Part shown: positions 1 through 64,000 of the stretch, one piece after another
How positions within the stretch are numbered: position 1 is the first letter of the stretch
Layout: every line of letters begins with the position of its first letter
Translations under genes and position numbers: made by a program
From: Sabellastarte sp. h YS-2021
Taxonomy: Eukaryota > Annelida > Polychaeta > Sabellida > Sabellidae
DNA length: 64,000 nt
Reading direction: 5' to 3'
NCBI GenBank assembly: GCA_964017235.1
Contig: OZ024940.1
Coordinates: forward strand, 3,534,001 to 3,598,000
Notes under the pieces: model-generated
Told to the model about the DNA's origin: nothing
What the model saw: the letters and a program-made list of their open reading frames with translations, nothing else
The model's database searches: none

Positions 1-966
1 GTTCATCTGTAATGCTGAAATTTGGTCAGGATGTCAGGTGGGTGGTACTAACAAACATGGAATAGATTTTAGCATTACATCTGGGTGCTAAATTCAAGTT
101 ACCCCTTAACGTGACACCCAAACTCATGTACTCCTGTGCACCTATTTCACCCCATAAGTAGGTCAAAAGTTGAAGTGTAAAGCTATAATTTGGACAGAAC
201 ATCAGGTTGGTGGCACTAACAAACATGGAATAGGTTTTAACATTAAATGTGGGTGGCAAAGTCATGTTACCCTTTGACATGATGCCCAAGCTCATGTATC
301 CCTGTGCACCTATTTTACCCCATGAATAGGTCAAAAGTTCACCTGTAATGCTGAAATTTGGGCAGGATGTTAGGTGGGTGGCACTAACAAACATGGAATA
401 GGTTTTAGCATTACATCTGGGTGCTATAGTCATGTTACCCCTTGACATGACACCCAGCTCATGTACCCCTCTGCACCTATTTTACCCCATAAATAGGTCA
501 AAAGTTGATGTGTAATGCTGAAATTTGGGCAGGATGTCAGGTGGGTGGTACTTACAACCATGTAATGGGTTTCAGCATTACATCTGCGTGCTAAAGTCAT
601 GTTACCCCTTGACACGACACCCCAGCCCATGTACCCCTGTGCACCTATTTTACCTCATAAGTAGGTCAAAAGTTCACCAGTAATGCTGAAATTTGGGCAG
701 GATGTCAGGTGGGTGTCACTTATAAACATGGAATAGCTTTTAGCATTACATCTGGGTGCTAAAGTCATGTTAACCCTTGATGTGTCACCCAAGCTCATGT
801 ACCACTGTGTACTTATTTCACCCCATATGTAGGTCAAAAGTAAACCTGTAATGCTGACATTTGGGTAGAACATCAGGTGGGTGGCACTAACAAACATGGA
901 ATAGTTTTTAGCATTACATCTAGGTGCTAAAGTCATCTTACCCCTTGACATGACACCCAGCTTATG

Positions 967-1946
967 CAGTGTTCGCTCTCGAGCGCGATTTCGCGAGTTT
1001 GTACACACTCTGGGGCGAGTTGTCGCAAAACGAACTCACCAACGCGTCTGTGCTGTCGCCACCAGGCGAAACACTCAAAACTGACTGAAGAAATTCGTCT
1101 ATTGTCGGAAGCGACAACATACATATTTCCTCATAGAAACGGGTGAGAAAAGCAGTTTATTTTATTTTATATATCCAACTAACAGTAATTCACGTGAGAT
1201 TTCCTGTATTCTCACGAGATTTCCGTGCTTTTTGTCGATTTTTAAACTCGTCTTCTGCTTATAGTGTCGTAGGCGAAACAGTCGAAACAACTATTGACCA
1301 AAGAAATTTGTCTATTATCGGAAGCGACGACGTACATATTTCCTCATAGAAATAGGTGAGAAAGACATGAAAGTGAGTTTATTTTATTTGATACATCCAG
1401 CTAACAGTAATTCACGCGAGAATTTGGGTATTCTCACGAGATTTCCATGCTTTATGTCTAATTTTTAAGTCGTCTTCTGCATATTGTGTCACAGGTGAAA
1501 CAGTCGAAACAACTACTGACCAAAGAAATTTGTCTATTATCAGAAGGGACAATATATATATTTCTTCAAAGAAAAGAGAAAAAATGCAATTTATTTATTT
1601 ATTTCATGAATCCAGATAACAGTAAAATAAAAAAATAATAAATAATAAAAAAAAACAGTAGCACCCAGCCAATAAGCCATTAAGATGTGGTTTAGAAGTG
1701 AAATTAAAAAAAAAAGACAAAATTTAATAAAAACAGCATTAAATAGTTTATTTATTTGAATTTTTAGTTTAGCATCTATTTCTTATTATTTAAATAAAGA
1801 AGATTTTATGCAGTCCCAAATTGGAACTAAATATTTCAAAATATCTTGAAGTTAGACGTGTCTCACATTTTTTCACAGTTGTCTCGCCTTTTCAAGTGAA
1901 GGGAGACAGTCTGTCTCGCATTCATTTTTGACGAGAGCGAACACTG
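967..1946. mobile_element. hAT-like non-autonomous TIR element, copy 1
   Basis: This 980-bp non-satellite segment interrupts a satellite monomer. It begins CAGTGTTCGCTCTCG and ends with the reverse complement CGAGAGCGAACACTG. It is flanked on both sides by CTTATG (961-966 and 1947-1952), and removing element plus one flank restores a normal monomer. The CAGTG start resembles hAT elements, although these usually duplicate 8 bp. No transposase frame of useful length is present, so it is non-autonomous. The interior holds three diverged repeats of about 213-222 bp. Confidence 0.82.
1098..1560. repeat. three internal ~213-222 bp repeats inside the hAT-like element
   Basis: The block 'tctattgtcggaagcgac' and its variants occurs at 1098, 1311 and 1533. 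In the complete units each is followed by 'catatttcctcatagaaa', a T-rich stretch, 'aacagtaattcacg' and 'ctcacgagatttcc'. The element therefore contains a short degenerate tandem array of its own, repeated in the copies at 8055 and 13555. Confidence 0.8.
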
Positions 1947-4946
1947 CTTATGTATCCCTGTGTACCTATTTTACCCCATAAATAGGTCCAAAGTTCACCT
2001 GTAATGCTGAAATTTAGTCAGTATATTACACGAATGGCACTTACAAACATGGAATGGGTTATAGCATTACATGTGGGTGCTAAAGTCATTCTACAACTTC
2101 ACAAGACACCCAAGCTCAAGTACCCCTGTGCAACTATTTTACCCCATAATTACGTCAAAAGTTCATCTGTAATGCTGAAATTTGGGCAGGATGTCAGGTG
2201 TTAAGCACTAACAACCATGGAATGGGTTTTAGCGTTACATCTGGGTGCTAAAGTCATGTTGACCCTTGACATGACACCCCAGCTCATGTACCACATAAGT
2301 AGGTCAAAGTTCAACTGTAATACTGAAATTTGGGCAGAACATCAGATGGGTGGTAGTTACAAACATGGAATAGCTTGTAGTATTACATCTAGGTGCTAAA
2401 GTCATGTTACCTCTTGACATGACTCCTAAGCTAATGTACCCCTCTGCAACTATTTCACCCCATAAGTTGGTCAAAAGTTCATCTCTGACACTGAAATTTC
2501 AAATTTGGGAAGAACAACAGGTGGGTGGTACTAACAAACATGGAATGGGTTTTAGCATTACATGTTACCCCTTGACAAATGACCCCTTGACGTGGCACCC
2601 AAACTCATGTACCCCTGTGTACCTATTTCACCCCATATGTAGGTCAAAAGTTGATGTGTAATGCTATAATTTGGGCAGAACATCAGGTTGGTGGCACTAA
2701 CAAACATGGAATAGGTTTTAACATTCGATGTGGGTGGCAAAGTCATGTTACCCTTTGACATGACACCCAAGCTCATGTACCCCTGTGTACCTATTTTACC
2801 CCCAAAATAGGTCAAAAGTTCACCAGTAATGTTGAAATTTGGGTAGAACATCAGGTGGGTGGCACTAACAAACATGGAATAGGTTTTAGCATTACATCTG
2901 GGTGCTAAAGTCATGTTACCCTTTGACATGACACCCAGCTCATGTACCCCTGTGCACCTATTTCACCCCATAAGTAGGTCAAAAGTTGATGTGTAATGCT
3001 GAAATTTGGGCAGGATGTCAGGTGGGTGGTACTTACAACCATGTAATGGGTTTCAGCATTACATCTGCGTGCTAAAGTCATGTTACCCCTTGACATGACA
3101 CCCCAGCCCATGTACTCCTGTGCACCTATTTTACCCCATAAGTAGGTCAAAAGTTCACCAGTAATGCTGAAATTTGGGCAGGATGTCAGGTGGGTGTCAC
3201 TTATAAACATGGAATAGCTTTTAGCATTACATCTGGGTGCTAAAGTCATGTTAACCCTTGCTGAAATTTGGGTAGAACATCAGGTGGGTGGCACTAACAA
3301 ACATGGAATAGCTTTTAGCATTATATCTAGGTGCTAAATTCATCTTACCCCTTGACATGACCCCTAAGCTAATGTACCTCTCTGCACCTATTTTACTCAA
3401 TAAGTAGGTCAAAAATTCATCTGTAAAGCTGAAATTTGGGCAAAATACCAGGTGGGTGGTACTTACAACCATGTAATGGGTTTTATCATTACATCTGAGT
3501 GCCAAAGTCATGTTAACCCTTTGACATGACACCCAGCTGATGTATCCGTGTACCTATTTTACCCCAAAAATAGGTCCAAAGTTCACCTGTAATGCTGAAA
3601 TTTAGTCAGTATATTACACGAATGGCACTTACAAACATGGAATGGGTTATAGCATTACATGTGGGTGCTAAAGTCATTCTACAACTTCACAAGACACCCA
3701 AGCTCAAGTACCCCTGTGCAACTATTTTACCCCATATGTAGGTCAAAAGTTCATCTGTATTGCTGAAATTTGGGCAGGATGTCAGGTGGGTGGCACTAGC
3801 AAACATGGAATAGCTTTTAACATTACATCTTTGTGCCAAAATCATGTTAACCCCTTGACATGACACCCCAGCTCATGTACCCCTGTGCACCTATTTTACC
3901 CCATAAGTAGGTCAAAAGTTCACCTGTATTGCTGAAATTTGGGTAGGATGTCAGGTGGGTGGCACTTATAAACATGGAATAGCTTTTAGCATTACATCTG
4001 AGTGCTAAAGTCATGTTACCCCTTGATATGTCAGCCAAGCTCAAGTACCCCTGTGCACCTATTTTACCGCAGTAGTAGGTCAAAAGTTCATTTGTAATGC
4101 TGAAATTTGGGTAGAACATCAGGTGGGTGGCACTAACAAACATGGAATAGCTTTTAGCATTACATCTATGTGCTAAAGCCATCTTACCCCTTGACATGAC
4201 CCCTAAGCTAATGTACCCCTCTGCACCTATTTTACTCAATAAGTAGGTCAAAAGTTCATCTGTAAAGCTGAAATTTGGGCAAAATACCAGGTGGGTGGTA
4301 CTTACAACCATGTAATGGGTTTTAGCATTACATCTGAGTGCCAAAGTCATGTTAATCCCTTGACATGACACCCAGCTCATGTATCCCTGTGTACCTATTT
4401 TACCCCAAAAATAGGTCAAAAGTTCACCTGTAATGCTGAAATTTAGTCAGTATATTACACGAATGGCACTTACAAACATGGGATGGGTTATAGCATTACA
4501 TGTGGGTGCTAAAGTCATTCTACAATTTCACAAGACACCCAAGTTCAAGTACTCCTGTGCAACTATTTTACCCCATAATTACGTCAAAAGTTCATCTGTA
4601 ATGCTGAAATTTGGGCAGGATGTCAGGTGTTAAGCACTAACAACCATCGAATGGGTTTTAGCATTACATCTGGGTGCTAAAGTCATGTTGACCCCTTGAC
4701 ATGACACCCCAGCTCATGTACCACATAAGTAGGTCAAAGTTCAACTGTAATACTGAAATTTGGGCAGAACATCAGATGGGTGGTAGTTACAAACATGGAA
4801 TAGCTTGTAGTATTACATCTAGGTGCTAAAGTCATGTTACCTCTTGACATGACTCCTAAGCTAATGTACAACTCTGCAACTATTTCACCCCATAAGTCGG
4901 TCAAAAGTCCATCTCTGACACTGAAATTTGGGAAGAACAACAGGTG

Positions 4947-7900
4947 GGTGGCACTAACAAACATGGAATAAGTTTTAGCATTACATCTGGGTGCTAAAGT
5001 CATGTTACCCTTTGACACGACACCCAGCTCATGTTCCCCTGAGCACCTATTTCACCCCATAAGTAGGTCAAAAGTTGATGTGTAATGCTGAAATTTGGGC
5101 AGGATGTCAGGTGGGTGGTACTTACTACCATGTAATGGGTTTCAGCATTACATCTGGGTGCTAAAGTCATGTTACCCCTTGACACGACACCCCAGTTCAT
5201 GTACCCCTGTGCACTTATTTAACCCCATGAGTAGGTCAAAAGTTCACCAGTAATGCTGAAATTTGGGCAGGATGTCAGGTGGGTGTCACTTATAAACATG
5301 GAATAGCTTTTAGCATTACATCTGGGTGCTAAAGTCATGTTACCCCTTAACATAACCCCTAAGCTAATGTACCGCTCTGCACCTATTTTACTCAATAAGT
5401 AGGTCAAAAGTTCATCTGTAATGCTGAAATTTTGGGTAGGATGTCAGTTGGGTGGTACTTACAACCATGTAATGGGTTTCAGCATTACATCTGCGTGCTA
5501 AAGTCATGTTACCCCTTGACATGACACCCCAGCCCATGTACCCCTGTGCACCTATTTTACCTCATAAGTAGGTCAAAAGTTCACCAGTAATGCTGAAATT
5601 TGGGCAGGATGTCAGGTGGGTGTCACTTATAAACATGGAATAGCTTTTAGCATTACATCTGGGTGCTAAAGTCATGTTAACCCTTGATGTGTCACCCAAG
5701 CTCATGTACCAGTGTGTACTTATTTCACCCCATATGTAGGTCAAAAGTTCACCTGTAATGCTGAAATTTGGGTAGAACATCAGGTGGGTGGCACTAACAA
5801 ACATGGAATAGCTTTTAGCATTACATCTAGGCGCTAAAGTCATCTTACCCCTTGACATGACCCCTAAGCTAATGTACCCCTCTGCACCTATTTTACTCAA
5901 TAAGTAGGTCAAAAATTCATCTGTAAAGCTGAAATTTGGGCAAAATACCAGGTGGGTGGTACTTACAACCATGTAATGGGTTTTATCATTACATCTGAGT
6001 GCCAAAGTCATGTTAACCCTTTGACATGACACCCAGCTGATGTATCCGTGTACCTATTTTACCCCAAAAATAGGTCAAAAGTTCACCTGTAATGCTGAAA
6101 TTTAGTCAGTATATTACACGAATGGCACTTACAAACATGGAATGGGTTATAGCATTACATGTGGGTGCTAAAGTCATTCTACAACTTCACAAGACACCCA
6201 AGCTCAAGTACCCCTGTGCAACTATTTTACCCCATAAGTAGGTCAAAAGTTCATCTGTATTGCTGAAATTTGGGCAGGATGTCAGGTGGGTGGCACTAGC
6301 AAACATGGAATAGCTTTTAACATTACATCTTTGTGCCAAAGTCATGTTAACCCCTTGACATGACACCCCAGCTCATGTACCCCTGTGCACCTATTTTACC
6401 CCATAAGTAGGTCAAAAGTTCACCTGTATTGCTGAAATTTGGGTAGGATGTCAGGTGGGTGTCACTTATAAACATGGAATAGCTTTTAGCATTACATCTG
6501 GGTGCTAAAGTCATGTTACCCCTTGACATAACCCCTAAGCTAATGTACCCCTCTGCACCTATTTTACTCAATAAGTAGGTCAAAAGTTCATCTGTAATGC
6601 TGAAATTTGGGCAAAATACCAGGTGGGTGGTACTTACAACCATGTAATGGGTTTCAGCATTACATCTGGGTGCTCAAGTCATGTTACCCCTTGACATAAC
6701 ACCCAGCTCATGTACCCCTGTGCACCTATTTCACCCCATAAGTAGGTCAAAAGTTGATGTGTAATGCTGAAATTTGGGCAGGATGTCAGGTGGGTGGTAC
6801 TTACAACCATGTAATGGGTTTCAGCATTACATCTGGGTGCTAAAGTCATGTTACCCCTTGACATGACACCCCAGCTCATGTACCCCTGTGCACTTATTTT
6901 ACCCCATAAGTAGGTCAAAAGTTCATCTGTAATGCTGGAATTTGGGCAGGATGTCAGGTGGGTGTCACTTATAAACATGGAATAGCTTTTAGTATTACAT
7001 CTGGGTGCTAAAGTCATGTTACCCCTTGACATGACACCCAGCTCATGTACCCCTGTGCACCTATTTTTAACCCATAAGTAGGTCAAAAGTTCATCTGTAA
7101 TGCTGAAATTTGGTCAGGATGTCAGGTGGGTGGTACTAACAAACATGGAATAGATTTTAGCATTACATCTGGGTGCTAAATTCAAGTTACCCCTTAACGT
7201 GACACCCAAACTCATGTACTCCTGTGCACCTATTTCACCCCATAAGTAGGTCAAAAGTTGAAGTGTAAAGCTATAATTTGGACAGAACATCAGGTTGGTG
7301 GCACTAACAAACATGGAATAGGTTTTAACATTAAATGTGGGTGGCAAAGTCATGTTACCCTTTGACATGATGCCCAAGCTCATGTATCCCTGTGCACCTA
7401 TTTTACCCCATGAATAGGTCAAAAGTTCACCTGTAATGCTGAAATTTGGGCAGGATGTTAGGTGGGTGGCACTAACAAACATGGAATAGGTTTTAGCATT
7501 ACATCTGGGTGCTATAGTCATGTTACCCCTTGACATGACACCCAGCTCATGTACCCCTCTGCACCTATTTTACCCCATAAATAGGTCAAAAGTTGATGTG
7601 TAATGCTGAAATTTGGGCAGGATGTCAGGTGGGTGGTACTTACAACCATGTAATGGGTTTCAGCATTACATCTGCGTGCTAAAGTCATGTTACCCCTTGA
7701 CACGACACCCCAGCCCATGTACCCCTGTGCACCTATTTTACCTCATAAGTAGGTCAAAAGTTCACCAGTAATGCTGAAATTTGGGCAGGATGTCAGGTGG
7801 GTGTCACTTATAAACATGGAATAGCTTTTAGCATTACATCTGGGTGCTAAAGTCATGTTAACCCTTGATGTGTCACCCAAGCTCATGTACCACTGTGTAC

Positions 7901-10470
7901 TTATTTCACCCCATATGTAGGTCAAAAGTAAACCTGTAATGCTGACATTTGGGTAGAACATCAGGTGGGTGGCACTAACAAACATGGAATAGTTTTTAGC
8001 ATTACATCTAGGTGCTAAAGTCATCTTACCCCTTGACATGACACCCAGCTTATGCAGTGTTCGCTCTCGAGCGCGATTTCGCGAGTTTGTACACACTCTG
8101 GGGCGAGTTGTCGCAAAACGAACTCACCAACGCGTCTGTGCTGTCGCCACCAGGCGAAACACTCAAAACTGACTGAAGAAATTCGTCTATTGTCGGAAGC
8201 GACAACATACATATTTCCTCATAGAAACGGGTGAGAAAAGCAGTTTATTTTATTTTATATATCCAACTAACAGTAATTCACGTGAGATTTCCTGTATTCT
8301 CACGAGATTTCCGTGCTTTTTGTCGATTTTTAAACTCGTCTTCTGCTTATAGTGTCGTAGGCGAAACAGTCGAAACAACTATTGACCAAAGAAATTTGTC
8401 TATTATCGGAAGCGACGACGTACATATTTCCTCATAGAAATAGGTGAGAAAGACATGAAAGTGAGTTTATTTTATTTGATACATCCAGCTAACAGTAATT
8501 CACGCGAGAATTTGGGTATTCTCACGAGATTTCCATGCTTTATGTCTGATTTTTAAGTCGTCTTCTGCATATTGTGTCACAGGTGAAACAGTCGAAACAA
8601 CTACTGACCAAAGAAATTTGTCTATTATCAGAAGGGACAATATATATATTTCTTCAAAGAAAAGAGAAAAAATGCAATTTATTTATTTATTTCATGAATC
8701 CAGATAACAGTAAAATAAAAAAATAATAAATAATAAAAAAAAACAGTAGCACCCAGCCAATAAGCCATTAAGATGTGGTTTAGAAGTGAAATTAAAAAAA
8801 AAGACAAAATTTAATAAAAACAGCATTAAATAGTTTATTTATTTGAATTTTTAGTTTAGCATCTATTTCTTATTATTTAAATAAAGAAGATTTTATGCAG
8901 TCCCAAATTGGAACTAAATATTTCAAAATATCTTGAAGTTAGACGTGTCTCACATTTTTTCACAGTTGTCTCGCCTTTTCAAGTGAAGGGAGACAGTCTG
9001 TCTCGCATTCATTTTTGACGAGAGCGAACACTGCTTATGTATCCCTGTGTACCTATTTTACCCCATAAATAGGTCCAAAGTTCACCTGTAATGCTGAAAT
9101 TTAGTCAGTATATTACACGAATGGCACTTACAAACATGGAATGGGTTATAGCATTACATGTGGGTGCTAAAGTCATTCTACAACTTCACAAGACACCCAA
9201 GCTCAAGTACCCCTGTGCAACTATTTTACCCCATAATTACGTCAAAAGTTCATCTGTAATGCTGAAATTTGGGCAGGATGTCAGGTGTTAAGCACTAACA
9301 ACCATGGAATGGGTTTTAGCGTTACATCTGGGTGCTAAAGTCATGTTGACCCTTGACATGACACCCCAGCTCATGTACCACATAAGTAGGTCAAAGTTCA
9401 ACTGTAATACTGAAATTTGGGCAGAACATCAGATGGGTGGTAGTTACAAACATGGAATAGCTTGTAGTATTACATCTAGGTGCTAAAGTCATGTTACCTC
9501 TTGACATGACTCCTAAGCTAATGTACCCCTCTGCAACTATTTCACCCCATAAGTTGGTCAAAAGTTCATCTCTGACACTGAAATTTCAAATTTGGGAAGA
9601 ACAACAGGTGGGTGGTACTAACAAACATGGAATGGGTTTTAGCATTACATGTTACCCCTTGACAAATGACCCCTTGACGTGGCACCCAAACTCATGTACC
9701 CCTGTGTACCTATTTCACCCCATATGTAGGTCAAAAGTTGATGTGTAATGCTATAATTTGGGCAGAACATCAGGTTGGTGGCACTAACAAACATGGAATA
9801 GGTTTTAACATTCGATGTGGGTGGCAAAGTCATGTTACCCTTTGACATGACACCCAAGCTCATGTACCCCTGTGTACCTATTTTACCCCCAAAATAGGTC
9901 AAAAGTTCACCAGTAATGTTGAAATTTGGGTAGAACATCAGGTGGGTGGCACTAACAAACATGGAATAGGTTTTAGCATTACATCTGGGTGCTAAAGTCA
10001 TGTTACCCTTTGACATGACACCCAGCTCATGTACCCCTGTGCACCTATTTTAACCCATAAATAGGTCAAAAGTTCACCTGTAATGCTGAAATTTGGGCAG
10101 GATGTCAGGTGGGTGGCACTAACAAACATGGAATAGGTTTTAGCATTACATCTGGGTGCTAAAGTCATGTTACCCCTTGACATGACACCCAGCTCATGTT
10201 CCCTTGTGCACCTATTTTAACCCATAAGTAGGTCAAAAGTTCACCTGTAATGCTGAAATTTGGGCAGGATGTCAGGTGGGTGGTACTAACAAACATGGAA
10301 TAAATTTTAGCATTACATCTGGGTGCTAAATTCAAGTTACCCCTTGACGTGACACCCAAACTCATGTACTCCTGTGCACCTATTTCACCCCATAAGTAGG
10401 TCAAAAGTTGAAGTGTAAAGCTATAATTTGGACAGAACATCAGGTTGGTGGCACTAACAAACATGGAATA
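4947..10470. repeat. higher-order repeat, copy 1 (5500-bp period)
   Basis: Every position from 4947 to 10470 recurs 5500 bp downstream (10447-15970) with very few differences. The copies diverge just left of 4947 and just right of 10470, and both breakpoints fall at the same place within a monomer ('ggtggcactaacaaacatggaata'-type block, quoted in part). In-register breakpoints are what unequal crossing-over between monomers would leave. Confidence 0.9.
8055..9033. mobile_element. hAT-like non-autonomous TIR element, copy 2
   Basis: Near-identical copy of the 967-1946 element at the same position in the satellite, with the same CTTATG flanks. It differs by a substitution near 8548 ('gtctgat' against 'gtctaat') and an A-run one base shorter. 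The shared insertion site shows it was copied together with the satellite block and did not insert independently. Confidence 0.82.
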
Positions 10471-13400
10471 AGTTTTAGCATTACATCTGGGTGCTAAAGT
10501 CATGTTACCCTTTGACACGACACCCAGCTCATGTTCCCCTGAGCACCTATTTCACCCCATAAGTAGGTCAAAAGTTGATGTGTAATGCTGAAATTTGGGC
10601 AGGATGTCAGGTGGGTGGTACTTACTACCATGTAATGGGTTTCAGCATTACATCTGGGTGCTAAAGTCATGTTACCCCTTGACACGACACCCCAGTTCAT
10701 GTACCCCTGTGCACTTATTTAACCCCATGAGTAGGTCAAAAGTTCACCAGTAATGCTGAAATTTGGGCAGGATGTCAGGTGGGTGTCACTTATAAACATG
10801 GAATAGCTTTTAGCATTACATCTGGGTGCTAAAGTCATGTTACCCCTTAACATAACCCCTAAGCTAATGTACCGCTCTGCACCTATTTTACTCAATAAGT
10901 AGGTCAAAAGTTCATCTGTAATGCTGAAATTTTGGGTAGGATGTCAGTTGGGTGGTACTTACAACCATGTAATGGGTTTCAGCATTACATCTGCGTGCTA
11001 AAGTCATGTTACCCCTTGACATGACACCCCAGCCCATGTACCCCTGTGCACCTATTTTACCTCATAAGTAGGTCAAAAGTTCACCAGTAATGCTGAAATT
11101 TGGGCAGGATGTCAGGTGGGTGTCACTTATAAACATGGAATAGCTTTTAGCATTACATCTGGGTGCTAAAGTCATGTTAACCCTTGATGTGTCACCCAAG
11201 CTCATGTACCAGTGTGTACTTATTTCACCCCATATGTAGGTCAAAAGTTCACCTGTAATGCTGAAATTTGGGTAGAACATCAGGTGGGTGGCACTAACAA
11301 ACATGGAATAGCTTTTAGCATTACATCTAGGCGCTAAAGTCATCTTACCCCTTGACATGACCCCTAAGCTAATGTACCCCTCTGCACCTATTTTACTCAA
11401 TAAGTAGGTCAAAAATTCATCTGTAAAGCTGAAATTTGGGCAAAATACCAGGTGGGTGGTACTTACAACCATGTAATGGGTTTTATCATTACATCTGAGT
11501 GCCAAAGTCATGTTAACCCTTTGACATGACACCCAGCTGATGTATCCGTGTACCTATTTTACCCCAAAAATAGGTCAAAAGTTCACCTGTAATGCTGAAA
11601 TTTAGTCAGTATATTACACGAATGGCACTTACAAACATGGAATGGGTTATAGCATTACATGTGGGTGCTAAAGTCATTCTACAACTTCACAAGACACCCA
11701 AGCTCAAGTACCCCTGTGCAACTATTTTACCCCATAAGTAGGTCAAAAGTTCATCTGTATTGCTGAAATTTGGGCAGGATGTCAGGTGGGTGGCACTAGC
11801 AAACATGGAATAGCTTTTAACATTACATCTTTGTGCCAAAGTCATGTTAACCCCTTGACATGACACCCCAGCTCATGTACCCCTGTGCACCTATTTTACC
11901 CCATAAGTAGGTCAAAAGTTCACCTGTATTGCTGAAATTTGGGTAGGATGTCAGGTGGGTGTCACTTATAAACATGGAATAGCTTTTAGCATTACATCTG
12001 GGTGCTAAAGTCATGTTACCCCTTGACATAACCCCTAAGCTAATGTACCCCTCTGCACCTATTTTACTCAATAAGTAGGTCAAAAGTTCATCTGTAATGC
12101 TGAAATTTGGGCAAAATACCAGGTGGGTGGTACTTACAACCATGTAATGGGTTTCAGCATTACATCTGGGTGCTCAAGTCATGTTACCCCTTGACATAAC
12201 ACCCAGCTCATGTACCCCTGTGCACCTATTTCACCCCATAAGTAGGTCAAAAGTTGATGTGTAATGCTGAAATTTGGGCAGGATGTCAGGTGGGTGGTAC
12301 TTACAACCATGTAATGGGTTTCAGCATTACATCTGGGTGCTAAAGTCATGTTACCCCTTGACATGACACCCCAGCTCATGTACCCCTGTGCACTTATTTT
12401 ACCCCATAAGTAGGTCAAAAGTTCATCTGTAATGCTGGAATTTGGGCAGGATGTCAGGTGGGTGTCACTTATAAACATGGAATAGCTTTTAGTATTACAT
12501 CTGGGTGCTAAAGTCATGTTACCCCTTGACATGACACCCAGCTCATGTACCCCTGTGCACCTATTTTTAACCCATAAGTAGGTCAAAAGTTCATCTGTAA
12601 TGCTGAAATTTGGTCAGGATGTCAGGTGGGTGGTACTAACAAACATGGAATAGATTTTAGCATTACATCTGGGTGCTAAATTCAAGTTACCCCTTAACGT
12701 GACACCCAAACTCATGTACTCCTGTGCACCTATTTCACCCCATAAGTAGGTCAAAAGTTGAAGTGTAAAGCTATAATTTGGACAGAACATCAGGTTGGTG
12801 GCACTAACAAACATGGAATAGGTTTTAACATTAAATGTGGGTGGCAAAGTCATGTTACCCTTTGACATGATGCCCAAGCTCATGTATCCCTGTGCACCTA
12901 TTTTACCCCATGAATAGGTCAAAAGTTCACCTGTAATGCTGAAATTTGGGCAGGATGTTAGGTGGGTGGCACTAACAAACATGGAATAGGTTTTAGCATT
13001 ACATCTGGGTGCTATAGTCATGTTACCCCTTGACATGACACCCAGCTCATGTACCCCTCTGCACCTATTTTACCCCATAAATAGGTCAAAAGTTGATGTG
13101 TAATGCTGAAATTTGGGCAGGATGTCAGGTGGGTGGTACTTACAACCATGTAATGGGTTTCAGCATTACATCTGCGTGCTAAAGTCATGTTACCCCTTGA
13201 CACGACACCCCAGCCCATGTACCCCTGTGCACCTATTTTACCTCATAAGTAGGTCAAAAGTTCACCAGTAATGCTGAAATTTGGGCAGGATGTCAGGTGG
13301 GTGTCACTTATAAACATGGAATAGCTTTTAGCATTACATCTGGGTGCTAAAGTCATGTTAACCCTTGATGTGTCACCCAAGCTCATGTACCACTGTGTAC

Positions 13401-15970
13401 TTATTTCACCCCATATGTAGGTCAAAAGTAAACCTGTAATGCTGACATTTGGGTAGAACATCAGGTGGGTGGCACTAACAAACATGGAATAGTTTTTAGC
13501 ATTACATCTAGGTGCTAAAGTCATCTTACCCCTTGACATGACACCCAGCTTATGCAGTGTTCGCTCTCGAGCGCGATTTCGCGAGTTTGTACACACTCTG
13601 GGGCGAGTTGTCGCAAAACGAACTCACCAACGCGTCTGTGCTGTCGCCACCAGGCGAAACACTCAAAACTGACTGAAGAAATTCGTCTATTGTCGGAAGC
13701 GACAACATACATATTTCCTCATAGAAACGGGTGAGAAAAGCAGTTTATTTTATTTTATATATCCAACTAACAGTAATTCACGTGAGATTTCCTGTATTCT
13801 CACGAGATTTCCGTGCTTTTTGTCGATTTTTAAACTCGTCTTCTGCTTATAGTGTCGTAGGCGAAACAGTCGAAACAACTATTGACCAAAGAAATTTGTC
13901 TATTATCGGAAGCGACGACGTACATATTTCCTCATAGAAATAGGTGAGAAAGACATGAAAGTGAGTTTATTTTATTTGATACATCCAGCTAACAGTAATT
14001 CACGCGAGAATTTGGGTATTCTCACGAGATTTCCATGCTTTATGTCTAATTTTTAAGTCGTCTTCTGCATATTGTGTCACAGGTGAAACAGTCGAAACAA
14101 CTACTGACCAAAGAAATTTGTCTATTATCAGAAGGGACAATATATATATTTCTTCAAAGAAAAGAGAAAAAATGCAATTTATTTATTTATTTCATGAATC
14201 CAGATAACAGTAAAATAAAAAAATAATAAATAAAAAAAAAAAACAGTAGCACCCAGCCAATAAGCCATTAAGATGTGGTTTAGAAGTGAAATTAAAAAAA
14301 AAGACAAAATTTAATAAAAACAGCATTAAATAGTTTATTTATTTGAATTTTTAGTTTAGCATCTATTTCTTATTATTTAAATAAAGAAGATTTTATGCAG
14401 TCCCAAATTGGAACTAAATATTTCAAAATATCTTGAAGTTAGACGTGTCTCACATTTTTTCACAGTTGTCTCGCCTTTTCAAGTGAAGGGAGACAGTCTG
14501 TCTCGCATTCATTTTTGACGAGAGCGAACACTGCTTATGTATCCCTGTGTACCTATTTTACCCCATAAATAGGTCCAAAGTTCACCTGTAATGCTGAAAT
14601 TTAGTCAGTATATTACACGAATGGCACTTACAAACATGGAATGGGTTATAGCATTACATGTGGGTGCTAAAGTCATTCTACAACTTCACAAGACACCCAA
14701 GCTCAAGTACCCCTGTGCAACTATTTTACCCCATAATTACGTCAAAAGTTCATCTGTAATGCTGAAATTTGGGCAGGATGTCAGGTGTTAAGCACTAACA
14801 ACCATGGAATGGGTTTTAGCGTTACATCTGGGTGCTAAAGTCATGTTGACCCTTGACATGACACCCCAGCTCATGTACCACATAAGTAGGTCAAAGTTCA
14901 ACTGTAATACTGAAATTTGGGCAGAACATCAGATGGGTGGTAGTTACAAACATGGAATAGCTTGTAGTATTACATCTAGGTGCTAAAGTCATGTTACCTC
15001 TTGACATGACTCCTAAGCTAATGTACCCCTCTGCAACTATTTCACCCCATAAGTTGGTCAAAAGTTCATCTCTGACACTGAAATTTCAAATTTGGGAAGA
15101 ACAACAGGTGGGTGGTACTAACAAACATGGAATGGGTTTTAGCATTACATGTTACCCCTTGACAAATGACCCCTTGACGTGGCACCCAAACTCATGTACC
15201 CCTGTGTACCTATTTCACCCCATATGTAGGTCAAAAGTTGATGTGTAATGCTATAATTTGGGCAGAACATCAGGTTGGTGGCACTAACAAACATGGAATA
15301 GGTTTTAACATTCGATGTGGGTGGCAAAGTCATGTTACCCTTTGACATGACACCCAAGCTCATGTACCCCTGTGTACCTATTTTACCCCCAAAATAGGTC
15401 AAAAGTTCACCAGTAATGTTGAAATTTGGGTAGAACATCAGGTGGGTGGCACTAACAAACATGGAATAGGTTTTAGCATTACATCTGGGTGCTAAAGTCA
15501 TGTTACCCTTTGACATGACACCCAGCTCATGTACCCCTGTGCACCTATTTTAACCCATAAATAGGTCAAAAGTTCACCTGTAATGCTGAAATTTGGGCAG
15601 GATGTCAGGTGGGTGGCACTAACAAACATGGAATAGGTTTTAGCATTACATCTGGGTGCTAAAGTCATGTTACCCCTTGACATGACACCCAGCTCATGTT
15701 CCCTTGTGCACCTATTTTAACCCATAAGTAGGTCAAAAGTTCACCTGTAATGCTGAAATTTGGGCAGGATGTCAGGTGGGTGGTACTAACAAACATGGAA
15801 TAAATTTTAGCATTACATCTGGGTGCTAAATTCAAGTTACCCCTTGACGTGACACCCAAACTCATGTACTCCTGTGCACCTATTTCACCCCATAAGTAGG
15901 TCAAAAGTTGAAGTGTAAAGCTATAATTTGGACAGAACATCAGGTTGGTGGCACTAACAAACATGGAATA
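10447..15970. repeat. higher-order repeat, copy 2 (5500-bp period)
   Basis: Second copy of the 5500-bp unit, including a full copy of the hAT-like element. It diverges from copy 1 at 15971, where copy 1 has 'gaataagttttagc' and this copy has 'gaatacgttttaac', and then runs on into the decaying end of the array. Confidence 0.9.
13555..14533. mobile_element. hAT-like non-autonomous TIR element, copy 3
   Basis: Third near-identical copy at the same satellite site, with the same CTTATG flanks. It is distinguished by an A-tract change near 14230 ('aataaataaaaaaa' where the other copies have 'aataaataataaaa'). Confidence 0.82.
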
Positions 15971-16485
15971 CGTTTTAACATTAAATGTGGGTGGCAAAGT
16001 CATGTTACCCTTTGACGTGATGCCCAAGCTCATGTATCCCTGTGCACCTATTTTAACCCACAAGTAGGTCAAAAGTTCATCTGTAATGCTGAAATTTGGG
16101 CAGGATATTAGGTGGATAGCACTAACAAACATGAAATAGGTTTTAGTGTTACATTTGTGTGCTAAAGTCATGTTGCCCATTGAAGTAACCCCCCAAACTC
16201 AAGTACCCCCTGTGTGCCTATTTACCTCATAAGTAGGTCAAAACCTCATCTGTAATGCTGAAATTCAGTCAATACATCAAGTGGGTGGCACTGATAAACA
16301 TGAAATAGGTTCAGTGTTACATTCGGGTGCTAACTTCATGCTACCAATTGATTAGATCCCTGATTACAGATGAAGTTTTGAAATTTGGACAAGATATCAG
16401 GTGGGTGGCAATAGAAGACATAAAATAGTGTTACAGAAGATTGTATTCTCTCTGAGTGCTCTATATAAATTCACCATTTTTTTAG

Positions 16486-16684
16486 AACTATCTCTGACGC
16501 TCAAATCGCCAAGGATCAAGACATCACGCTGTTTGTCATCGGGGTCACCAATAAGATTGACGAGAATGAAATCACAGCCATTTCCTCCGAACCCCAGGTG
16601 CAAAACAAGACGTACTGGTTGTTGCCAAATTTCCAGGCCTTGGAACCGGTAGTGCAAAATATAGCCAGCCAGATATGTACACAG
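16486..16684 (+). CDS. Gene A exon: C-terminal part of the vWA domain
   Basis: Translated after the acceptor 'tttttttag' it reads TISDAQIAKDQDITLFVIGV, continuing with an NKIDENEI segment and closing at QNIASQICTQ. It aligns by eye with gene B exon 37028-37227 and gene C exon 58102-58316 (beta strand 'ILIMGV', then an 'L..L.SSPRV.NQNYF'-type stretch). All three enter in phase 2. This exon leaves in phase 0, whereas its paralogues leave in phase 1. The longer antisense frame over it is a shadow. Confidence 0.85.
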
Positions 16685-19600
16685 GTAAGGGGGGGTTTCA
16701 TACATCTCTTCCAAAAGGCCTTTGGGCATGCCCCGTTTGTATAAAGTCAAGCGCAAAACAGCAGAAGAAGAGAAGATACAAAGCCATCTTCATTTTGAAG
16801 AAATCTCTAGCTTCTTATGGAACTGTGTTGACATGTTTTCTTGGGGATGAGATTAAAAGTAACGCTTTCAGTATCAAAACTGCAACTCAGAACTCAACAC
16901 TAGCTATATCCTACTCCATTTTGGACTTTTCTAGCACTTAATCTCTGCCCAAAATAGACTCTAAGGCGCAACACAAGAAACTTACTTAGTCATCATTATT
17001 CCATAGACATGGCCAGGTCAATAAAACAGAGATGCCAGGAACAGGAAAGTTGTAGGTTTAAACTATAAAGCAAAATTAAGTGCTTTTGTCATTTAAATAG
17101 ATTCAAGGTCAGTCCTAAATAATAATCTGTTGTGTGAGAATGTTAGTCTTGGCCATCAGCTATCACTGCAGTGAAAACTCTCCCTCATTGTGTTTTTGCT
17201 TTTGATATTTTGAAGGTGAACCTCACGGATGCGCGAGAGATGACTACCACTTTGGTCCCTATCATCGAGTCTGGTGAGTACTGTACACCATCGTTTGGCA
17301 CAGAGGGTAAAAAGAGATCTAAGTAGATGTCACATCCCAATGTTTGTGCAGCTTAATGAATACACAGCTTAATATACTGAAAGATGTGATAAGGTATAGG
17401 TTTCTTTAGGTTGTAATGCAATAGACTGTTCCTTTTTTTAAAGGGGGAGGGGGGGGGTCGGGGATCGGGAGGGGTTGCAATGCCTTATCTTAACTGCTAC
17501 TTATGTAAATGCAAAACACAATGGCGTGAAATTACTACTTGTTGAATGTTGCCATAACAACTAATTCCACCCTGAGCTGCTATCACTGATCCGTCGTGAC
17601 TCATGAGTACTTAGAGAGAAATACTGACATGCAGATGTTTTAAACATAAATATTTTGACGAGTGTCTGTAACTGCCTTGATTATACTCGATGATAGGATA
17701 GATAACGATACAGAAACATGTGTTCAGAAGTCATTTGAAAAGCGACATTTTTTAGGATTAAAAACTTATCGGATTAATATTTACTAGTTGCGTACTTCTC
17801 ACCATAATAATCTTCTTGGTACCCTTTCCAATCTTTATGTTATTGTTGAAAAGAAAATCAAGTGATAACTGTCCCACAGGCTTTTAACCAGGGCATATAA
17901 CTAACAACACAAAATGCAGTGGATTTTGCTTTTACAGTAGACTTGGCTTCATCTAACTCAGGCATGCAGCCAACTAATCATATGCTTCCTAATTTGGCAG
18001 GCACTACTAGCACTGCTGCTACTATTACTACTACTGCTGCTGCTACTACTACTACTACAAATTCACCAGCTGCTCTTTCAACACCACAAAGTCCAACTAC
18101 CACACAGGAGACTGCTCCGACTGGGGCCTCAGGTAAAAAATAAGATATAGTGTTGAAGACGGTAAACTGGAAACCTATTTGCCGACCGTAAGACAGTGAT
18201 CCAGTTACAATTCATTTTTTTCTAACCAATACCGGTTTCGTCACATATTCATTAATTTAACTTAAGTTAATGAAAATATTGAACTACAAAAAATAGTGTT
18301 ACGATCGAATGTAAATATGGAAACCGGGTCCCGAAAACAAAAATTCGGCGGAAACCGGATTCATTCGAATTAGTATACACCAAGCTGTAGTCAAGCTGTA
18401 AAACTTTCTGTGTGTGTACATGAACAATAATTTCAACTAAAATGTAGTTTATTTGATGATAAAACAGACGTTTTGGATATTATTTCAGTGTATATTGGCA
18501 AAATATTACAGAAGTTAATATTTTTAAACGTTTCTGTGCAGTATTTTATACGTTTTGATGTGAAATATGTGACATTTCGGGAACCGGTTCTTGGAATTTG
18601 TCACCGGATTTCATGTACTCTGTTATAAATCGAATAGAAACCAACTATCCGGTTTGCCGTCTTTATCACTAACAAAAAATATTTCCCAGTATTTTATAAT
18701 ATTATATGAAAATATCACACATTTTGTCCTCGAAAGTCTTCAAAAAGCCAATTTGTGCTTCATATTTATATGTGAGTTAGAGCTCATGTACGCATTTGAG
18801 AACTTAAATCTTCACGTTCAATAAATCAAACATACCCGGTTTTACACCAAATTTCTGCTTTTGGAAACCAGTTCTAAAATTCGCATTCAGCCACAAGACT
18901 GATAAGATATAATACAAATACTGTTGCTTGGCCCAGAAATTCAACACAACCCCCAAAGACAAAAGCCTTATTTCCCCAGATCATACACAAATCAGGGTGG
19001 GTTAATTTTCACAGAAATATACACAGGAACAACTGACAAGATATGAATCAACTTTGCACAACAAATGACTGACCCAAGTGGCCTTTTTACTTTTCAATCA
19101 TACTATTTTTACTTGAAATCAGCCACAACAACCAATCAGCACTCAGCTTACTAATCATCATTTATACCTCAGCCACCCTGATTGGCTAGATTTTGAACTT
19201 ATTTACTTCATTATTGTGCCAATATGAGACATGCCCCAAATTACCAAACAACACCTTAAGTGTTTAATTACGTTATGCTATGAATGCTATCTTTTATTTA
19301 TATTAAATATGTGTAAATTTACAATTTTATCAAAATTTGGATCAAAGCTAAGGTCTGTCAAAGTTTTATCAGTAACTCATATCCATTCTCCTAAAATAGT
19401 ATTAATTTTCCTTTTTATACTAAACTATCTCCTCCATTACACAACTCTTCTATTATCTGAACAAAATTTCACTTTCCCAGCACACTTGAATAACAGACAT
19501 TGTGATGTCACTGTATTTATAAAATCCAGCTACTGCAAATTTGGATTATAGAACTGTTTGTCTCACTTTACTACTTGTAGTGAGTTTTTCAGTTTTTTTA

Positions 19601-22600
19601 CTGATATGTGTACATTATGTTTCCATTTATTTTGATCTAGAGTTTCACATAGGACTACATTATTAAACTGGACTTTTATCTTTTGAAATTCTTCATTATA
19701 ATAGATACGCTACGTCAGGATTGAATTAACGGTTTATTTAGCTTCCTCAAAATTCCATTCGGAAACAAAATTAAAAATACAGTGTATTTAATAATTTCAT
19801 ATTAAACTGACAATATTTATTATTTAAAAAAAATGGGACGGGATTGCTAAAGTTTGGTATTCAGTGACTGAACACTCACCCATGTGGCTGTAGGTTTGAA
19901 CCCAGCTCATGACACCATGTCATATGTTCGGAGGGCCCGTCCCATTATGACATCAATCTGACCCACAGACAGGGATGTAAAATCTCAACTGTGACGCCCT
20001 TTAAAAACCCCAGGTGAAATGACCCAGATTTCCTTTACAAATCAATTAAAAAAAGAGAAAAAAAAACTGTGCTTCACAATGATACCACAAGGTATCATAA
20101 AGTCCCTTTAAAACGTATTGGATAAATTCATGAATTAAGTACAGTAAATAATCCATGGCTGTTTATAATACACAGGAGATGTCATGCATGTCTGAATAAT
20201 ATTAATGAGACCATTTTATTGATCGTGTCAACATAAAGCTTGTTATTACTTGATTCCTAATCTGTTAATACAATGGTCACACTTCCCCAATCAAGTGGAT
20301 ACATTTTATGTGAAGTTGTCTGGTGTAATGATTATTCTTTGGGAAAACAATATTACTTCTGGTTTAACTTTAGCATTTTCTGTAGAACATGAATAGATGG
20401 TGTTAAAGTAGTCGATTTCAAATGTTTTATGGTAAACTGAGTCACTATTTTGTGCAAGTTTTATTGCTAGAAACATTACGTGAGTGCAAACATTTCCCAT
20501 TTGCTAGTACAGTACTTTTCATTCATTGATTTTACATTCGTGTATTGTGGTGACATGTGTATAGTTATATGTATATTAACAAGAGCACTCACAGAACGCA
20601 CACCTCCGCCAAGACCCAATACTGCTTATGATAAAAACCTAAACTTTTAACAAAGTCCATTGCCAACATTTCCTGAAAATTTCATCAAAAATCCGTCCAC
20701 ATTTTTTTGAGTTATTTTTGCAAGCCCGTTCCCAATACATGGCTTGTGATAAATCACTCTTAACTAAGAAAACACAGATATATGATAACAAGAAAGTAGC
20801 CGTAATGTCCGGAGACACAAACCACAAAAACCAATCTTACTTCCCAGTTCCCATACTTGTGATCGGTTTAAATTCATTTGGAATTCGATATGACTTTTAT
20901 TATTTATTTATTTATTTGGGTTTTTACGTCGCTTTCAACAGTGTACAGGTCATATCACGACGGGTAGTTGGAAGGGCAGAGGAAACCAGTACATACAGTT
21001 CGTTAGGGTTCTGTACTGTAAACTGCCGACCAACGGCAAGCAACTACCAGCTTTCCCACTTGAGGCCGTGCCGGGAACAGAGCACCACTCTGCCACCGTG
21101 GCCCCGACTTTTATTATGGATGCATGAGGAAAGTTAAGCTAGACATTATATAAAATAAGGTAACATAGAGGCCACAGTGCCGCAGTGGTAACACACTCGC
21201 CCCCCACCTCTGAGATCTAAGTTCAAATCCCAGCCTGACCTCATGTGGGAAAGATGGAAGTTGCTTGCCGTTGGTTGGCAGTTTACAGAACCTTGACCAT
21301 CTGTATGTACTGGTTTCCTCCGCCCTTCCAACTACGGTGAACTACCTGTCACATTAATAACCGATAAGGCATTACGCATGATATAAAACACTAAATAAAT
21401 AAATAATGCAGTATCAGACTTTAGACACTCACTTCGTAATGGGTGTTCATTGGGGGCCACCTTATCGGCAAAGTGTGAACAAAGCTTTTACCCAATAAAG
21501 AGGAGTAGCTTCTCAAATATCAGCACAAATTTTAGCTACAAAGCGATTTCACCGAATTGCACAAAATGGAACACAAATTTACCACACAATTCTTTTTATT
21601 AATGGCCAAAGATTCTATTTAAGAATTGGACACAGATGTTTTATCGGGAGCAACATCTTTTGTTTGCAATAAACAAACGGATTCCAGTTAAAAAGGCACT
21701 AATGTTCAACTATACAGTTAAATTCTAATCCTTATGCATGGATAAACACGTCCGTTCAATTTAGTATACGATTGTGTTATGTTCTATAAACAGCCTCAAG
21801 GGGAACATATGACGGGAATTATACTGTCAGTGTTTATTAGGCAGAGCTTATAAACTGACTGTTATTATGTTTATTATATTAATGTCTATATTATTATGAG
21901 GTTGATTTCCAATAGATGTACACCAGTTAGTTTCCACTCACCTTAGATTATAATTTGATGTTTGTGCATCTGTTTGGATAATAACAAAAGACGGATTGTT
22001 TATTGCCTTTGGGAGACAATTTATGTACAGGAGAATTTATAGACATGACTACAACAGGTACTTAGAGTAAGAAATCTAAAATTCGCCAGGAATCTAAAAT
22101 TCGCCACCTCTAAAACCTTAGTTAATTTTATGAAGAAAATGATGTTTTTATCTAAAAATTGGTATTTTTCAGTTCAAAAAGCCTTAATTTACTATACAGT
22201 CAACAAATCTCACCACAATTCATTTATTTTATTAGTATTTTCACATGTGGCGAATTTCAGATATGTGGCGAATTTTAGATTTCTTACTCTACATATACTG
22301 AGTAATTCTGATTCATTTGGGATTAACAACTATTTCAACCCATTACACAAGGTCATATCACAACTGCTAGCTGAGGGGATGGAGGAGAGCAGTGCATACT
22401 GGTTGCATGCCAAGATTCTACACTAAAAACAAACCATCCAGTATCTCCAAGCAACTACCAACTTTTCACACTGCAGATCAAGCCGGAAATCGAATCCAAG
22501 ATTAAATTTTAAACAAGGCCGAACAGGGTTTCGGTCTACTAGTGCAAAGCCATCATAGACAGCAGTAGTGCACTGAAGCAGTCACCCACCCAAGTACTAA

Positions 22601-25600
22601 CGTAGGCCATTGCCGCTCAACCTCAGTGGAGATACAGATACTCATCACGCTACGCCACAATCCATGAAAGTCCGGGGACAAAAAACACAGGAAGAAAACA
22701 ATCTCTAGAAGCGCGAGCCTCACTAGAGCTTGTGTTTAAAAAGAGTTTCCAACACAGTGTTCAAAAGCCCACAGCAATTCACTGATTTAATGAAAATTAA
22801 GAAAATTGTGATCTATCCGGATCGATTCAGCGATTACTTTTTATTTTGTATTTTCAGTTGCTCCCGCATCTTCTTTGATTTCAAATGAAAACTTAATCAT
22901 CGGTAAGTTTCAGTGGTTTTATAGCATATTGAACAGTTTCAGAGTTGGGTTTGTAAGAAATTGAATACAACTGATTATCTTGGCTTTTTCCAAAGAAGAA
23001 GTTTGTATATTTACACTTTAAGTGTAATATATAATAGACTGGTATTCAATATCAATTTCTATTCACATTGTATTCAACACAATCAGGTGTTGAGTTTTGT
23101 GGTTTTTAAAATTCAGGATCATTGAATTTTCAGGCACACTTATCTCCTGTATTTTAAGCTGTAACATTTTTTAAAAAAAATTCAGGCATAACTCAGATAA
23201 GCTTTTTTAGGAGATGACAGGCTACATTTGTAGTTTAACAACCAAAAAAATTTAACGCATTTTTCTTGGCAATTTTTTCAAACCACTTCACAACTGGTTA
23301 TCTTCATTTGTTTTTGGAAAGTTGGAAACCAATGACTGGTTTTGAAAAGTTAAAACCAACTCCAGCTCTTAGTTTGTCTTAAATATAAGCCTCTTAAGCA
23401 ACTTAAGTTTCTGACTTTGTTATCCTAAAAGTGGTGCCAGCAGACAAACTATTTCTTTGCCTTGGCAAAGTAGCATGTTCCAGTTTTCTCTTCTCTATTT
23501 GCAGGAGTAGGAGTACTGGCAGGCCTCCTATTTCTCCTGCTCCTGATCCTGTTGATCCTGTGCTGCTGCTTCAAGAGCACACCATGCTGTGCCGGTTTCT
23601 GCGGCTGCTGTCCCTGCTGTGCTGGTGACAACAAACCTCTTTGTAACACAGAGCTCTTCTGCTGTTGCGGGTCGATATTGTGTTGCTTCTGTTGCGCCCA
23701 GTGGTTGCTCTGTTGCTGCTGTTGCCTGTGCTGGACCCACCAGCATCACACGTAAGTATTAAAAAGAAAAGCCAAGAGTCTATCCATTAGATTTGTCAGA
23801 AACACTGGTTTTTCTCAGGTCACCACAAATTCATGTACTGTGAGTACTAGTGAGATAAAGAACAGACAGACAGACAGACCTGATTACAATATCCTTGTCC
23901 CTATCTCTCCTTCAGTGTAGGCAAGGGTGAAACCCAATAAAATCAAAACAGATAAAAGTTTAAAACTGAGAGAGTAGAAGTCCCCTGTAAGACAGGATTA
24001 GATGGGATTATGTCCACCAGTTCAATTATTCAGTTGTAATTCGAGTGCCATAACATTGTTCTGTGTTGATTTAATTTTGTTTTTGTAACACTGTAATTTT
24101 TAAGCTTTGTTTTATTTATCTATTCACCTATTATTTATTTATTTTTTTTTTTGTAGTGGGAAAGTGTCACCGTCTGAAAGTGGTGAGTGACTTTATAAGT
24201 ACTCAATATAAGTACAGTACTCAATAAGTACAAGTACTCAATAAGTGCTATAATGATAATTCATGAAATGATTCAAAATTTGTATGAAAACAAGTCCATA
24301 CAAAGAAAACAAAAATGAACACATATGATCTGTTTCAAAATGCATAAAACCCAACTGGAAAAAAAATCCTTCAATTATCTGAAACAAGCCGTATAAAAGG
24401 AAACTTACTTGAGGAAGATGTATATTCAAAAGTCAAACATATTAGAGTAAGAAATCTAAAATTCGTCAGGAATCTAAAATTCGCCACCTCTAAAACCTTA
24501 GTTAATTTTATGAAGAAAATGATGTTTTTGTCTAGAAATTGGTATTTTTCAGTTCAAAAAGCCTTAATTTACTATACATTCAACAAATCTCACCACAATT
24601 CATTTATTTTATTAATATTTCAACATGTGGCGAATTTCAGATATGTGGTGAATTTTAGATTTCTTACTCTAATCAAAAATTAATTATATCTGTCTCTTTC
24701 TTTCCCCAAGTTATCGCAATCATTCACCAGAAGGACCAATCCACAAACACCAGCAGAATCTCGGTTAAACCCCCGCCGGTCATGCCGGCCCCGGTAGAGC
24801 CACCTCCACCGGCAACCAAGACCATAGAAGTATGCGGTAGATGCATGAAGGAGATGCCGCAGTGTATCTGCTCAAGGTAATGGGAGATAGTAACTGACTT
24901 CAGTAACACAGCACAATCTCACTCATTGACTATAGAATGAGAAATATTTAAGGACACCTTAGTTCATGGAATTATGTGAATTTATAGCATGAAAACTATT
25001 GAATATTAGTATACACCGGAAAATGGGGGTTAATTTAACAGTTGTCACATTTCTTGTGTTTTGCTACCTTCATTACTACCTCTAGTATTAACCTTTCAAA
25101 TCAAAGGACTATGTAGAAAGATGCAAAACATCCAGCCCTAAAATACCTCTCGATTTTTCATCCATAAGCTGAACAGTATAAACAAACTCTGTTATCCGGT
25201 GGTGTTGGGGGAGTAGGACTTTCGTCCGATAACTCAAGACTTGTGAACTAGAAGAGGCACTGGTGTATACAGCAACAGGGAAATACAGAATTGGGAATCA
25301 AACATTCAAATAGTCTGCAACAGCAGAGGGTTTGTAAAAACAGAAAAGCTATTTTAGTATAGAAGATGCCAGATGGTAGAGAAATACTACTTTGGGAAGT
25401 GAAGTGTTATGAGCGTTCAAATCTTTCCAAAATGGGGTCTGGGGCTACAACTGAATGGTTGGTCCAATGCGCTTTGTATTTGGATAGGACATCTTCAGTG
25501 GGATTCACATTTGACTAGGACTCCTTTAGGACAATTTAACACAACTCAAAAGCGTTTTCAAGACCACTCCATTTTAAATGTATGAAAAACCTGGCAGGAC

Positions 25601-27196
25601 CACTAACCAGCTGTACTACACTATACAGGCTGGACGGCAGAAGGGGAACCAGGACAGATACAAAGGGTGGATCATTCTTTACCCTGTACTACCCACGTTG
25701 GTAAATCAAGTACATGTACATACAAATACAACCATAAGGCAAGGTCTAGTCATAAGAGGGTTCATAAAATATCAACATTTAGACAAAAAGAAGATTTGAA
25801 AACTAAAAGAGGTATTTTATTTTAGAGTGTGAAAAAATGAGTTTGTAAAAACAGACATTCAAACAATAGAAGGTTCTAATGTCTTTCTATTTTTATACAG
25901 CCAAAAGTACGTGGTGGTACCGCCCCCAGTTATGCAACCTGTTTACATGCCCCAACCCCAGCCCCAGCCGATAGTCGCCCCCCTCCCAACCCCCCACTTG
26001 CCCCCTCCCCTCCCCTGTCCAACATGCTATGGCCAGTACAGCTCCAATCACCATCAGCACTGTGGCTGCCATGACAGTTATTGCGAGACTTGCGCCCATC
26101 AATGGAATAGTGGACACCAGTCCGCGGCCATCGACAGCAACCAGGTAAACATGACTGTGTCCATATGGGTCTCTCTCTTCTTTACAGTTCATCTCACACT
26201 TTTCGGCTTTTTCGGAAATGTTGTATGAAACCTTGACAACCAAGATACTAAACTGAACAAAATTATCACGGCGCAAACATAAATAGGGTCACATTTTTCT
26301 TTGTCCAGCAAGGGTCACATGACTTCATGACTATAGTTTCCTATGTTTTTAAACTTCCGAAATTGTCCCCGTGGACAATAAATTGAGAAATATAGAAAGT
26401 ATACAGCCAAACTTTCTACTATGCTAAAAGTACAACTACATAAAACTGTAGTAATATTACATATAAGTGACTCAAGTACTTATTTATGGACAGGGTAATA
26501 CAAAGGTTGGAAAACTTTTATTCTTTTCTTGTTTGGTATCATAAAGTCTGCGTACAGTCTTATTCTACTGACCAAAAATTAGTTTTCTGTAAATTTCTAT
26601 AACTTTTATATGGAAATGATATATATTCTAGCCCAGCTGGTACAATCTCTTCGATATTATTTCCACAAATAATGTAAAAGCGACTTTGTAAACTTTGACA
26701 ATTGCTTTCCATCAGGTACACTTGAAATACCATCAGAAGAAATCAGCTTCGACCAAGAGGAAGACAGTGGAAGACCACTCACAGAGCGACACCGACGCCG
26801 ACATACACCGGATGTCACAGCAGTATGAGAAGGTCCTTCAGCGAAGTAACGAGAGAGAAGAAAGAAAGAGGTCAGACGTCAACAGGTACAGTCTTTCCCT
26901 TTCGTTTTCACTATCATTTTTCACTTACAGTTCCTAGTCCAAAGAGGTCAAAGGTTAACTAGTCCAGTACTTAGTTTCACTTTTGTTTTAAATATATTGC
27001 TCTAAATAAAATACACGATTCTTCAGTTAAATCAAAGAGCAGTTAAATGTTTTTCGATATATAGCTTCCTCAGACACAAGTCCCCTCAGCCAGAGTTCCA
27101 GTTTCAGTTTTGTTTTCCATAAATAGCTCCCAGTTCCACACAGTTCTTCTGTGAGGTCAAGACAGGGGATAGAGGAGATCCATTCAGTTTCTCCTT

Positions 27197-27243
<47 letters not shown>

Positions 27244-27571
27244 ATAAGCAGCTAGCAGCATAGTATTGAAAAAACCCCTGGCACTTGCACCTTCAATAAC
27301 CTCACTCTTGCCTCTTATTCACAGCAGCAAAAAGTACACACGCCACTTTTCCCACAGAGAGAGCGATCTTCACGACAGCTGTGCCACTCGCATTTTCCTG
27401 GTCTCAGATCACGAGCAGAAGAGGTCAACAGGGACGCCAGGCAGCGAGGACAAGGCAGGCGCGTCAGACAGGAGTTACGTGTACCTGCCGACTGACTGCC
27501 CTGTGAAAATGAGCCAAGAAATGTCTGAAACCCTCAGGCAGGATTACGGCAGGGCGACAGCGGGGAAGTAG
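16486..27571 (+). CDS. Gene A: vWA / Thr-rich stalk / TM / Cys-rich membrane protein, 5' part missing
   Basis: Ten exons join in frame into 531 residues plus a partial first codon: 16486-16684, 17216-17273, 17938-18132, 22858-22902, 23505-23751, 24157-24182, 24711-24876, 25901-26144, 26716-26885, 27325-27571. All introns are GT-AG. Exon 1 encodes the end of a vWA domain (DITLFVIGVTNKIDENEI, ending ASQICTQ). Then come a short Asn/Thr linker, a Thr/Ala/Pro stalk, one transmembrane helix, a run of 24 cysteines, a Pro-rich segment, a CxxC/His-rich segment and a basic/charged tail. The product is inferred to be a type I surface protein. The signal peptide and first vWA exons are absent: the satellite array occupies that position, so the 5' end lies beyond it or is lost. 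Ligand and function are unknown. Confidence 0.82.
17443..17474 (+). other. G-quadruplex-capable G tract in a gene A intron
   Basis: Runs of 5, 9, 4, 3 and 4 guanines separated by 1-3 bases (A, TC, ATC, A) satisfy the usual G-quadruplex pattern on the transcript strand. It lies in the intron between the exons ending at 17273 and starting at 17938. Confidence 0.6.
17938..18132 (+). CDS. Gene A Thr/Ala-rich stalk exon
   Basis: A phase 1-1 exon encoding a mucin-like stretch (TTSTAATITTTAAATTTTTN followed by Ser/Pro/Thr-rich sequence), rich in potential O-glycosylation sites. The upstream acceptor 'tttacag' at 17937 is preferred; an in-frame alternative acceptor lies at 'ttggcag' (18001). It is much shorter than the stalk of gene C. 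Confidence 0.78.
18156..18664. mobile_element. TIR element (~510 bp) beginning AAGACGG
   Basis: The left end reads AAGACGGTAAACTGGAAAC and the reverse complement of the right end AAAGACGGCAAACCGG. The interior contains several 'accggtt'/'aaaccgg' motifs. It begins about 23 bp after a gene A exon. No coding frame or clear target-site duplication is visible. Confidence 0.55.
19845..20040 (+). mobile_element. tRNA-derived SINE-like fragment
   Basis: Contains a good RNA polymerase III B box (GGTTTGAACCC near 19892) in a tRNA-like context ('tgaacactcacccatgtggc' upstream), followed by a tail ending in an A-rich run. It does not fold as a functional tRNA by inspection. It lies in the large gene A intron (18133-22857). 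Confidence 0.5.
20581..20735 (-). mobile_element. dispersed repeat fragment, 'gcgttctgtgagtgctctt' family
   Basis: On the minus strand it contains 'gcaaaaataactcaaa', then 'gatgaaattttcaggaaatg', ending 'ggcggaggtgtgcgttctg' and 'tgagtgctctt'. The same blocks in the same order occur on the plus strand at 28098-28352, and a short end fragment at 41860-41920. It is probably the 3' end of a retroelement family. Confidence 0.65.
20904..21105 (-). mobile_element. tRNA-derived SINE, family 1, internally deleted
   Basis: Reverse-oriented copy: A/T-rich tail at the left, head 'ggggccacggtggcagagtg' (read on minus) at the right. The 12-bp direct repeat GACTTTTATTAT flanks it at 20892-20903 and 21106-21117, proving insertion. 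About 30 bases between A and B boxes are missing compared with the copy at 48014. Confidence 0.9.
21168..21408 (+). mobile_element. tRNA-derived SINE, family 1, diverged
   Basis: Head 'gaggccacagtgccgcagtg', B box 'gttcaaatccc', body 'ctgtatgtactggtttcct' and an A/T-rich tail of 'aaat' units match the family. It lies 60 bp from the opposite-strand copy at 20904-21105, forming an inverted pair. Confidence 0.85.
22065..22289. mobile_element. 225-bp MITE with 23-bp TIRs, copy 1
   Basis: Begins GAGTAAGAAATCTAAAATTC (continuing GCC) and ends with the exact reverse complement, flanked by TA on both sides (22063-22064, 22290-22291), as in Tc1/mariner-type insertions. A second copy lies at 24445-24669. 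It has no coding capacity and sits in the 18133-22857 gene A intron. Confidence 0.88.
22349..22500 (-). mobile_element. degenerate family 1 SINE
   Basis: Read on plus it keeps the family order seen in reverse copies: 'ggtcatatcac', 'agcagtgcatactggtt', 'caagcaactaccaactttt', then a B-box-like 'ggaaatcgaatcc'. It is strongly diverged. Confidence 0.6.
22585..22660 (-). ncRNA. 5S rRNA-like fragment (pseudogene or 5S-derived SINE head)
   Basis: The minus strand reads 'cgttagtacttgggtgggtg' followed by 'actgcttc', close to the box C region of 5S rRNA (TTAGTACTTGGATGGG, then GACCGCC), and upstream 'gaggttgagcggca' resembles the preceding 5S stretch. Only about half of a 5S gene is recognisable, so this is a relic or part of a 5S-derived SINE next to the degenerate SINE at 22349-22500. 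Confidence 0.5.
23505..23751 (+). CDS. Gene A exon: transmembrane helix plus 24-cysteine cluster
   Basis: Encodes GVGVLAGLLFLLLLILLIL, a clear single transmembrane helix, followed directly by CCC, CC, CGCC, CC, CCC, CC, CC and CCCCC groups: 24 cysteines in about 55 residues, ending WTHQHHT. The position just inside the membrane suggests palmitoylation or metal binding; this is inferred, not shown. The equivalent exon in gene B (39391-39601) has the same helix-then-cysteine layout and the same phases (1 to 2). Confidence 0.88.
24445..24669. mobile_element. 225-bp MITE with 23-bp TIRs, copy 2
   Basis: Near-identical to 22065-22289, with the same terminal repeats and flanking TA dinucleotides (24443-24444, 24670-24671). 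Its right end lies about 41 bp upstream of the gene A exon at 24711, so it abuts or overlaps the branch-point zone of that intron. Confidence 0.88.
24711..26144 (+). CDS. Gene A exons: Pro-rich and CxxC/His-rich cytoplasmic tail
   Basis: Exon 24711-24876 encodes a Pro-rich segment (KPPPVMPAPVEPPPP) then CGRC and CIC. Exon 25901-26144 encodes another Pro/Gln run and then CPTC, HHQHCGCH and CETCAH within about 35 residues, spacing that resembles a zinc-binding module, although I recognise no named family. They lie on the inner side of the predicted membrane helix. Polyproline stretches could bind SH3 or WW domains (inference). Gene B has no counterpart that I could find. A longer antisense frame over the second exon is a shadow. 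Confidence 0.75.
27199..27241. repeat. 43-base poly(T) tract
   Basis: Uninterrupted T run in the last intron of gene A, 83 bp upstream of the final exon. It may be an old poly(A) tail of a reverse-inserted retroelement or slippage; tract length in an assembly is unreliable. Confidence 0.9.
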
Positions 27572-28097
27572 TGAAGGGGGTTAGTTTGTAGCAACGAAGA
27601 CTGGGTTTATGGATAGAACAATGAGGTAAAACTGGTGTAAAAATCTAAATGACAATCAGATGAATTGGTATAAAAAGGAGAAAAGTGCTATTGTTAATGT
27701 TGCAAAGGAGCAAACAACAACATGCAACTAGACTAAAAATAAGACAAAGTGCTTAGTGTATATTTTTACATGTAATTGTTGATTATATATAAAATCTGTA
27801 ATGTTCTATGTAATTAAACATATTGAATGAATGTATTTATATATTACGCATACATAGAAATTCTTACAGTGTATGCATACTTATGTATAAAATGTGTATA
27901 CTTGTATATCATAGATATGACATGTTTTGTGACATGTCATATCTTATGTACAGAACATGTATTTACTGTCTATTTATAATACTGTACATTTTTCTACAAA
28001 TGAAAGACATAAATATCCATTTATATCCACTTACTACAGGGTATATTTACCACTTTTTTACCCTGGGGTATAAAAATAAGCTGTGATGAATCCTTTA

Positions 28098-28352
28098 TAA
28101 TTACCAACCCCCAAGGAGGTTATGTAATTGGCAGCATGTTTAGTCTGTTTGTTCCTTTGCAAAATAACTCAAACAGTTGAGTGTGATGAAATTTTTAGGA
28201 AAGTGTCAACAATGGCTAGATTTTGCTGGTGATCCGGATTGCAGCGTCTGGATCTAGGAATTTTTTAAGGGATTTTTCTATTCTCGCATTCATCAGCAGT
28301 ATTGGAGGTGTTGAACCTTGGCAGAGGTATGCACTCTCTGAGTGCTCTTGTT
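28098..28352 (+). mobile_element. dispersed repeat, 'gagtgctcttg' family, in the gene A 3' UTR
   Basis: Starts near 'caccaaggaggtta'-like sequence ('cccccaaggaggttatgt'), contains 'gcaaaataactcaaacag', 'gatgaaatttttaggaaag' and ends 'gcactctctgagtgctcttg'. It shares the order of these blocks with the minus-strand copy at 20581-20735. Confidence 0.65.
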
Positions 28353-28770
28353 TTGTACTTTTGTTTTTTTCCTTGCAGCATTGTGTGTAAATGAGGCCTT
28401 AAGTAGGAATTTGTATTGATTCCAAGTGTGATATGTAAAAGCGTCTGTGATACTTATGCTATAGATAATGTGATATAAGAAATATTTAGATGTATATTTA
28501 TATCTCTAAATACAATTGTAACCCATTAAGTGGAATCTAGATTAAAACAACAAAAAATACTTCTACTTAACCAGGAATTCCAAATATCAGGCTAAATTTC
28601 AACTGAAATTGTTTTTCCACTGAAGACAGAACTTCAACTCAGCACAGATCTACTTAGAGGGGTTACATTGTATCAGTTAATGTGTTAAACAGTTGAATTA
28701 CTACTTATTTTCTTGTACATTTAAGGCATTGTACATAAAAAGTGCTTTTATGAACTTGTTTTTTTTTACT

Positions 28771-28776
28771 AATAAA
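28771..28776 (+). other. candidate polyadenylation signal of gene A
   Basis: AATAAA lies about 1.2 kb after the gene A stop codon (27569-27571), followed by a T/G-containing stretch. I found no other canonical signal between the stop and this point, so the 3' UTR probably runs from 27572 to about 28795 and includes the dispersed-repeat copy at 28098-28352. Confidence 0.5.
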
Positions 28777-28799
28777 TTCTTGTTACAAAGAAATTGTTA

Positions 28800-30050
28800 T
28801 TTTTAACTTCCCCCTGAAAGAGAGTGTACCCTAATCTAATTAAAGCTCAAGCTTTTATTGCACTTAATATCCAACTGGTAGATTCTCAGTAAGGGTAGTA
28901 CAGTTTATAATTTCGAAAACCGATTGTCGGTGAACAAAACAGAACAAAAGACAAAAATTTCCAGTTGTGGTCATTTTACAAATGTTGAATAATTTATTTA
29001 CAGCCATTTTGTCACTTTTAAGTACTGATTCTAATAAGATTAAATAAAAATTTGATACATTCAGTCATAAAAATCACAAAACTAACCATAAATGCAAAAA
29101 TATAATGTAAATAGAAAATACCTTAGGGTTTTCCCACAGTTCTCAAGGTAATCATAAAATCAACCAATCACAAGCATACTTACATAATGTACGGTATGGA
29201 GCAAGTGACAAGTTTGCAAAAAGCTTTTAGCTTATATTGTTGAATAAAACTTCAATATAAACATTAAAGGGTTAATTCAATTAATGATTAATATTAAAAT
29301 AACTTTCTCATCAAAATGCATCAGTTATAAATAAATTCCTGCTCAACTCACCAATATGTTCATGTCTTAAGTGGTGATACATAATAAAATTATGTCGAAA
29401 ATGATAATGGAACTCTTTCCCCTGGCTTGGCCTTGATCAAAAACGGTGAGTATAACTGAGGCCAAGATACATTAAATAACCTTAAATTAAGCAGCTCCAG
29501 ATAAAAACCTTTCTATTGATGCCAAATATACCTAACCACCTGCAATCACTTAAACACAGCTGTACATTATTTTAGTGGGCTGGTCAAAATGTACTATTAA
29601 AGTGTGTATGAGAAATATTTGAGTACATTATGTTTCTGCTGTTTTTAAATATGCATAATTGGAAAGGAGTCATCTATGAGGTGCATCAGTGTGTGTATGG
29701 TATCAAGGGATTAACATCTGGTGAAATATACATGCAAATTTATAACTGTGTTTCAAAGCTGGGTTTTCCTGTTCCGGTACAGCCATATTAGACTAATTTG
29801 GGTAGCTGAGCAGTAAAAAAGTATTATCAAACAATACAATGCTTTTAATTAAAGTAAATATGACTTGGTGGTCTGATTTAATGAAAATATAATTTAAGCC
29901 TGTTGAAATTTTTAATCACAACGTGTGCATTTCCTGGTAGGTTAACAGTAGTACTGCTTCAGCTGTTGGCTCACCACACAGTCACAGAAGTACTCTCTTT
30001 TCCAGGCCTCTCGGGAGGCACAAACTCAAGATCGGATAATCATGAGGTGT
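28800..30050. other. AT-rich intergenic stretch, no confident gene
   Basis: No frame of convincing length and no recognisable element. The only coding hint is a 25-codon open stretch on the minus strand at 29942-30022, described under findings. On the minus strand AATAAA occurs around 28988 and 28851. Confidence 0.5.
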
Positions 30051-30054
30051 GAAT

Positions 30055-30282
30055 ACTGCTTCCCTGCATAAGTTGGCCGCGGGTCGTAAGTTGGCCGCCA
30101 TCATCATATTTTGAAATTTCTATAAATCTAAAGGCCTGCATCATTCTTGAATGGTCTATTATAATAAGATTTATTATAACTACCACTTTTAAAACCTGTG
30201 TAACCACACATTTGTCTGTTTGATACATTTAAATGAGTGGTGGTCAACTTACCACCCACGGCCAACTTATGCAGGGAAGCAG
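30055..30282. mobile_element. 228-bp MITE with ~44-bp imperfect TIRs
   Basis: Left end CTGCTTCCCTGCATAAGTTG, right end its reverse complement, the similarity continuing for about 44 bp with mismatches. TA dinucleotides flank it (30053-30054 and 30283-30284), as for Tc1/mariner-type elements. Open frames across it are fortuitous. Confidence 0.8.
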
Positions 30283-30879
30283 TAGCTGGGAGGGGAAATT
30301 GTGAGGTTGCAGGACATACAGCGATAATATCAAAATATTGTAAATAAGTGCTGCCGAGAATACAAAAAGGAAAGAAAATATGCAAGTACCTTTTTATCCT
30401 GCCATTTATCTATAATTCCTGGTATTTGATCAGTAAAAAGCTATACATGTATGTTTTCTATCACTTTTTGACAGATATCACTCGATATCACTCAGGAATT
30501 TGTTGGAGATTTCTAAAATGAAAAAAATTACGTCATCTGTACATGCACAGCCAATTAGCCGAAACAATTAAGAATTAAAATTAATACACTTGGCTATTTT
30601 TATGATAATTGTACCTATTTACAGTATCATTTAATTGTCACTTTTGAAACATTTTAGTGCATTTTCTTGTTGCACAAAATAATCACAAACAATTCTTTTG
30701 TTTAAAGAATATACAGTTTCTTTTAATATTTTTGCACAAAATCATGAATATGATATTAAAACCATTTAGACTGGAATGTGGAATGGACCGGATTCAAGTT
30801 CATGAAGTTGTTCATGCACTATTAATTTGATGGTTGATCTCTGTGCATGAAAACCTTTCTTTAATCCTTTAAATAAAAA

Positions 30880-31113
30880 GGGGCCATGGTGGCAGAGTGG
30901 TAACACTGGCGCCTCCCACCTCTGAGATCAGGGTTCGGTTCCCGGCCCGACCTCAAGTGGGAAAGCTGGTAGTTGCTTGCCATTGGTCGGCAGCTTACAG
31001 TACAGAACCTTGACTAACTGTATGTACTGGTTTCCTCTGCTCTCCCAACTACCTGTTGTGAAATGACTTGTACAGTGTTGAAAGCGACATAAAACCCCAA
31101 ATAAATAAAAAAA
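30880..31113 (+). mobile_element. tRNA-derived SINE, family 1
   Basis: Head 'ggggccatggtggcagagtg', B box 'ggttcggttccc', conserved body 'ctgtatgtactggtttcctc' and tail 'ccaaataaataaa'. The 11-bp direct repeat TTTAAATAAAA flanks it (30868-30878 and 31114-31124). Confidence 0.9.
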
Positions 31114-31782
31114 TTTAAATAAAACATGTGAAACATTTTAATTTGAAGTAAATTTGAACTATGGCATCACATTCCACTATTGCATGAAATATTTTCTGAC
31201 TTCACATTTACCAACCAAAGTCCCTTTTCATTAACATCTAATTGTGAAAGTTTGGCCTCTTGTATTTTAGTTGTGAAAATATTCTAGTCCGTATTTGCAT
31301 GATTTAATCCTTCATAATACAGTTTTAAGACTATTTTCACTGATAAAATTGGTCCTGTTTTGGGGAAAAGAAACATCAATAAATGTCTGGTTCCTCGAAG
31401 TAATATGATCATTAGACAATGTCATTAATTCAATTACATTCAACCTCAGGGTTCAAACAAAATAATGAAAAGCTTTTTGCAATTTTTAGGCAATATTTTC
31501 CGCAAAGCCTTTACGGATTTTCCGACTTTTAGAAACATCCTTTTTATAATGAAGTTTAGAAAACACCTAAATATGGTGGCGCTTGTATATTCCTGTTAAA
31601 AAGAGGATTTATATGAATGAATAAGCAACTTTTAGCATCTTTGAAGGATTGCAAATGGAGGTCATTGGATAAGTATGTGTACCTTGTGACTTCGTATTGT
31701 TTCTAATAAAGTAAGTAATGATACTTAAGTGCTGTCGCCTATTATCGCCCATCAGACTGGGTGGAACTTGAATTTGTAGTGC

Positions 31783-32091
31783 TAGTGGTATTCTACCAGT
31801 GAACGCCCGCCTTATATATCTTTATTAGAGGTCAAGGACAAATGCTTGTATTTGTAAACCAACTGGGCGTTCACTGGTATTTCCGGTTTGCGGCAAAAAC
31901 AGTCGATAATAAAGATTAATTGTCAAAATATAACACTTTCAAAGAAATGTTAAACAGCATAAACAAAGTATTAATTGTACTGTATATCATTTGATAATTT
32001 GGTTAAAGAAGAATATAAGCTAAATTTGCTAATGTATAATAAATTTTAAATATTATCTAAAGGACGGGCGTTTACTGGTAGAAAGCCACTA
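31783..32091. mobile_element. ~309-bp TIR element, TAGTGG...CCACTA
   Basis: The left end 'tagtggtattctaccagtg' is mirrored on the right by 'cactggta'-like sequence (reverse complement of the right end: 'tagtggctttctaccagt'), followed on both sides by 'aacgcccg'. A third partial copy of the inner motif ('gggcgttcactggtattt') occurs at about 31867. No coding frame. Confidence 0.65.
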
Positions 32092-32736
32092 CTGTATGTG
32101 AGGCGTAGTGTGCCCTCAAGTTTTCAGTCAAACTCACACTTGCCGTCCGCCAGATTTAATATTCGAAGCGATAAGGCGTCGGGTGCCAGACACACATACT
32201 ATTTTAATACATGTTGGGTTTCCAATGTCTGCTTTAGTGTCGGGTCATGAAAAACACAGCTTATCTTAACAATCTCATGAGATCATATATTCCCATGGGG
32301 TTTTTAACAATATTTTTTATAAACAGGAAGATTGCTTGAAGATCAAATACTTCCAATTTGTGTATGATGTTTCCTTTCTGTTTACTGGTTTTGAATTTTT
32401 GCCCAATCAAATTGCTAGGGGACTTATGCATATCCCCATTCGATATCCAGGACCTGACACATAAGTAAACAATTAAATATCTGAATGACAGATTGCAGTT
32501 TCCATGTTTTGTGGCAAGCTGTGCAACTGTGTTGAAGTTGAAATTATATCATTGCCGATAGCACTGCGAAAGGTTAGTTTATTAGAGTTTTAGTTGGCAA
32601 AGTATATTTATCACTTGTGCATGTGCCAGTGCATATTTTATCAAAATAAAACTGCTTTATACAACGTACATATGATTTTGTGTTACAGTTGTGCCAAGGT
32701 ACGGTGGGGAGCAGTACTGCTTAGTGCTTACTTATG

Positions 32737-32966
32737 CTCAGTACACCAATTATAATCACCCAACATGTTTTCTGAAAACACTGTCAAATTGAAAATATTT
32801 ATTTCAGTTTTTATTGAGCGGACACGCCATTATCAAACATTATCTGTGACACTCAGTACACCAATTATAATCACCCAACATGTTTTCTGAAAACACTGTC
32901 AAATTGAAAATATTTATTTCAGTTTTTATTGAGCGGACACGCCATTATCAAACATTATCTGTGACA
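32737..32966. repeat. exact 115-bp tandem duplication
   Basis: The segment starting 'ctcagtacaccaattataat' at 32737 repeats immediately at 32852 without visible change, ending 'ttatctgtgaca' in both copies. It is non-coding. Confidence 0.95.
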
Positions 32967-34365
32967 CAGATTCTGTGTAAAGATTTCTGACAGAAAAACA
33001 GGGCTGTCTATAATTAATACCATGACCATAATTGCTGTGCTGTTATACTGAAAAACATAAGCCCTATGATGGAAATATAATAACCCCCTTTTTAATGATT
33101 CATATTGAACCACAAACAGCCTTGTCTAAGGTCACTTTTTATACCCTGCATGGCCACCCAGCTAATATCTCGTGTGTTGGTAATTAGAGCAAAATGCTAG
33201 TCTTTTTGAAAGGCTATTTTAAGGGAGAGAATAAAATTAAAATTTGAAGAGTAATGCTAGCTGGAGTGAAATTTCATTAATTTTTGCAATTTTCACAAGA
33301 TTCTCCAGTATTATTTTTCACTAATGGTTCTCTTTTAATTTTAGAAACTAGTTCAGCAAACCTTAATAGATTAAGTTGTTTTTTTCAACTTAAATATAAA
33401 CAAATACTGTTCACAAGGTTCCCCAATCGGCTTGTATATTTTAGTACTTTCATATTTAAAGATTGTGTGCACACATTAATACACACATTTTGTCCAAAAA
33501 AATTTTGTACATTCCCACTAAAAGTTTCTTGAAAAATCTTTAATGTAGTTTTATTATGCCATATTTTTGCACATTACATAACCACATAAATGTGGGTGGC
33601 TATTGCTTATTGCCCACTGTATCACTGATCTCACCTTAATCTAAGATCAGTTTGAAAATCAATTTCTGATCATAAAAGCTTCATGGTTTTTTACGTCTTT
33701 GTAGAGGCTAACTATGACTGGTCAATCTCTGAAGCAAGAGAGAAAAGCCAGTGTCCTCACTTTGTAGCTATCAATCTTATATACGTCACAAATGCTTTGT
33801 GTTTGCTAATTTAGACCTTGAGAAATATCTGTTTATTTTGCAATAAGTTTCTCTTCATTTACGAAAAATAGTACACAGGATGCTTGTATATTTGAAATGG
33901 TCGACCAGTTGTTTTTGAGTTTCTGAAAAATACACACAAATATACAGGCTGTTAGATTCAGAATTCTTTGATATGGATATTGCTTTTGGTGAAATTTATT
34001 ATGCTGCAAAAGCTGAGATGGGCAATAAGTTAAAACAACAGATGTTTTGAAATAATAAAACACTTTTCAAACACTTATCCAAATCACTTCACATTTTATA
34101 TGATCTATGAGATTGTCAGTTATTTTAAAACTTCTTATTAAAGGATTATACATCTTTCAATGGATGAATAACTGAAATTTTTTGACAAATATTAAGTTGG
34201 ATGGAACTTGAATCAGCTTAAATTAAATTATTTAAACATATATATTTGGATACATAAAAAAAAAACATATTTATTCAGTTTGTGGTGTCAAAGCTAAGTG
34301 TTGTTGATGAATTTAATGTGCCTTCTTCTACTTTTTTAATTGAATTCAGTAGTTTAAATTCAGAT
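32967..34365. other. intergenic region upstream of gene B
   Basis: AT-rich, with no convincing gene or recognised element. It presumably contains the gene B promoter, but I could not identify a core promoter element with any confidence. Confidence 0.4.
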
Positions 34366-37300
34366 ATGCATTTAGTTACATTTTCCACCACCAGGGGCAC
34401 TGCTATAGCCTCTGCATTCTTCTTGTTAACTCTGTTACTTCACAACACTTCTGGACAAATCACCCCAGTTTGTTCTGATCAGTTGGATGTGGCGTTTCTT
34501 ATAGAGAATACGGCATATGTTGGGCCGGATCATTTTCAGACCCAGTTGCAATTCTTCCATGATTTGGTACCTTATTTAACTGTCACTTTTCCTGCTGTAA
34601 GTACGAGATTAATAATGGTATTTAATTGATGGTGTAGACTGTAGACATTGATATACAATTTCAGTACGGATGTTAAACTCCAATTTGAATTTACATATCC
34701 ACAGTTGTGACAAACTCAGAAACCGATGTGCACATCATATATTCCTTTTTTTTTTCCAAAATTTTATTAATCTTATTCACTCAACTATTGACCGTTGTTG
34801 ATATCGATCAAAATTAAAATATTGTTTCACTCTGTAAAATCAATCATCTGACATATTGTGCCTCAATCACTCAATGTAAACTAGATATTACCGAATATTT
34901 AAGAAATAAACATAAATTAAGACAAGAGTACAACTTCCATTAAAGATCTCAGAAAAATTCTTCCTTCAAATTGTGAACATTATTTACCATCAAAATAGAT
35001 ATGTATATAAAATGAAATTGTAATTTGGAGAAAACTACCAGAGTATACAACATAATTGAAACTAATAAAAAAACCAGACAAACAGGGCTCATGACTAGCC
35101 CATTTTAGAAGAAAATGATAGAATTTCTTCATGGAATAGCACTCTAACTCAGAACGTATACTTACAAAGAGATTTGGCTCTTTTGTAAGCACACAAAATC
35201 AAAAATGCCAATTTAAGGCATCTTTTGAATTATAATCAGGTAGGCTTTAACTTAAAATGTGTACTATATTTGGAGATTTGCAGTAAGTTTTGGGGTTTTC
35301 TTTTTACAGATCAGGGTGGCTCTGGTTTCCTATGGCAACAGTTCTACATGGAAGGGTGGGTTTTTGACCTCCTCAAGACGTGTCCAGACAACCATATTGG
35401 ATTCTATAGAGTAAGTCTGTACTGATACATCTGATTTGTTACTCATTTGTTCAATCTTTTCAAAATCTGTATTGCCTACTACTATTGTCTGCTATTTCTG
35501 CAGATCGATTGTCATCTGTCATAAGTGAATTAAATGAAGAAAGTTAAATACAAAATAAGACAATGTCAAAATAGTACCATTGGCAGTATTAAGCAGAATT
35601 TTATTGCAGGCTATTAATATATTTTGCCATGAGTTGTGCTCAAGTTCACAAAAACTGGTCCAGTACTGTACTAGTGATTGCCAGTATTCTGTTATAGACT
35701 GTTAACTGAACTGATTTAATAGCGGGATTTTCTCTTTTGTGATGTCAGGGAGCTCGGTGGTGTAGCGGTTAGAGTGCTCGCCTTCAAACTCTTAGGTCAT
35801 CGGTTTTAATCTCAGCCTGGGCACCTCATGTTGGAAAGTTGATAGTTACTTGCCGATGCCCAGTGGTTTACAGTGCAAAATCGTGACCAACTAGTATGCA
35901 CTGGTTCCTCCACCCATAAATTATCCGTCACAATACGACTCTGGCTGTTGAACGCAGTATAAAACAAAGAATAAATCTAAAAATAAATCTTTTGTGATAT
36001 GACAGTTACAGCCCTGACATCACTAGGAACACGTCTTCAGCTCTGGATATGCTATACATCAACTCCCCATTCAGAAGTCAGAGAGCCTCGGTTCCGGATG
36101 TGGCCGTTTTAATCACTTCTGGTTCAGCCAGCGACCCCCAGAGGTAAAATATCACTTCTTATTATTCAGAAATAAGTATAATTATTCTGGACTTCTGAAG
36201 TACCTCACATGGAACTGTTCATGCCTTAGACAGTACCCTAAGTTTTAGTATCTGAAATATTTGTATGTCCCATCATTTTTGTACTGTAGACGATCAAAGT
36301 GATGGCATACACAAAGAATTAAGACATTAGTTCATCTTCTGTGAAATACTTTAAAGAGTTATTTTAAATAAATTCTTCCTCTTTAAAGTATTTTATATGT
36401 AATTTCAAAGACTTTTTTTTTTCTTTTGTAGTTTTATTTTTAGTGAACACAAAGTATACATGTATGTCACAGTGGTGGGACTATTTCTGTCATGACATAT
36501 ACGAGTGCCTAATGAACCCATAATGTACAATCTCCCCAATTTTTCATTTAATTAACTTTCACCCCTCTGGTTTTTGGCCGAAACAATTTGCTTAGTTTGG
36601 TCACTGAATAGCTTCTTCTTCCGACTAGATAACTGTACATATCTTCGACAAAATATCAAAAACATGTCGCACGTGTAAACTTTACAAATATGGCGTATCT
36701 GACAATCGTGTAAATTTGTGGTGCACAAAAGAAACAGTCAACCATTCCATCAATATTGGTATCAGCTAGTGACTAGGTAACCTTATATTCGGTTAGTACG
36801 GTTACTAATAATTTTTTCAGCTGTAACTATAACAAATATAGTGGAACCTCTGTTCTCCAAATTTTCAGTTATCCAACCTCAAACCAACTCACCCAACACT
36901 TTAAGCCTCTTATTTAGGCTTTACATTATCTGACCTTTCTATTATCTGACCTGACTTTTTTGCCCCCAGCAGGTCGGATAATAGAGGTTCTACTGTACTT
37001 ATATATTTGACACAGTGCAATAAACAGTGCCACAGGAGCTTATATTGCTGGCAAACACGTGATCGTTCTGGGCATGACATCATCAGTGAACAGAGATGAC
37101 ATCATAACGATGTCATCACCTCCCAGGGTGGCGAACCAGAACTACTTCTTTGTGAATGATTACGATGACCTGGCTGACATGGAGGAGCTGGTGGCTCTGG
37201 CCATATGTAACAGACTCAGTGAGACAGGTGAGGCATTAATGTGGTTAGACTGGGGAGGGGTAGTTAGCCCTGGTGTCTAAGATTCGAGCATTTTTAGTGA

Positions 37301-40300
37301 AATACCGTGATGAGATTTTACAACTGTCATCTTATTTGTTAACACATATATTTGAAGGAAACAGTAAAATACTAGACACTAACCCCTCAATCTGATAAGC
37401 TATTATCCCATATTTTTGTGCATTTGCAGACTTTTATAGCGATTTTGTTGAGTAGAACTGCCATAGATGTTACATTCTGGTGTCTACTAATTTGAAGAAA
37501 TCCAGTTTTCATTGAATTCTTATTTTGTGGCCAAGGTTTCCAAATAATAACACTAATGTTTTGATACAACCACACTGAATAGTTTGAATGGTCATTACGA
37601 ATGCTACCAAATTACCACCAGTGAGGTAGAATCTTAACATACTTTTACATTCATTCTAAACAAAATCATGATGCCTGAGATGTGACTAAATACACCTAAT
37701 TGATGCCATTTACAGGTCCACTGGCCTGATGCTGTAAAAATAACATAATAAGTATTAATGCACCTATATACTTAAGGTGTGAGAGACCAGAGTAAACCTG
37801 GGGATGTAGTAGACTAATCCAGATTAACCCCCTAGGGAAATGGACTACCCCAAATCACGTCCTGAGGTGTAGAATGCCTTGGGCCAGACTGTACCCCAGC
37901 TATCCCAAAATATACCTTGGGTTACTATTGCCCTAACTCCTTGGGCCGCAGTAACCCCCGGGTTGTTTAGGGGATTGCAACAATGCAATCCTTCCAGTAT
38001 CCACAATGTTGTATGTACATGTACCCACAGGTAGCTTCACAGTAGCAGTTCAGGATGTCACTACGCCACTGGGTATGTCTAACCTGTCAACGAATGAAGC
38101 GTCAAACAGCACAGAATTGGAGGGTCATTTGTCAACAGATCAAGATAGTTCAGGACAACAAACAACACATGCTGCAGATGAAGTTGACAGTGAGCTGCCC
38201 AGCACTGATGCAGGGGAGGCCATGAACACAGAGGGAATTACCACATCGACGACTTTATCACCAACCACCAAAGGTAAGACATTCGAGGACATTAAGCTTA
38301 AAGTGGAGAGGTTAAAGAAAATTTACAATTTATCATCTTGTCAGATGTGATGCTAAAGTAAATACCCTAACATTTTCCATGGCAGTTGTCACGAAATTAA
38401 TATTTTCTAGCAAAGCAGTGAATTTACTTGTTTGTTTATACCCAATTGAGAGAAAAACAAATAGATACAGTAAGTATAATACAAAGTGAAAAACAATTCT
38501 GAATAAATATTATTAGTGAATCGTAGTGCACATGGTCTACTTAAAGTGTTTACATTTTCTTTTGTTTTTCAGTTCCTACCAAGGGAGACAGAAGAATTCG
38601 TACGATAGTTGGTAAGTGAAGGAAATCTCTATAGCAGGTTTACTGAGCCACAGACTAGTTTCTACTTGTTACTATTATAAAATCTTTTGTTGTATAGTTT
38701 CTGTACTGCATGGTTAAGTGTAGAAATCTGAAGGAATATAACCTTTCCACCCATGCTGACTATCAATATCAACAATATTTTAATATTGTTATCAACTTGG
38801 CAATTGTTTGACATAACAGACAACAATGTGAACGCCTCACAACTAGTGATGGTTTGGTAGGCCAGGTGTCTTGGTATCGAGAGCATTTTAATGAAATACC
38901 GTGACGAGATTTGAAAGCCGGCACTTCACTTGTCAACACATATAATTGGAGGAAAGCTTACAATGTTAGAAACATAACCCAAATCTGAAGGAATTGTAAG
39001 CTTTTATCCCAGATTTTTGTGCATTGATTAAATTTTGTGAATTGATTAAACTGGGCAGAACTGCCATGTTTTCAGTTACGACACTTTATAACCCAAATCT
39101 TGCTTGTAAACACGTATAATAGAAGGAAATCATAAAATACTAGAAACAAACTACAAATTTGAAGAAATTACACGAGTTTATCTCATATTGCACGTGGGAG
39201 CATTTATTGTGATTTCATTGACAGGAAATGTCCATGTTTGATTGGGGCATACTAAAACATGGAGTCCCGGAATCGGTACAGTTTTGCTATGACGACCTCC
39301 CGATCTACACATTTTTGATACTGACTCATCCCTACTCACAACAGTGAACTTTATATATCATCTTGTCACATGTATATTTTTTTCTTTCAGCCATAGCTGT
39401 CGCTGCGGCGATTGCTGTGTTGCTGATACTTCTGCTGATCCTGTCGTTCAGTCTGTGCTGCTGTCGCCATCTGGTGGTCTGCTGTTGCCGTGGTTACTGT
39501 AGCAAGGAGGTGGAGTCGGACTGCGGCCAGATTCACTGCACTGGAGATGGGGCGGCTTGTCTCACAACATGCTGCTTCTGTTGCTGCTGGAATAAAGAGA
39601 AGTATGTATTTTAAATTATGTTTTGTATGTAAAATTTCAATAATATAATAATAATTATATAAATATATAAAAATATAATAGAAACATTTGTATAGGGCAA
39701 AATTGATAAAGATCCTCTACAGCAATGGAATCCAAAAAGTGAGAGTTCAAACCCAGGCAAAATTCGTAAGCCAGTACGTGCCCACCAGGGGCAGGCTGAG
39801 TATGGTAGTGGGTATGCTAGTCTAAACAGGTAAACCTTGACTGGAATATTTAAATAGTATATGTTTATATGTACTGTGTGCTGTCTCTGGCCTTGTGGTT
39901 AGAGTGTTGGTCTTCAGAGTAAGGGGTCTAGGTTCCAGTCCTTGACTGGTTCAAGGGGATTTGTACCATGGACAAGGCGCTTTCCACATACGAGTCCCTC
40001 TTCCCCTGGGGGTACAAAAGGGTACTGACACTGGGTGGGGGTGGAGGGTGGGGGTAAACCTGTGACAGGCTGGTATCCAACCCAGGAGAGTAGAACAATA
40101 ATTTTGACATTTCTGTGGTGTAAGTTATCGTGGTGGCATTTATGTTGAAATCATGGTCACACTTGCCCCTTGGGTCCTAGGTTCAAATATCCGTACAAGG
40201 CTCAATTGAGAGAATTGGTAATTTCATGGTTTTCAATATACAGTGGATGGTAATGCAGTATATTGATCAATTAAAGTATGTACTGTATATTTTCTTCCTC

Positions 40301-42384
40301 TCACTCCAAAACAGACCTGTAGTGGTATGACCCCTACAAGATATATTGAAAAGTGTCATTAAAACAGTATAATATTATCATATTTACTGTTATAGCAAAC
40401 AGATTTCTTGTGAAAAAACAATGTTTCTAAATGCTTTGTATGTTTTTGCATTCACACCTCCAGGACAGCTACAGGTAAAACAAATTCCATACCGAGTTAT
40501 TGTGTATTTTTATTTTTGCATAGTGTTAGTTATAGTCTAATATGTAACCTAATATTAAACAGACACATAACATTATATTCTAACCGTCATCGATTAGTCA
40601 GCTAGTCGTGATGTCCCTAAAACTAGCAAGCTGGGCACTTGTAAAGCCCCTTAAATGTTTTTATTACCATTACTAGAATGGGCGAAACCTAAATCAGTCA
40701 GATTTGTCAACTTAATATTGGTCCTAGAGGTTTTGGATGGTAAACCAACATATAGGAAATCATGGGCTGAGAATCTTCTGGTGTGGTCGGATTTGACCTT
40801 GGGCCCCTCCTTCAAGGTCAAACGAGGATAGCCAAACTTAGAAATGCTTATAACTCGCTTATTGTTGGTCCTAGAGTCTTGCAATGTGAAACCAACTTAT
40901 AGGAAATCATGAGCTGGGAATCTTTTCACATGGTCAAATTTGACCTTTGACCCCTCTTTCAAGGTCAAACAAGGATAGCCAAACTTAAAAATGCTCATAA
41001 CTAGCTTATTATTGGTCCTACAGGTTTGCAATGTGAAATCAAGTAATGGGAAATTGTCTGAGAATCTTCGGTGTGGTCAGATTTGACCTTGGGCCCCTCC
41101 TTCAAGGTCAAATCAGGACAGCCATACTTAAAAGTGCTTATAACCAGCTTATTATTGATCTTAGAGGTTTGCAATGTGAAACCAACTTATAGGAAATCAT
41201 GGGATTGAAATCTTCCGTTGTGGTCAGATTTGACCTTTGGCCTCTCCTTCAAGGTCAAACAATGGTTCACTGACTTTGGTGACTTGTCTTTCTGGTGGAT
41301 ACAGGTTCTCCGATGCATAGGTCTAGTTATTTCATGCTACAGAAAATCAGATGAATTCTTTTTTGTCCCAGACTATTCACCGTAGTGACTCATATGTATT
41401 GCATGCTATGTTCGGTGTATAGATTAGTTGTGTCATCGTCAGCAAGTATCGGGTCTTGATACTGTGAGGGATATCGCAGTGTCATCATTTCATAAACTAA
41501 ACCAACATTTGCTCTCAAAGATGTGCATCGATGACTTTTACTGAAGTAAATTATTTTTTATGTTTCTTTTTTGCTGGCAGTTATTAAATCGATGAATGTT
41601 TGAAGCAATAAAAAGTACATTTTTTTCACTTAATGATCATTTGCGAATTATTTTATAGACATTATTTAACCATTAAGTTTAGCTTATTTTAGAAGGGATT
41701 CAATAAAAATATGATGAAATATTCATGTAATTTTTACTTCTATGTGGTTTTGTTTTGGTTTGTGACCCAACTATGCTGATGACTATTTCCACATCCAACA
41801 CATTTGATGAAAAAAATATTAAAGATCTGATTTTATTTCCATTCACTTATTATTGAGCCTTTAAAAAGCCAATCATGCATGCCTTTGTCGAGGTATTGCA
41901 CTCTCCGAATGCTCTTGGCTACACCCATGTATAAAACACCAAGATCGAGATCCATTTCATAGTATATCATGGTTAAAATTGCCTAGATACCATATTCACT
42001 TATATCCATTCCACGTCACATATTCAGTCACAATTTCATAGATAATAGGAAAACTTCCCACCTTTGTAACCCTAATGCGTTTTTCTGTACCAAGTCAAAT
42101 ATTATTTAGTTTCGTTATCAGTAATTGAGTTTAATATTCTGTTTGATTTCACTTAGTGGGGCCAGGGCTATTCAAAATCATATATCTGTATGTGCCCGTA
42201 TTTACACCAAATACAGAGTATGGTGGATAATAATACTTCAACTTTTCCCGTTTCCCCAACATAGGTATTAATTTACATGTTAATTATTATGTATATTTAC
42301 AGGAAGAAACCATGTGGTCTGACGTCCCAGTGTGTCGCCGCCTCTGTCGAATTCACATCCCTGCCAGAAACGGAAAGTAACTGA
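34366..42384 (+). CDS. Gene B: vWA / stalk / TM / Cys-rich membrane protein, complete
   Basis: Eight exons encode 414 residues: 34366-34596, 35310-35410, 36006-36143, 37028-37227, 38031-38273, 38573-38611, 39391-39601, 42303-42384 (stop TGA 42382-42384). All junctions are GT-AG, with phases 0, 2, 2, 1, 1, 1, 2 matching genes A and C. The ATG at 34366 gives a fitting signal peptide (hydrophobic core IASAFFLLTLLL, then Gln and the vWA start CSDQLDVAFLIENTA); the longer in-frame start at 34282 would bury it. vWA covers exons 1-4 (IRVALVSYGNSS; VPDVAVLITSGSASD; VIVLGMTSS; PPRVANQNYFFV). Then come an acidic Ser/Thr stalk, a transmembrane helix, a Cys cluster and a short tail. Its MIDAS motif is degraded (IENTA, ITSG). 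The 2.7-kb last intron could hide a missed exon. Inferred type I surface protein; function unknown. Confidence 0.85.
35747..35985 (+). mobile_element. tRNA-derived SINE in a gene B intron
   Basis: tRNA-like head 'gctcggtggtgtagcggtta' followed by 'gagtgctcgcc' (A box) and a degenerate B box ('ggttttaatctc'). The body 'tatgcactggttcctcc' and tail 'aacgcagtataaaac' resemble family 1, but the tRNA-like head differs. It ends just before the acceptor at 36005. Confidence 0.75.
36840..36999. mobile_element. pogo/Tigger-like MITE (~160 bp)
   Basis: Left end 'agtggaacctctgttctcc' and right end 'ggataatagaggttctact' form terminal inverted repeats. The sequence 'agtagaacctctattatcc' is typical of pogo/Tigger-derived MITEs (family knowledge). 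It lies 28 bp before the gene B exon at 37028. Confidence 0.7.
37285..37545. mobile_element. dispersed element fragment, 'gtatcgagagc' family, copy 1
   Basis: Shares 'gaaataccgtgatgagattt', 'ttgttaacacatata', 'ggaaa.agtaaaatacta', 'atcccatatttttgtgcat' and 'agaactgccat' in the same order with 38875-39340 and, more distantly, 42765-43113. It begins directly after the gene B exon ending at 37227. Confidence 0.6.
38031..38273 (+). CDS. Gene B Ser/Thr-rich stalk exon
   Basis: A phase 1-1 exon after 'gtacccacag'. It encodes an acidic, Ser/Thr/Gln-rich stretch (LSTDQDSSGQQTTHAADEVD; later ITTSTTLSPTTKG). It lacks the regular TTTTxP units of gene C, so stalk sequence diverges quickly among the paralogues while the exon frame class is kept. 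Confidence 0.8.
38845..39342. mobile_element. dispersed element, 'gtatcgagagc' family, copy 2
   Basis: Contains 'ggtatcgagagcattttaat', 'gaaataccgtgacgagattt', 'ttatcccagatttttgtgc' and ends 'gatactgactcatccctact', matching 42765-43113 end for end. It includes an internal partial duplication (two 'aacacgtataat'/'aacacatataat' segments). It lies in the gene B intron before the transmembrane exon. Confidence 0.65.
39391..39601 (+). CDS. Gene B exon: transmembrane helix plus Cys cluster
   Basis: After 'tttctttcag' it encodes AIAVAAAIAVLLILLLILSF, then CCC, CCC, single cysteines and CC-F-CCC (SLCCCRHLVVCCCRGYC ... LTTCCFCCCWNKEK). It is homologous in position and phase to gene A 23505-23751, with 15 cysteines instead of 24. 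Confidence 0.87.
39880..40110 (+). mobile_element. tRNA-derived SINE, different tRNA head
   Basis: A-box-like 'ccttgtggttagagtgttgg' and B-box-like 'ggttccagtcc' are followed by a GC-richer body with a G-rich tract (40034-40057: GGG, GGGGG, GG, GGG, GGGGG). It lies in the last gene B intron. Confidence 0.6.
40715..41280. repeat. ~147-bp minisatellite, about four copies, with inverted AGGTCA motifs
   Basis: The block 'ttggtcctagagg' occurs at about 40720, 40867, 41014 and 41157. Each unit contains 'tttgacctt', a spacer of about 12 bases and 'aaggtcaaa', a 9-bp inverted repeat. It lies in the last intron of gene B. Confidence 0.85.
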
Positions 42385-42390
42385 AAAAAA

Positions 42391-43505
42391 AATAAAATGA
42401 AATGAAGAAACGGTCAATAACTTCACAGAGGAAGACCTAAAGACCAGGCAATGTGTCTCGTTTATTTTTTAAAAAGGGGGAATTGTATGGAGGGAGGGCA
42501 AGATTCCCCTCCAAGAAGTATGGACTGGCGTAGTGATACACCGAATGTGAATTAAACAAAGGCTAAATAGTGCCTTTTTGATTTATATCAAATGACAGGC
42601 AAATAGGTAGAAAAATCCTATGTAATTATAAGTTCAGAGGTTCAACCGTGTGACCAGCATCTGTGTTTAATATACATGTAATATAAACAGACTGAAACAC
42701 TGTATATCTTGGGAGGGGAATTTTGCAATTCAAACACTTTACAACAGAAGCTCCACTTTCAGATAGGGATGTGTCGGTGTCGTAGTCGCGGTATCGAGAG
42801 CGTTTTACTGACATTTCAAAACTGCCATCTCGATTGTAAACGTATAAAATTGCAAGGAAAACTTAAGATAGTAGACACAAACCGCCAATCCCCAGAAATT
42901 ATGAATTTTTATCCCATATTTTTATACATTTGGGGATTTTTTATTGGGATTTCATTGAGAGGATAAATGGCCATGATTTGGTTGCGTGCGTTTCACTTCC
43001 TGTCAGTGACGTATTTCATTGGGGTGTACTAAAACACTGTTTTTTTTCGGAATCCCGGAATCTGAACAGCCTTGCATTGACCGTTTCCCAGTCTATATAT
43101 TTTTAATACCGACCTATCCCTACTGTGTGACCGGTAGTGTAAGTTTGTATTCAGATAAGGTGGAATAATGGAGTCACACAAGTAACACACTTTGCACTTT
43201 CTGTGGAGGGATCTTTGTGTTGCGTACTGTACGGGTTTGTGTCTTCGTCTTTACAATGGCAATTTTGTTTGATAAAAATAGTTTCAGGAAATCTCAATAT
43301 TACAATCAAGATATTGCCTTTAAGGGGAGATAGAAGTTGGGTTTTTAAACGTGTGGTCTTGGCTTTGACCTGAGCTCTGTGATTGCGAGTAAAACGTACC
43401 AGTTTTGATGAGTTTATTGGGCTGAGATGTCGTGGATGTTGTTAAATGGATTAGATTAGAAATGACTAGATTTTATACCTTTATATATTTTATCGAAACA
43501 ATAAA
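42391..43505 (+). other. gene B 3' UTR candidates, AATAAA at 42391 and 43500
   Basis: AATAAA occurs 7 bases after the gene B stop codon (42391-42396) and again at 43500-43505. The first would give an extremely short 3' UTR; the second would place the inverted-repeat element at 42765-43113 inside it. Confidence 0.35.
42765..43113. mobile_element. ~349-bp TIR element, 'gtatcgagagc' family, copy 3
   Basis: Starts 'tagggatgtgtcggtgtcg' and ends 'taccgacctatcccta', so the ends are imperfect inverted repeats. The interior shares 'gcggtatcgagagcgtttta', 'atcccatatttttatacat' and 'cggaatcccggaatc' with copy 2. Confidence 0.7.
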
Positions 43506-44039
43506 AAGCTATTAATGTTCATTTTATATCTTTCGTTTTTGCTTTAAAAAAATAGAGTTTATTGACTCGATAACATCCCATGAATATATTTGCTCTTTCA
43601 AATTATCGCTCATGTACGCTTGTGTTTGTATGGTCATGTAACCAGTGACAAGCCAACAAAATGGCGGATTTTAAGCGTCCCATGAGGGACACTTGTTTGT
43701 ATGTGGGAGAAGCGACTCCGCCGGATCTGCATTTTCTTTTGGCAATAGCTTCGCAGCCATAAGGCGGATTCTTTTCATATTTGGCAGGTGTATGCAGTAG
43801 CCCTGGGAAATTTTTCTGAATATGCTGCGATGACATTTTCACCAATCAGAGAGGTCACATGACCAAAAATGCATTTTTTGGAAGGGCGTCCTTGTCCGGA
43901 TAATAACTTACAAAGCATTTTATCTGTCTATCTATCTGAAATTTAGCAAATACCTTCCTCATATAAAGATCTGGGCAACATTAAATTTTGGCAGGGATAG
44001 GTTAAGAAATGACTGAGTTATTGATGATTAATTAAGCAT

Positions 44040-44770
44040 TAACAATTTCCTTACAAGTAAAACACAAAATTGCTTGTATCTCCAATCGTGTGAGATTTTG
44101 TCTCAGTCCAAATTTCAAAAAAAATTTCACCTCCCCAAAAATGGGGGTCATATTCAATTTTAGAATTTTTGACAAAAAATACAAACTTTTTCGCAGAAAT
44201 CGCAAAACACAAAAATGCTTGTATCTCGGAAAACTGTGCAAGATAAAGCGATTTGGGCAAAGTTTTTGACCCACAGAGTATATGTAAAGACAGTTTTCCC
44301 AGTTTTCAAACAATTTTTGTCCCGCCAAAAATGGCGGCCATTTTGATTTTTCGAATTTTTTTTTTAAATGCTTGTATCTCAAAATCCGTGCTAGATAGAC
44401 CGATTTCGACAAAATTTTAGACCCATAGGGTAACTCTGTTGGGTTGCTGATCCAATTTCAAAACTTTTTGTCCCACAAAAAATGGCAGCCATTTTGAATT
44501 TTTCGCAAAAAAAATTGCAAAACACAAAAATGCTTGTATCTCGAAAACAGTACGACATAGAGCGATTTCACCAAACTTTTTTGATCCATAGGGTCTGTGA
44601 AGACTAGCCTTTCCAAGTTTTAGAGAATTTTTCACTCGCCAAAAAAGGTGGCCATTTCTCCTTTTCAAATTTTTTCAAACATGCAAAACCCAAAAATGCT
44701 TGTATCTCGAAAACTGTGATAGAACAATTTCCACGAAATTTTTGACCCTTACATGATTAAGGTGCCATTA
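44040..44770. repeat. ~150-165 bp minisatellite with palindromic ATGGCGGCCAT
   Basis: 'aaatgcttgtatctc' (or 'aattgcttgtatctc') recurs at about 44069, 44215, 44367, 44529 and 44695. Units contain 'ccaaaaatggcggccatttt' or variants, plus 'agcgatttnnncaaa' and 'gacccatagggt'. Minus-strand frames over it arise from the repetition. Confidence 0.85.
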
Positions 44771-45469
44771 TTTCTCCTTTTCGGGACACCTTGTTTTTGC
44801 CATACAAAAACAGTCACTTTGTTTTACAAGTGATCCTCTAGTTTGTTTTTTTTAATCCCCTTAAAAGCAGTATTGATTTTTGCCAATAACTTCACCACTA
44901 ATCCGTGATAATTTGCATGTTATCTGTTTTTTTCCCTAATCTAGTTCATTGCATGTTACCAATACCTAAGCATTATGCTGAAGAGAATGCTCAAGTACTT
45001 AAGTGCAGAAGTAACCACTGACCCTGTTTAAAATACTGTATTTAACTTCTTTATGCGAGTCAATCCACGTTTTAATTTGCATGTAGAGAAAGAACTGCCA
45101 ATTTAAACACAGAAAGGTAATTTCACAGTCTCAGGTATTGTAACCATTCTTGTCAATCCAGACAGCTTGTGAACAGTCCGTAGCAATAATTGACAAATAA
45201 GTCAAAATGACAATATAAAACAAAGAAAATACTCCCCAATAATGGAAACCAATCAAACCAAATAACTCGCCTATTCACATACAAGTGTTATTTATAAATA
45301 AATGTAAACAAAATGATGGATATATTTCCAGACAAAAACAATCACACATTCTTCAAATGAAAATGTTCCGAGGCAGGAGTAACCTTACATATGTAATCAT
45401 GAGGGCCATATCACCTACAGCCTTGATATGTCTTTTTGAGGTCCTTGATCTTTGGTATATGGAAGAATG

Positions 45470-45660
45470 CCCCATCAGGAAGAATGCCAATCACGTACTA
45501 TGCCCAGCAATCCCCCCCCCCCCCCCCCCCCCCATCTGGAACTTTGCCCATTTGCCCATCGTCAATTTGTCAGAGGTGGAATTTTGGCCCTTCAGATTTT
45601 GATGGGCAATGTTCCTGATGGGCATACTGCCTGATGGGCATTCTTCCTGGATTCTTGGTC
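45470..45660. repeat. poly(C) tract within an imperfect inverted repeat
   Basis: A run of 22 C (45512-45533) sits between 'ccccatcaggaagaatgcc' and its near reverse complement 'gatgggcattcttcctgg' (about 45634-45651). Several 'tgatgggca' motifs repeat on the right side. The length of the C run is uncertain in any assembly. Confidence 0.75.
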
Positions 45661-45662
45661 TC

Positions 45663-45800
45663 TTAATGGGTTACTACGTTTGGCGTGTAGTCAAAGGCCG
45701 CCCCTCCTGGCTGGACTCCCACAAGTGACAAATGCTGAGGACCTGTCCCAATATATGACCCTGGCTGTTGAATGGGATGTAAAACCCCAAGTTTGACTTT
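45663..45800 (+). mobile_element. family 2 SINE, 5'-damaged
   Basis: Keeps the family 2 body: 'ctcccacaagtgacaaatgc', 'tgaggacctgtcccaatata', 'tgaccctggctgttgaatgg', then 'gatgtaaaaccccaa'. The tRNA-like head is only weakly recognisable. Confidence 0.75.
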
Positions 45801-46479
45801 TGATATGTCACGGCAAAAGACCACAAATGATCACTTATCTTCACATGATATATCTGGTTTAATATTGTCTACTTTTGAGTTTACAAAGCTGTGTTTTTGT
45901 GTCGGCTGACAAAGTTGCTGACATAATTGTCTTCAGACGTCCGTGTTCGCATCTGCGTCATCAACTTCTACATACCTAAAATATTTTTAGTGATACTGAT
46001 TGTTTTAACTGATTGTGTATTATAATGGCTTGGGGGTAGAAAAATGTTTGTGGCAACTGAATATGTCCGTTCGTCTGTTTGCTTCTGCACTTCAAACTGA
46101 GGTACCTTTTGTGAAAAATTTCAGTATTTTTGGCCATTTTCTCCCAACCTTGGAGTACCCCAATATGACTTGATCCCTATATAAGTGAGGTTTACATGAG
46201 GAATGTGGCCTTGTCACAGTGTCATTGTTTCAGCTACATGTCAATGATGTCATGTAGGTTGGTGTTTGTCAGATCTCTAACTGTAGTACCTGTTTTGGTA
46301 CTAAAATCACTATTTCTTTTAAAATTTGTCTCCAAATGTATATGTTTTGTCTCATTTCCTTTGTAACCCAAGGTAAGTATAACACTTTAATCTTTTATAA
46401 ATTTAATTTGTTTTTGTTCATCGCCGACTTACATGTCCAACGTCCGTCTGTCCATCAACATTTTGGTTTCTGGACATTA

Positions 46480-46915
46480 ACTGGAAGACGCTTCCGCCGA
46501 TCGCTTTGAAACTTAACAGGGTGGTAGAGCACCACCTAGGCTAGGTTGCTTTTGAAGTTGGTGTTATTTGGAAAAACAAGATGGCCGCAATGGCTGCCAT
46601 CTTTAAAATCCGTTTCCAGACTCTATCTCAAAGATGCTTCAGCCGATCGATTTGAAACTTAAGAGGGTGGTAGGGTACCACCTAGGCTATTTTGCTTTCG
46701 AAATTGGTGCCACTTGAAAAGACAAGATGGCCGTCATGGCATCCATCTTAACATTCCGTTACTGGACTCTATCTCAAAGATCCTTCAGCCGATCAATCAG
46801 GGTGGTAGGTCACCACCTAGGCTAGGCTGCTTTCAAAGTTGGTGCCATTTGGTGAAAACAAGATGGCTGCCATCTTGAAATTCTGTTTGCAGACTGTAAC
46901 TTGAAGATGCTTCTT
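46480..46915. repeat. ~147-bp minisatellite with CAAGATGGC motifs
   Basis: Three to four units, each with 'gatgcttcagccgatc', 'ttgaaacttaa', 'gggtggtag..accacctagg', 'ttggtgccatttg' and 'caagatggccgc' or 'aagatggctgccatctt'. Start points near 46486, 46633, 46780 and 46905. Confidence 0.85.
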
Positions 46916-47169
46916 CTAATCAATTTCAATTTGACAAAGTGGAAGGACAGAACCCAGCAATATTTTGATATGCCAGGACCAGTATCACAGCTATCGTATT
47001 GCATACATCTGGCATACATCCATCCTTTAGACATATCCTGATTTAAAGTTTTATTTTATCTTTTATTTTATCTTCAGTAGTAAGGATAGTTTCTTATGCA
47101 TTGTCTATATTTTTGTGGATTTCCCCCTTCCGAAATGGCTATAGATTATTATAAAATGTCCATATAGTT

Positions 47170-49130
47170 TTTGCAATGTTGCAAAACATACCTCTAGAGA
47201 TATTAAAAAGTTTCATATTCGAAGGCAAGTATGATGTTTTGTTTGCTTTTTTCCAAAAAACAAGTCCTTTAGTTTGTTTTGTTTCTATTTTTTTTATGAG
47301 TAAGTATAATGCTTTGTTTTACAAACCAAAGCAAGTTGATTATTTGCTTTCTTTTTTTATTTTCACGGATAAGTATAATGATTTGTTTATATATATAGAA
47401 GCAAGTTGATTGCTTTGTTTTGTTTCTTTGTTTTAACGGTAGGTAGTAGGCTTCTTTTTATGTATAGGAACAAGTTGATTGCTCTGTTTTATTTCTTTCA
47501 GTGTAAGTATAAAGCTTTTTTCATCCTGAAACAAGTTGATTACTTATTTTCTTTACCTCGATGAGTTGTTGCTTTGTATTTATATCTGTAAGCAAGATTG
47601 CTTTGTTTTCTTGGATTACTTTCTTTATTTTTAGGGTAAGTATAACGCTTTGTTTTACATCTATAAGAAAGTTGATTGCTTTGTTTTCTTGCACTACTTT
47701 AGGGCAAGTATAAAGCTTTGTTTTACATCTATAAGCAAGTTGATTGCTTTGTTTTCTTGTTTTATTTTTAGGGTAAATATAACGCTTTGTTTTATATATA
47801 GAAGCAAGTTGATTGCTTTGTTTTCTTGCTTTATTTTTAGGGTAAGTGTAATGCTTTGTTTTATATCTATAAGCAAGTTGATTGCTGTGTTTTCTTCCTT
47901 TATTTTTAGGGTAAGTATAAAGCTTTGTTTTATATATAGAAGCAAGTTGATTGCTTTGTTTTCTTGCTTTATTTTTAGGGTAAGTATAATGCTTTGTTTT
48001 ATATCTATAAGCAGGGGCCACGGTGGCAGAGCGGTAACACTCTCGCCTCCCACCTCTGAGGCCGGGGTTCGATTCCCGGCACGGCCTCAAGTAGGAAAGC
48101 TGGTAGTTGCTTGCCATTGGTCGGCAGTTTACAGTACACAACCCTAACGAACTGTATGTACTGGTTTCCTCTGCCCTTCCAACTACCCATCGTGATATGA
48201 CCTGTACAGTGTTGAAAGCGACGTAAAACCCTAAATAAATAAGTTATATCTATAAGCAAGTTGATTGCTTTGTTTTCTTGCTTTATTTTATATATAGAAG
48301 CAAGTTGATTGCTTTGTTTTTTTGCATTACTTTAGGATAAGTATAAAGCTTTGTTTTACATCTATAAGCAAGTTGATTGCTTTGTTTTCTTGCTTTATTT
48401 TTAGGGTAAGTATAAAGCTTTGTTTTATATATAGAAGCAAGTTGATAGCTTTGTTTTCTTTCTTTATTTTCAGGGTAAGTATAACGCTTTGTTTTATATC
48501 TATAAGCACGTTGATTGCTTTGTTTTCTTGCTTTATTTTCAGGGTAAGTATAATGCTTTGTTTTATATCTATAAGCAAGTTGATTACTTTATTTTCGTTC
48601 TTTATTTTCAAGGTATAATGCTTCATTTTATGTTTGGGGAAAGTTGATTGCTTGATTTTTCTTTTCCTTTATGAGTAAAGATAATACTTGCTTTGTTTTA
48701 TATTCTGAAGCGAGTTATTTTGTCTTCATTGTTTATATTATTGGATAAGTACAGTTTGCTGCAGAAGACTTGAACAGAATGTCAAAGATTTAATCCTGAG
48801 GCATTTGGGTTTGAACCCATGAGAGCGTATAAAGTTTGAACAAGTTGTGATGAAACAAAGTTTGAGACATTTTATTTTATGTTAATGCATACATTCAGCA
48901 TAAATTTTAGAGAATTTCATAAAGTTTTAGTATCTTACAGTTTTAAAGAGACTGCCATTTTCATATTCATGGGTAAGTCTAAAGTTTATTTTTTATGTCA
49001 AGAAAAAGTTCTATTGGTTTCTGTCCATATCTTTTTAGGTAAGTGTGCTCTGTTTAATGTCTAGAAAGAAGTTGATTGCTTTGATTCTCAGTTGCTTTAT
49101 CTTTTGTTTTATTTCCCGAGGTGAGTTTAG
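47170..49130. repeat. 69-bp minisatellite with adjacent splice-like signals
   Basis: In the core (about 47630-48620) units start at 47771, 47840, 47909 and 47978, a constant 69 bp. Each reads roughly 'gggtaagtataacgctttg', 'ttttatatctataagcaag', 'ttgattgctttgttttcttg', 'ctttatttttag'. Units decay outwards to 47170 and 49130. Because 69 is divisible by three, long frames appear on both strands (up to 206 codons); none shows protein-like features. A SINE interrupts the array at 48014-48243. Confidence 0.93.
48014..48243 (+). mobile_element. tRNA-derived SINE, family 1, full length
   Basis: Best-preserved copy here: head 'ggggccacggtggcagagcg', B box 'gttcgattccc', body 'actgtatgtactggtttcct', tail 'cctaaataaataag'. 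It is inserted in the 69-bp minisatellite with a 15-bp target duplication TTATATCTATAAGCA (47999-48013, 48244-48258). Confidence 0.95.
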
Positions 49131-49321
49131 TTCTTCTTATCTTTATCATTAGATCATGTCTGAGCTTTTCATATCTGGACACTCTGAAATGTTTTATCTT
49201 CGGCAGTCATCTTTGATTTTCTTCACGATTTTACATCCTTTCAAAATCGCAGATATCAAGATAGAGTGATTTCAATGTCATGTATAACCTGATTGGTTTT
49301 TCAAAGTAACATTTCAACCAT

Positions 49322-49431
49322 AGTTTTGCTTATGATGCACCTACCATATGGAACGAGCTGCTTGACGACATTCAATCTCTTACCTCTCTGACATCCTTCA
49401 GATCAGAATTAAAACCTTAGCTGTTCTTTAA
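49322..49431 (+). pseudogene. LINE reverse-transcriptase C-terminal relic
   Basis: Translates as SFAYDAPTIWNELLDDIQSL followed by a TSLTSFRSELKT stretch, then a stop. This matches the ending of many non-LTR retrotransposon polyproteins (pattern: SF..AAP..WN.LP..I....S...FK..LKT.LF; family knowledge). No reverse transcriptase domain precedes it, so it is a 5'-truncated relic. Confidence 0.75.
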
Positions 49432-49704
49432 AGTACATCCACCTTAGTCTCCTCAGTCCCTGGTATCTGAATGGTTGCTGACGATGTTGCACCCTAGATT
49501 CTCCAGTTACTAGAGGTTAAGTGGTATAAAAGTTCAATTAGAATCATCGAAACAATTATTTGGATCTGAAATTGCAGTTTAACAGTATTTTTAAAAAATT
49601 GCATATATCTCGGCAGTTAGAGATAAGGTGATTTCTAACTCATTTTTTTACCCCAAAGAAAAGTCAGAGTTCTGAAAGTGATTGTCAATTATTTTCATTT
49701 TGGG

Positions 49705-50341
49705 CAGATTCTGGAGTTCTCTCCACACAATCGAATGGTTCAAGCTGTAAATATCAGCTGATACAGTGCCCAGAGGGCACACTTTTCTTTTGATACAGAT
49801 ATCCCACTCAAATCCTGCTGAAATGATTGCAAAATAAACATTACAATCACTTTCAGTTATTGCTCGTCTTTTTTTTTTCAAATTTTATAAGTACCTAATA
49901 ATTCCACCTATTGGGCTATTACCTTTGAGGTGATAAACAGTACTGTATACATTGCCAGTACCTTAGTCAGACCAGGGCTGTTCTGTATTAGTGTATTGTA
50001 AGAAATGAATTCTGGGCAGATTTTAAAATTTTTAACAAGGACAGTGGGTCAACCTTATAAAGTGGCCAATGGACACTCAAGAGGAGTGTAGTTTTAAACC
50101 TAGTTACTCAATAATTCTGTTACGATTCAGGAGACATCTGTTGTTGAACACACTATTATGTTACACATTGGTTCTTTGTGCATTTTTTGGCAGATTCTTT
50201 AGGTCTGTCATAGCAAGTTCAAGCTGTCAGCTGACACAGCGCCCAGTGGGGCACTCTATTCATGTTAATACAGACGTCTTGCTAATTTCTACTGAAATAT
50301 TTAAAAATAATATGGCAATTGCTATCCGTGTTATCGGCTAA
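49705..50341. repeat. two diverged copies of a ~150-bp non-coding segment
   Basis: 49735-49870 ('ggttcaagctgtaaatatca', 'cagtgcccagagggcac') and 50213-50341 ('agttcaagctgtcagctgac', 'cagcgcccagtggggcac') share block order, including 'aatacagac' and 'tactgaaat' types. Frames over both copies seem accidental. Confidence 0.55.
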
Positions 50342-50357
50342 AGGACATTTATAAAAA

Positions 50358-50508
50358 AAGTCAAAGTTGGGGTTTTACCTCCCGTTCAACGGCCAGGGTC
50401 ATATCGGAACAGGTCCTCAGCATTTGTCACTTGTGGGACTCGAACCTACAGAGGTGACGGCCTGTGATTAGATGCCAAACTTGCTAACCACTAGGCCACC
50501 GCGGACTG
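50358..50508 (-). mobile_element. family 2 tRNA-derived SINE
   Basis: On the plus strand it runs 'aaagttggggttttacctcc', 'aggtcctcagcatttgtcac', 'ttgtgggactcgaacc' (inverted B box), ending 'ttgctaaccactaggccacc'. It is the reverse complement of the copy at 57901-58055. Confidence 0.85.
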
Positions 50509-50599
50509 AGGACAGTGTGGGAACTGGTTTACAGATTGTGTATCAACAATTGAATTGAAGTCACCTTTTAACAGTACACGTGTGCATAAACTCACTCTG

Positions 50600-53500
50600 C
50601 CATTTAAACAGAGTATATACAAAACAGACAATAGGAACAGTTACAATAATAACAGAGATAAACAGTGAGTTTACACACCATACCAAATAAGTAAGGAGAT
50701 AGGGAAATAAGATGGTATTCAGTCAGCCATCAACCTAACAGTAAGGTGACTAACTTCTAGCCATATGACCGTGTGTCAGAATTTGAAGTGGCCTTTTCTT
50801 CATGGTTATATTGTTTTATCATGTTGATGGTGTTTTATGTCCTTATGGCCACAGAGTTATCAATCCTATTGATATTTAGGTTTACAAGGAAATTCGTGAA
50901 GGTTTTTATTTTAGTTTCTTAAGGTTACATTATACACTCCATTATCCCACAGCGCTAGAAGAACTATATTGTTTGTTGGTTATTAGAAGGCTCATGAATA
51001 TGAAGAAACGCTTTAGCAGAAAACAAAGTACTACAGATTTGGCAGATTAAAAATGAGTTTGTAAAATCAAATCTATGAAGGATGGTTGATAATGGCGGTA
51101 CAGTAGTTGAATGCACTAATGAGGTCACAGAGTACAGAATATGGACAACAACCAGTATGCACCCTGTTCCTCCATCCCCTCAACTACTCTTCATGATATG
51201 AACCCAATATATACAATGTGTTAAAACTTCTATTAAAACTCTCAGAATCAATGGATGTATATTGAGTCGTTTGAAAGGCTAATCAATCTAAAGCAGGTGT
51301 CATGTGAATTACATGATATCATTTGACAAATGTTGTGAATATCTTAACAAAGGTCCCCCCTCCCCCAGCCAAGAAAAGGACAAAAGAGACATTTAAAGGA
51401 AGTACTCTGCACATATATTTACATTATATATTGGCACCTAACTCACAAACATCGACTTTGTTACTCAAGCTGAGAGCTAAAATTTTATATTTATTAGAAA
51501 CCACAACCTCAGAGATGGGAGGCCAGTGAGCCACCTTGCTTATCTGCTTAACAGATGCATTGTGGGTAGGAAATTTATAACTAGTTAGAGTCACCCACAC
51601 ATAAAAGATTTCCTACAGTCAAACTACAAACACAAAATTATTATTGTAATGCAACTCTACCTGTGAAAGGTTAAAGATTCTTAATGGTTTAAAATAATTT
51701 AATTTACATTTATTTCTGTTAATTCTTAGCCCCATCTAAAAAAATCACAGCTTAATTAGAAACCAAAACAAGAGAAGCATTTATTAAAATTTTAAGAAAT
51801 ACCACAGAAAAACTTTAATAGAAGAGAGAAAAATCTAGAAATAAATGGACACAATGGCAAAATGCATGAGAAATCACCTTATTATACAACATAAATATAC
51901 ATTTTTATTCAAAGATACCCATGCAAAATAGACCAAAGAAGAGCAAATAAAGGTCTTCTGTTGACACCTGACTAACAGCATGAATCTTATAACAGTCTAG
52001 TGACATTGCAAAGATTAAATAAAATACACCATTACAATATCAAAAAAAGTACATCTTTATTCTCCTGTAGTAAAAACCTACTTCATTTAATACTCTAAAT
52101 AAGCCCAAATTATAAATTTTGTGTTCACAAAACGAAAATGAGAAAGCACTTGTATGCCTTTTGACCAGAAAGTAAACGACTCCATCCAGAAAAACACTGA
52201 CATCAGCTTACGACACCTTACACCTCATTCCTTTGTTAAGAAGAGTTTCATGTTACGTAATAGATGTCCCCATTATTGCAGGACTTGAAGTACTCTCTCG
52301 CTATCGATCTGAAATGCTGATCTGGCATGGCGTATTGAGTAAGACTGACATAGGGTCACCCCATTTGCCTGTCTCAGTGGGTGTAGCCTATCCGGCCGGA
52401 GATATATTTAAACAATGTTTCCATTTGACTGGAGAAGTGTGAACGATGTTTTAGTTTTGGAAAAAAAAATGGTTTAATTGCCCTCCACAAGTAAATAGAT
52501 ACAAAAAAATACCAGTCGATCATCGGCTCAATGTAAGAGAAACAAAAGTTATTTCCAAATTGGCCACTTAAAGACAACCCCCCTCCCCCAGTTGCCTTAT
52601 TGGCTTACTTTCATTATTTCTACTTTCAGTTATTGGACATTTTAATGAAATTTTACATTTTATTTTTGATCATCTGCAGAATTCGAGTTTGCTATGTTAA
52701 TTTCAAAGAATTTGTTTCCCCCAGATGGCAAATTTCAGAGGCTCTAGCAAAATTTCACCTTTACTGCGCAAACTACTGAGCAATACCCGTGACACAATCC
52801 ATACTGAGACATTCTGCCTGCGTAGTTATTATAAAATGCTGACTAAGTCAAATACATTGGCCTAAAGGGGCCACGCAAAATTAAAATATCGCCGTTGCCT
52901 GAACTTGGGCAAAGAAAAGGCATTAAATTTGCTTTATGCTCAGAATTTTGCTTTATCCATGCTCAAGCCTAGGCTCTTTCCATGACCGGATAGGCTCTAA
53001 GGCGCAAAGAGTGACCTGTAATGTCAGATGGTTTGTTTGGACAGGATTACCCATGGCACACCCAGTAGAGTGGTGGTACCAGAAATTGTGGGTTGAGGTC
53101 TCCTCGAAACCTTGTCCTGTGAACGTACTATGTTATGGAAAAAGAATGCTTGGCCCCTTTCGTCTTCAGTAAACAAATTATCGTACATAGGTTCTTCTGA
53201 GCAAAACGACTTGCATTATTCTTCCTAAATACAGTATGTGTAATGCAATCCTGTACAGCCCACTGGCCAAGGATTTCTTGTACCAAAGTCCACAGATATT
53301 TAAGGCGTATTTTGCCGGTTTGTTATGTTAGATACACTTCTATATACATTCATCAATAGGTGTGTATTTTTGACTAACAAGAAAAAAGAAACCTCAACAC
53401 TATCGTTGATATTTTCCAATTATTTCTACTAGTGTTAATTCGTACAGCCTTGGAAGGACACTGAATATGCACAGGGATAAAAGGAATGTTTATGTAATGA

Positions 53501-54300
53501 GAGGACATTGATGAGTTAACGCAGTTTCAAGAGAACATGACTCAGTGGATTTTTTGTCTATAAATTATGTGTTTTCATGTTGCTCATTTGGGGGCCTGAT
53601 GTCATTGTGTTTACCAGACTAAAAATCTACACGTGTTGACATGAGCTTTGGGGTCATTATTCTTTCTGGAGAAGAAATATAAACTAATATTTAGATACTT
53701 ATATATTGGATGGAATATGTGTGTTTTATTAAATTGTAATTGTGGGTAGCTCGGCAATATATGGTGTTACAGATATCTGTATGTAGTTGGATCTATGAAT
53801 ACATATATATAGTTCTAATTAGAAGCTGTAAGTGATGGTTATTGACATGGAATATGAAAATCTAATTTGATAATATAATTTGGATACTTCTGTGTATTAA
53901 AAAGTGTATTCATATTTTTCCAAGACAAATTAGTTAAAACTAGGGTAACAATAAATATTTATATATGTTAACAGTTGATTTTCGTTTTATGCAAGTTTTA
54001 CATAATAACTTAATATATCTGTTCAGAAGAACTGTTAGTTTTCTCTTTTCAAAACCAAAAAAGAAAAGAAACAACCTTTCTTTAAAGACAACTGTATTTG
54101 CTTACGTCAATACATGACATTATGCTTAATTACTCACAATAAGCACAAACAAGGATTTAATTCACCAAAACAGCGCTCAGAGTATTTGTTCATATAACGC
54201 ACATGTTGTATACACTGGATACATTTATAGGAGTGTAACAAGGTACATGTTTTCATACCTATTATACCCGAAATACTTCTTTTGGGTCGGTTTAGTGTAA
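50600..54300. other. intergenic region between genes B and C
   Basis: AT-rich, without a recognisable gene, element or tandem array. Frames at 52233-52442 and 52936-53172 have no recognisable motifs and no homology I can name. The gene C promoter should lie near the right end; no convincing core element was identified. Confidence 0.45.
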
Positions 54301-54349
54301 CTTTTAATTATCTTGTGAGAAAAATAAAGGGGGAAAACTAAAACACAAT

Positions 54350-57300
54350 ATGGCCAGAATTGTGACCTCAATATTTCATGTGTCGCTGTTTTTACTCGGA
54401 CTGTGTGGGGTGAGTTTTGCCCAAGTCTGCACGGATACCATAGATCTGACCATCATGTTGGATAGCACCAGCCAAGTCGGGGCGAGTAACTTCCAACTCC
54501 TCAAAGACTTCGCCAGTGACTTTGTCTCATCGGCAACTCTGAGGGTTTCCTTTGGAACAGTGAGTAGATTTTGTTACAAAAAGGTCGTGGCTATGGTTTT
54601 AAACTCTTTTAATCTAGTTTCTGTTTTTAATAAAGGGTTTCTTCTTTTTGAATGAGGCATGGTAGCAGTGGCAGGCAGCATACTTGCCTCCCAGTCCTCG
54701 GGTAGTTTTTCGAATCCCAGACTCGACCAGAAATTAAAAACTCGGTAGTTGTTTGACCGATTGATGTCCAGTGCTTTCTTCAGTAACTCAAATCTGGATT
54801 TGTCTTGAAACCCAAATCCAGTGATCATAAATTTATAGGTAAATACGTAATATAAGCAGAAACAGTTGTTTTTTCCTCCAAAATATAGATTGATAGATAC
54901 AGATTTAAAGCTGGATTCAGCAGATTCTGTAGGGTCATATCGTAACCGGTAGGGGGTGGAGGAAACCAGTGCATACTAGTTGCTCAAGCAGTTACAAAAC
55001 TTAAGTAAATTTAACACTTTATTTAAAACAGAAATAGATGTTTCAAGGCAAGACGTGCAATTAAAAGACAAAACATATTCAGAACTGATATAAAAACTAT
55101 CGGCCAATGTCAACTGTAACTATTACTTTAACTTTCAACCCGGACTTCTTTCACAAAGAGCACTGATGTGTAATGTCTTATTCAGCTAGTGTATTTTGGA
55201 CCTTTGTAAGGACACATATGTCGAAGTTATCATGCATGAAGGTTGTGGGATGGTGTTGGGCAAGCTAACTAACCTTTCTTGGGTGTTCAGTTGGACCACA
55301 TATTTTATTATTTTAAAGAAAAAACACCCTTGAATTTCTAGTGTTTTAATATTTCTTTCAACAGATTAGAGTTTAATAGTCCTGTAGATTTGATGCCATA
55401 TAAAATTCATCAGTATACATTGACGTTCAGGGAAGTTTACTACTGTTTAAGATAAAAGTACTTAAAGTTTTTAGTACAAGGAGATCAAATTGTTGGATTT
55501 TCTGCCCAAATTTATTGTGTGGTCATTGAAATAACAGCAAGGCAAATGCAAAGTACAACCAACGGGGTTTCTAAAACTGAGAATTTAAGAAAGAGACCAC
55601 GCTTGCGGCTTTTTGCAAGGCTAGTTAATGGATATTGACAAAGCTTTCGACAATCTCCAATTATACTGAAATCACAAACCTTCACAACTGCGTGAAAACT
55701 GTCAATGTATGTATGATTTCTACACACACAGTAAATGAAGAAACTGTGGCTTTAAAGAATATTTCACTTCAGTCATAAATGAGTACCTTTTCTGTGGGTG
55801 TTTATAGAGTTCAATAGGATTTTTAATTCTGAAAACGTAGCAAGGTCTCCAGTCTTAACTACTCATCTCCAGTGAATGGCTGATTGTGCTCAAGTTATTC
55901 TTCAACTTCATGTTTTGATTTGAAGGAAACAAGTTTAATGCCAAAAAGGGAGAGGAAATATGAATTGATGCAATTTTTTATAGTGTTACAGCCAAATATG
56001 TCCTATTAAAAGAATCCATTTAAAAACATGATAAACAAGTTATACAATGATGCTGGTTATAATAATATGTGTATGTTGTGTGATCTCATATACAATGAAA
56101 TTGCAGTAATGCAAAAAAAAAGTGCCACAGTTTGAGCACTTCGCCAGTAATAGTAATGAAGGAAATAAGAAAATACTCCAAATTCATATGAAACATCTTC
56201 ATACGCTTTTGTGTTCATAAAGGAAATGTCCACCTGAAAAAAAAACAGGTCAAAACTAAAATACCATTGGACTGACTACGCAAAAAGATAAGTTTTCTGT
56301 GAATTGTGTATTTTCATTTGTGTATTGCGACCTGACAATATGGAGAAGCTTATTCCGTTAAATGATGTACTGCAGTTGTAGTTGGGCAATAGGAACAGAA
56401 AGGTGATTTCATGGTGGTAATTAAAACTGCTTGACCAATAGAGAAAATTAATATCTTTTTATTTTTGTTGTATTTTTTTCGGTTTCAATTGCAGGCCACC
56501 TTGCTGATGTGTTGCAAAAGTTGCATTGGGAGGCCCTTGGTAGCTTAGGGGGTCAGCAAGTTTGCCATCTCATCACAGGCTATCACCTCTGTGTGGGTTC
56601 CTCACCCACAAGTATCAAATGCTGAGGGTCTGTCCATATATGACCCTGGCAGTTAAATGGATCATTAAACCCTGACTTTGAAGTTTGTACTTTACATTGT
56701 TTGATGTTATGGGGGGCGGCATACACAAAAGTGACACAATAATCCCAAGATTACCTCCTTCACAATAGCCTGTAAGTAAAAGGAGCGATAAGTAGACGTA
56801 AATTGCTTGCATTTTGCAACTTCGGCTTAGTGTGAATCAGCTTAGCTTAGCTTCACACTTTCTCTGATAAGTCTCCCCCAATGTACCCATATTTTATATA
56901 GTCTGGTACCCTGTCTTACAATTTTCATTAGGTGATTGATCAGCTCACTTTCAGATATTTGACAAAGGTTAATTTTAGAAATACTTGGGTTTTTTTTTTT
57001 TTTTTTTTGGTTATTTTCTTTTTCTAGACCAGACTTAACTTCATGCAGTATGACTCCAGCGTATTGGTCAGTGGCAATTACTTGACTTCAAACCGACGGG
57101 CGGAAACCGCAATACAAGATACCCAGTGAGTACGGCACTGTAATCTTGCTATTAATATGATCACTGCTGAGGAATATTTATGGACTAGTTTGAGTTATTG
57201 CATATATTCATTTTAGCAATATTCAGATTATTACGGATCAAATGAATCCCAAAATTTTCTGGGAAAGCAGCCATTGTCGCCCTGTAAATGTTACTCTGGC

Positions 57301-60300
57301 CTCTCCAGCTATATGTCTTGGGTCATGTGATCTGATTTCAGCCAATGGCAAGTTTTAATACATAATAGCCATTAATGGGCCAAATGAGCTGATTTCAGGC
57401 ACTAAAGATTGACAGATTTTGCACTAGTAACCGAACATCACATCTTCTTCAACAGTACTTAATCCATTAATCAATAGCTTACTATCGCAGGTACATGGGA
57501 GGGGCCACTAGGGACACTGGTGCAGCTCTCAGCTTTTACCTCAACAACCCGCGGAGCAACGACCGGGCAGCCAACCAGAACGTCATCCTACTTCTCATGG
57601 CAGGGCCATCGGTGGATAAAACCAGGTACTTACTGATCAGAATGTACTTTAAGACTATACTGGTTTAAGACAATTGCCCAGAGCTGTGAGTAGCAAGAAA
57701 AGAAAGACTAGTAATTATTTACAAATATGTATAAAACTAAACATTGAGCACAAGTAAGAAGTTTGTCTTTAAGTTTTGTCAAATGACAATGCCAAGCACT
57801 AGTAATTTTCTTCAAATATGCAAGCTCCACCTACTCAAAGATTGACAGGAGTAACATAAAGCTCCATTATAGGACAAATTGTTTAGAGCAGCTATGTAAG
57901 AGGTCCACGGTAGCCTTGTGGTTAGCAAGTTTGGCATCTAATCACAGGCTGTCACCTCTGTGTGTGGGTTCAACTCCCACAAGTGACAATACTGAGGACC
58001 TGTCCCAATATATGACCCTGGCTGTTGAACGGGACGTGAAAAACATTAACTTTGACGTTGAGCAGCCCTATTAGTGTGATACCATCCTTTGTTTTGTGCA
58101 GTGCTATCCAGGCGGCACAGACTCTGCACAACGCCGGCACGGACATTCTCATCATGGGAGTCACGGCCAATGTGGACCTGGACGAGGTCAGACAGCTCAC
58201 CTCCTCGCCGCGGGTGGCGAGCCAGAACTACTTCCTCTACACCGACTACACGGCCTTAGCAGGGCAGGCAGCCACGGTGGCAATGGGGTTGTGTAATAGA
58301 GATACACCAGGACCAGGTAAGTTATCATAGAGAGGTCAAGATCTACATCTACAGCCTAACATGTACTGTAGTTTCTGCGAGAGCATGTGGCCATTTCTGT
58401 TTGCTAAAGGCTTAAAATTTATATATTTTTGTGTATATGTTTATAGCCATAAATAATTCCAAGTAATTGTTAATGGGAAGAATTTGAAGGATTGTTTAAT
58501 TTAGTATTAATATACATTTAAGTGGACTCTTGCATGCAGTTTTAAATAATCAACAATTTATATTGATCAGAACTTCATACCTGCCAATTTACTGAGATCA
58601 GTTGTCTTCTATTTATATTGCAGAAACCACTACTACCACGACTCCTACCACCACAACTATTCCTACAACCACCACTATACCTACAACCACCACTATACCT
58701 ACAACCACCACTATTCCACCAACTACCACTGTTCCTATGACTACAGATGCACCTACAACCACCACTATTCCCACAACTACCACTGATGCACCTACAACCA
58801 CCACTATGCCTACAACCACCACTATTCCCACAACTACCACTGATGCACCTACAACCACCACTATGCCTACAACCACCACTGTTCCTACAACTACCACTGT
58901 TCCTATGACTACAGATGCACCTACAACCACCACTATTCCCACAACTACCACTGATGCACCTACAACCACCACTATGCCTACAACCACCACTATTCCCACA
59001 ACTACCACTGATGCACCTACAACCACCACTATGCCTACAACCACCACTGTTCCTACAACTACCACTGTTCCTATGACCACAGATGCACCTACAACCACCA
59101 CTACTCCTACAACCACAGCTGTTCCCACAACCACCATTGCACCCACAACCATCACTGTCCCAACTACCACGGTTTCTCCAACGACAACCACAATGGTTAC
59201 TATAACCACCACTCCTGCTACTGATACTGTTCCCACATCTACCCCAGAGCAGACTTCAGTGCCAGGAACTACTTCACTAGGTGAAGCTACAAGTGAAGGT
59301 AATTTGTCTTGGTTAGAAGACCATTGTTGTACAGAAATCAGCCTCAATATTTGAAATGTACATGAGGAACATGAGGTTGTTTGGTCTCCTAGTTAATGTC
59401 TTGATTTGCAAAAGTATTGATATTATTTATTTATTGAAATATATATCAAGACATGCTAAATATGTTAATATTGATACTATAGGGTAGAATACCAGTATTG
59501 GAACAATTGGTACTTGACAGATGGATCTCCGTTGTTTAGTATAATACATATTATTATTTGACAGCAACACTAATTTGCATTCCCTTACATGGTGACTACA
59601 GTATCTTAGGTGTTTTCTTGTTATATAAATATTCACATATTGAGTGGATTTGGTTCTTTTTCTGCCATATTAATAAAATCACAATCCCTCCAGAGCAGCC
59701 TTCTCTTCTCTCAGTTTTTCTGTTGGCTCAGCAACTAGTGACTTATAGGCATCCACCACCAAAGAAGTAGTAACTAAGGCCTATTCAGAACATCTATTTA
59801 ACCACTCATGTAACAACTCCTGTAATCTCTTACTCAAACAGATTAGTCCTATGAAAAACACAGACTACATCTTCTATCAATACTAAAACATTTACAAGTG
59901 CCCATCTGCTTATATAGCTACAGACGGTACTACAACCACAAGAGCATCAACAACTGTGAAAGCTCCTACAACCACAGATTCACCAAAAACCACAAGTTTT
60001 CCTATGACCACAGAGATTCTAACAACCACCGAGACACATGTAACCACAGAGGATCATATAACCACAGAAACAACCACTGGCGGTCCTATCACCACTGACG
60101 CCAGAACAACCACAAAGTTGCCAATAACCACAACTGATGTTCGTAAAACAAATGAGGCTACTGCTATGGTTACCACAACAGCTTCTACTCAGAATACAAT
60201 GACAGATATCTCAATGACTGTGGAAACTCCAACTGAAGGTAGTTTATTATCCGTCAAATATTTTCAATGGAGAAGTTAATAAGCTATCAGTACATGCAGT

Positions 60301-63300
60301 AAATACACTGAGGATCACAACTGACCTCATGAGTTCACCATTATTTATGTCCATCATGGTAATCTGTAATACCCGAGACATCTGTCTAGTTGAGTTAACC
60401 TACTTAGGGAACCAATCCAATCACTATTGTGTTAGCATTTCAGCCACATAAGCACACATAACTCGTAAAAGATTTATAACAACCACAAAAACACCTATAA
60501 CCACAAAGGATCCAGGAAATTATGTTGCCTATTATAATGCAAACCGATACCTCAGCGTTTACAGATTATCCTGTCAATAATGAAAAAGTAAAAATTTTGT
60601 ATAACCACAGATGATGCAGCAGTCACAGGAGCCCCAGTAACCACAAAAGCCCCAACAACCACAGGCACACCAATAACCACCACAGCTCCTGTACCCACAA
60701 GTGATACCTCAATCATTGATGCCAGTATAACCATAGATAGTGATAAAACCTCAAAAACATCTTCATTCCCAGGGGTTACTACAACTAGAGATTCCTCAAT
60801 AACCACAGACAAGTCTATAACCACAGAGGATTTTACAAACGAAGGGGCTACTGATGCTACTGTGGCTGCTACATTACAAGATATCTCAACAACAGGAAAA
60901 CCTACAACTAAAGGTAGTCAATTGGTGTCTTGTGTTTATTTCAAATTAAAAATAAAAGGAATTTGCCGTTTTTCTAGGTCAACACATTCATGTATATCTA
61001 ATCAATTAAATTACCCTATTTTACAAGAAAATATTGCACAACGTGATTGTTCTATATGTTTGACCAAGATTTTCTATTTTATCTTCTACAGTTTACACAG
61101 AAAAGCAATATTGATAATGTCCTTGATGTACATGTATTTGTAAGTGATAAATATTGTTGTTTGGTCTTTAATTAGTGTTCCGGGGGCCACGGTGGCAGAG
61201 TGGTAACACTCTCGCCTCCCACCTCTGAGGCCGGGGTTCGGTTTCCAGCACGGCCTCAAGTGGGAAAGCTGGTAGTTGCTTGCCGTTGGTCGGCAGTTTA
61301 CAGTACAGAACCCTAACAAACTGTATGTACTGGTTTCCTCTGCCCTTCCAACTACCCGTCGTGATATGACCTGTACAGTGTTGAAAGCGATGTAAATCCC
61401 CAAATAAAATAAAATTAATTAGTTTTCCAATTACTAATCTATATATACCTGAAACATGAGGCCAAGTAAATTTAACTTTATGGACAACAAACTGCTAACA
61501 CATCAATCAGCTTTTAAGTTTTTGACAAGATTATAAATTGTTAAAGTTAATAAATAAAAATACAATTTCATTATTGGCATAAAATATGAAAGTACATGTT
61601 TATTGTTAATTCAAATTAGTATAAGAATTATCTCAGAAGAATGTCTTTCTAAACATTCTGAGTTTTATCATTTTTCTATTCATTGAGACACTTTAGAAAC
61701 ACAATAAAACTACACTTATATATAACTGCACCTTTTATATCAACTCAAGTAACTATGGGGACACAGACTTTAGAAAAACCACAAAAATAAACATAACCAC
61801 ATTGCCTCTTAAAACTAACAAAAATTACCACTGAAATACTTAAAATCACTGAAATAACCACAGGTTCAGTCAGAAAAACATACATAATAACAAGCCCAAA
61901 CTAATACCTGCCCTATCGCAGATTATCCTGTTAATAATAGAACGGTGACAAATGTTCATGTAACCACAGATGATGCAGGAATCACAGGAGCCCTAATAAC
62001 CACAAAAGTCTCTACAACCACGGGAGGTGCCATAACGACCACAGCTCATATATCCACAGATGTTGCCACAAGCACCGATGCTGGTATAACCACGGGTAGC
62101 AAGACAGCCACAAAAACTTCTGAAACCGCAGAGGTTGCAACAACCAGAGGTTCTTCAAGAACTGCAGATGATTTTATAACCACAGAGGGCCCAACAAACA
62201 TGGAGGCTACTGACACTGCTATGGCCACGGGTAGCAAGACAGCCACAAAAACTTCTGAAACCGCAGAGGTTGCAACAACCAGAGGTTCTTCAAGAACTGC
62301 AGATGATTTTATAACCACAGAGGGCCCAACAAACATGGAGGCTACTGACACTGCTATGGCCACGGGTAGCAAGACAGCCACAAAAACTTCTGAAACCGCA
62401 GAGGTTGCAACAACCAGAGGTTCTTCAAGAACTGCAGATGATTTTATAACCACAGAGGGCCCAACAAACATGGAGGCTACTGACACTGCTATGTCTGCTA
62501 CAACCACCCCCGTTCAGAATACAGTAAAACAGATCCAAACAACAGGAGAAGCTACAACTGAAGGTAGTCTGTAGGCATTTTGTGTCTTTTCAACCCAAGA
62601 AACAAAGAATTCTGGGGCCGTATTCATGAAAGGTCTTAGCCAAGTCTTAGGCTTAAGTGGACTATATTTTTATAGAAAAGTTAAGCCTAAGACTTGGCTA
62701 AGACCTTTCATGAATACGGCCCCAGGCTTTTGGCTTAAGTCAAAAGGGTTTTACATCCTATTCAACAGCCAGGTTCATTAAAAACAGACAAGCATTCACA
62801 ACCACCACAACACCACTAATGTTATATCAACAGCTTAAGTAACCACCACATTAACTGTAAGTACAGTGGAACTAGTAACAGATCATCTAACATATGCTAA
62901 AAAATTATTACATAGACACCAAACAATAAACAAACTCCTGTCAATCACTGATGATCCGATTAATGAACAAACAATATCACCTTGTATAACCACAGGTGAT
63001 GATACAAGCACAGTGATTGAAGTAACCACAGAAGTTCCCACAACCAAACTGGCATCAATAACCACAGTGGAACCTTCAACCCAAGTGACCGCTACAAGGG
63101 GTGATATAACCACAATAAGCCCCTTGTCAACAACACCAGAGGCTCTTAAAACCACTCCAGAACAAATTACAGTGATGGAGACAACATTAGGACCAACTGT
63201 AACTGGAGGTGAGGTTATTCATGATGCAAGTGGGTGGGCACATATGGTGTTGTAGTGGTTGTACACTTGCCTATCACTATTGAGGCTGTGGGTTTGGAAC

Positions 63301-64000
63301 TAACACACTGTTTCCACCATATAATCAACTCATGAAATCACACATGCTGTAAATGTGATAAAAACCCTTATTATATACAGTAACATTAACCCAAACCCTT
63401 TTTTTGTGATTTTTTTCATATTTTTCAAAAAAGTAAGTTGATTCACTTTTGTGAGTGGTTACATGGGTTATATACGTTATCGCTTTAATAAAATTCAGTG
63501 TCTGATATTCCTATATTTTTCCCATGAAACTACAATAAACCTAAGACATGTGCAATATACCAGTTCTTTGTGTCATTTTAATACACAGAAGTATTTGCAG
63601 CAAGTATACACAAATATCCCAGAGTCTCTGACACAAGTTATGTCTTTGGTCTTACTGTTAGGTTCCTACTCACACTTTATGCAAGCTGAAACACTCCACC
63701 TTCTTATTGCCAGAGTTCCTTTTTTTGCACAACTCTTTCTGTTGAGCCATTTTAGCTAATGTCGCAGACTTGTACACTTTACCCCATCTTTATAAGTACA
63801 GGTAGCACACCATTTTTGGGGAATTGAGAGAATTTGGTTCATCATCAAGACTATACATTCTCCTGTTGTCTCCCTGTTGCATGTCTGATTATAGTGCTAG
63901 TACATTGTGTGATAATGTTTACCATATCTATATTCATTCAGATGTTACCAGTAATGTAGTGGGTACAACTACTCAACTGTTGGTTTCTACAACTGATGCA
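54350..64000 (+). CDS. Gene C: vWA protein with long multi-exon mucin stalk, 3' part beyond window
   Basis: Ten exons in frame give 957 residues so far: 54350-54559, 57028-57125, 57491-57625, 58102-58316, 58624-59298, 59918-60238, 60611-60913, 61922-62563, 62996-63208, 63942-64000 (cut). The ATG has a purine-context 'acaatATGGCC'. The signal peptide (SIFHVSLFLLGLCGVSFA) is followed by QVCTDTIDLTIMLDSTSQVG. vWA continues with TRLNFMQYDSSVLVSGNYL, YMGGATRDTGAALSFYL, NVILLLMAGPSVD, ILIMGVTANVDLDEV and SSPRVASQNYFLY. The stalk is Thr/Pro-rich and probably heavily O-glycosylated. By analogy with genes A and B a transmembrane/Cys exon should follow outside the window. vWA phases (0, 2, 2, 1) equal those of gene B. 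The MIDAS motif is incomplete (DSTSQ, MAG in place of the usual DxSxS and TDG). Inferred surface receptor or adhesion protein; ligand unknown. Confidence 0.87.
54653..54840 (+). mobile_element. tRNA-derived SINE fragment in gene C intron 1
   Basis: 'gaggcatggtagcagtggca' followed by 'catacttgcctcccag' and a B-box-like 'ttcgaatccc' form a tRNA-like head; the body is weakly similar to family 1. Confidence 0.5.
56528..56685 (+). mobile_element. family 2 tRNA-derived SINE, diverged
   Basis: 'cccttggtagcttagggggt' and 'cagcaagtttgccatctc' form the head; 'tcacctctgtgtgggttcc' and 'tatatgaccctggcagttaa' match the copy at 57901-58055. Confidence 0.78.
57901..58055 (+). mobile_element. family 2 tRNA-derived SINE, best copy
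   Basis: Head 'ggtccacggtagccttgtgg' then 'ttagcaagtttggcatc' (A box), B box 'gggttcaactccc', body 'tgaggacctgtcccaatata' and tail 'ttgaacgggacgtgaaaaac'. It ends 46 bp before the gene C exon at 58102. It lacks a pairable acceptor stem end, so it is a SINE and not a tRNA gene. Confidence 0.85.
58624..59298 (+). CDS. Gene C stalk exon 1: TTTTxP mucin repeats
   Basis: A 675-bp phase 1-1 exon of 6-7 residue units (TTTTIP, TTTTMP, TTTTVP, TTTTDAP). They are organised into a 168-bp (56-residue) larger unit: the 'cctatgac' landmark ATG occurs at 58737, 58905 and 59073. It ends GEATSEG. The 244-codon antisense Val-rich frame is a shadow. Confidence 0.92.
59918..60238 (+). CDS. Gene C stalk exon 2
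   Basis: Phase 1-1; starts after 'tatatag' at 59917 or the in-frame alternative 'ctacag' at 59923. It encodes TTT/TTE/TTD-rich sequence (FPMTTEILTTTETHVTTEDH ...) ending VETPTEG just before 'gtagt', the same ending style as the other stalk exons. Confidence 0.8.
60611..60913 (+). CDS. Gene C stalk exon 3, with a shifted upstream part
   Basis: Encodes DDAAVTGAPVTTKAPTTTGT and further Ser/Thr-rich sequence ending TTGKPTTKG. The homologous exon at 61922 starts 49 bp earlier relative to the 'gatgatgca' landmark. Here that upstream part has lost 2 bp, so using the matching acceptor (60564) would run into a stop. The exon must use the weak acceptor 'ataaccacag' at 60610, or it is decaying. Confidence 0.6.
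61182..61414 (+). mobile_element. tRNA-derived SINE, family 1
   Basis: Head 'ggggccacggtggcagagtg', body 'actgtatgtactggtttcct', A-rich tail. A 14-bp duplication with one mismatch flanks it: TTAATTAGTGTTCC (61168-61181) and TTAATTAGTTTTCC (61415-61428). It lies in the gene C intron between stalk exons 3 and 4. Confidence 0.92.
61922..62563 (+). CDS. Gene C stalk exon 4 with perfect 135-bp triplication
   Basis: Starts after 'ccctatcgcag'. Encodes DYPVNNRTVTNVHVTTDDAG and Thr-rich sequence, then three copies of a 45-residue unit (starting TGSKTATKTSETAEVATTRG, closing TNMEATDTAM), ending TGEATTEG. Phase 1-1. Confidence 0.87.
62091..62493. repeat. 135-bp coding tandem repeat, three identical copies
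   Basis: 'cacgggtagcaagacagcca' starts at 62091, 62226 and 62361. The three copies look identical over their shared length, so the duplication is recent; 135 is divisible by three and the protein frame is preserved. Confidence 0.96.
62613..62724. mobile_element. 112-bp hairpin MITE, perfect 44-bp stem
   Basis: Starts TGGGGCCGTATTCATGAAAG and ends with the exact reverse complement; 44 bp pair perfectly around a 24-base loop. It begins 49 bp after stalk exon 4. The perfect pairing implies a recent insertion; transcribed, it would form a very stable hairpin. Confidence 0.93.
62996..63208 (+). CDS. Gene C stalk exon 5
   Basis: Starts after 'tgtataaccacag' and encodes GDDTSTVIEVTTEVPTTKLA and more, ending TTLGPTVTGG, phase 1-1. 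Its start (ataaccacag|gtgatgat) matches the probable start of the exon at 60611 (ataaccacag|atgatgca). Confidence 0.78.
63942..64000 (+). CDS. Gene C stalk exon 6, truncated by the window
   Basis: After 'tattcattcag' the frame continues as DVTSNVVGTTTQLLVSTTDA to the last base, in phase with the preceding exon. Confidence 0.72.

Follow-up and report, generated by a model that had tools for sequence, protein, structure and literature searches.

The window, the whole stretch of 64,000 nucleotides analyzed here (C21:3534001-3598000, the prefix C21 denoting its contig), contains three loci on the plus strand, named genes A, B, and C, at which vWA domain sequence is encoded. Five more genes (D to H) lie in the downstream flank, past the window end, and the row thus counts no fewer than eight related animal genes (A to H). 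We consider it probable that these genes encode a tandem family of type I membrane proteins with mucin-type stalks, which would serve as metal-independent adhesion or matrix proteins. By their sequences, A, B, and C are paralogues of one local, expanding family, as the preliminary description of this DNA had proposed.

The vWA HMM search suggested there as a check agrees with its count of three same-strand vWA genes: PF00092 matches B (E = 2.7e-18), C (E = 5e-23), and A (E = 3.9e-5, last vWA exon only), all on the plus strand. The layout described for all three (signal peptide, vWA domain, Thr-rich stalk, membrane helix, and Cys block) is found whole inside the window in gene B and is completed in gene C by an exon past the window end, while in gene A the signal peptide and exons 1 to 3 are missing. 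The exons of genes B and C are as follows.

34366..34596, plus strand: gene B exon 1, with the start of the vWA domain after a signal peptide recognized by eye
35310..35410, plus strand: gene B exon 2, vWA
36006..36143, plus strand: gene B exon 3, vWA
37016..37227, plus strand: gene B exon 4, vWA end
38031..38273, plus strand: gene B stalk exon, phase 1-1
39391..39614, plus strand: gene B exon for the membrane helix and the Cys block, to the stop or to the donor after 39601
54350..54559, plus strand: gene C exon 1, with the start of the vWA domain after a signal peptide recognized by eye
57028..57125, plus strand: gene C exon 2, vWA
57491..57625, plus strand: gene C exon 3, vWA
58102..58316, plus strand: gene C exon 4, vWA end
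58624..59298, plus strand: gene C stalk exon, 57% Thr, internal repeats
59924..60238, plus strand: gene C stalk exon
60611..60913, plus strand: gene C stalk exon, duplicated with its flank as the next exon
61970..62563, plus strand: gene C stalk exon with a 135-bp repeat, 3.0 copies (62090-62493)
62996..63208, plus strand: gene C stalk exon
63942..64000, plus strand: start of a 1,152-bp gene C stalk exon that continues to C21:3599093
C21:3601969-3602091: further gene C stalk exon, beyond the window
C21:3603709-3603910: gene C membrane/Cys exon, 5.7 kb past the window end

The gene C chain comprises 12 open exons and 1,411 residues up to the Cys exon, and one of its stalk donors is GC instead of GT. 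The signal peptide of B is only modestly hydrophobic (hydropathy 1.1). Its membrane/Cys exon has a donor AA|GTATGT at 39601, and the in-frame stop at 39612-39614 is either the end of the gene or intronic. Between the genes, a six-frame Pfam scan of 27600-34360 and 39620-54300 returned 0 families at E ≤ 0.01; because the last vWA exon of A scores only E = 0.0095 in such a scan, short exons could be missed. Two plus frames of 16346-23500 were also scanned with Pfam, and a search of the window against Rfam and for tRNA genes gave 0 matches.

Exons 1 to 4, which encode the vWA domain, occur in seven copies (B to H) on one strand over about 118 kb, with gene A additional to these. When 16 exon peptides were searched against the window (tblastn, E ≤ 0.01), the 35 matches comprised the queries' own sites, paralogous exons, and hits to low-complexity stalk sequence, with no fourth vWA copy. 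Across the genome (1,785,957,881 bases in 647 contigs), exon 4 of gene C has 17 matches at E ≤ 1e-3. Seven lie on C21 (B to H) and one on a separate contig, C6, with identities of 41 to 100%, and the other nine (27 to 40%) resemble separate vWA genes. The C6 locus is a further family copy, in which exon 4, preceded by the terminal part of vWA exon 3, is accompanied by an open frame rich in Thr and by a membrane/Cys exon. Of 364 candidates from a genome search with PF00092, 150 were scored, and since all of these exceeded the cut-off, vWA genes are numerous in this genome.

The vWA domains of F and H are 84% identical, those of G and H 77%, F and G 76%, and C and D 62%, and B shares 31 to 39% with the rest (77 of 217 aligned residues with C). 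The likeness among F, G, and H supports the local expansion that had been proposed, and the spread of identities indicates that the array is a mixture of old and young copies. The vWA exon of gene A is more distant (26 to 27% identity; E of about 5e-7 against B exon 4 and about 1e-7 against C exon 4). That the three loci are kin, which the preliminary description had left to be checked, is borne out by these exon matches and by the membrane/Cys exons of A and B, whose pairwise score was not reached in any of 2000 shuffles of the whole sequence or of 2000 blockwise ones.

In B and C, the borders of the vWA exons are canonical, with exon ends in phases 0, 2, 2, and 1; three of the four junctions occupy identical alignment columns, and the remaining one is at most two columns off. 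The same phases recur in 27 of the 28 exons of B to H (automatically picked donors), with 20 of 21 acceptors fitting; the exceptions are the donor of G exon 2 and the acceptor of E exon 2. The phases 0, 2, and 2 first described for all three genes thus hold in B and C; of A only the last vWA exon, whose best donor is phase 0, lies in the window. The best PDB match of the vWA domains of B and C is collagen VI alpha-3, followed by VWF A domains and others. The MIDAS motif includes DxSxS and the TDG aspartate. In the seven genes B to H, with the alignment anchored on HMMER lines, the DxSxS position reads ENTAY in B, DSTSQ in C, DCTGD in D, DGSAD in E, and DNSAD in F, G, and H, and the TDG position reads TSG in B, MAG in C, IAG in E, and LVG in D, F, G, and H. 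None of the seven aligned genes (0/7) keeps DxSxS, and the TDG aspartate is replaced in all seven. Metal-dependent binding has therefore probably been lost in the vWA domain of the family, as in the collagen VI alpha-3 domains aligned with it.

The stalk differs widely in length, as had been noted: it has 80 residues in B (20% Thr, 15% Ser) and 1,125 in C (37% Thr). Its exons have phase 1-1 in A (exon 5), B (exon 5), and C (exons 5 to 9), again as described, and Thr content ranges from 20 to 57% across seven stalk exons. Exons 7 and 8 of C are duplicates that include intron flank (74% over 307 columns), and exon 8 contains a 135-bp unit in 3.0 copies at 100% identity.

The phase 1 to 2 arrangement reported for the membrane/Cys exons of A and B was recovered, with a phase 1 start and a phase 2 donor after the exon. 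The helix has a hydropathy of 2.9 to 3.3, and a low-confidence structure model of the Cys exon (mean pLDDT 49.7) places a helix at 2-21. Taken alone, the Cys parts of A and B reach their score in 8 of 2000 shuffles and the helices in 128 of 2000, so that the helix likeness by itself is not significant. Five copies (A, B, C, D, and C6) carry the Cys module, at 33 to 55% identity to D, and in 5 of the 5 aligned the cysteines adjoin the helix. The copies in B, C, D, and C6 share the signature V[DE]SxCxx[IM]HCTxxGAxC, which follows their first run of cysteines; the exon of gene A, 33% identical to D, is without it. No Pfam family exceeded the cut-off in the five members scanned (best TMEM154, sub-threshold at E = 0.079), and a PDB profile search gave a sole match at E = 0.18. 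The B exon finds B, C, D, and C6 genome-wide, and the A exon finds only itself; because the B search misses A, this count of Cys modules is a lower bound. An HMM of the module, run over open frames of C21:3504001-3698000, found A, B, C, and D and, beyond them, weak matches (best E = 0.0032, minus strand). The flank search proposed earlier for the vWA and Cys combination supplied the membrane/Cys exon of C and the further array genes D to H.

The architecture varies across the family. The membrane exon of F and G is a different one with no Cys block, a short basic tail, and a stop; the ends are VVVPLVVVVVTAAAVGTYCFLHKHKAAQQRKTGHMYAV in F, with a phase 1 acceptor ahead, and VVVPVVVVVVTAAAVGTCCFLHKHKAAKQRRAGQTYIV in G. 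Searches for a membrane exon of E, and of H as far as 3708000, yielded none. The Cys block just inside the membrane, first ascribed to the family as such, was thus found in A to D and the C6 copy. The helix of F and G is followed by basic residues, as would be expected of an inner tail; this and the signal peptide suggest a topology with the N terminus outside. A phase 2 donor follows the membrane/Cys exon in A, B, C, and D, which suggests that B, C, and D also possess tail exons downstream, although a search for these identified none and no exon like A exon 8 follows gene B. Peptides common to the C and D tails look like a dispersed repeat.

In the window, gene A starts with its last vWA exon, which is followed by the stalk, the membrane/Cys exon, and the tail exons; a satellite lies upstream.

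1..16345, no strand: 168-bp satellite array, near-identical long copies, 5′ of gene A
16486..16684, plus strand: gene A last vWA exon, PF00092 E = 3.9e-5
17216..17273, plus strand: gene A candidate bridging exon, phase 0 to 1, one of six
18001..18132, plus strand: gene A Thr-rich stalk exon, phase 1-1
23505..23751, plus strand: gene A exon for the membrane helix and the Cys block, phase 1 to 2
24711..24876, plus strand: gene A possible Pro/Cys tail exon, best acceptor off-phase
25901..26144, plus strand: gene A tail exon, Pro-, Cys-, and His-rich, phase 2 to 0
26716..26870, plus strand: gene A tail exon, 3′ end uncertain
27325..27571, plus strand: gene A final exon, containing the stop, 5′ border uncertain

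The satellite extends across the 30 kb that precede the window, where its monomer has 163 matches, and fills at least 46 kb where the first exons of A would be expected. It is conceivable, if rather less likely than not being so, that A is a decayed or truncated relic at the satellite edge and that the window holds two genes and a relic. Exons 1 to 3 are absent from the window (tblastn) and from the 30 kb upstream, and the best vWA donor (phase 0) does not fit the stalk acceptor (phase 1), a break for which there are six candidate bridging exons. On the other hand, the membrane/Cys and tail exons are still open with splice borders, and codon position 3 is the most divergent, as in the other pairs. 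The assembled tail is Pro-rich with two CxxC, and a second hydrophobic, Cys-rich stretch of A (hydropathy about 2.0) might be a second membrane segment.

We propose that a collagen-VI-type vWA domain without a working metal site would form the outer end of the stalk and bind protein or matrix partners via a metal-independent surface. The Thr-rich stalk, judging from its composition, is presumably O-glycosylated, its length would set the reach above the glycocalyx, and a single helix would anchor the protein at the cell surface. In A to D and the C6 copy, the Cys module would lie at the inner face, probably S-palmitoylated beside the helix, and farther in it is predicted that it may bind zinc or a partner; F and G would have the short basic tail in its place. 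The stalk may evolve through exon gain and in-frame repeats. If so, this local family keeps its binding head and exchanges stalk length and membrane tail. More tentatively, it may represent an undescribed animal family with a MIDAS-less vWA head, a mucin stalk that evolves in length, and a novel Cys module at the inner membrane face that was swapped for the basic tail in younger copies, so that the head stays constant as reach and membrane output change. The family by itself changes no long-standing question; if the proposal holds, it adds a conserved Cys module with no Pfam family over the cut-off.

Several known proteins resemble this layout in part. ANTXR1/2 have a signal peptide, one vWA domain, one helix, inner cysteines, and a Pro-rich tail. 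The layout here is the same, including a Pro-rich tail in A, but the present genes lack MIDAS and have a Thr-rich stalk, neither B nor the hand-joined A tail matches Anth_Ig or Ant_C (E up to 1), and no ANTXR chain is among the PDB matches listed for B and C. Apicomplexan MIC2/TRAP likewise combine a vWA domain, a stalk, and one helix, and their vWA is among the PDB matches of the family. The family differs in lacking MIDAS, Pfam finds no thrombospondin type 1 repeat in B, and to our knowledge MIC2/TRAP have no Cys module. In collagen VI alpha-3, several aligned domain lines are likewise without the TDG aspartate; the genes here differ in having one vWA domain and a membrane helix, and Pfam finds no collagen triple-helix repeat in B. 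The vWA module is common, but we could not find its combination with a Thr-rich stalk and an inner Cys patch, or the full architecture with the helix, described in the literature searched, which included the available portions of PMC5597905 and PMC4890752.

The closest PDB relatives being matrix vWA domains, and MIDAS being lost, the genes could instead encode membrane-anchored matrix or shell/byssus-type proteins, whose vWA domain assembles or organizes secreted matrix and is not part of a receptor. The vWA domain of C matches mussel PTMP1 (4cn8, E = 7.7e-7), a byssus matrix protein according to a title cited in PMC5597905. The portions of that article available to us count 164 VWA proteins in the pearl oyster genome and 162 in the Pacific oyster, some of them in nacre; these are expanded vWA families without collagen repeats, as here, for which the same portions mention no membrane helix, no stalk, and no Cys module. 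We regard this explanation as unlikely, given that A to D have a membrane helix and a conserved inner module, that PTMP1 is not among the matches listed for B (E up to 1), and that there is no evidence of shell-making by this animal.

Adhesion, which the preliminary description had offered beside an immune-type receptor, is the function that we infer, and the immune alternative fares worse. Self/non-self or immune receptors that vary by stalk and paralogue number would account for the tandem array with its young duplicates F, G, and H, for in-frame repeats that are likely to vary, and for membrane tails of two kinds. The assembled A tail, however, contains no ITAM or ITIM (nor PPxY, NPxY, or SH3 class I/II motifs), and it is the stalk that varies and not the vWA head; we consider such receptors even less likely than matrix or shell proteins. 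Viral contigs contain no relatives of the C vWA domain or of the A and B Cys exons and no match to a repeat sequence, which says little because the collection is viral. Metal-independent adhesion or matrix proteins remain our preferred reading, and for the stalk the three copies of the 135-bp unit in gene C constitute a coding minisatellite whose length can be typed in populations.

Gene A, one of the plus-strand vWA paralogues, is adjoined by at least 46 kb of a 168-bp satellite, which occupies positions 1-16345 together with C21:3504001-3534000 (C21 being the contig that holds the window). The satellite contains very long near-identical copies, of which 7089-10346 and 12589-15846 each match 1-3260 at 99.05%. 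Both members of a 230-bp repeat pair (22062-22291 and 24442-24671; 96.5%) are located between exons of gene A.

Four sites (61183-61414, 48014-48242, 30880-31110 and 20907-21081) carry copies of a roughly 230-bp dispersed repeat, with similarity between copies reaching 95%. Judged by eye, the start of this repeat looks tRNA-like. The repeat also interrupts a minisatellite of 69-bp units (47224-48750).

One of gene C's stalk exons seems to be spliced from a GC donor (AG|GCAAGT) at C21:3599093. In the downstream array copies F and G, the membrane exon (C21:3643911-3644024 and C21:3671443-3671556, respectively) encodes a short basic tail with YAV or YIV at its end and differs from the Cys module, the conserved cysteine block just inside the membrane.

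Elsewhere in the genome, partial vWA matches form dense clusters on contig C19 (at about 34.0-34.4 and 66.5-66.8 Mb), which probably represent other split-exon vWA genes.
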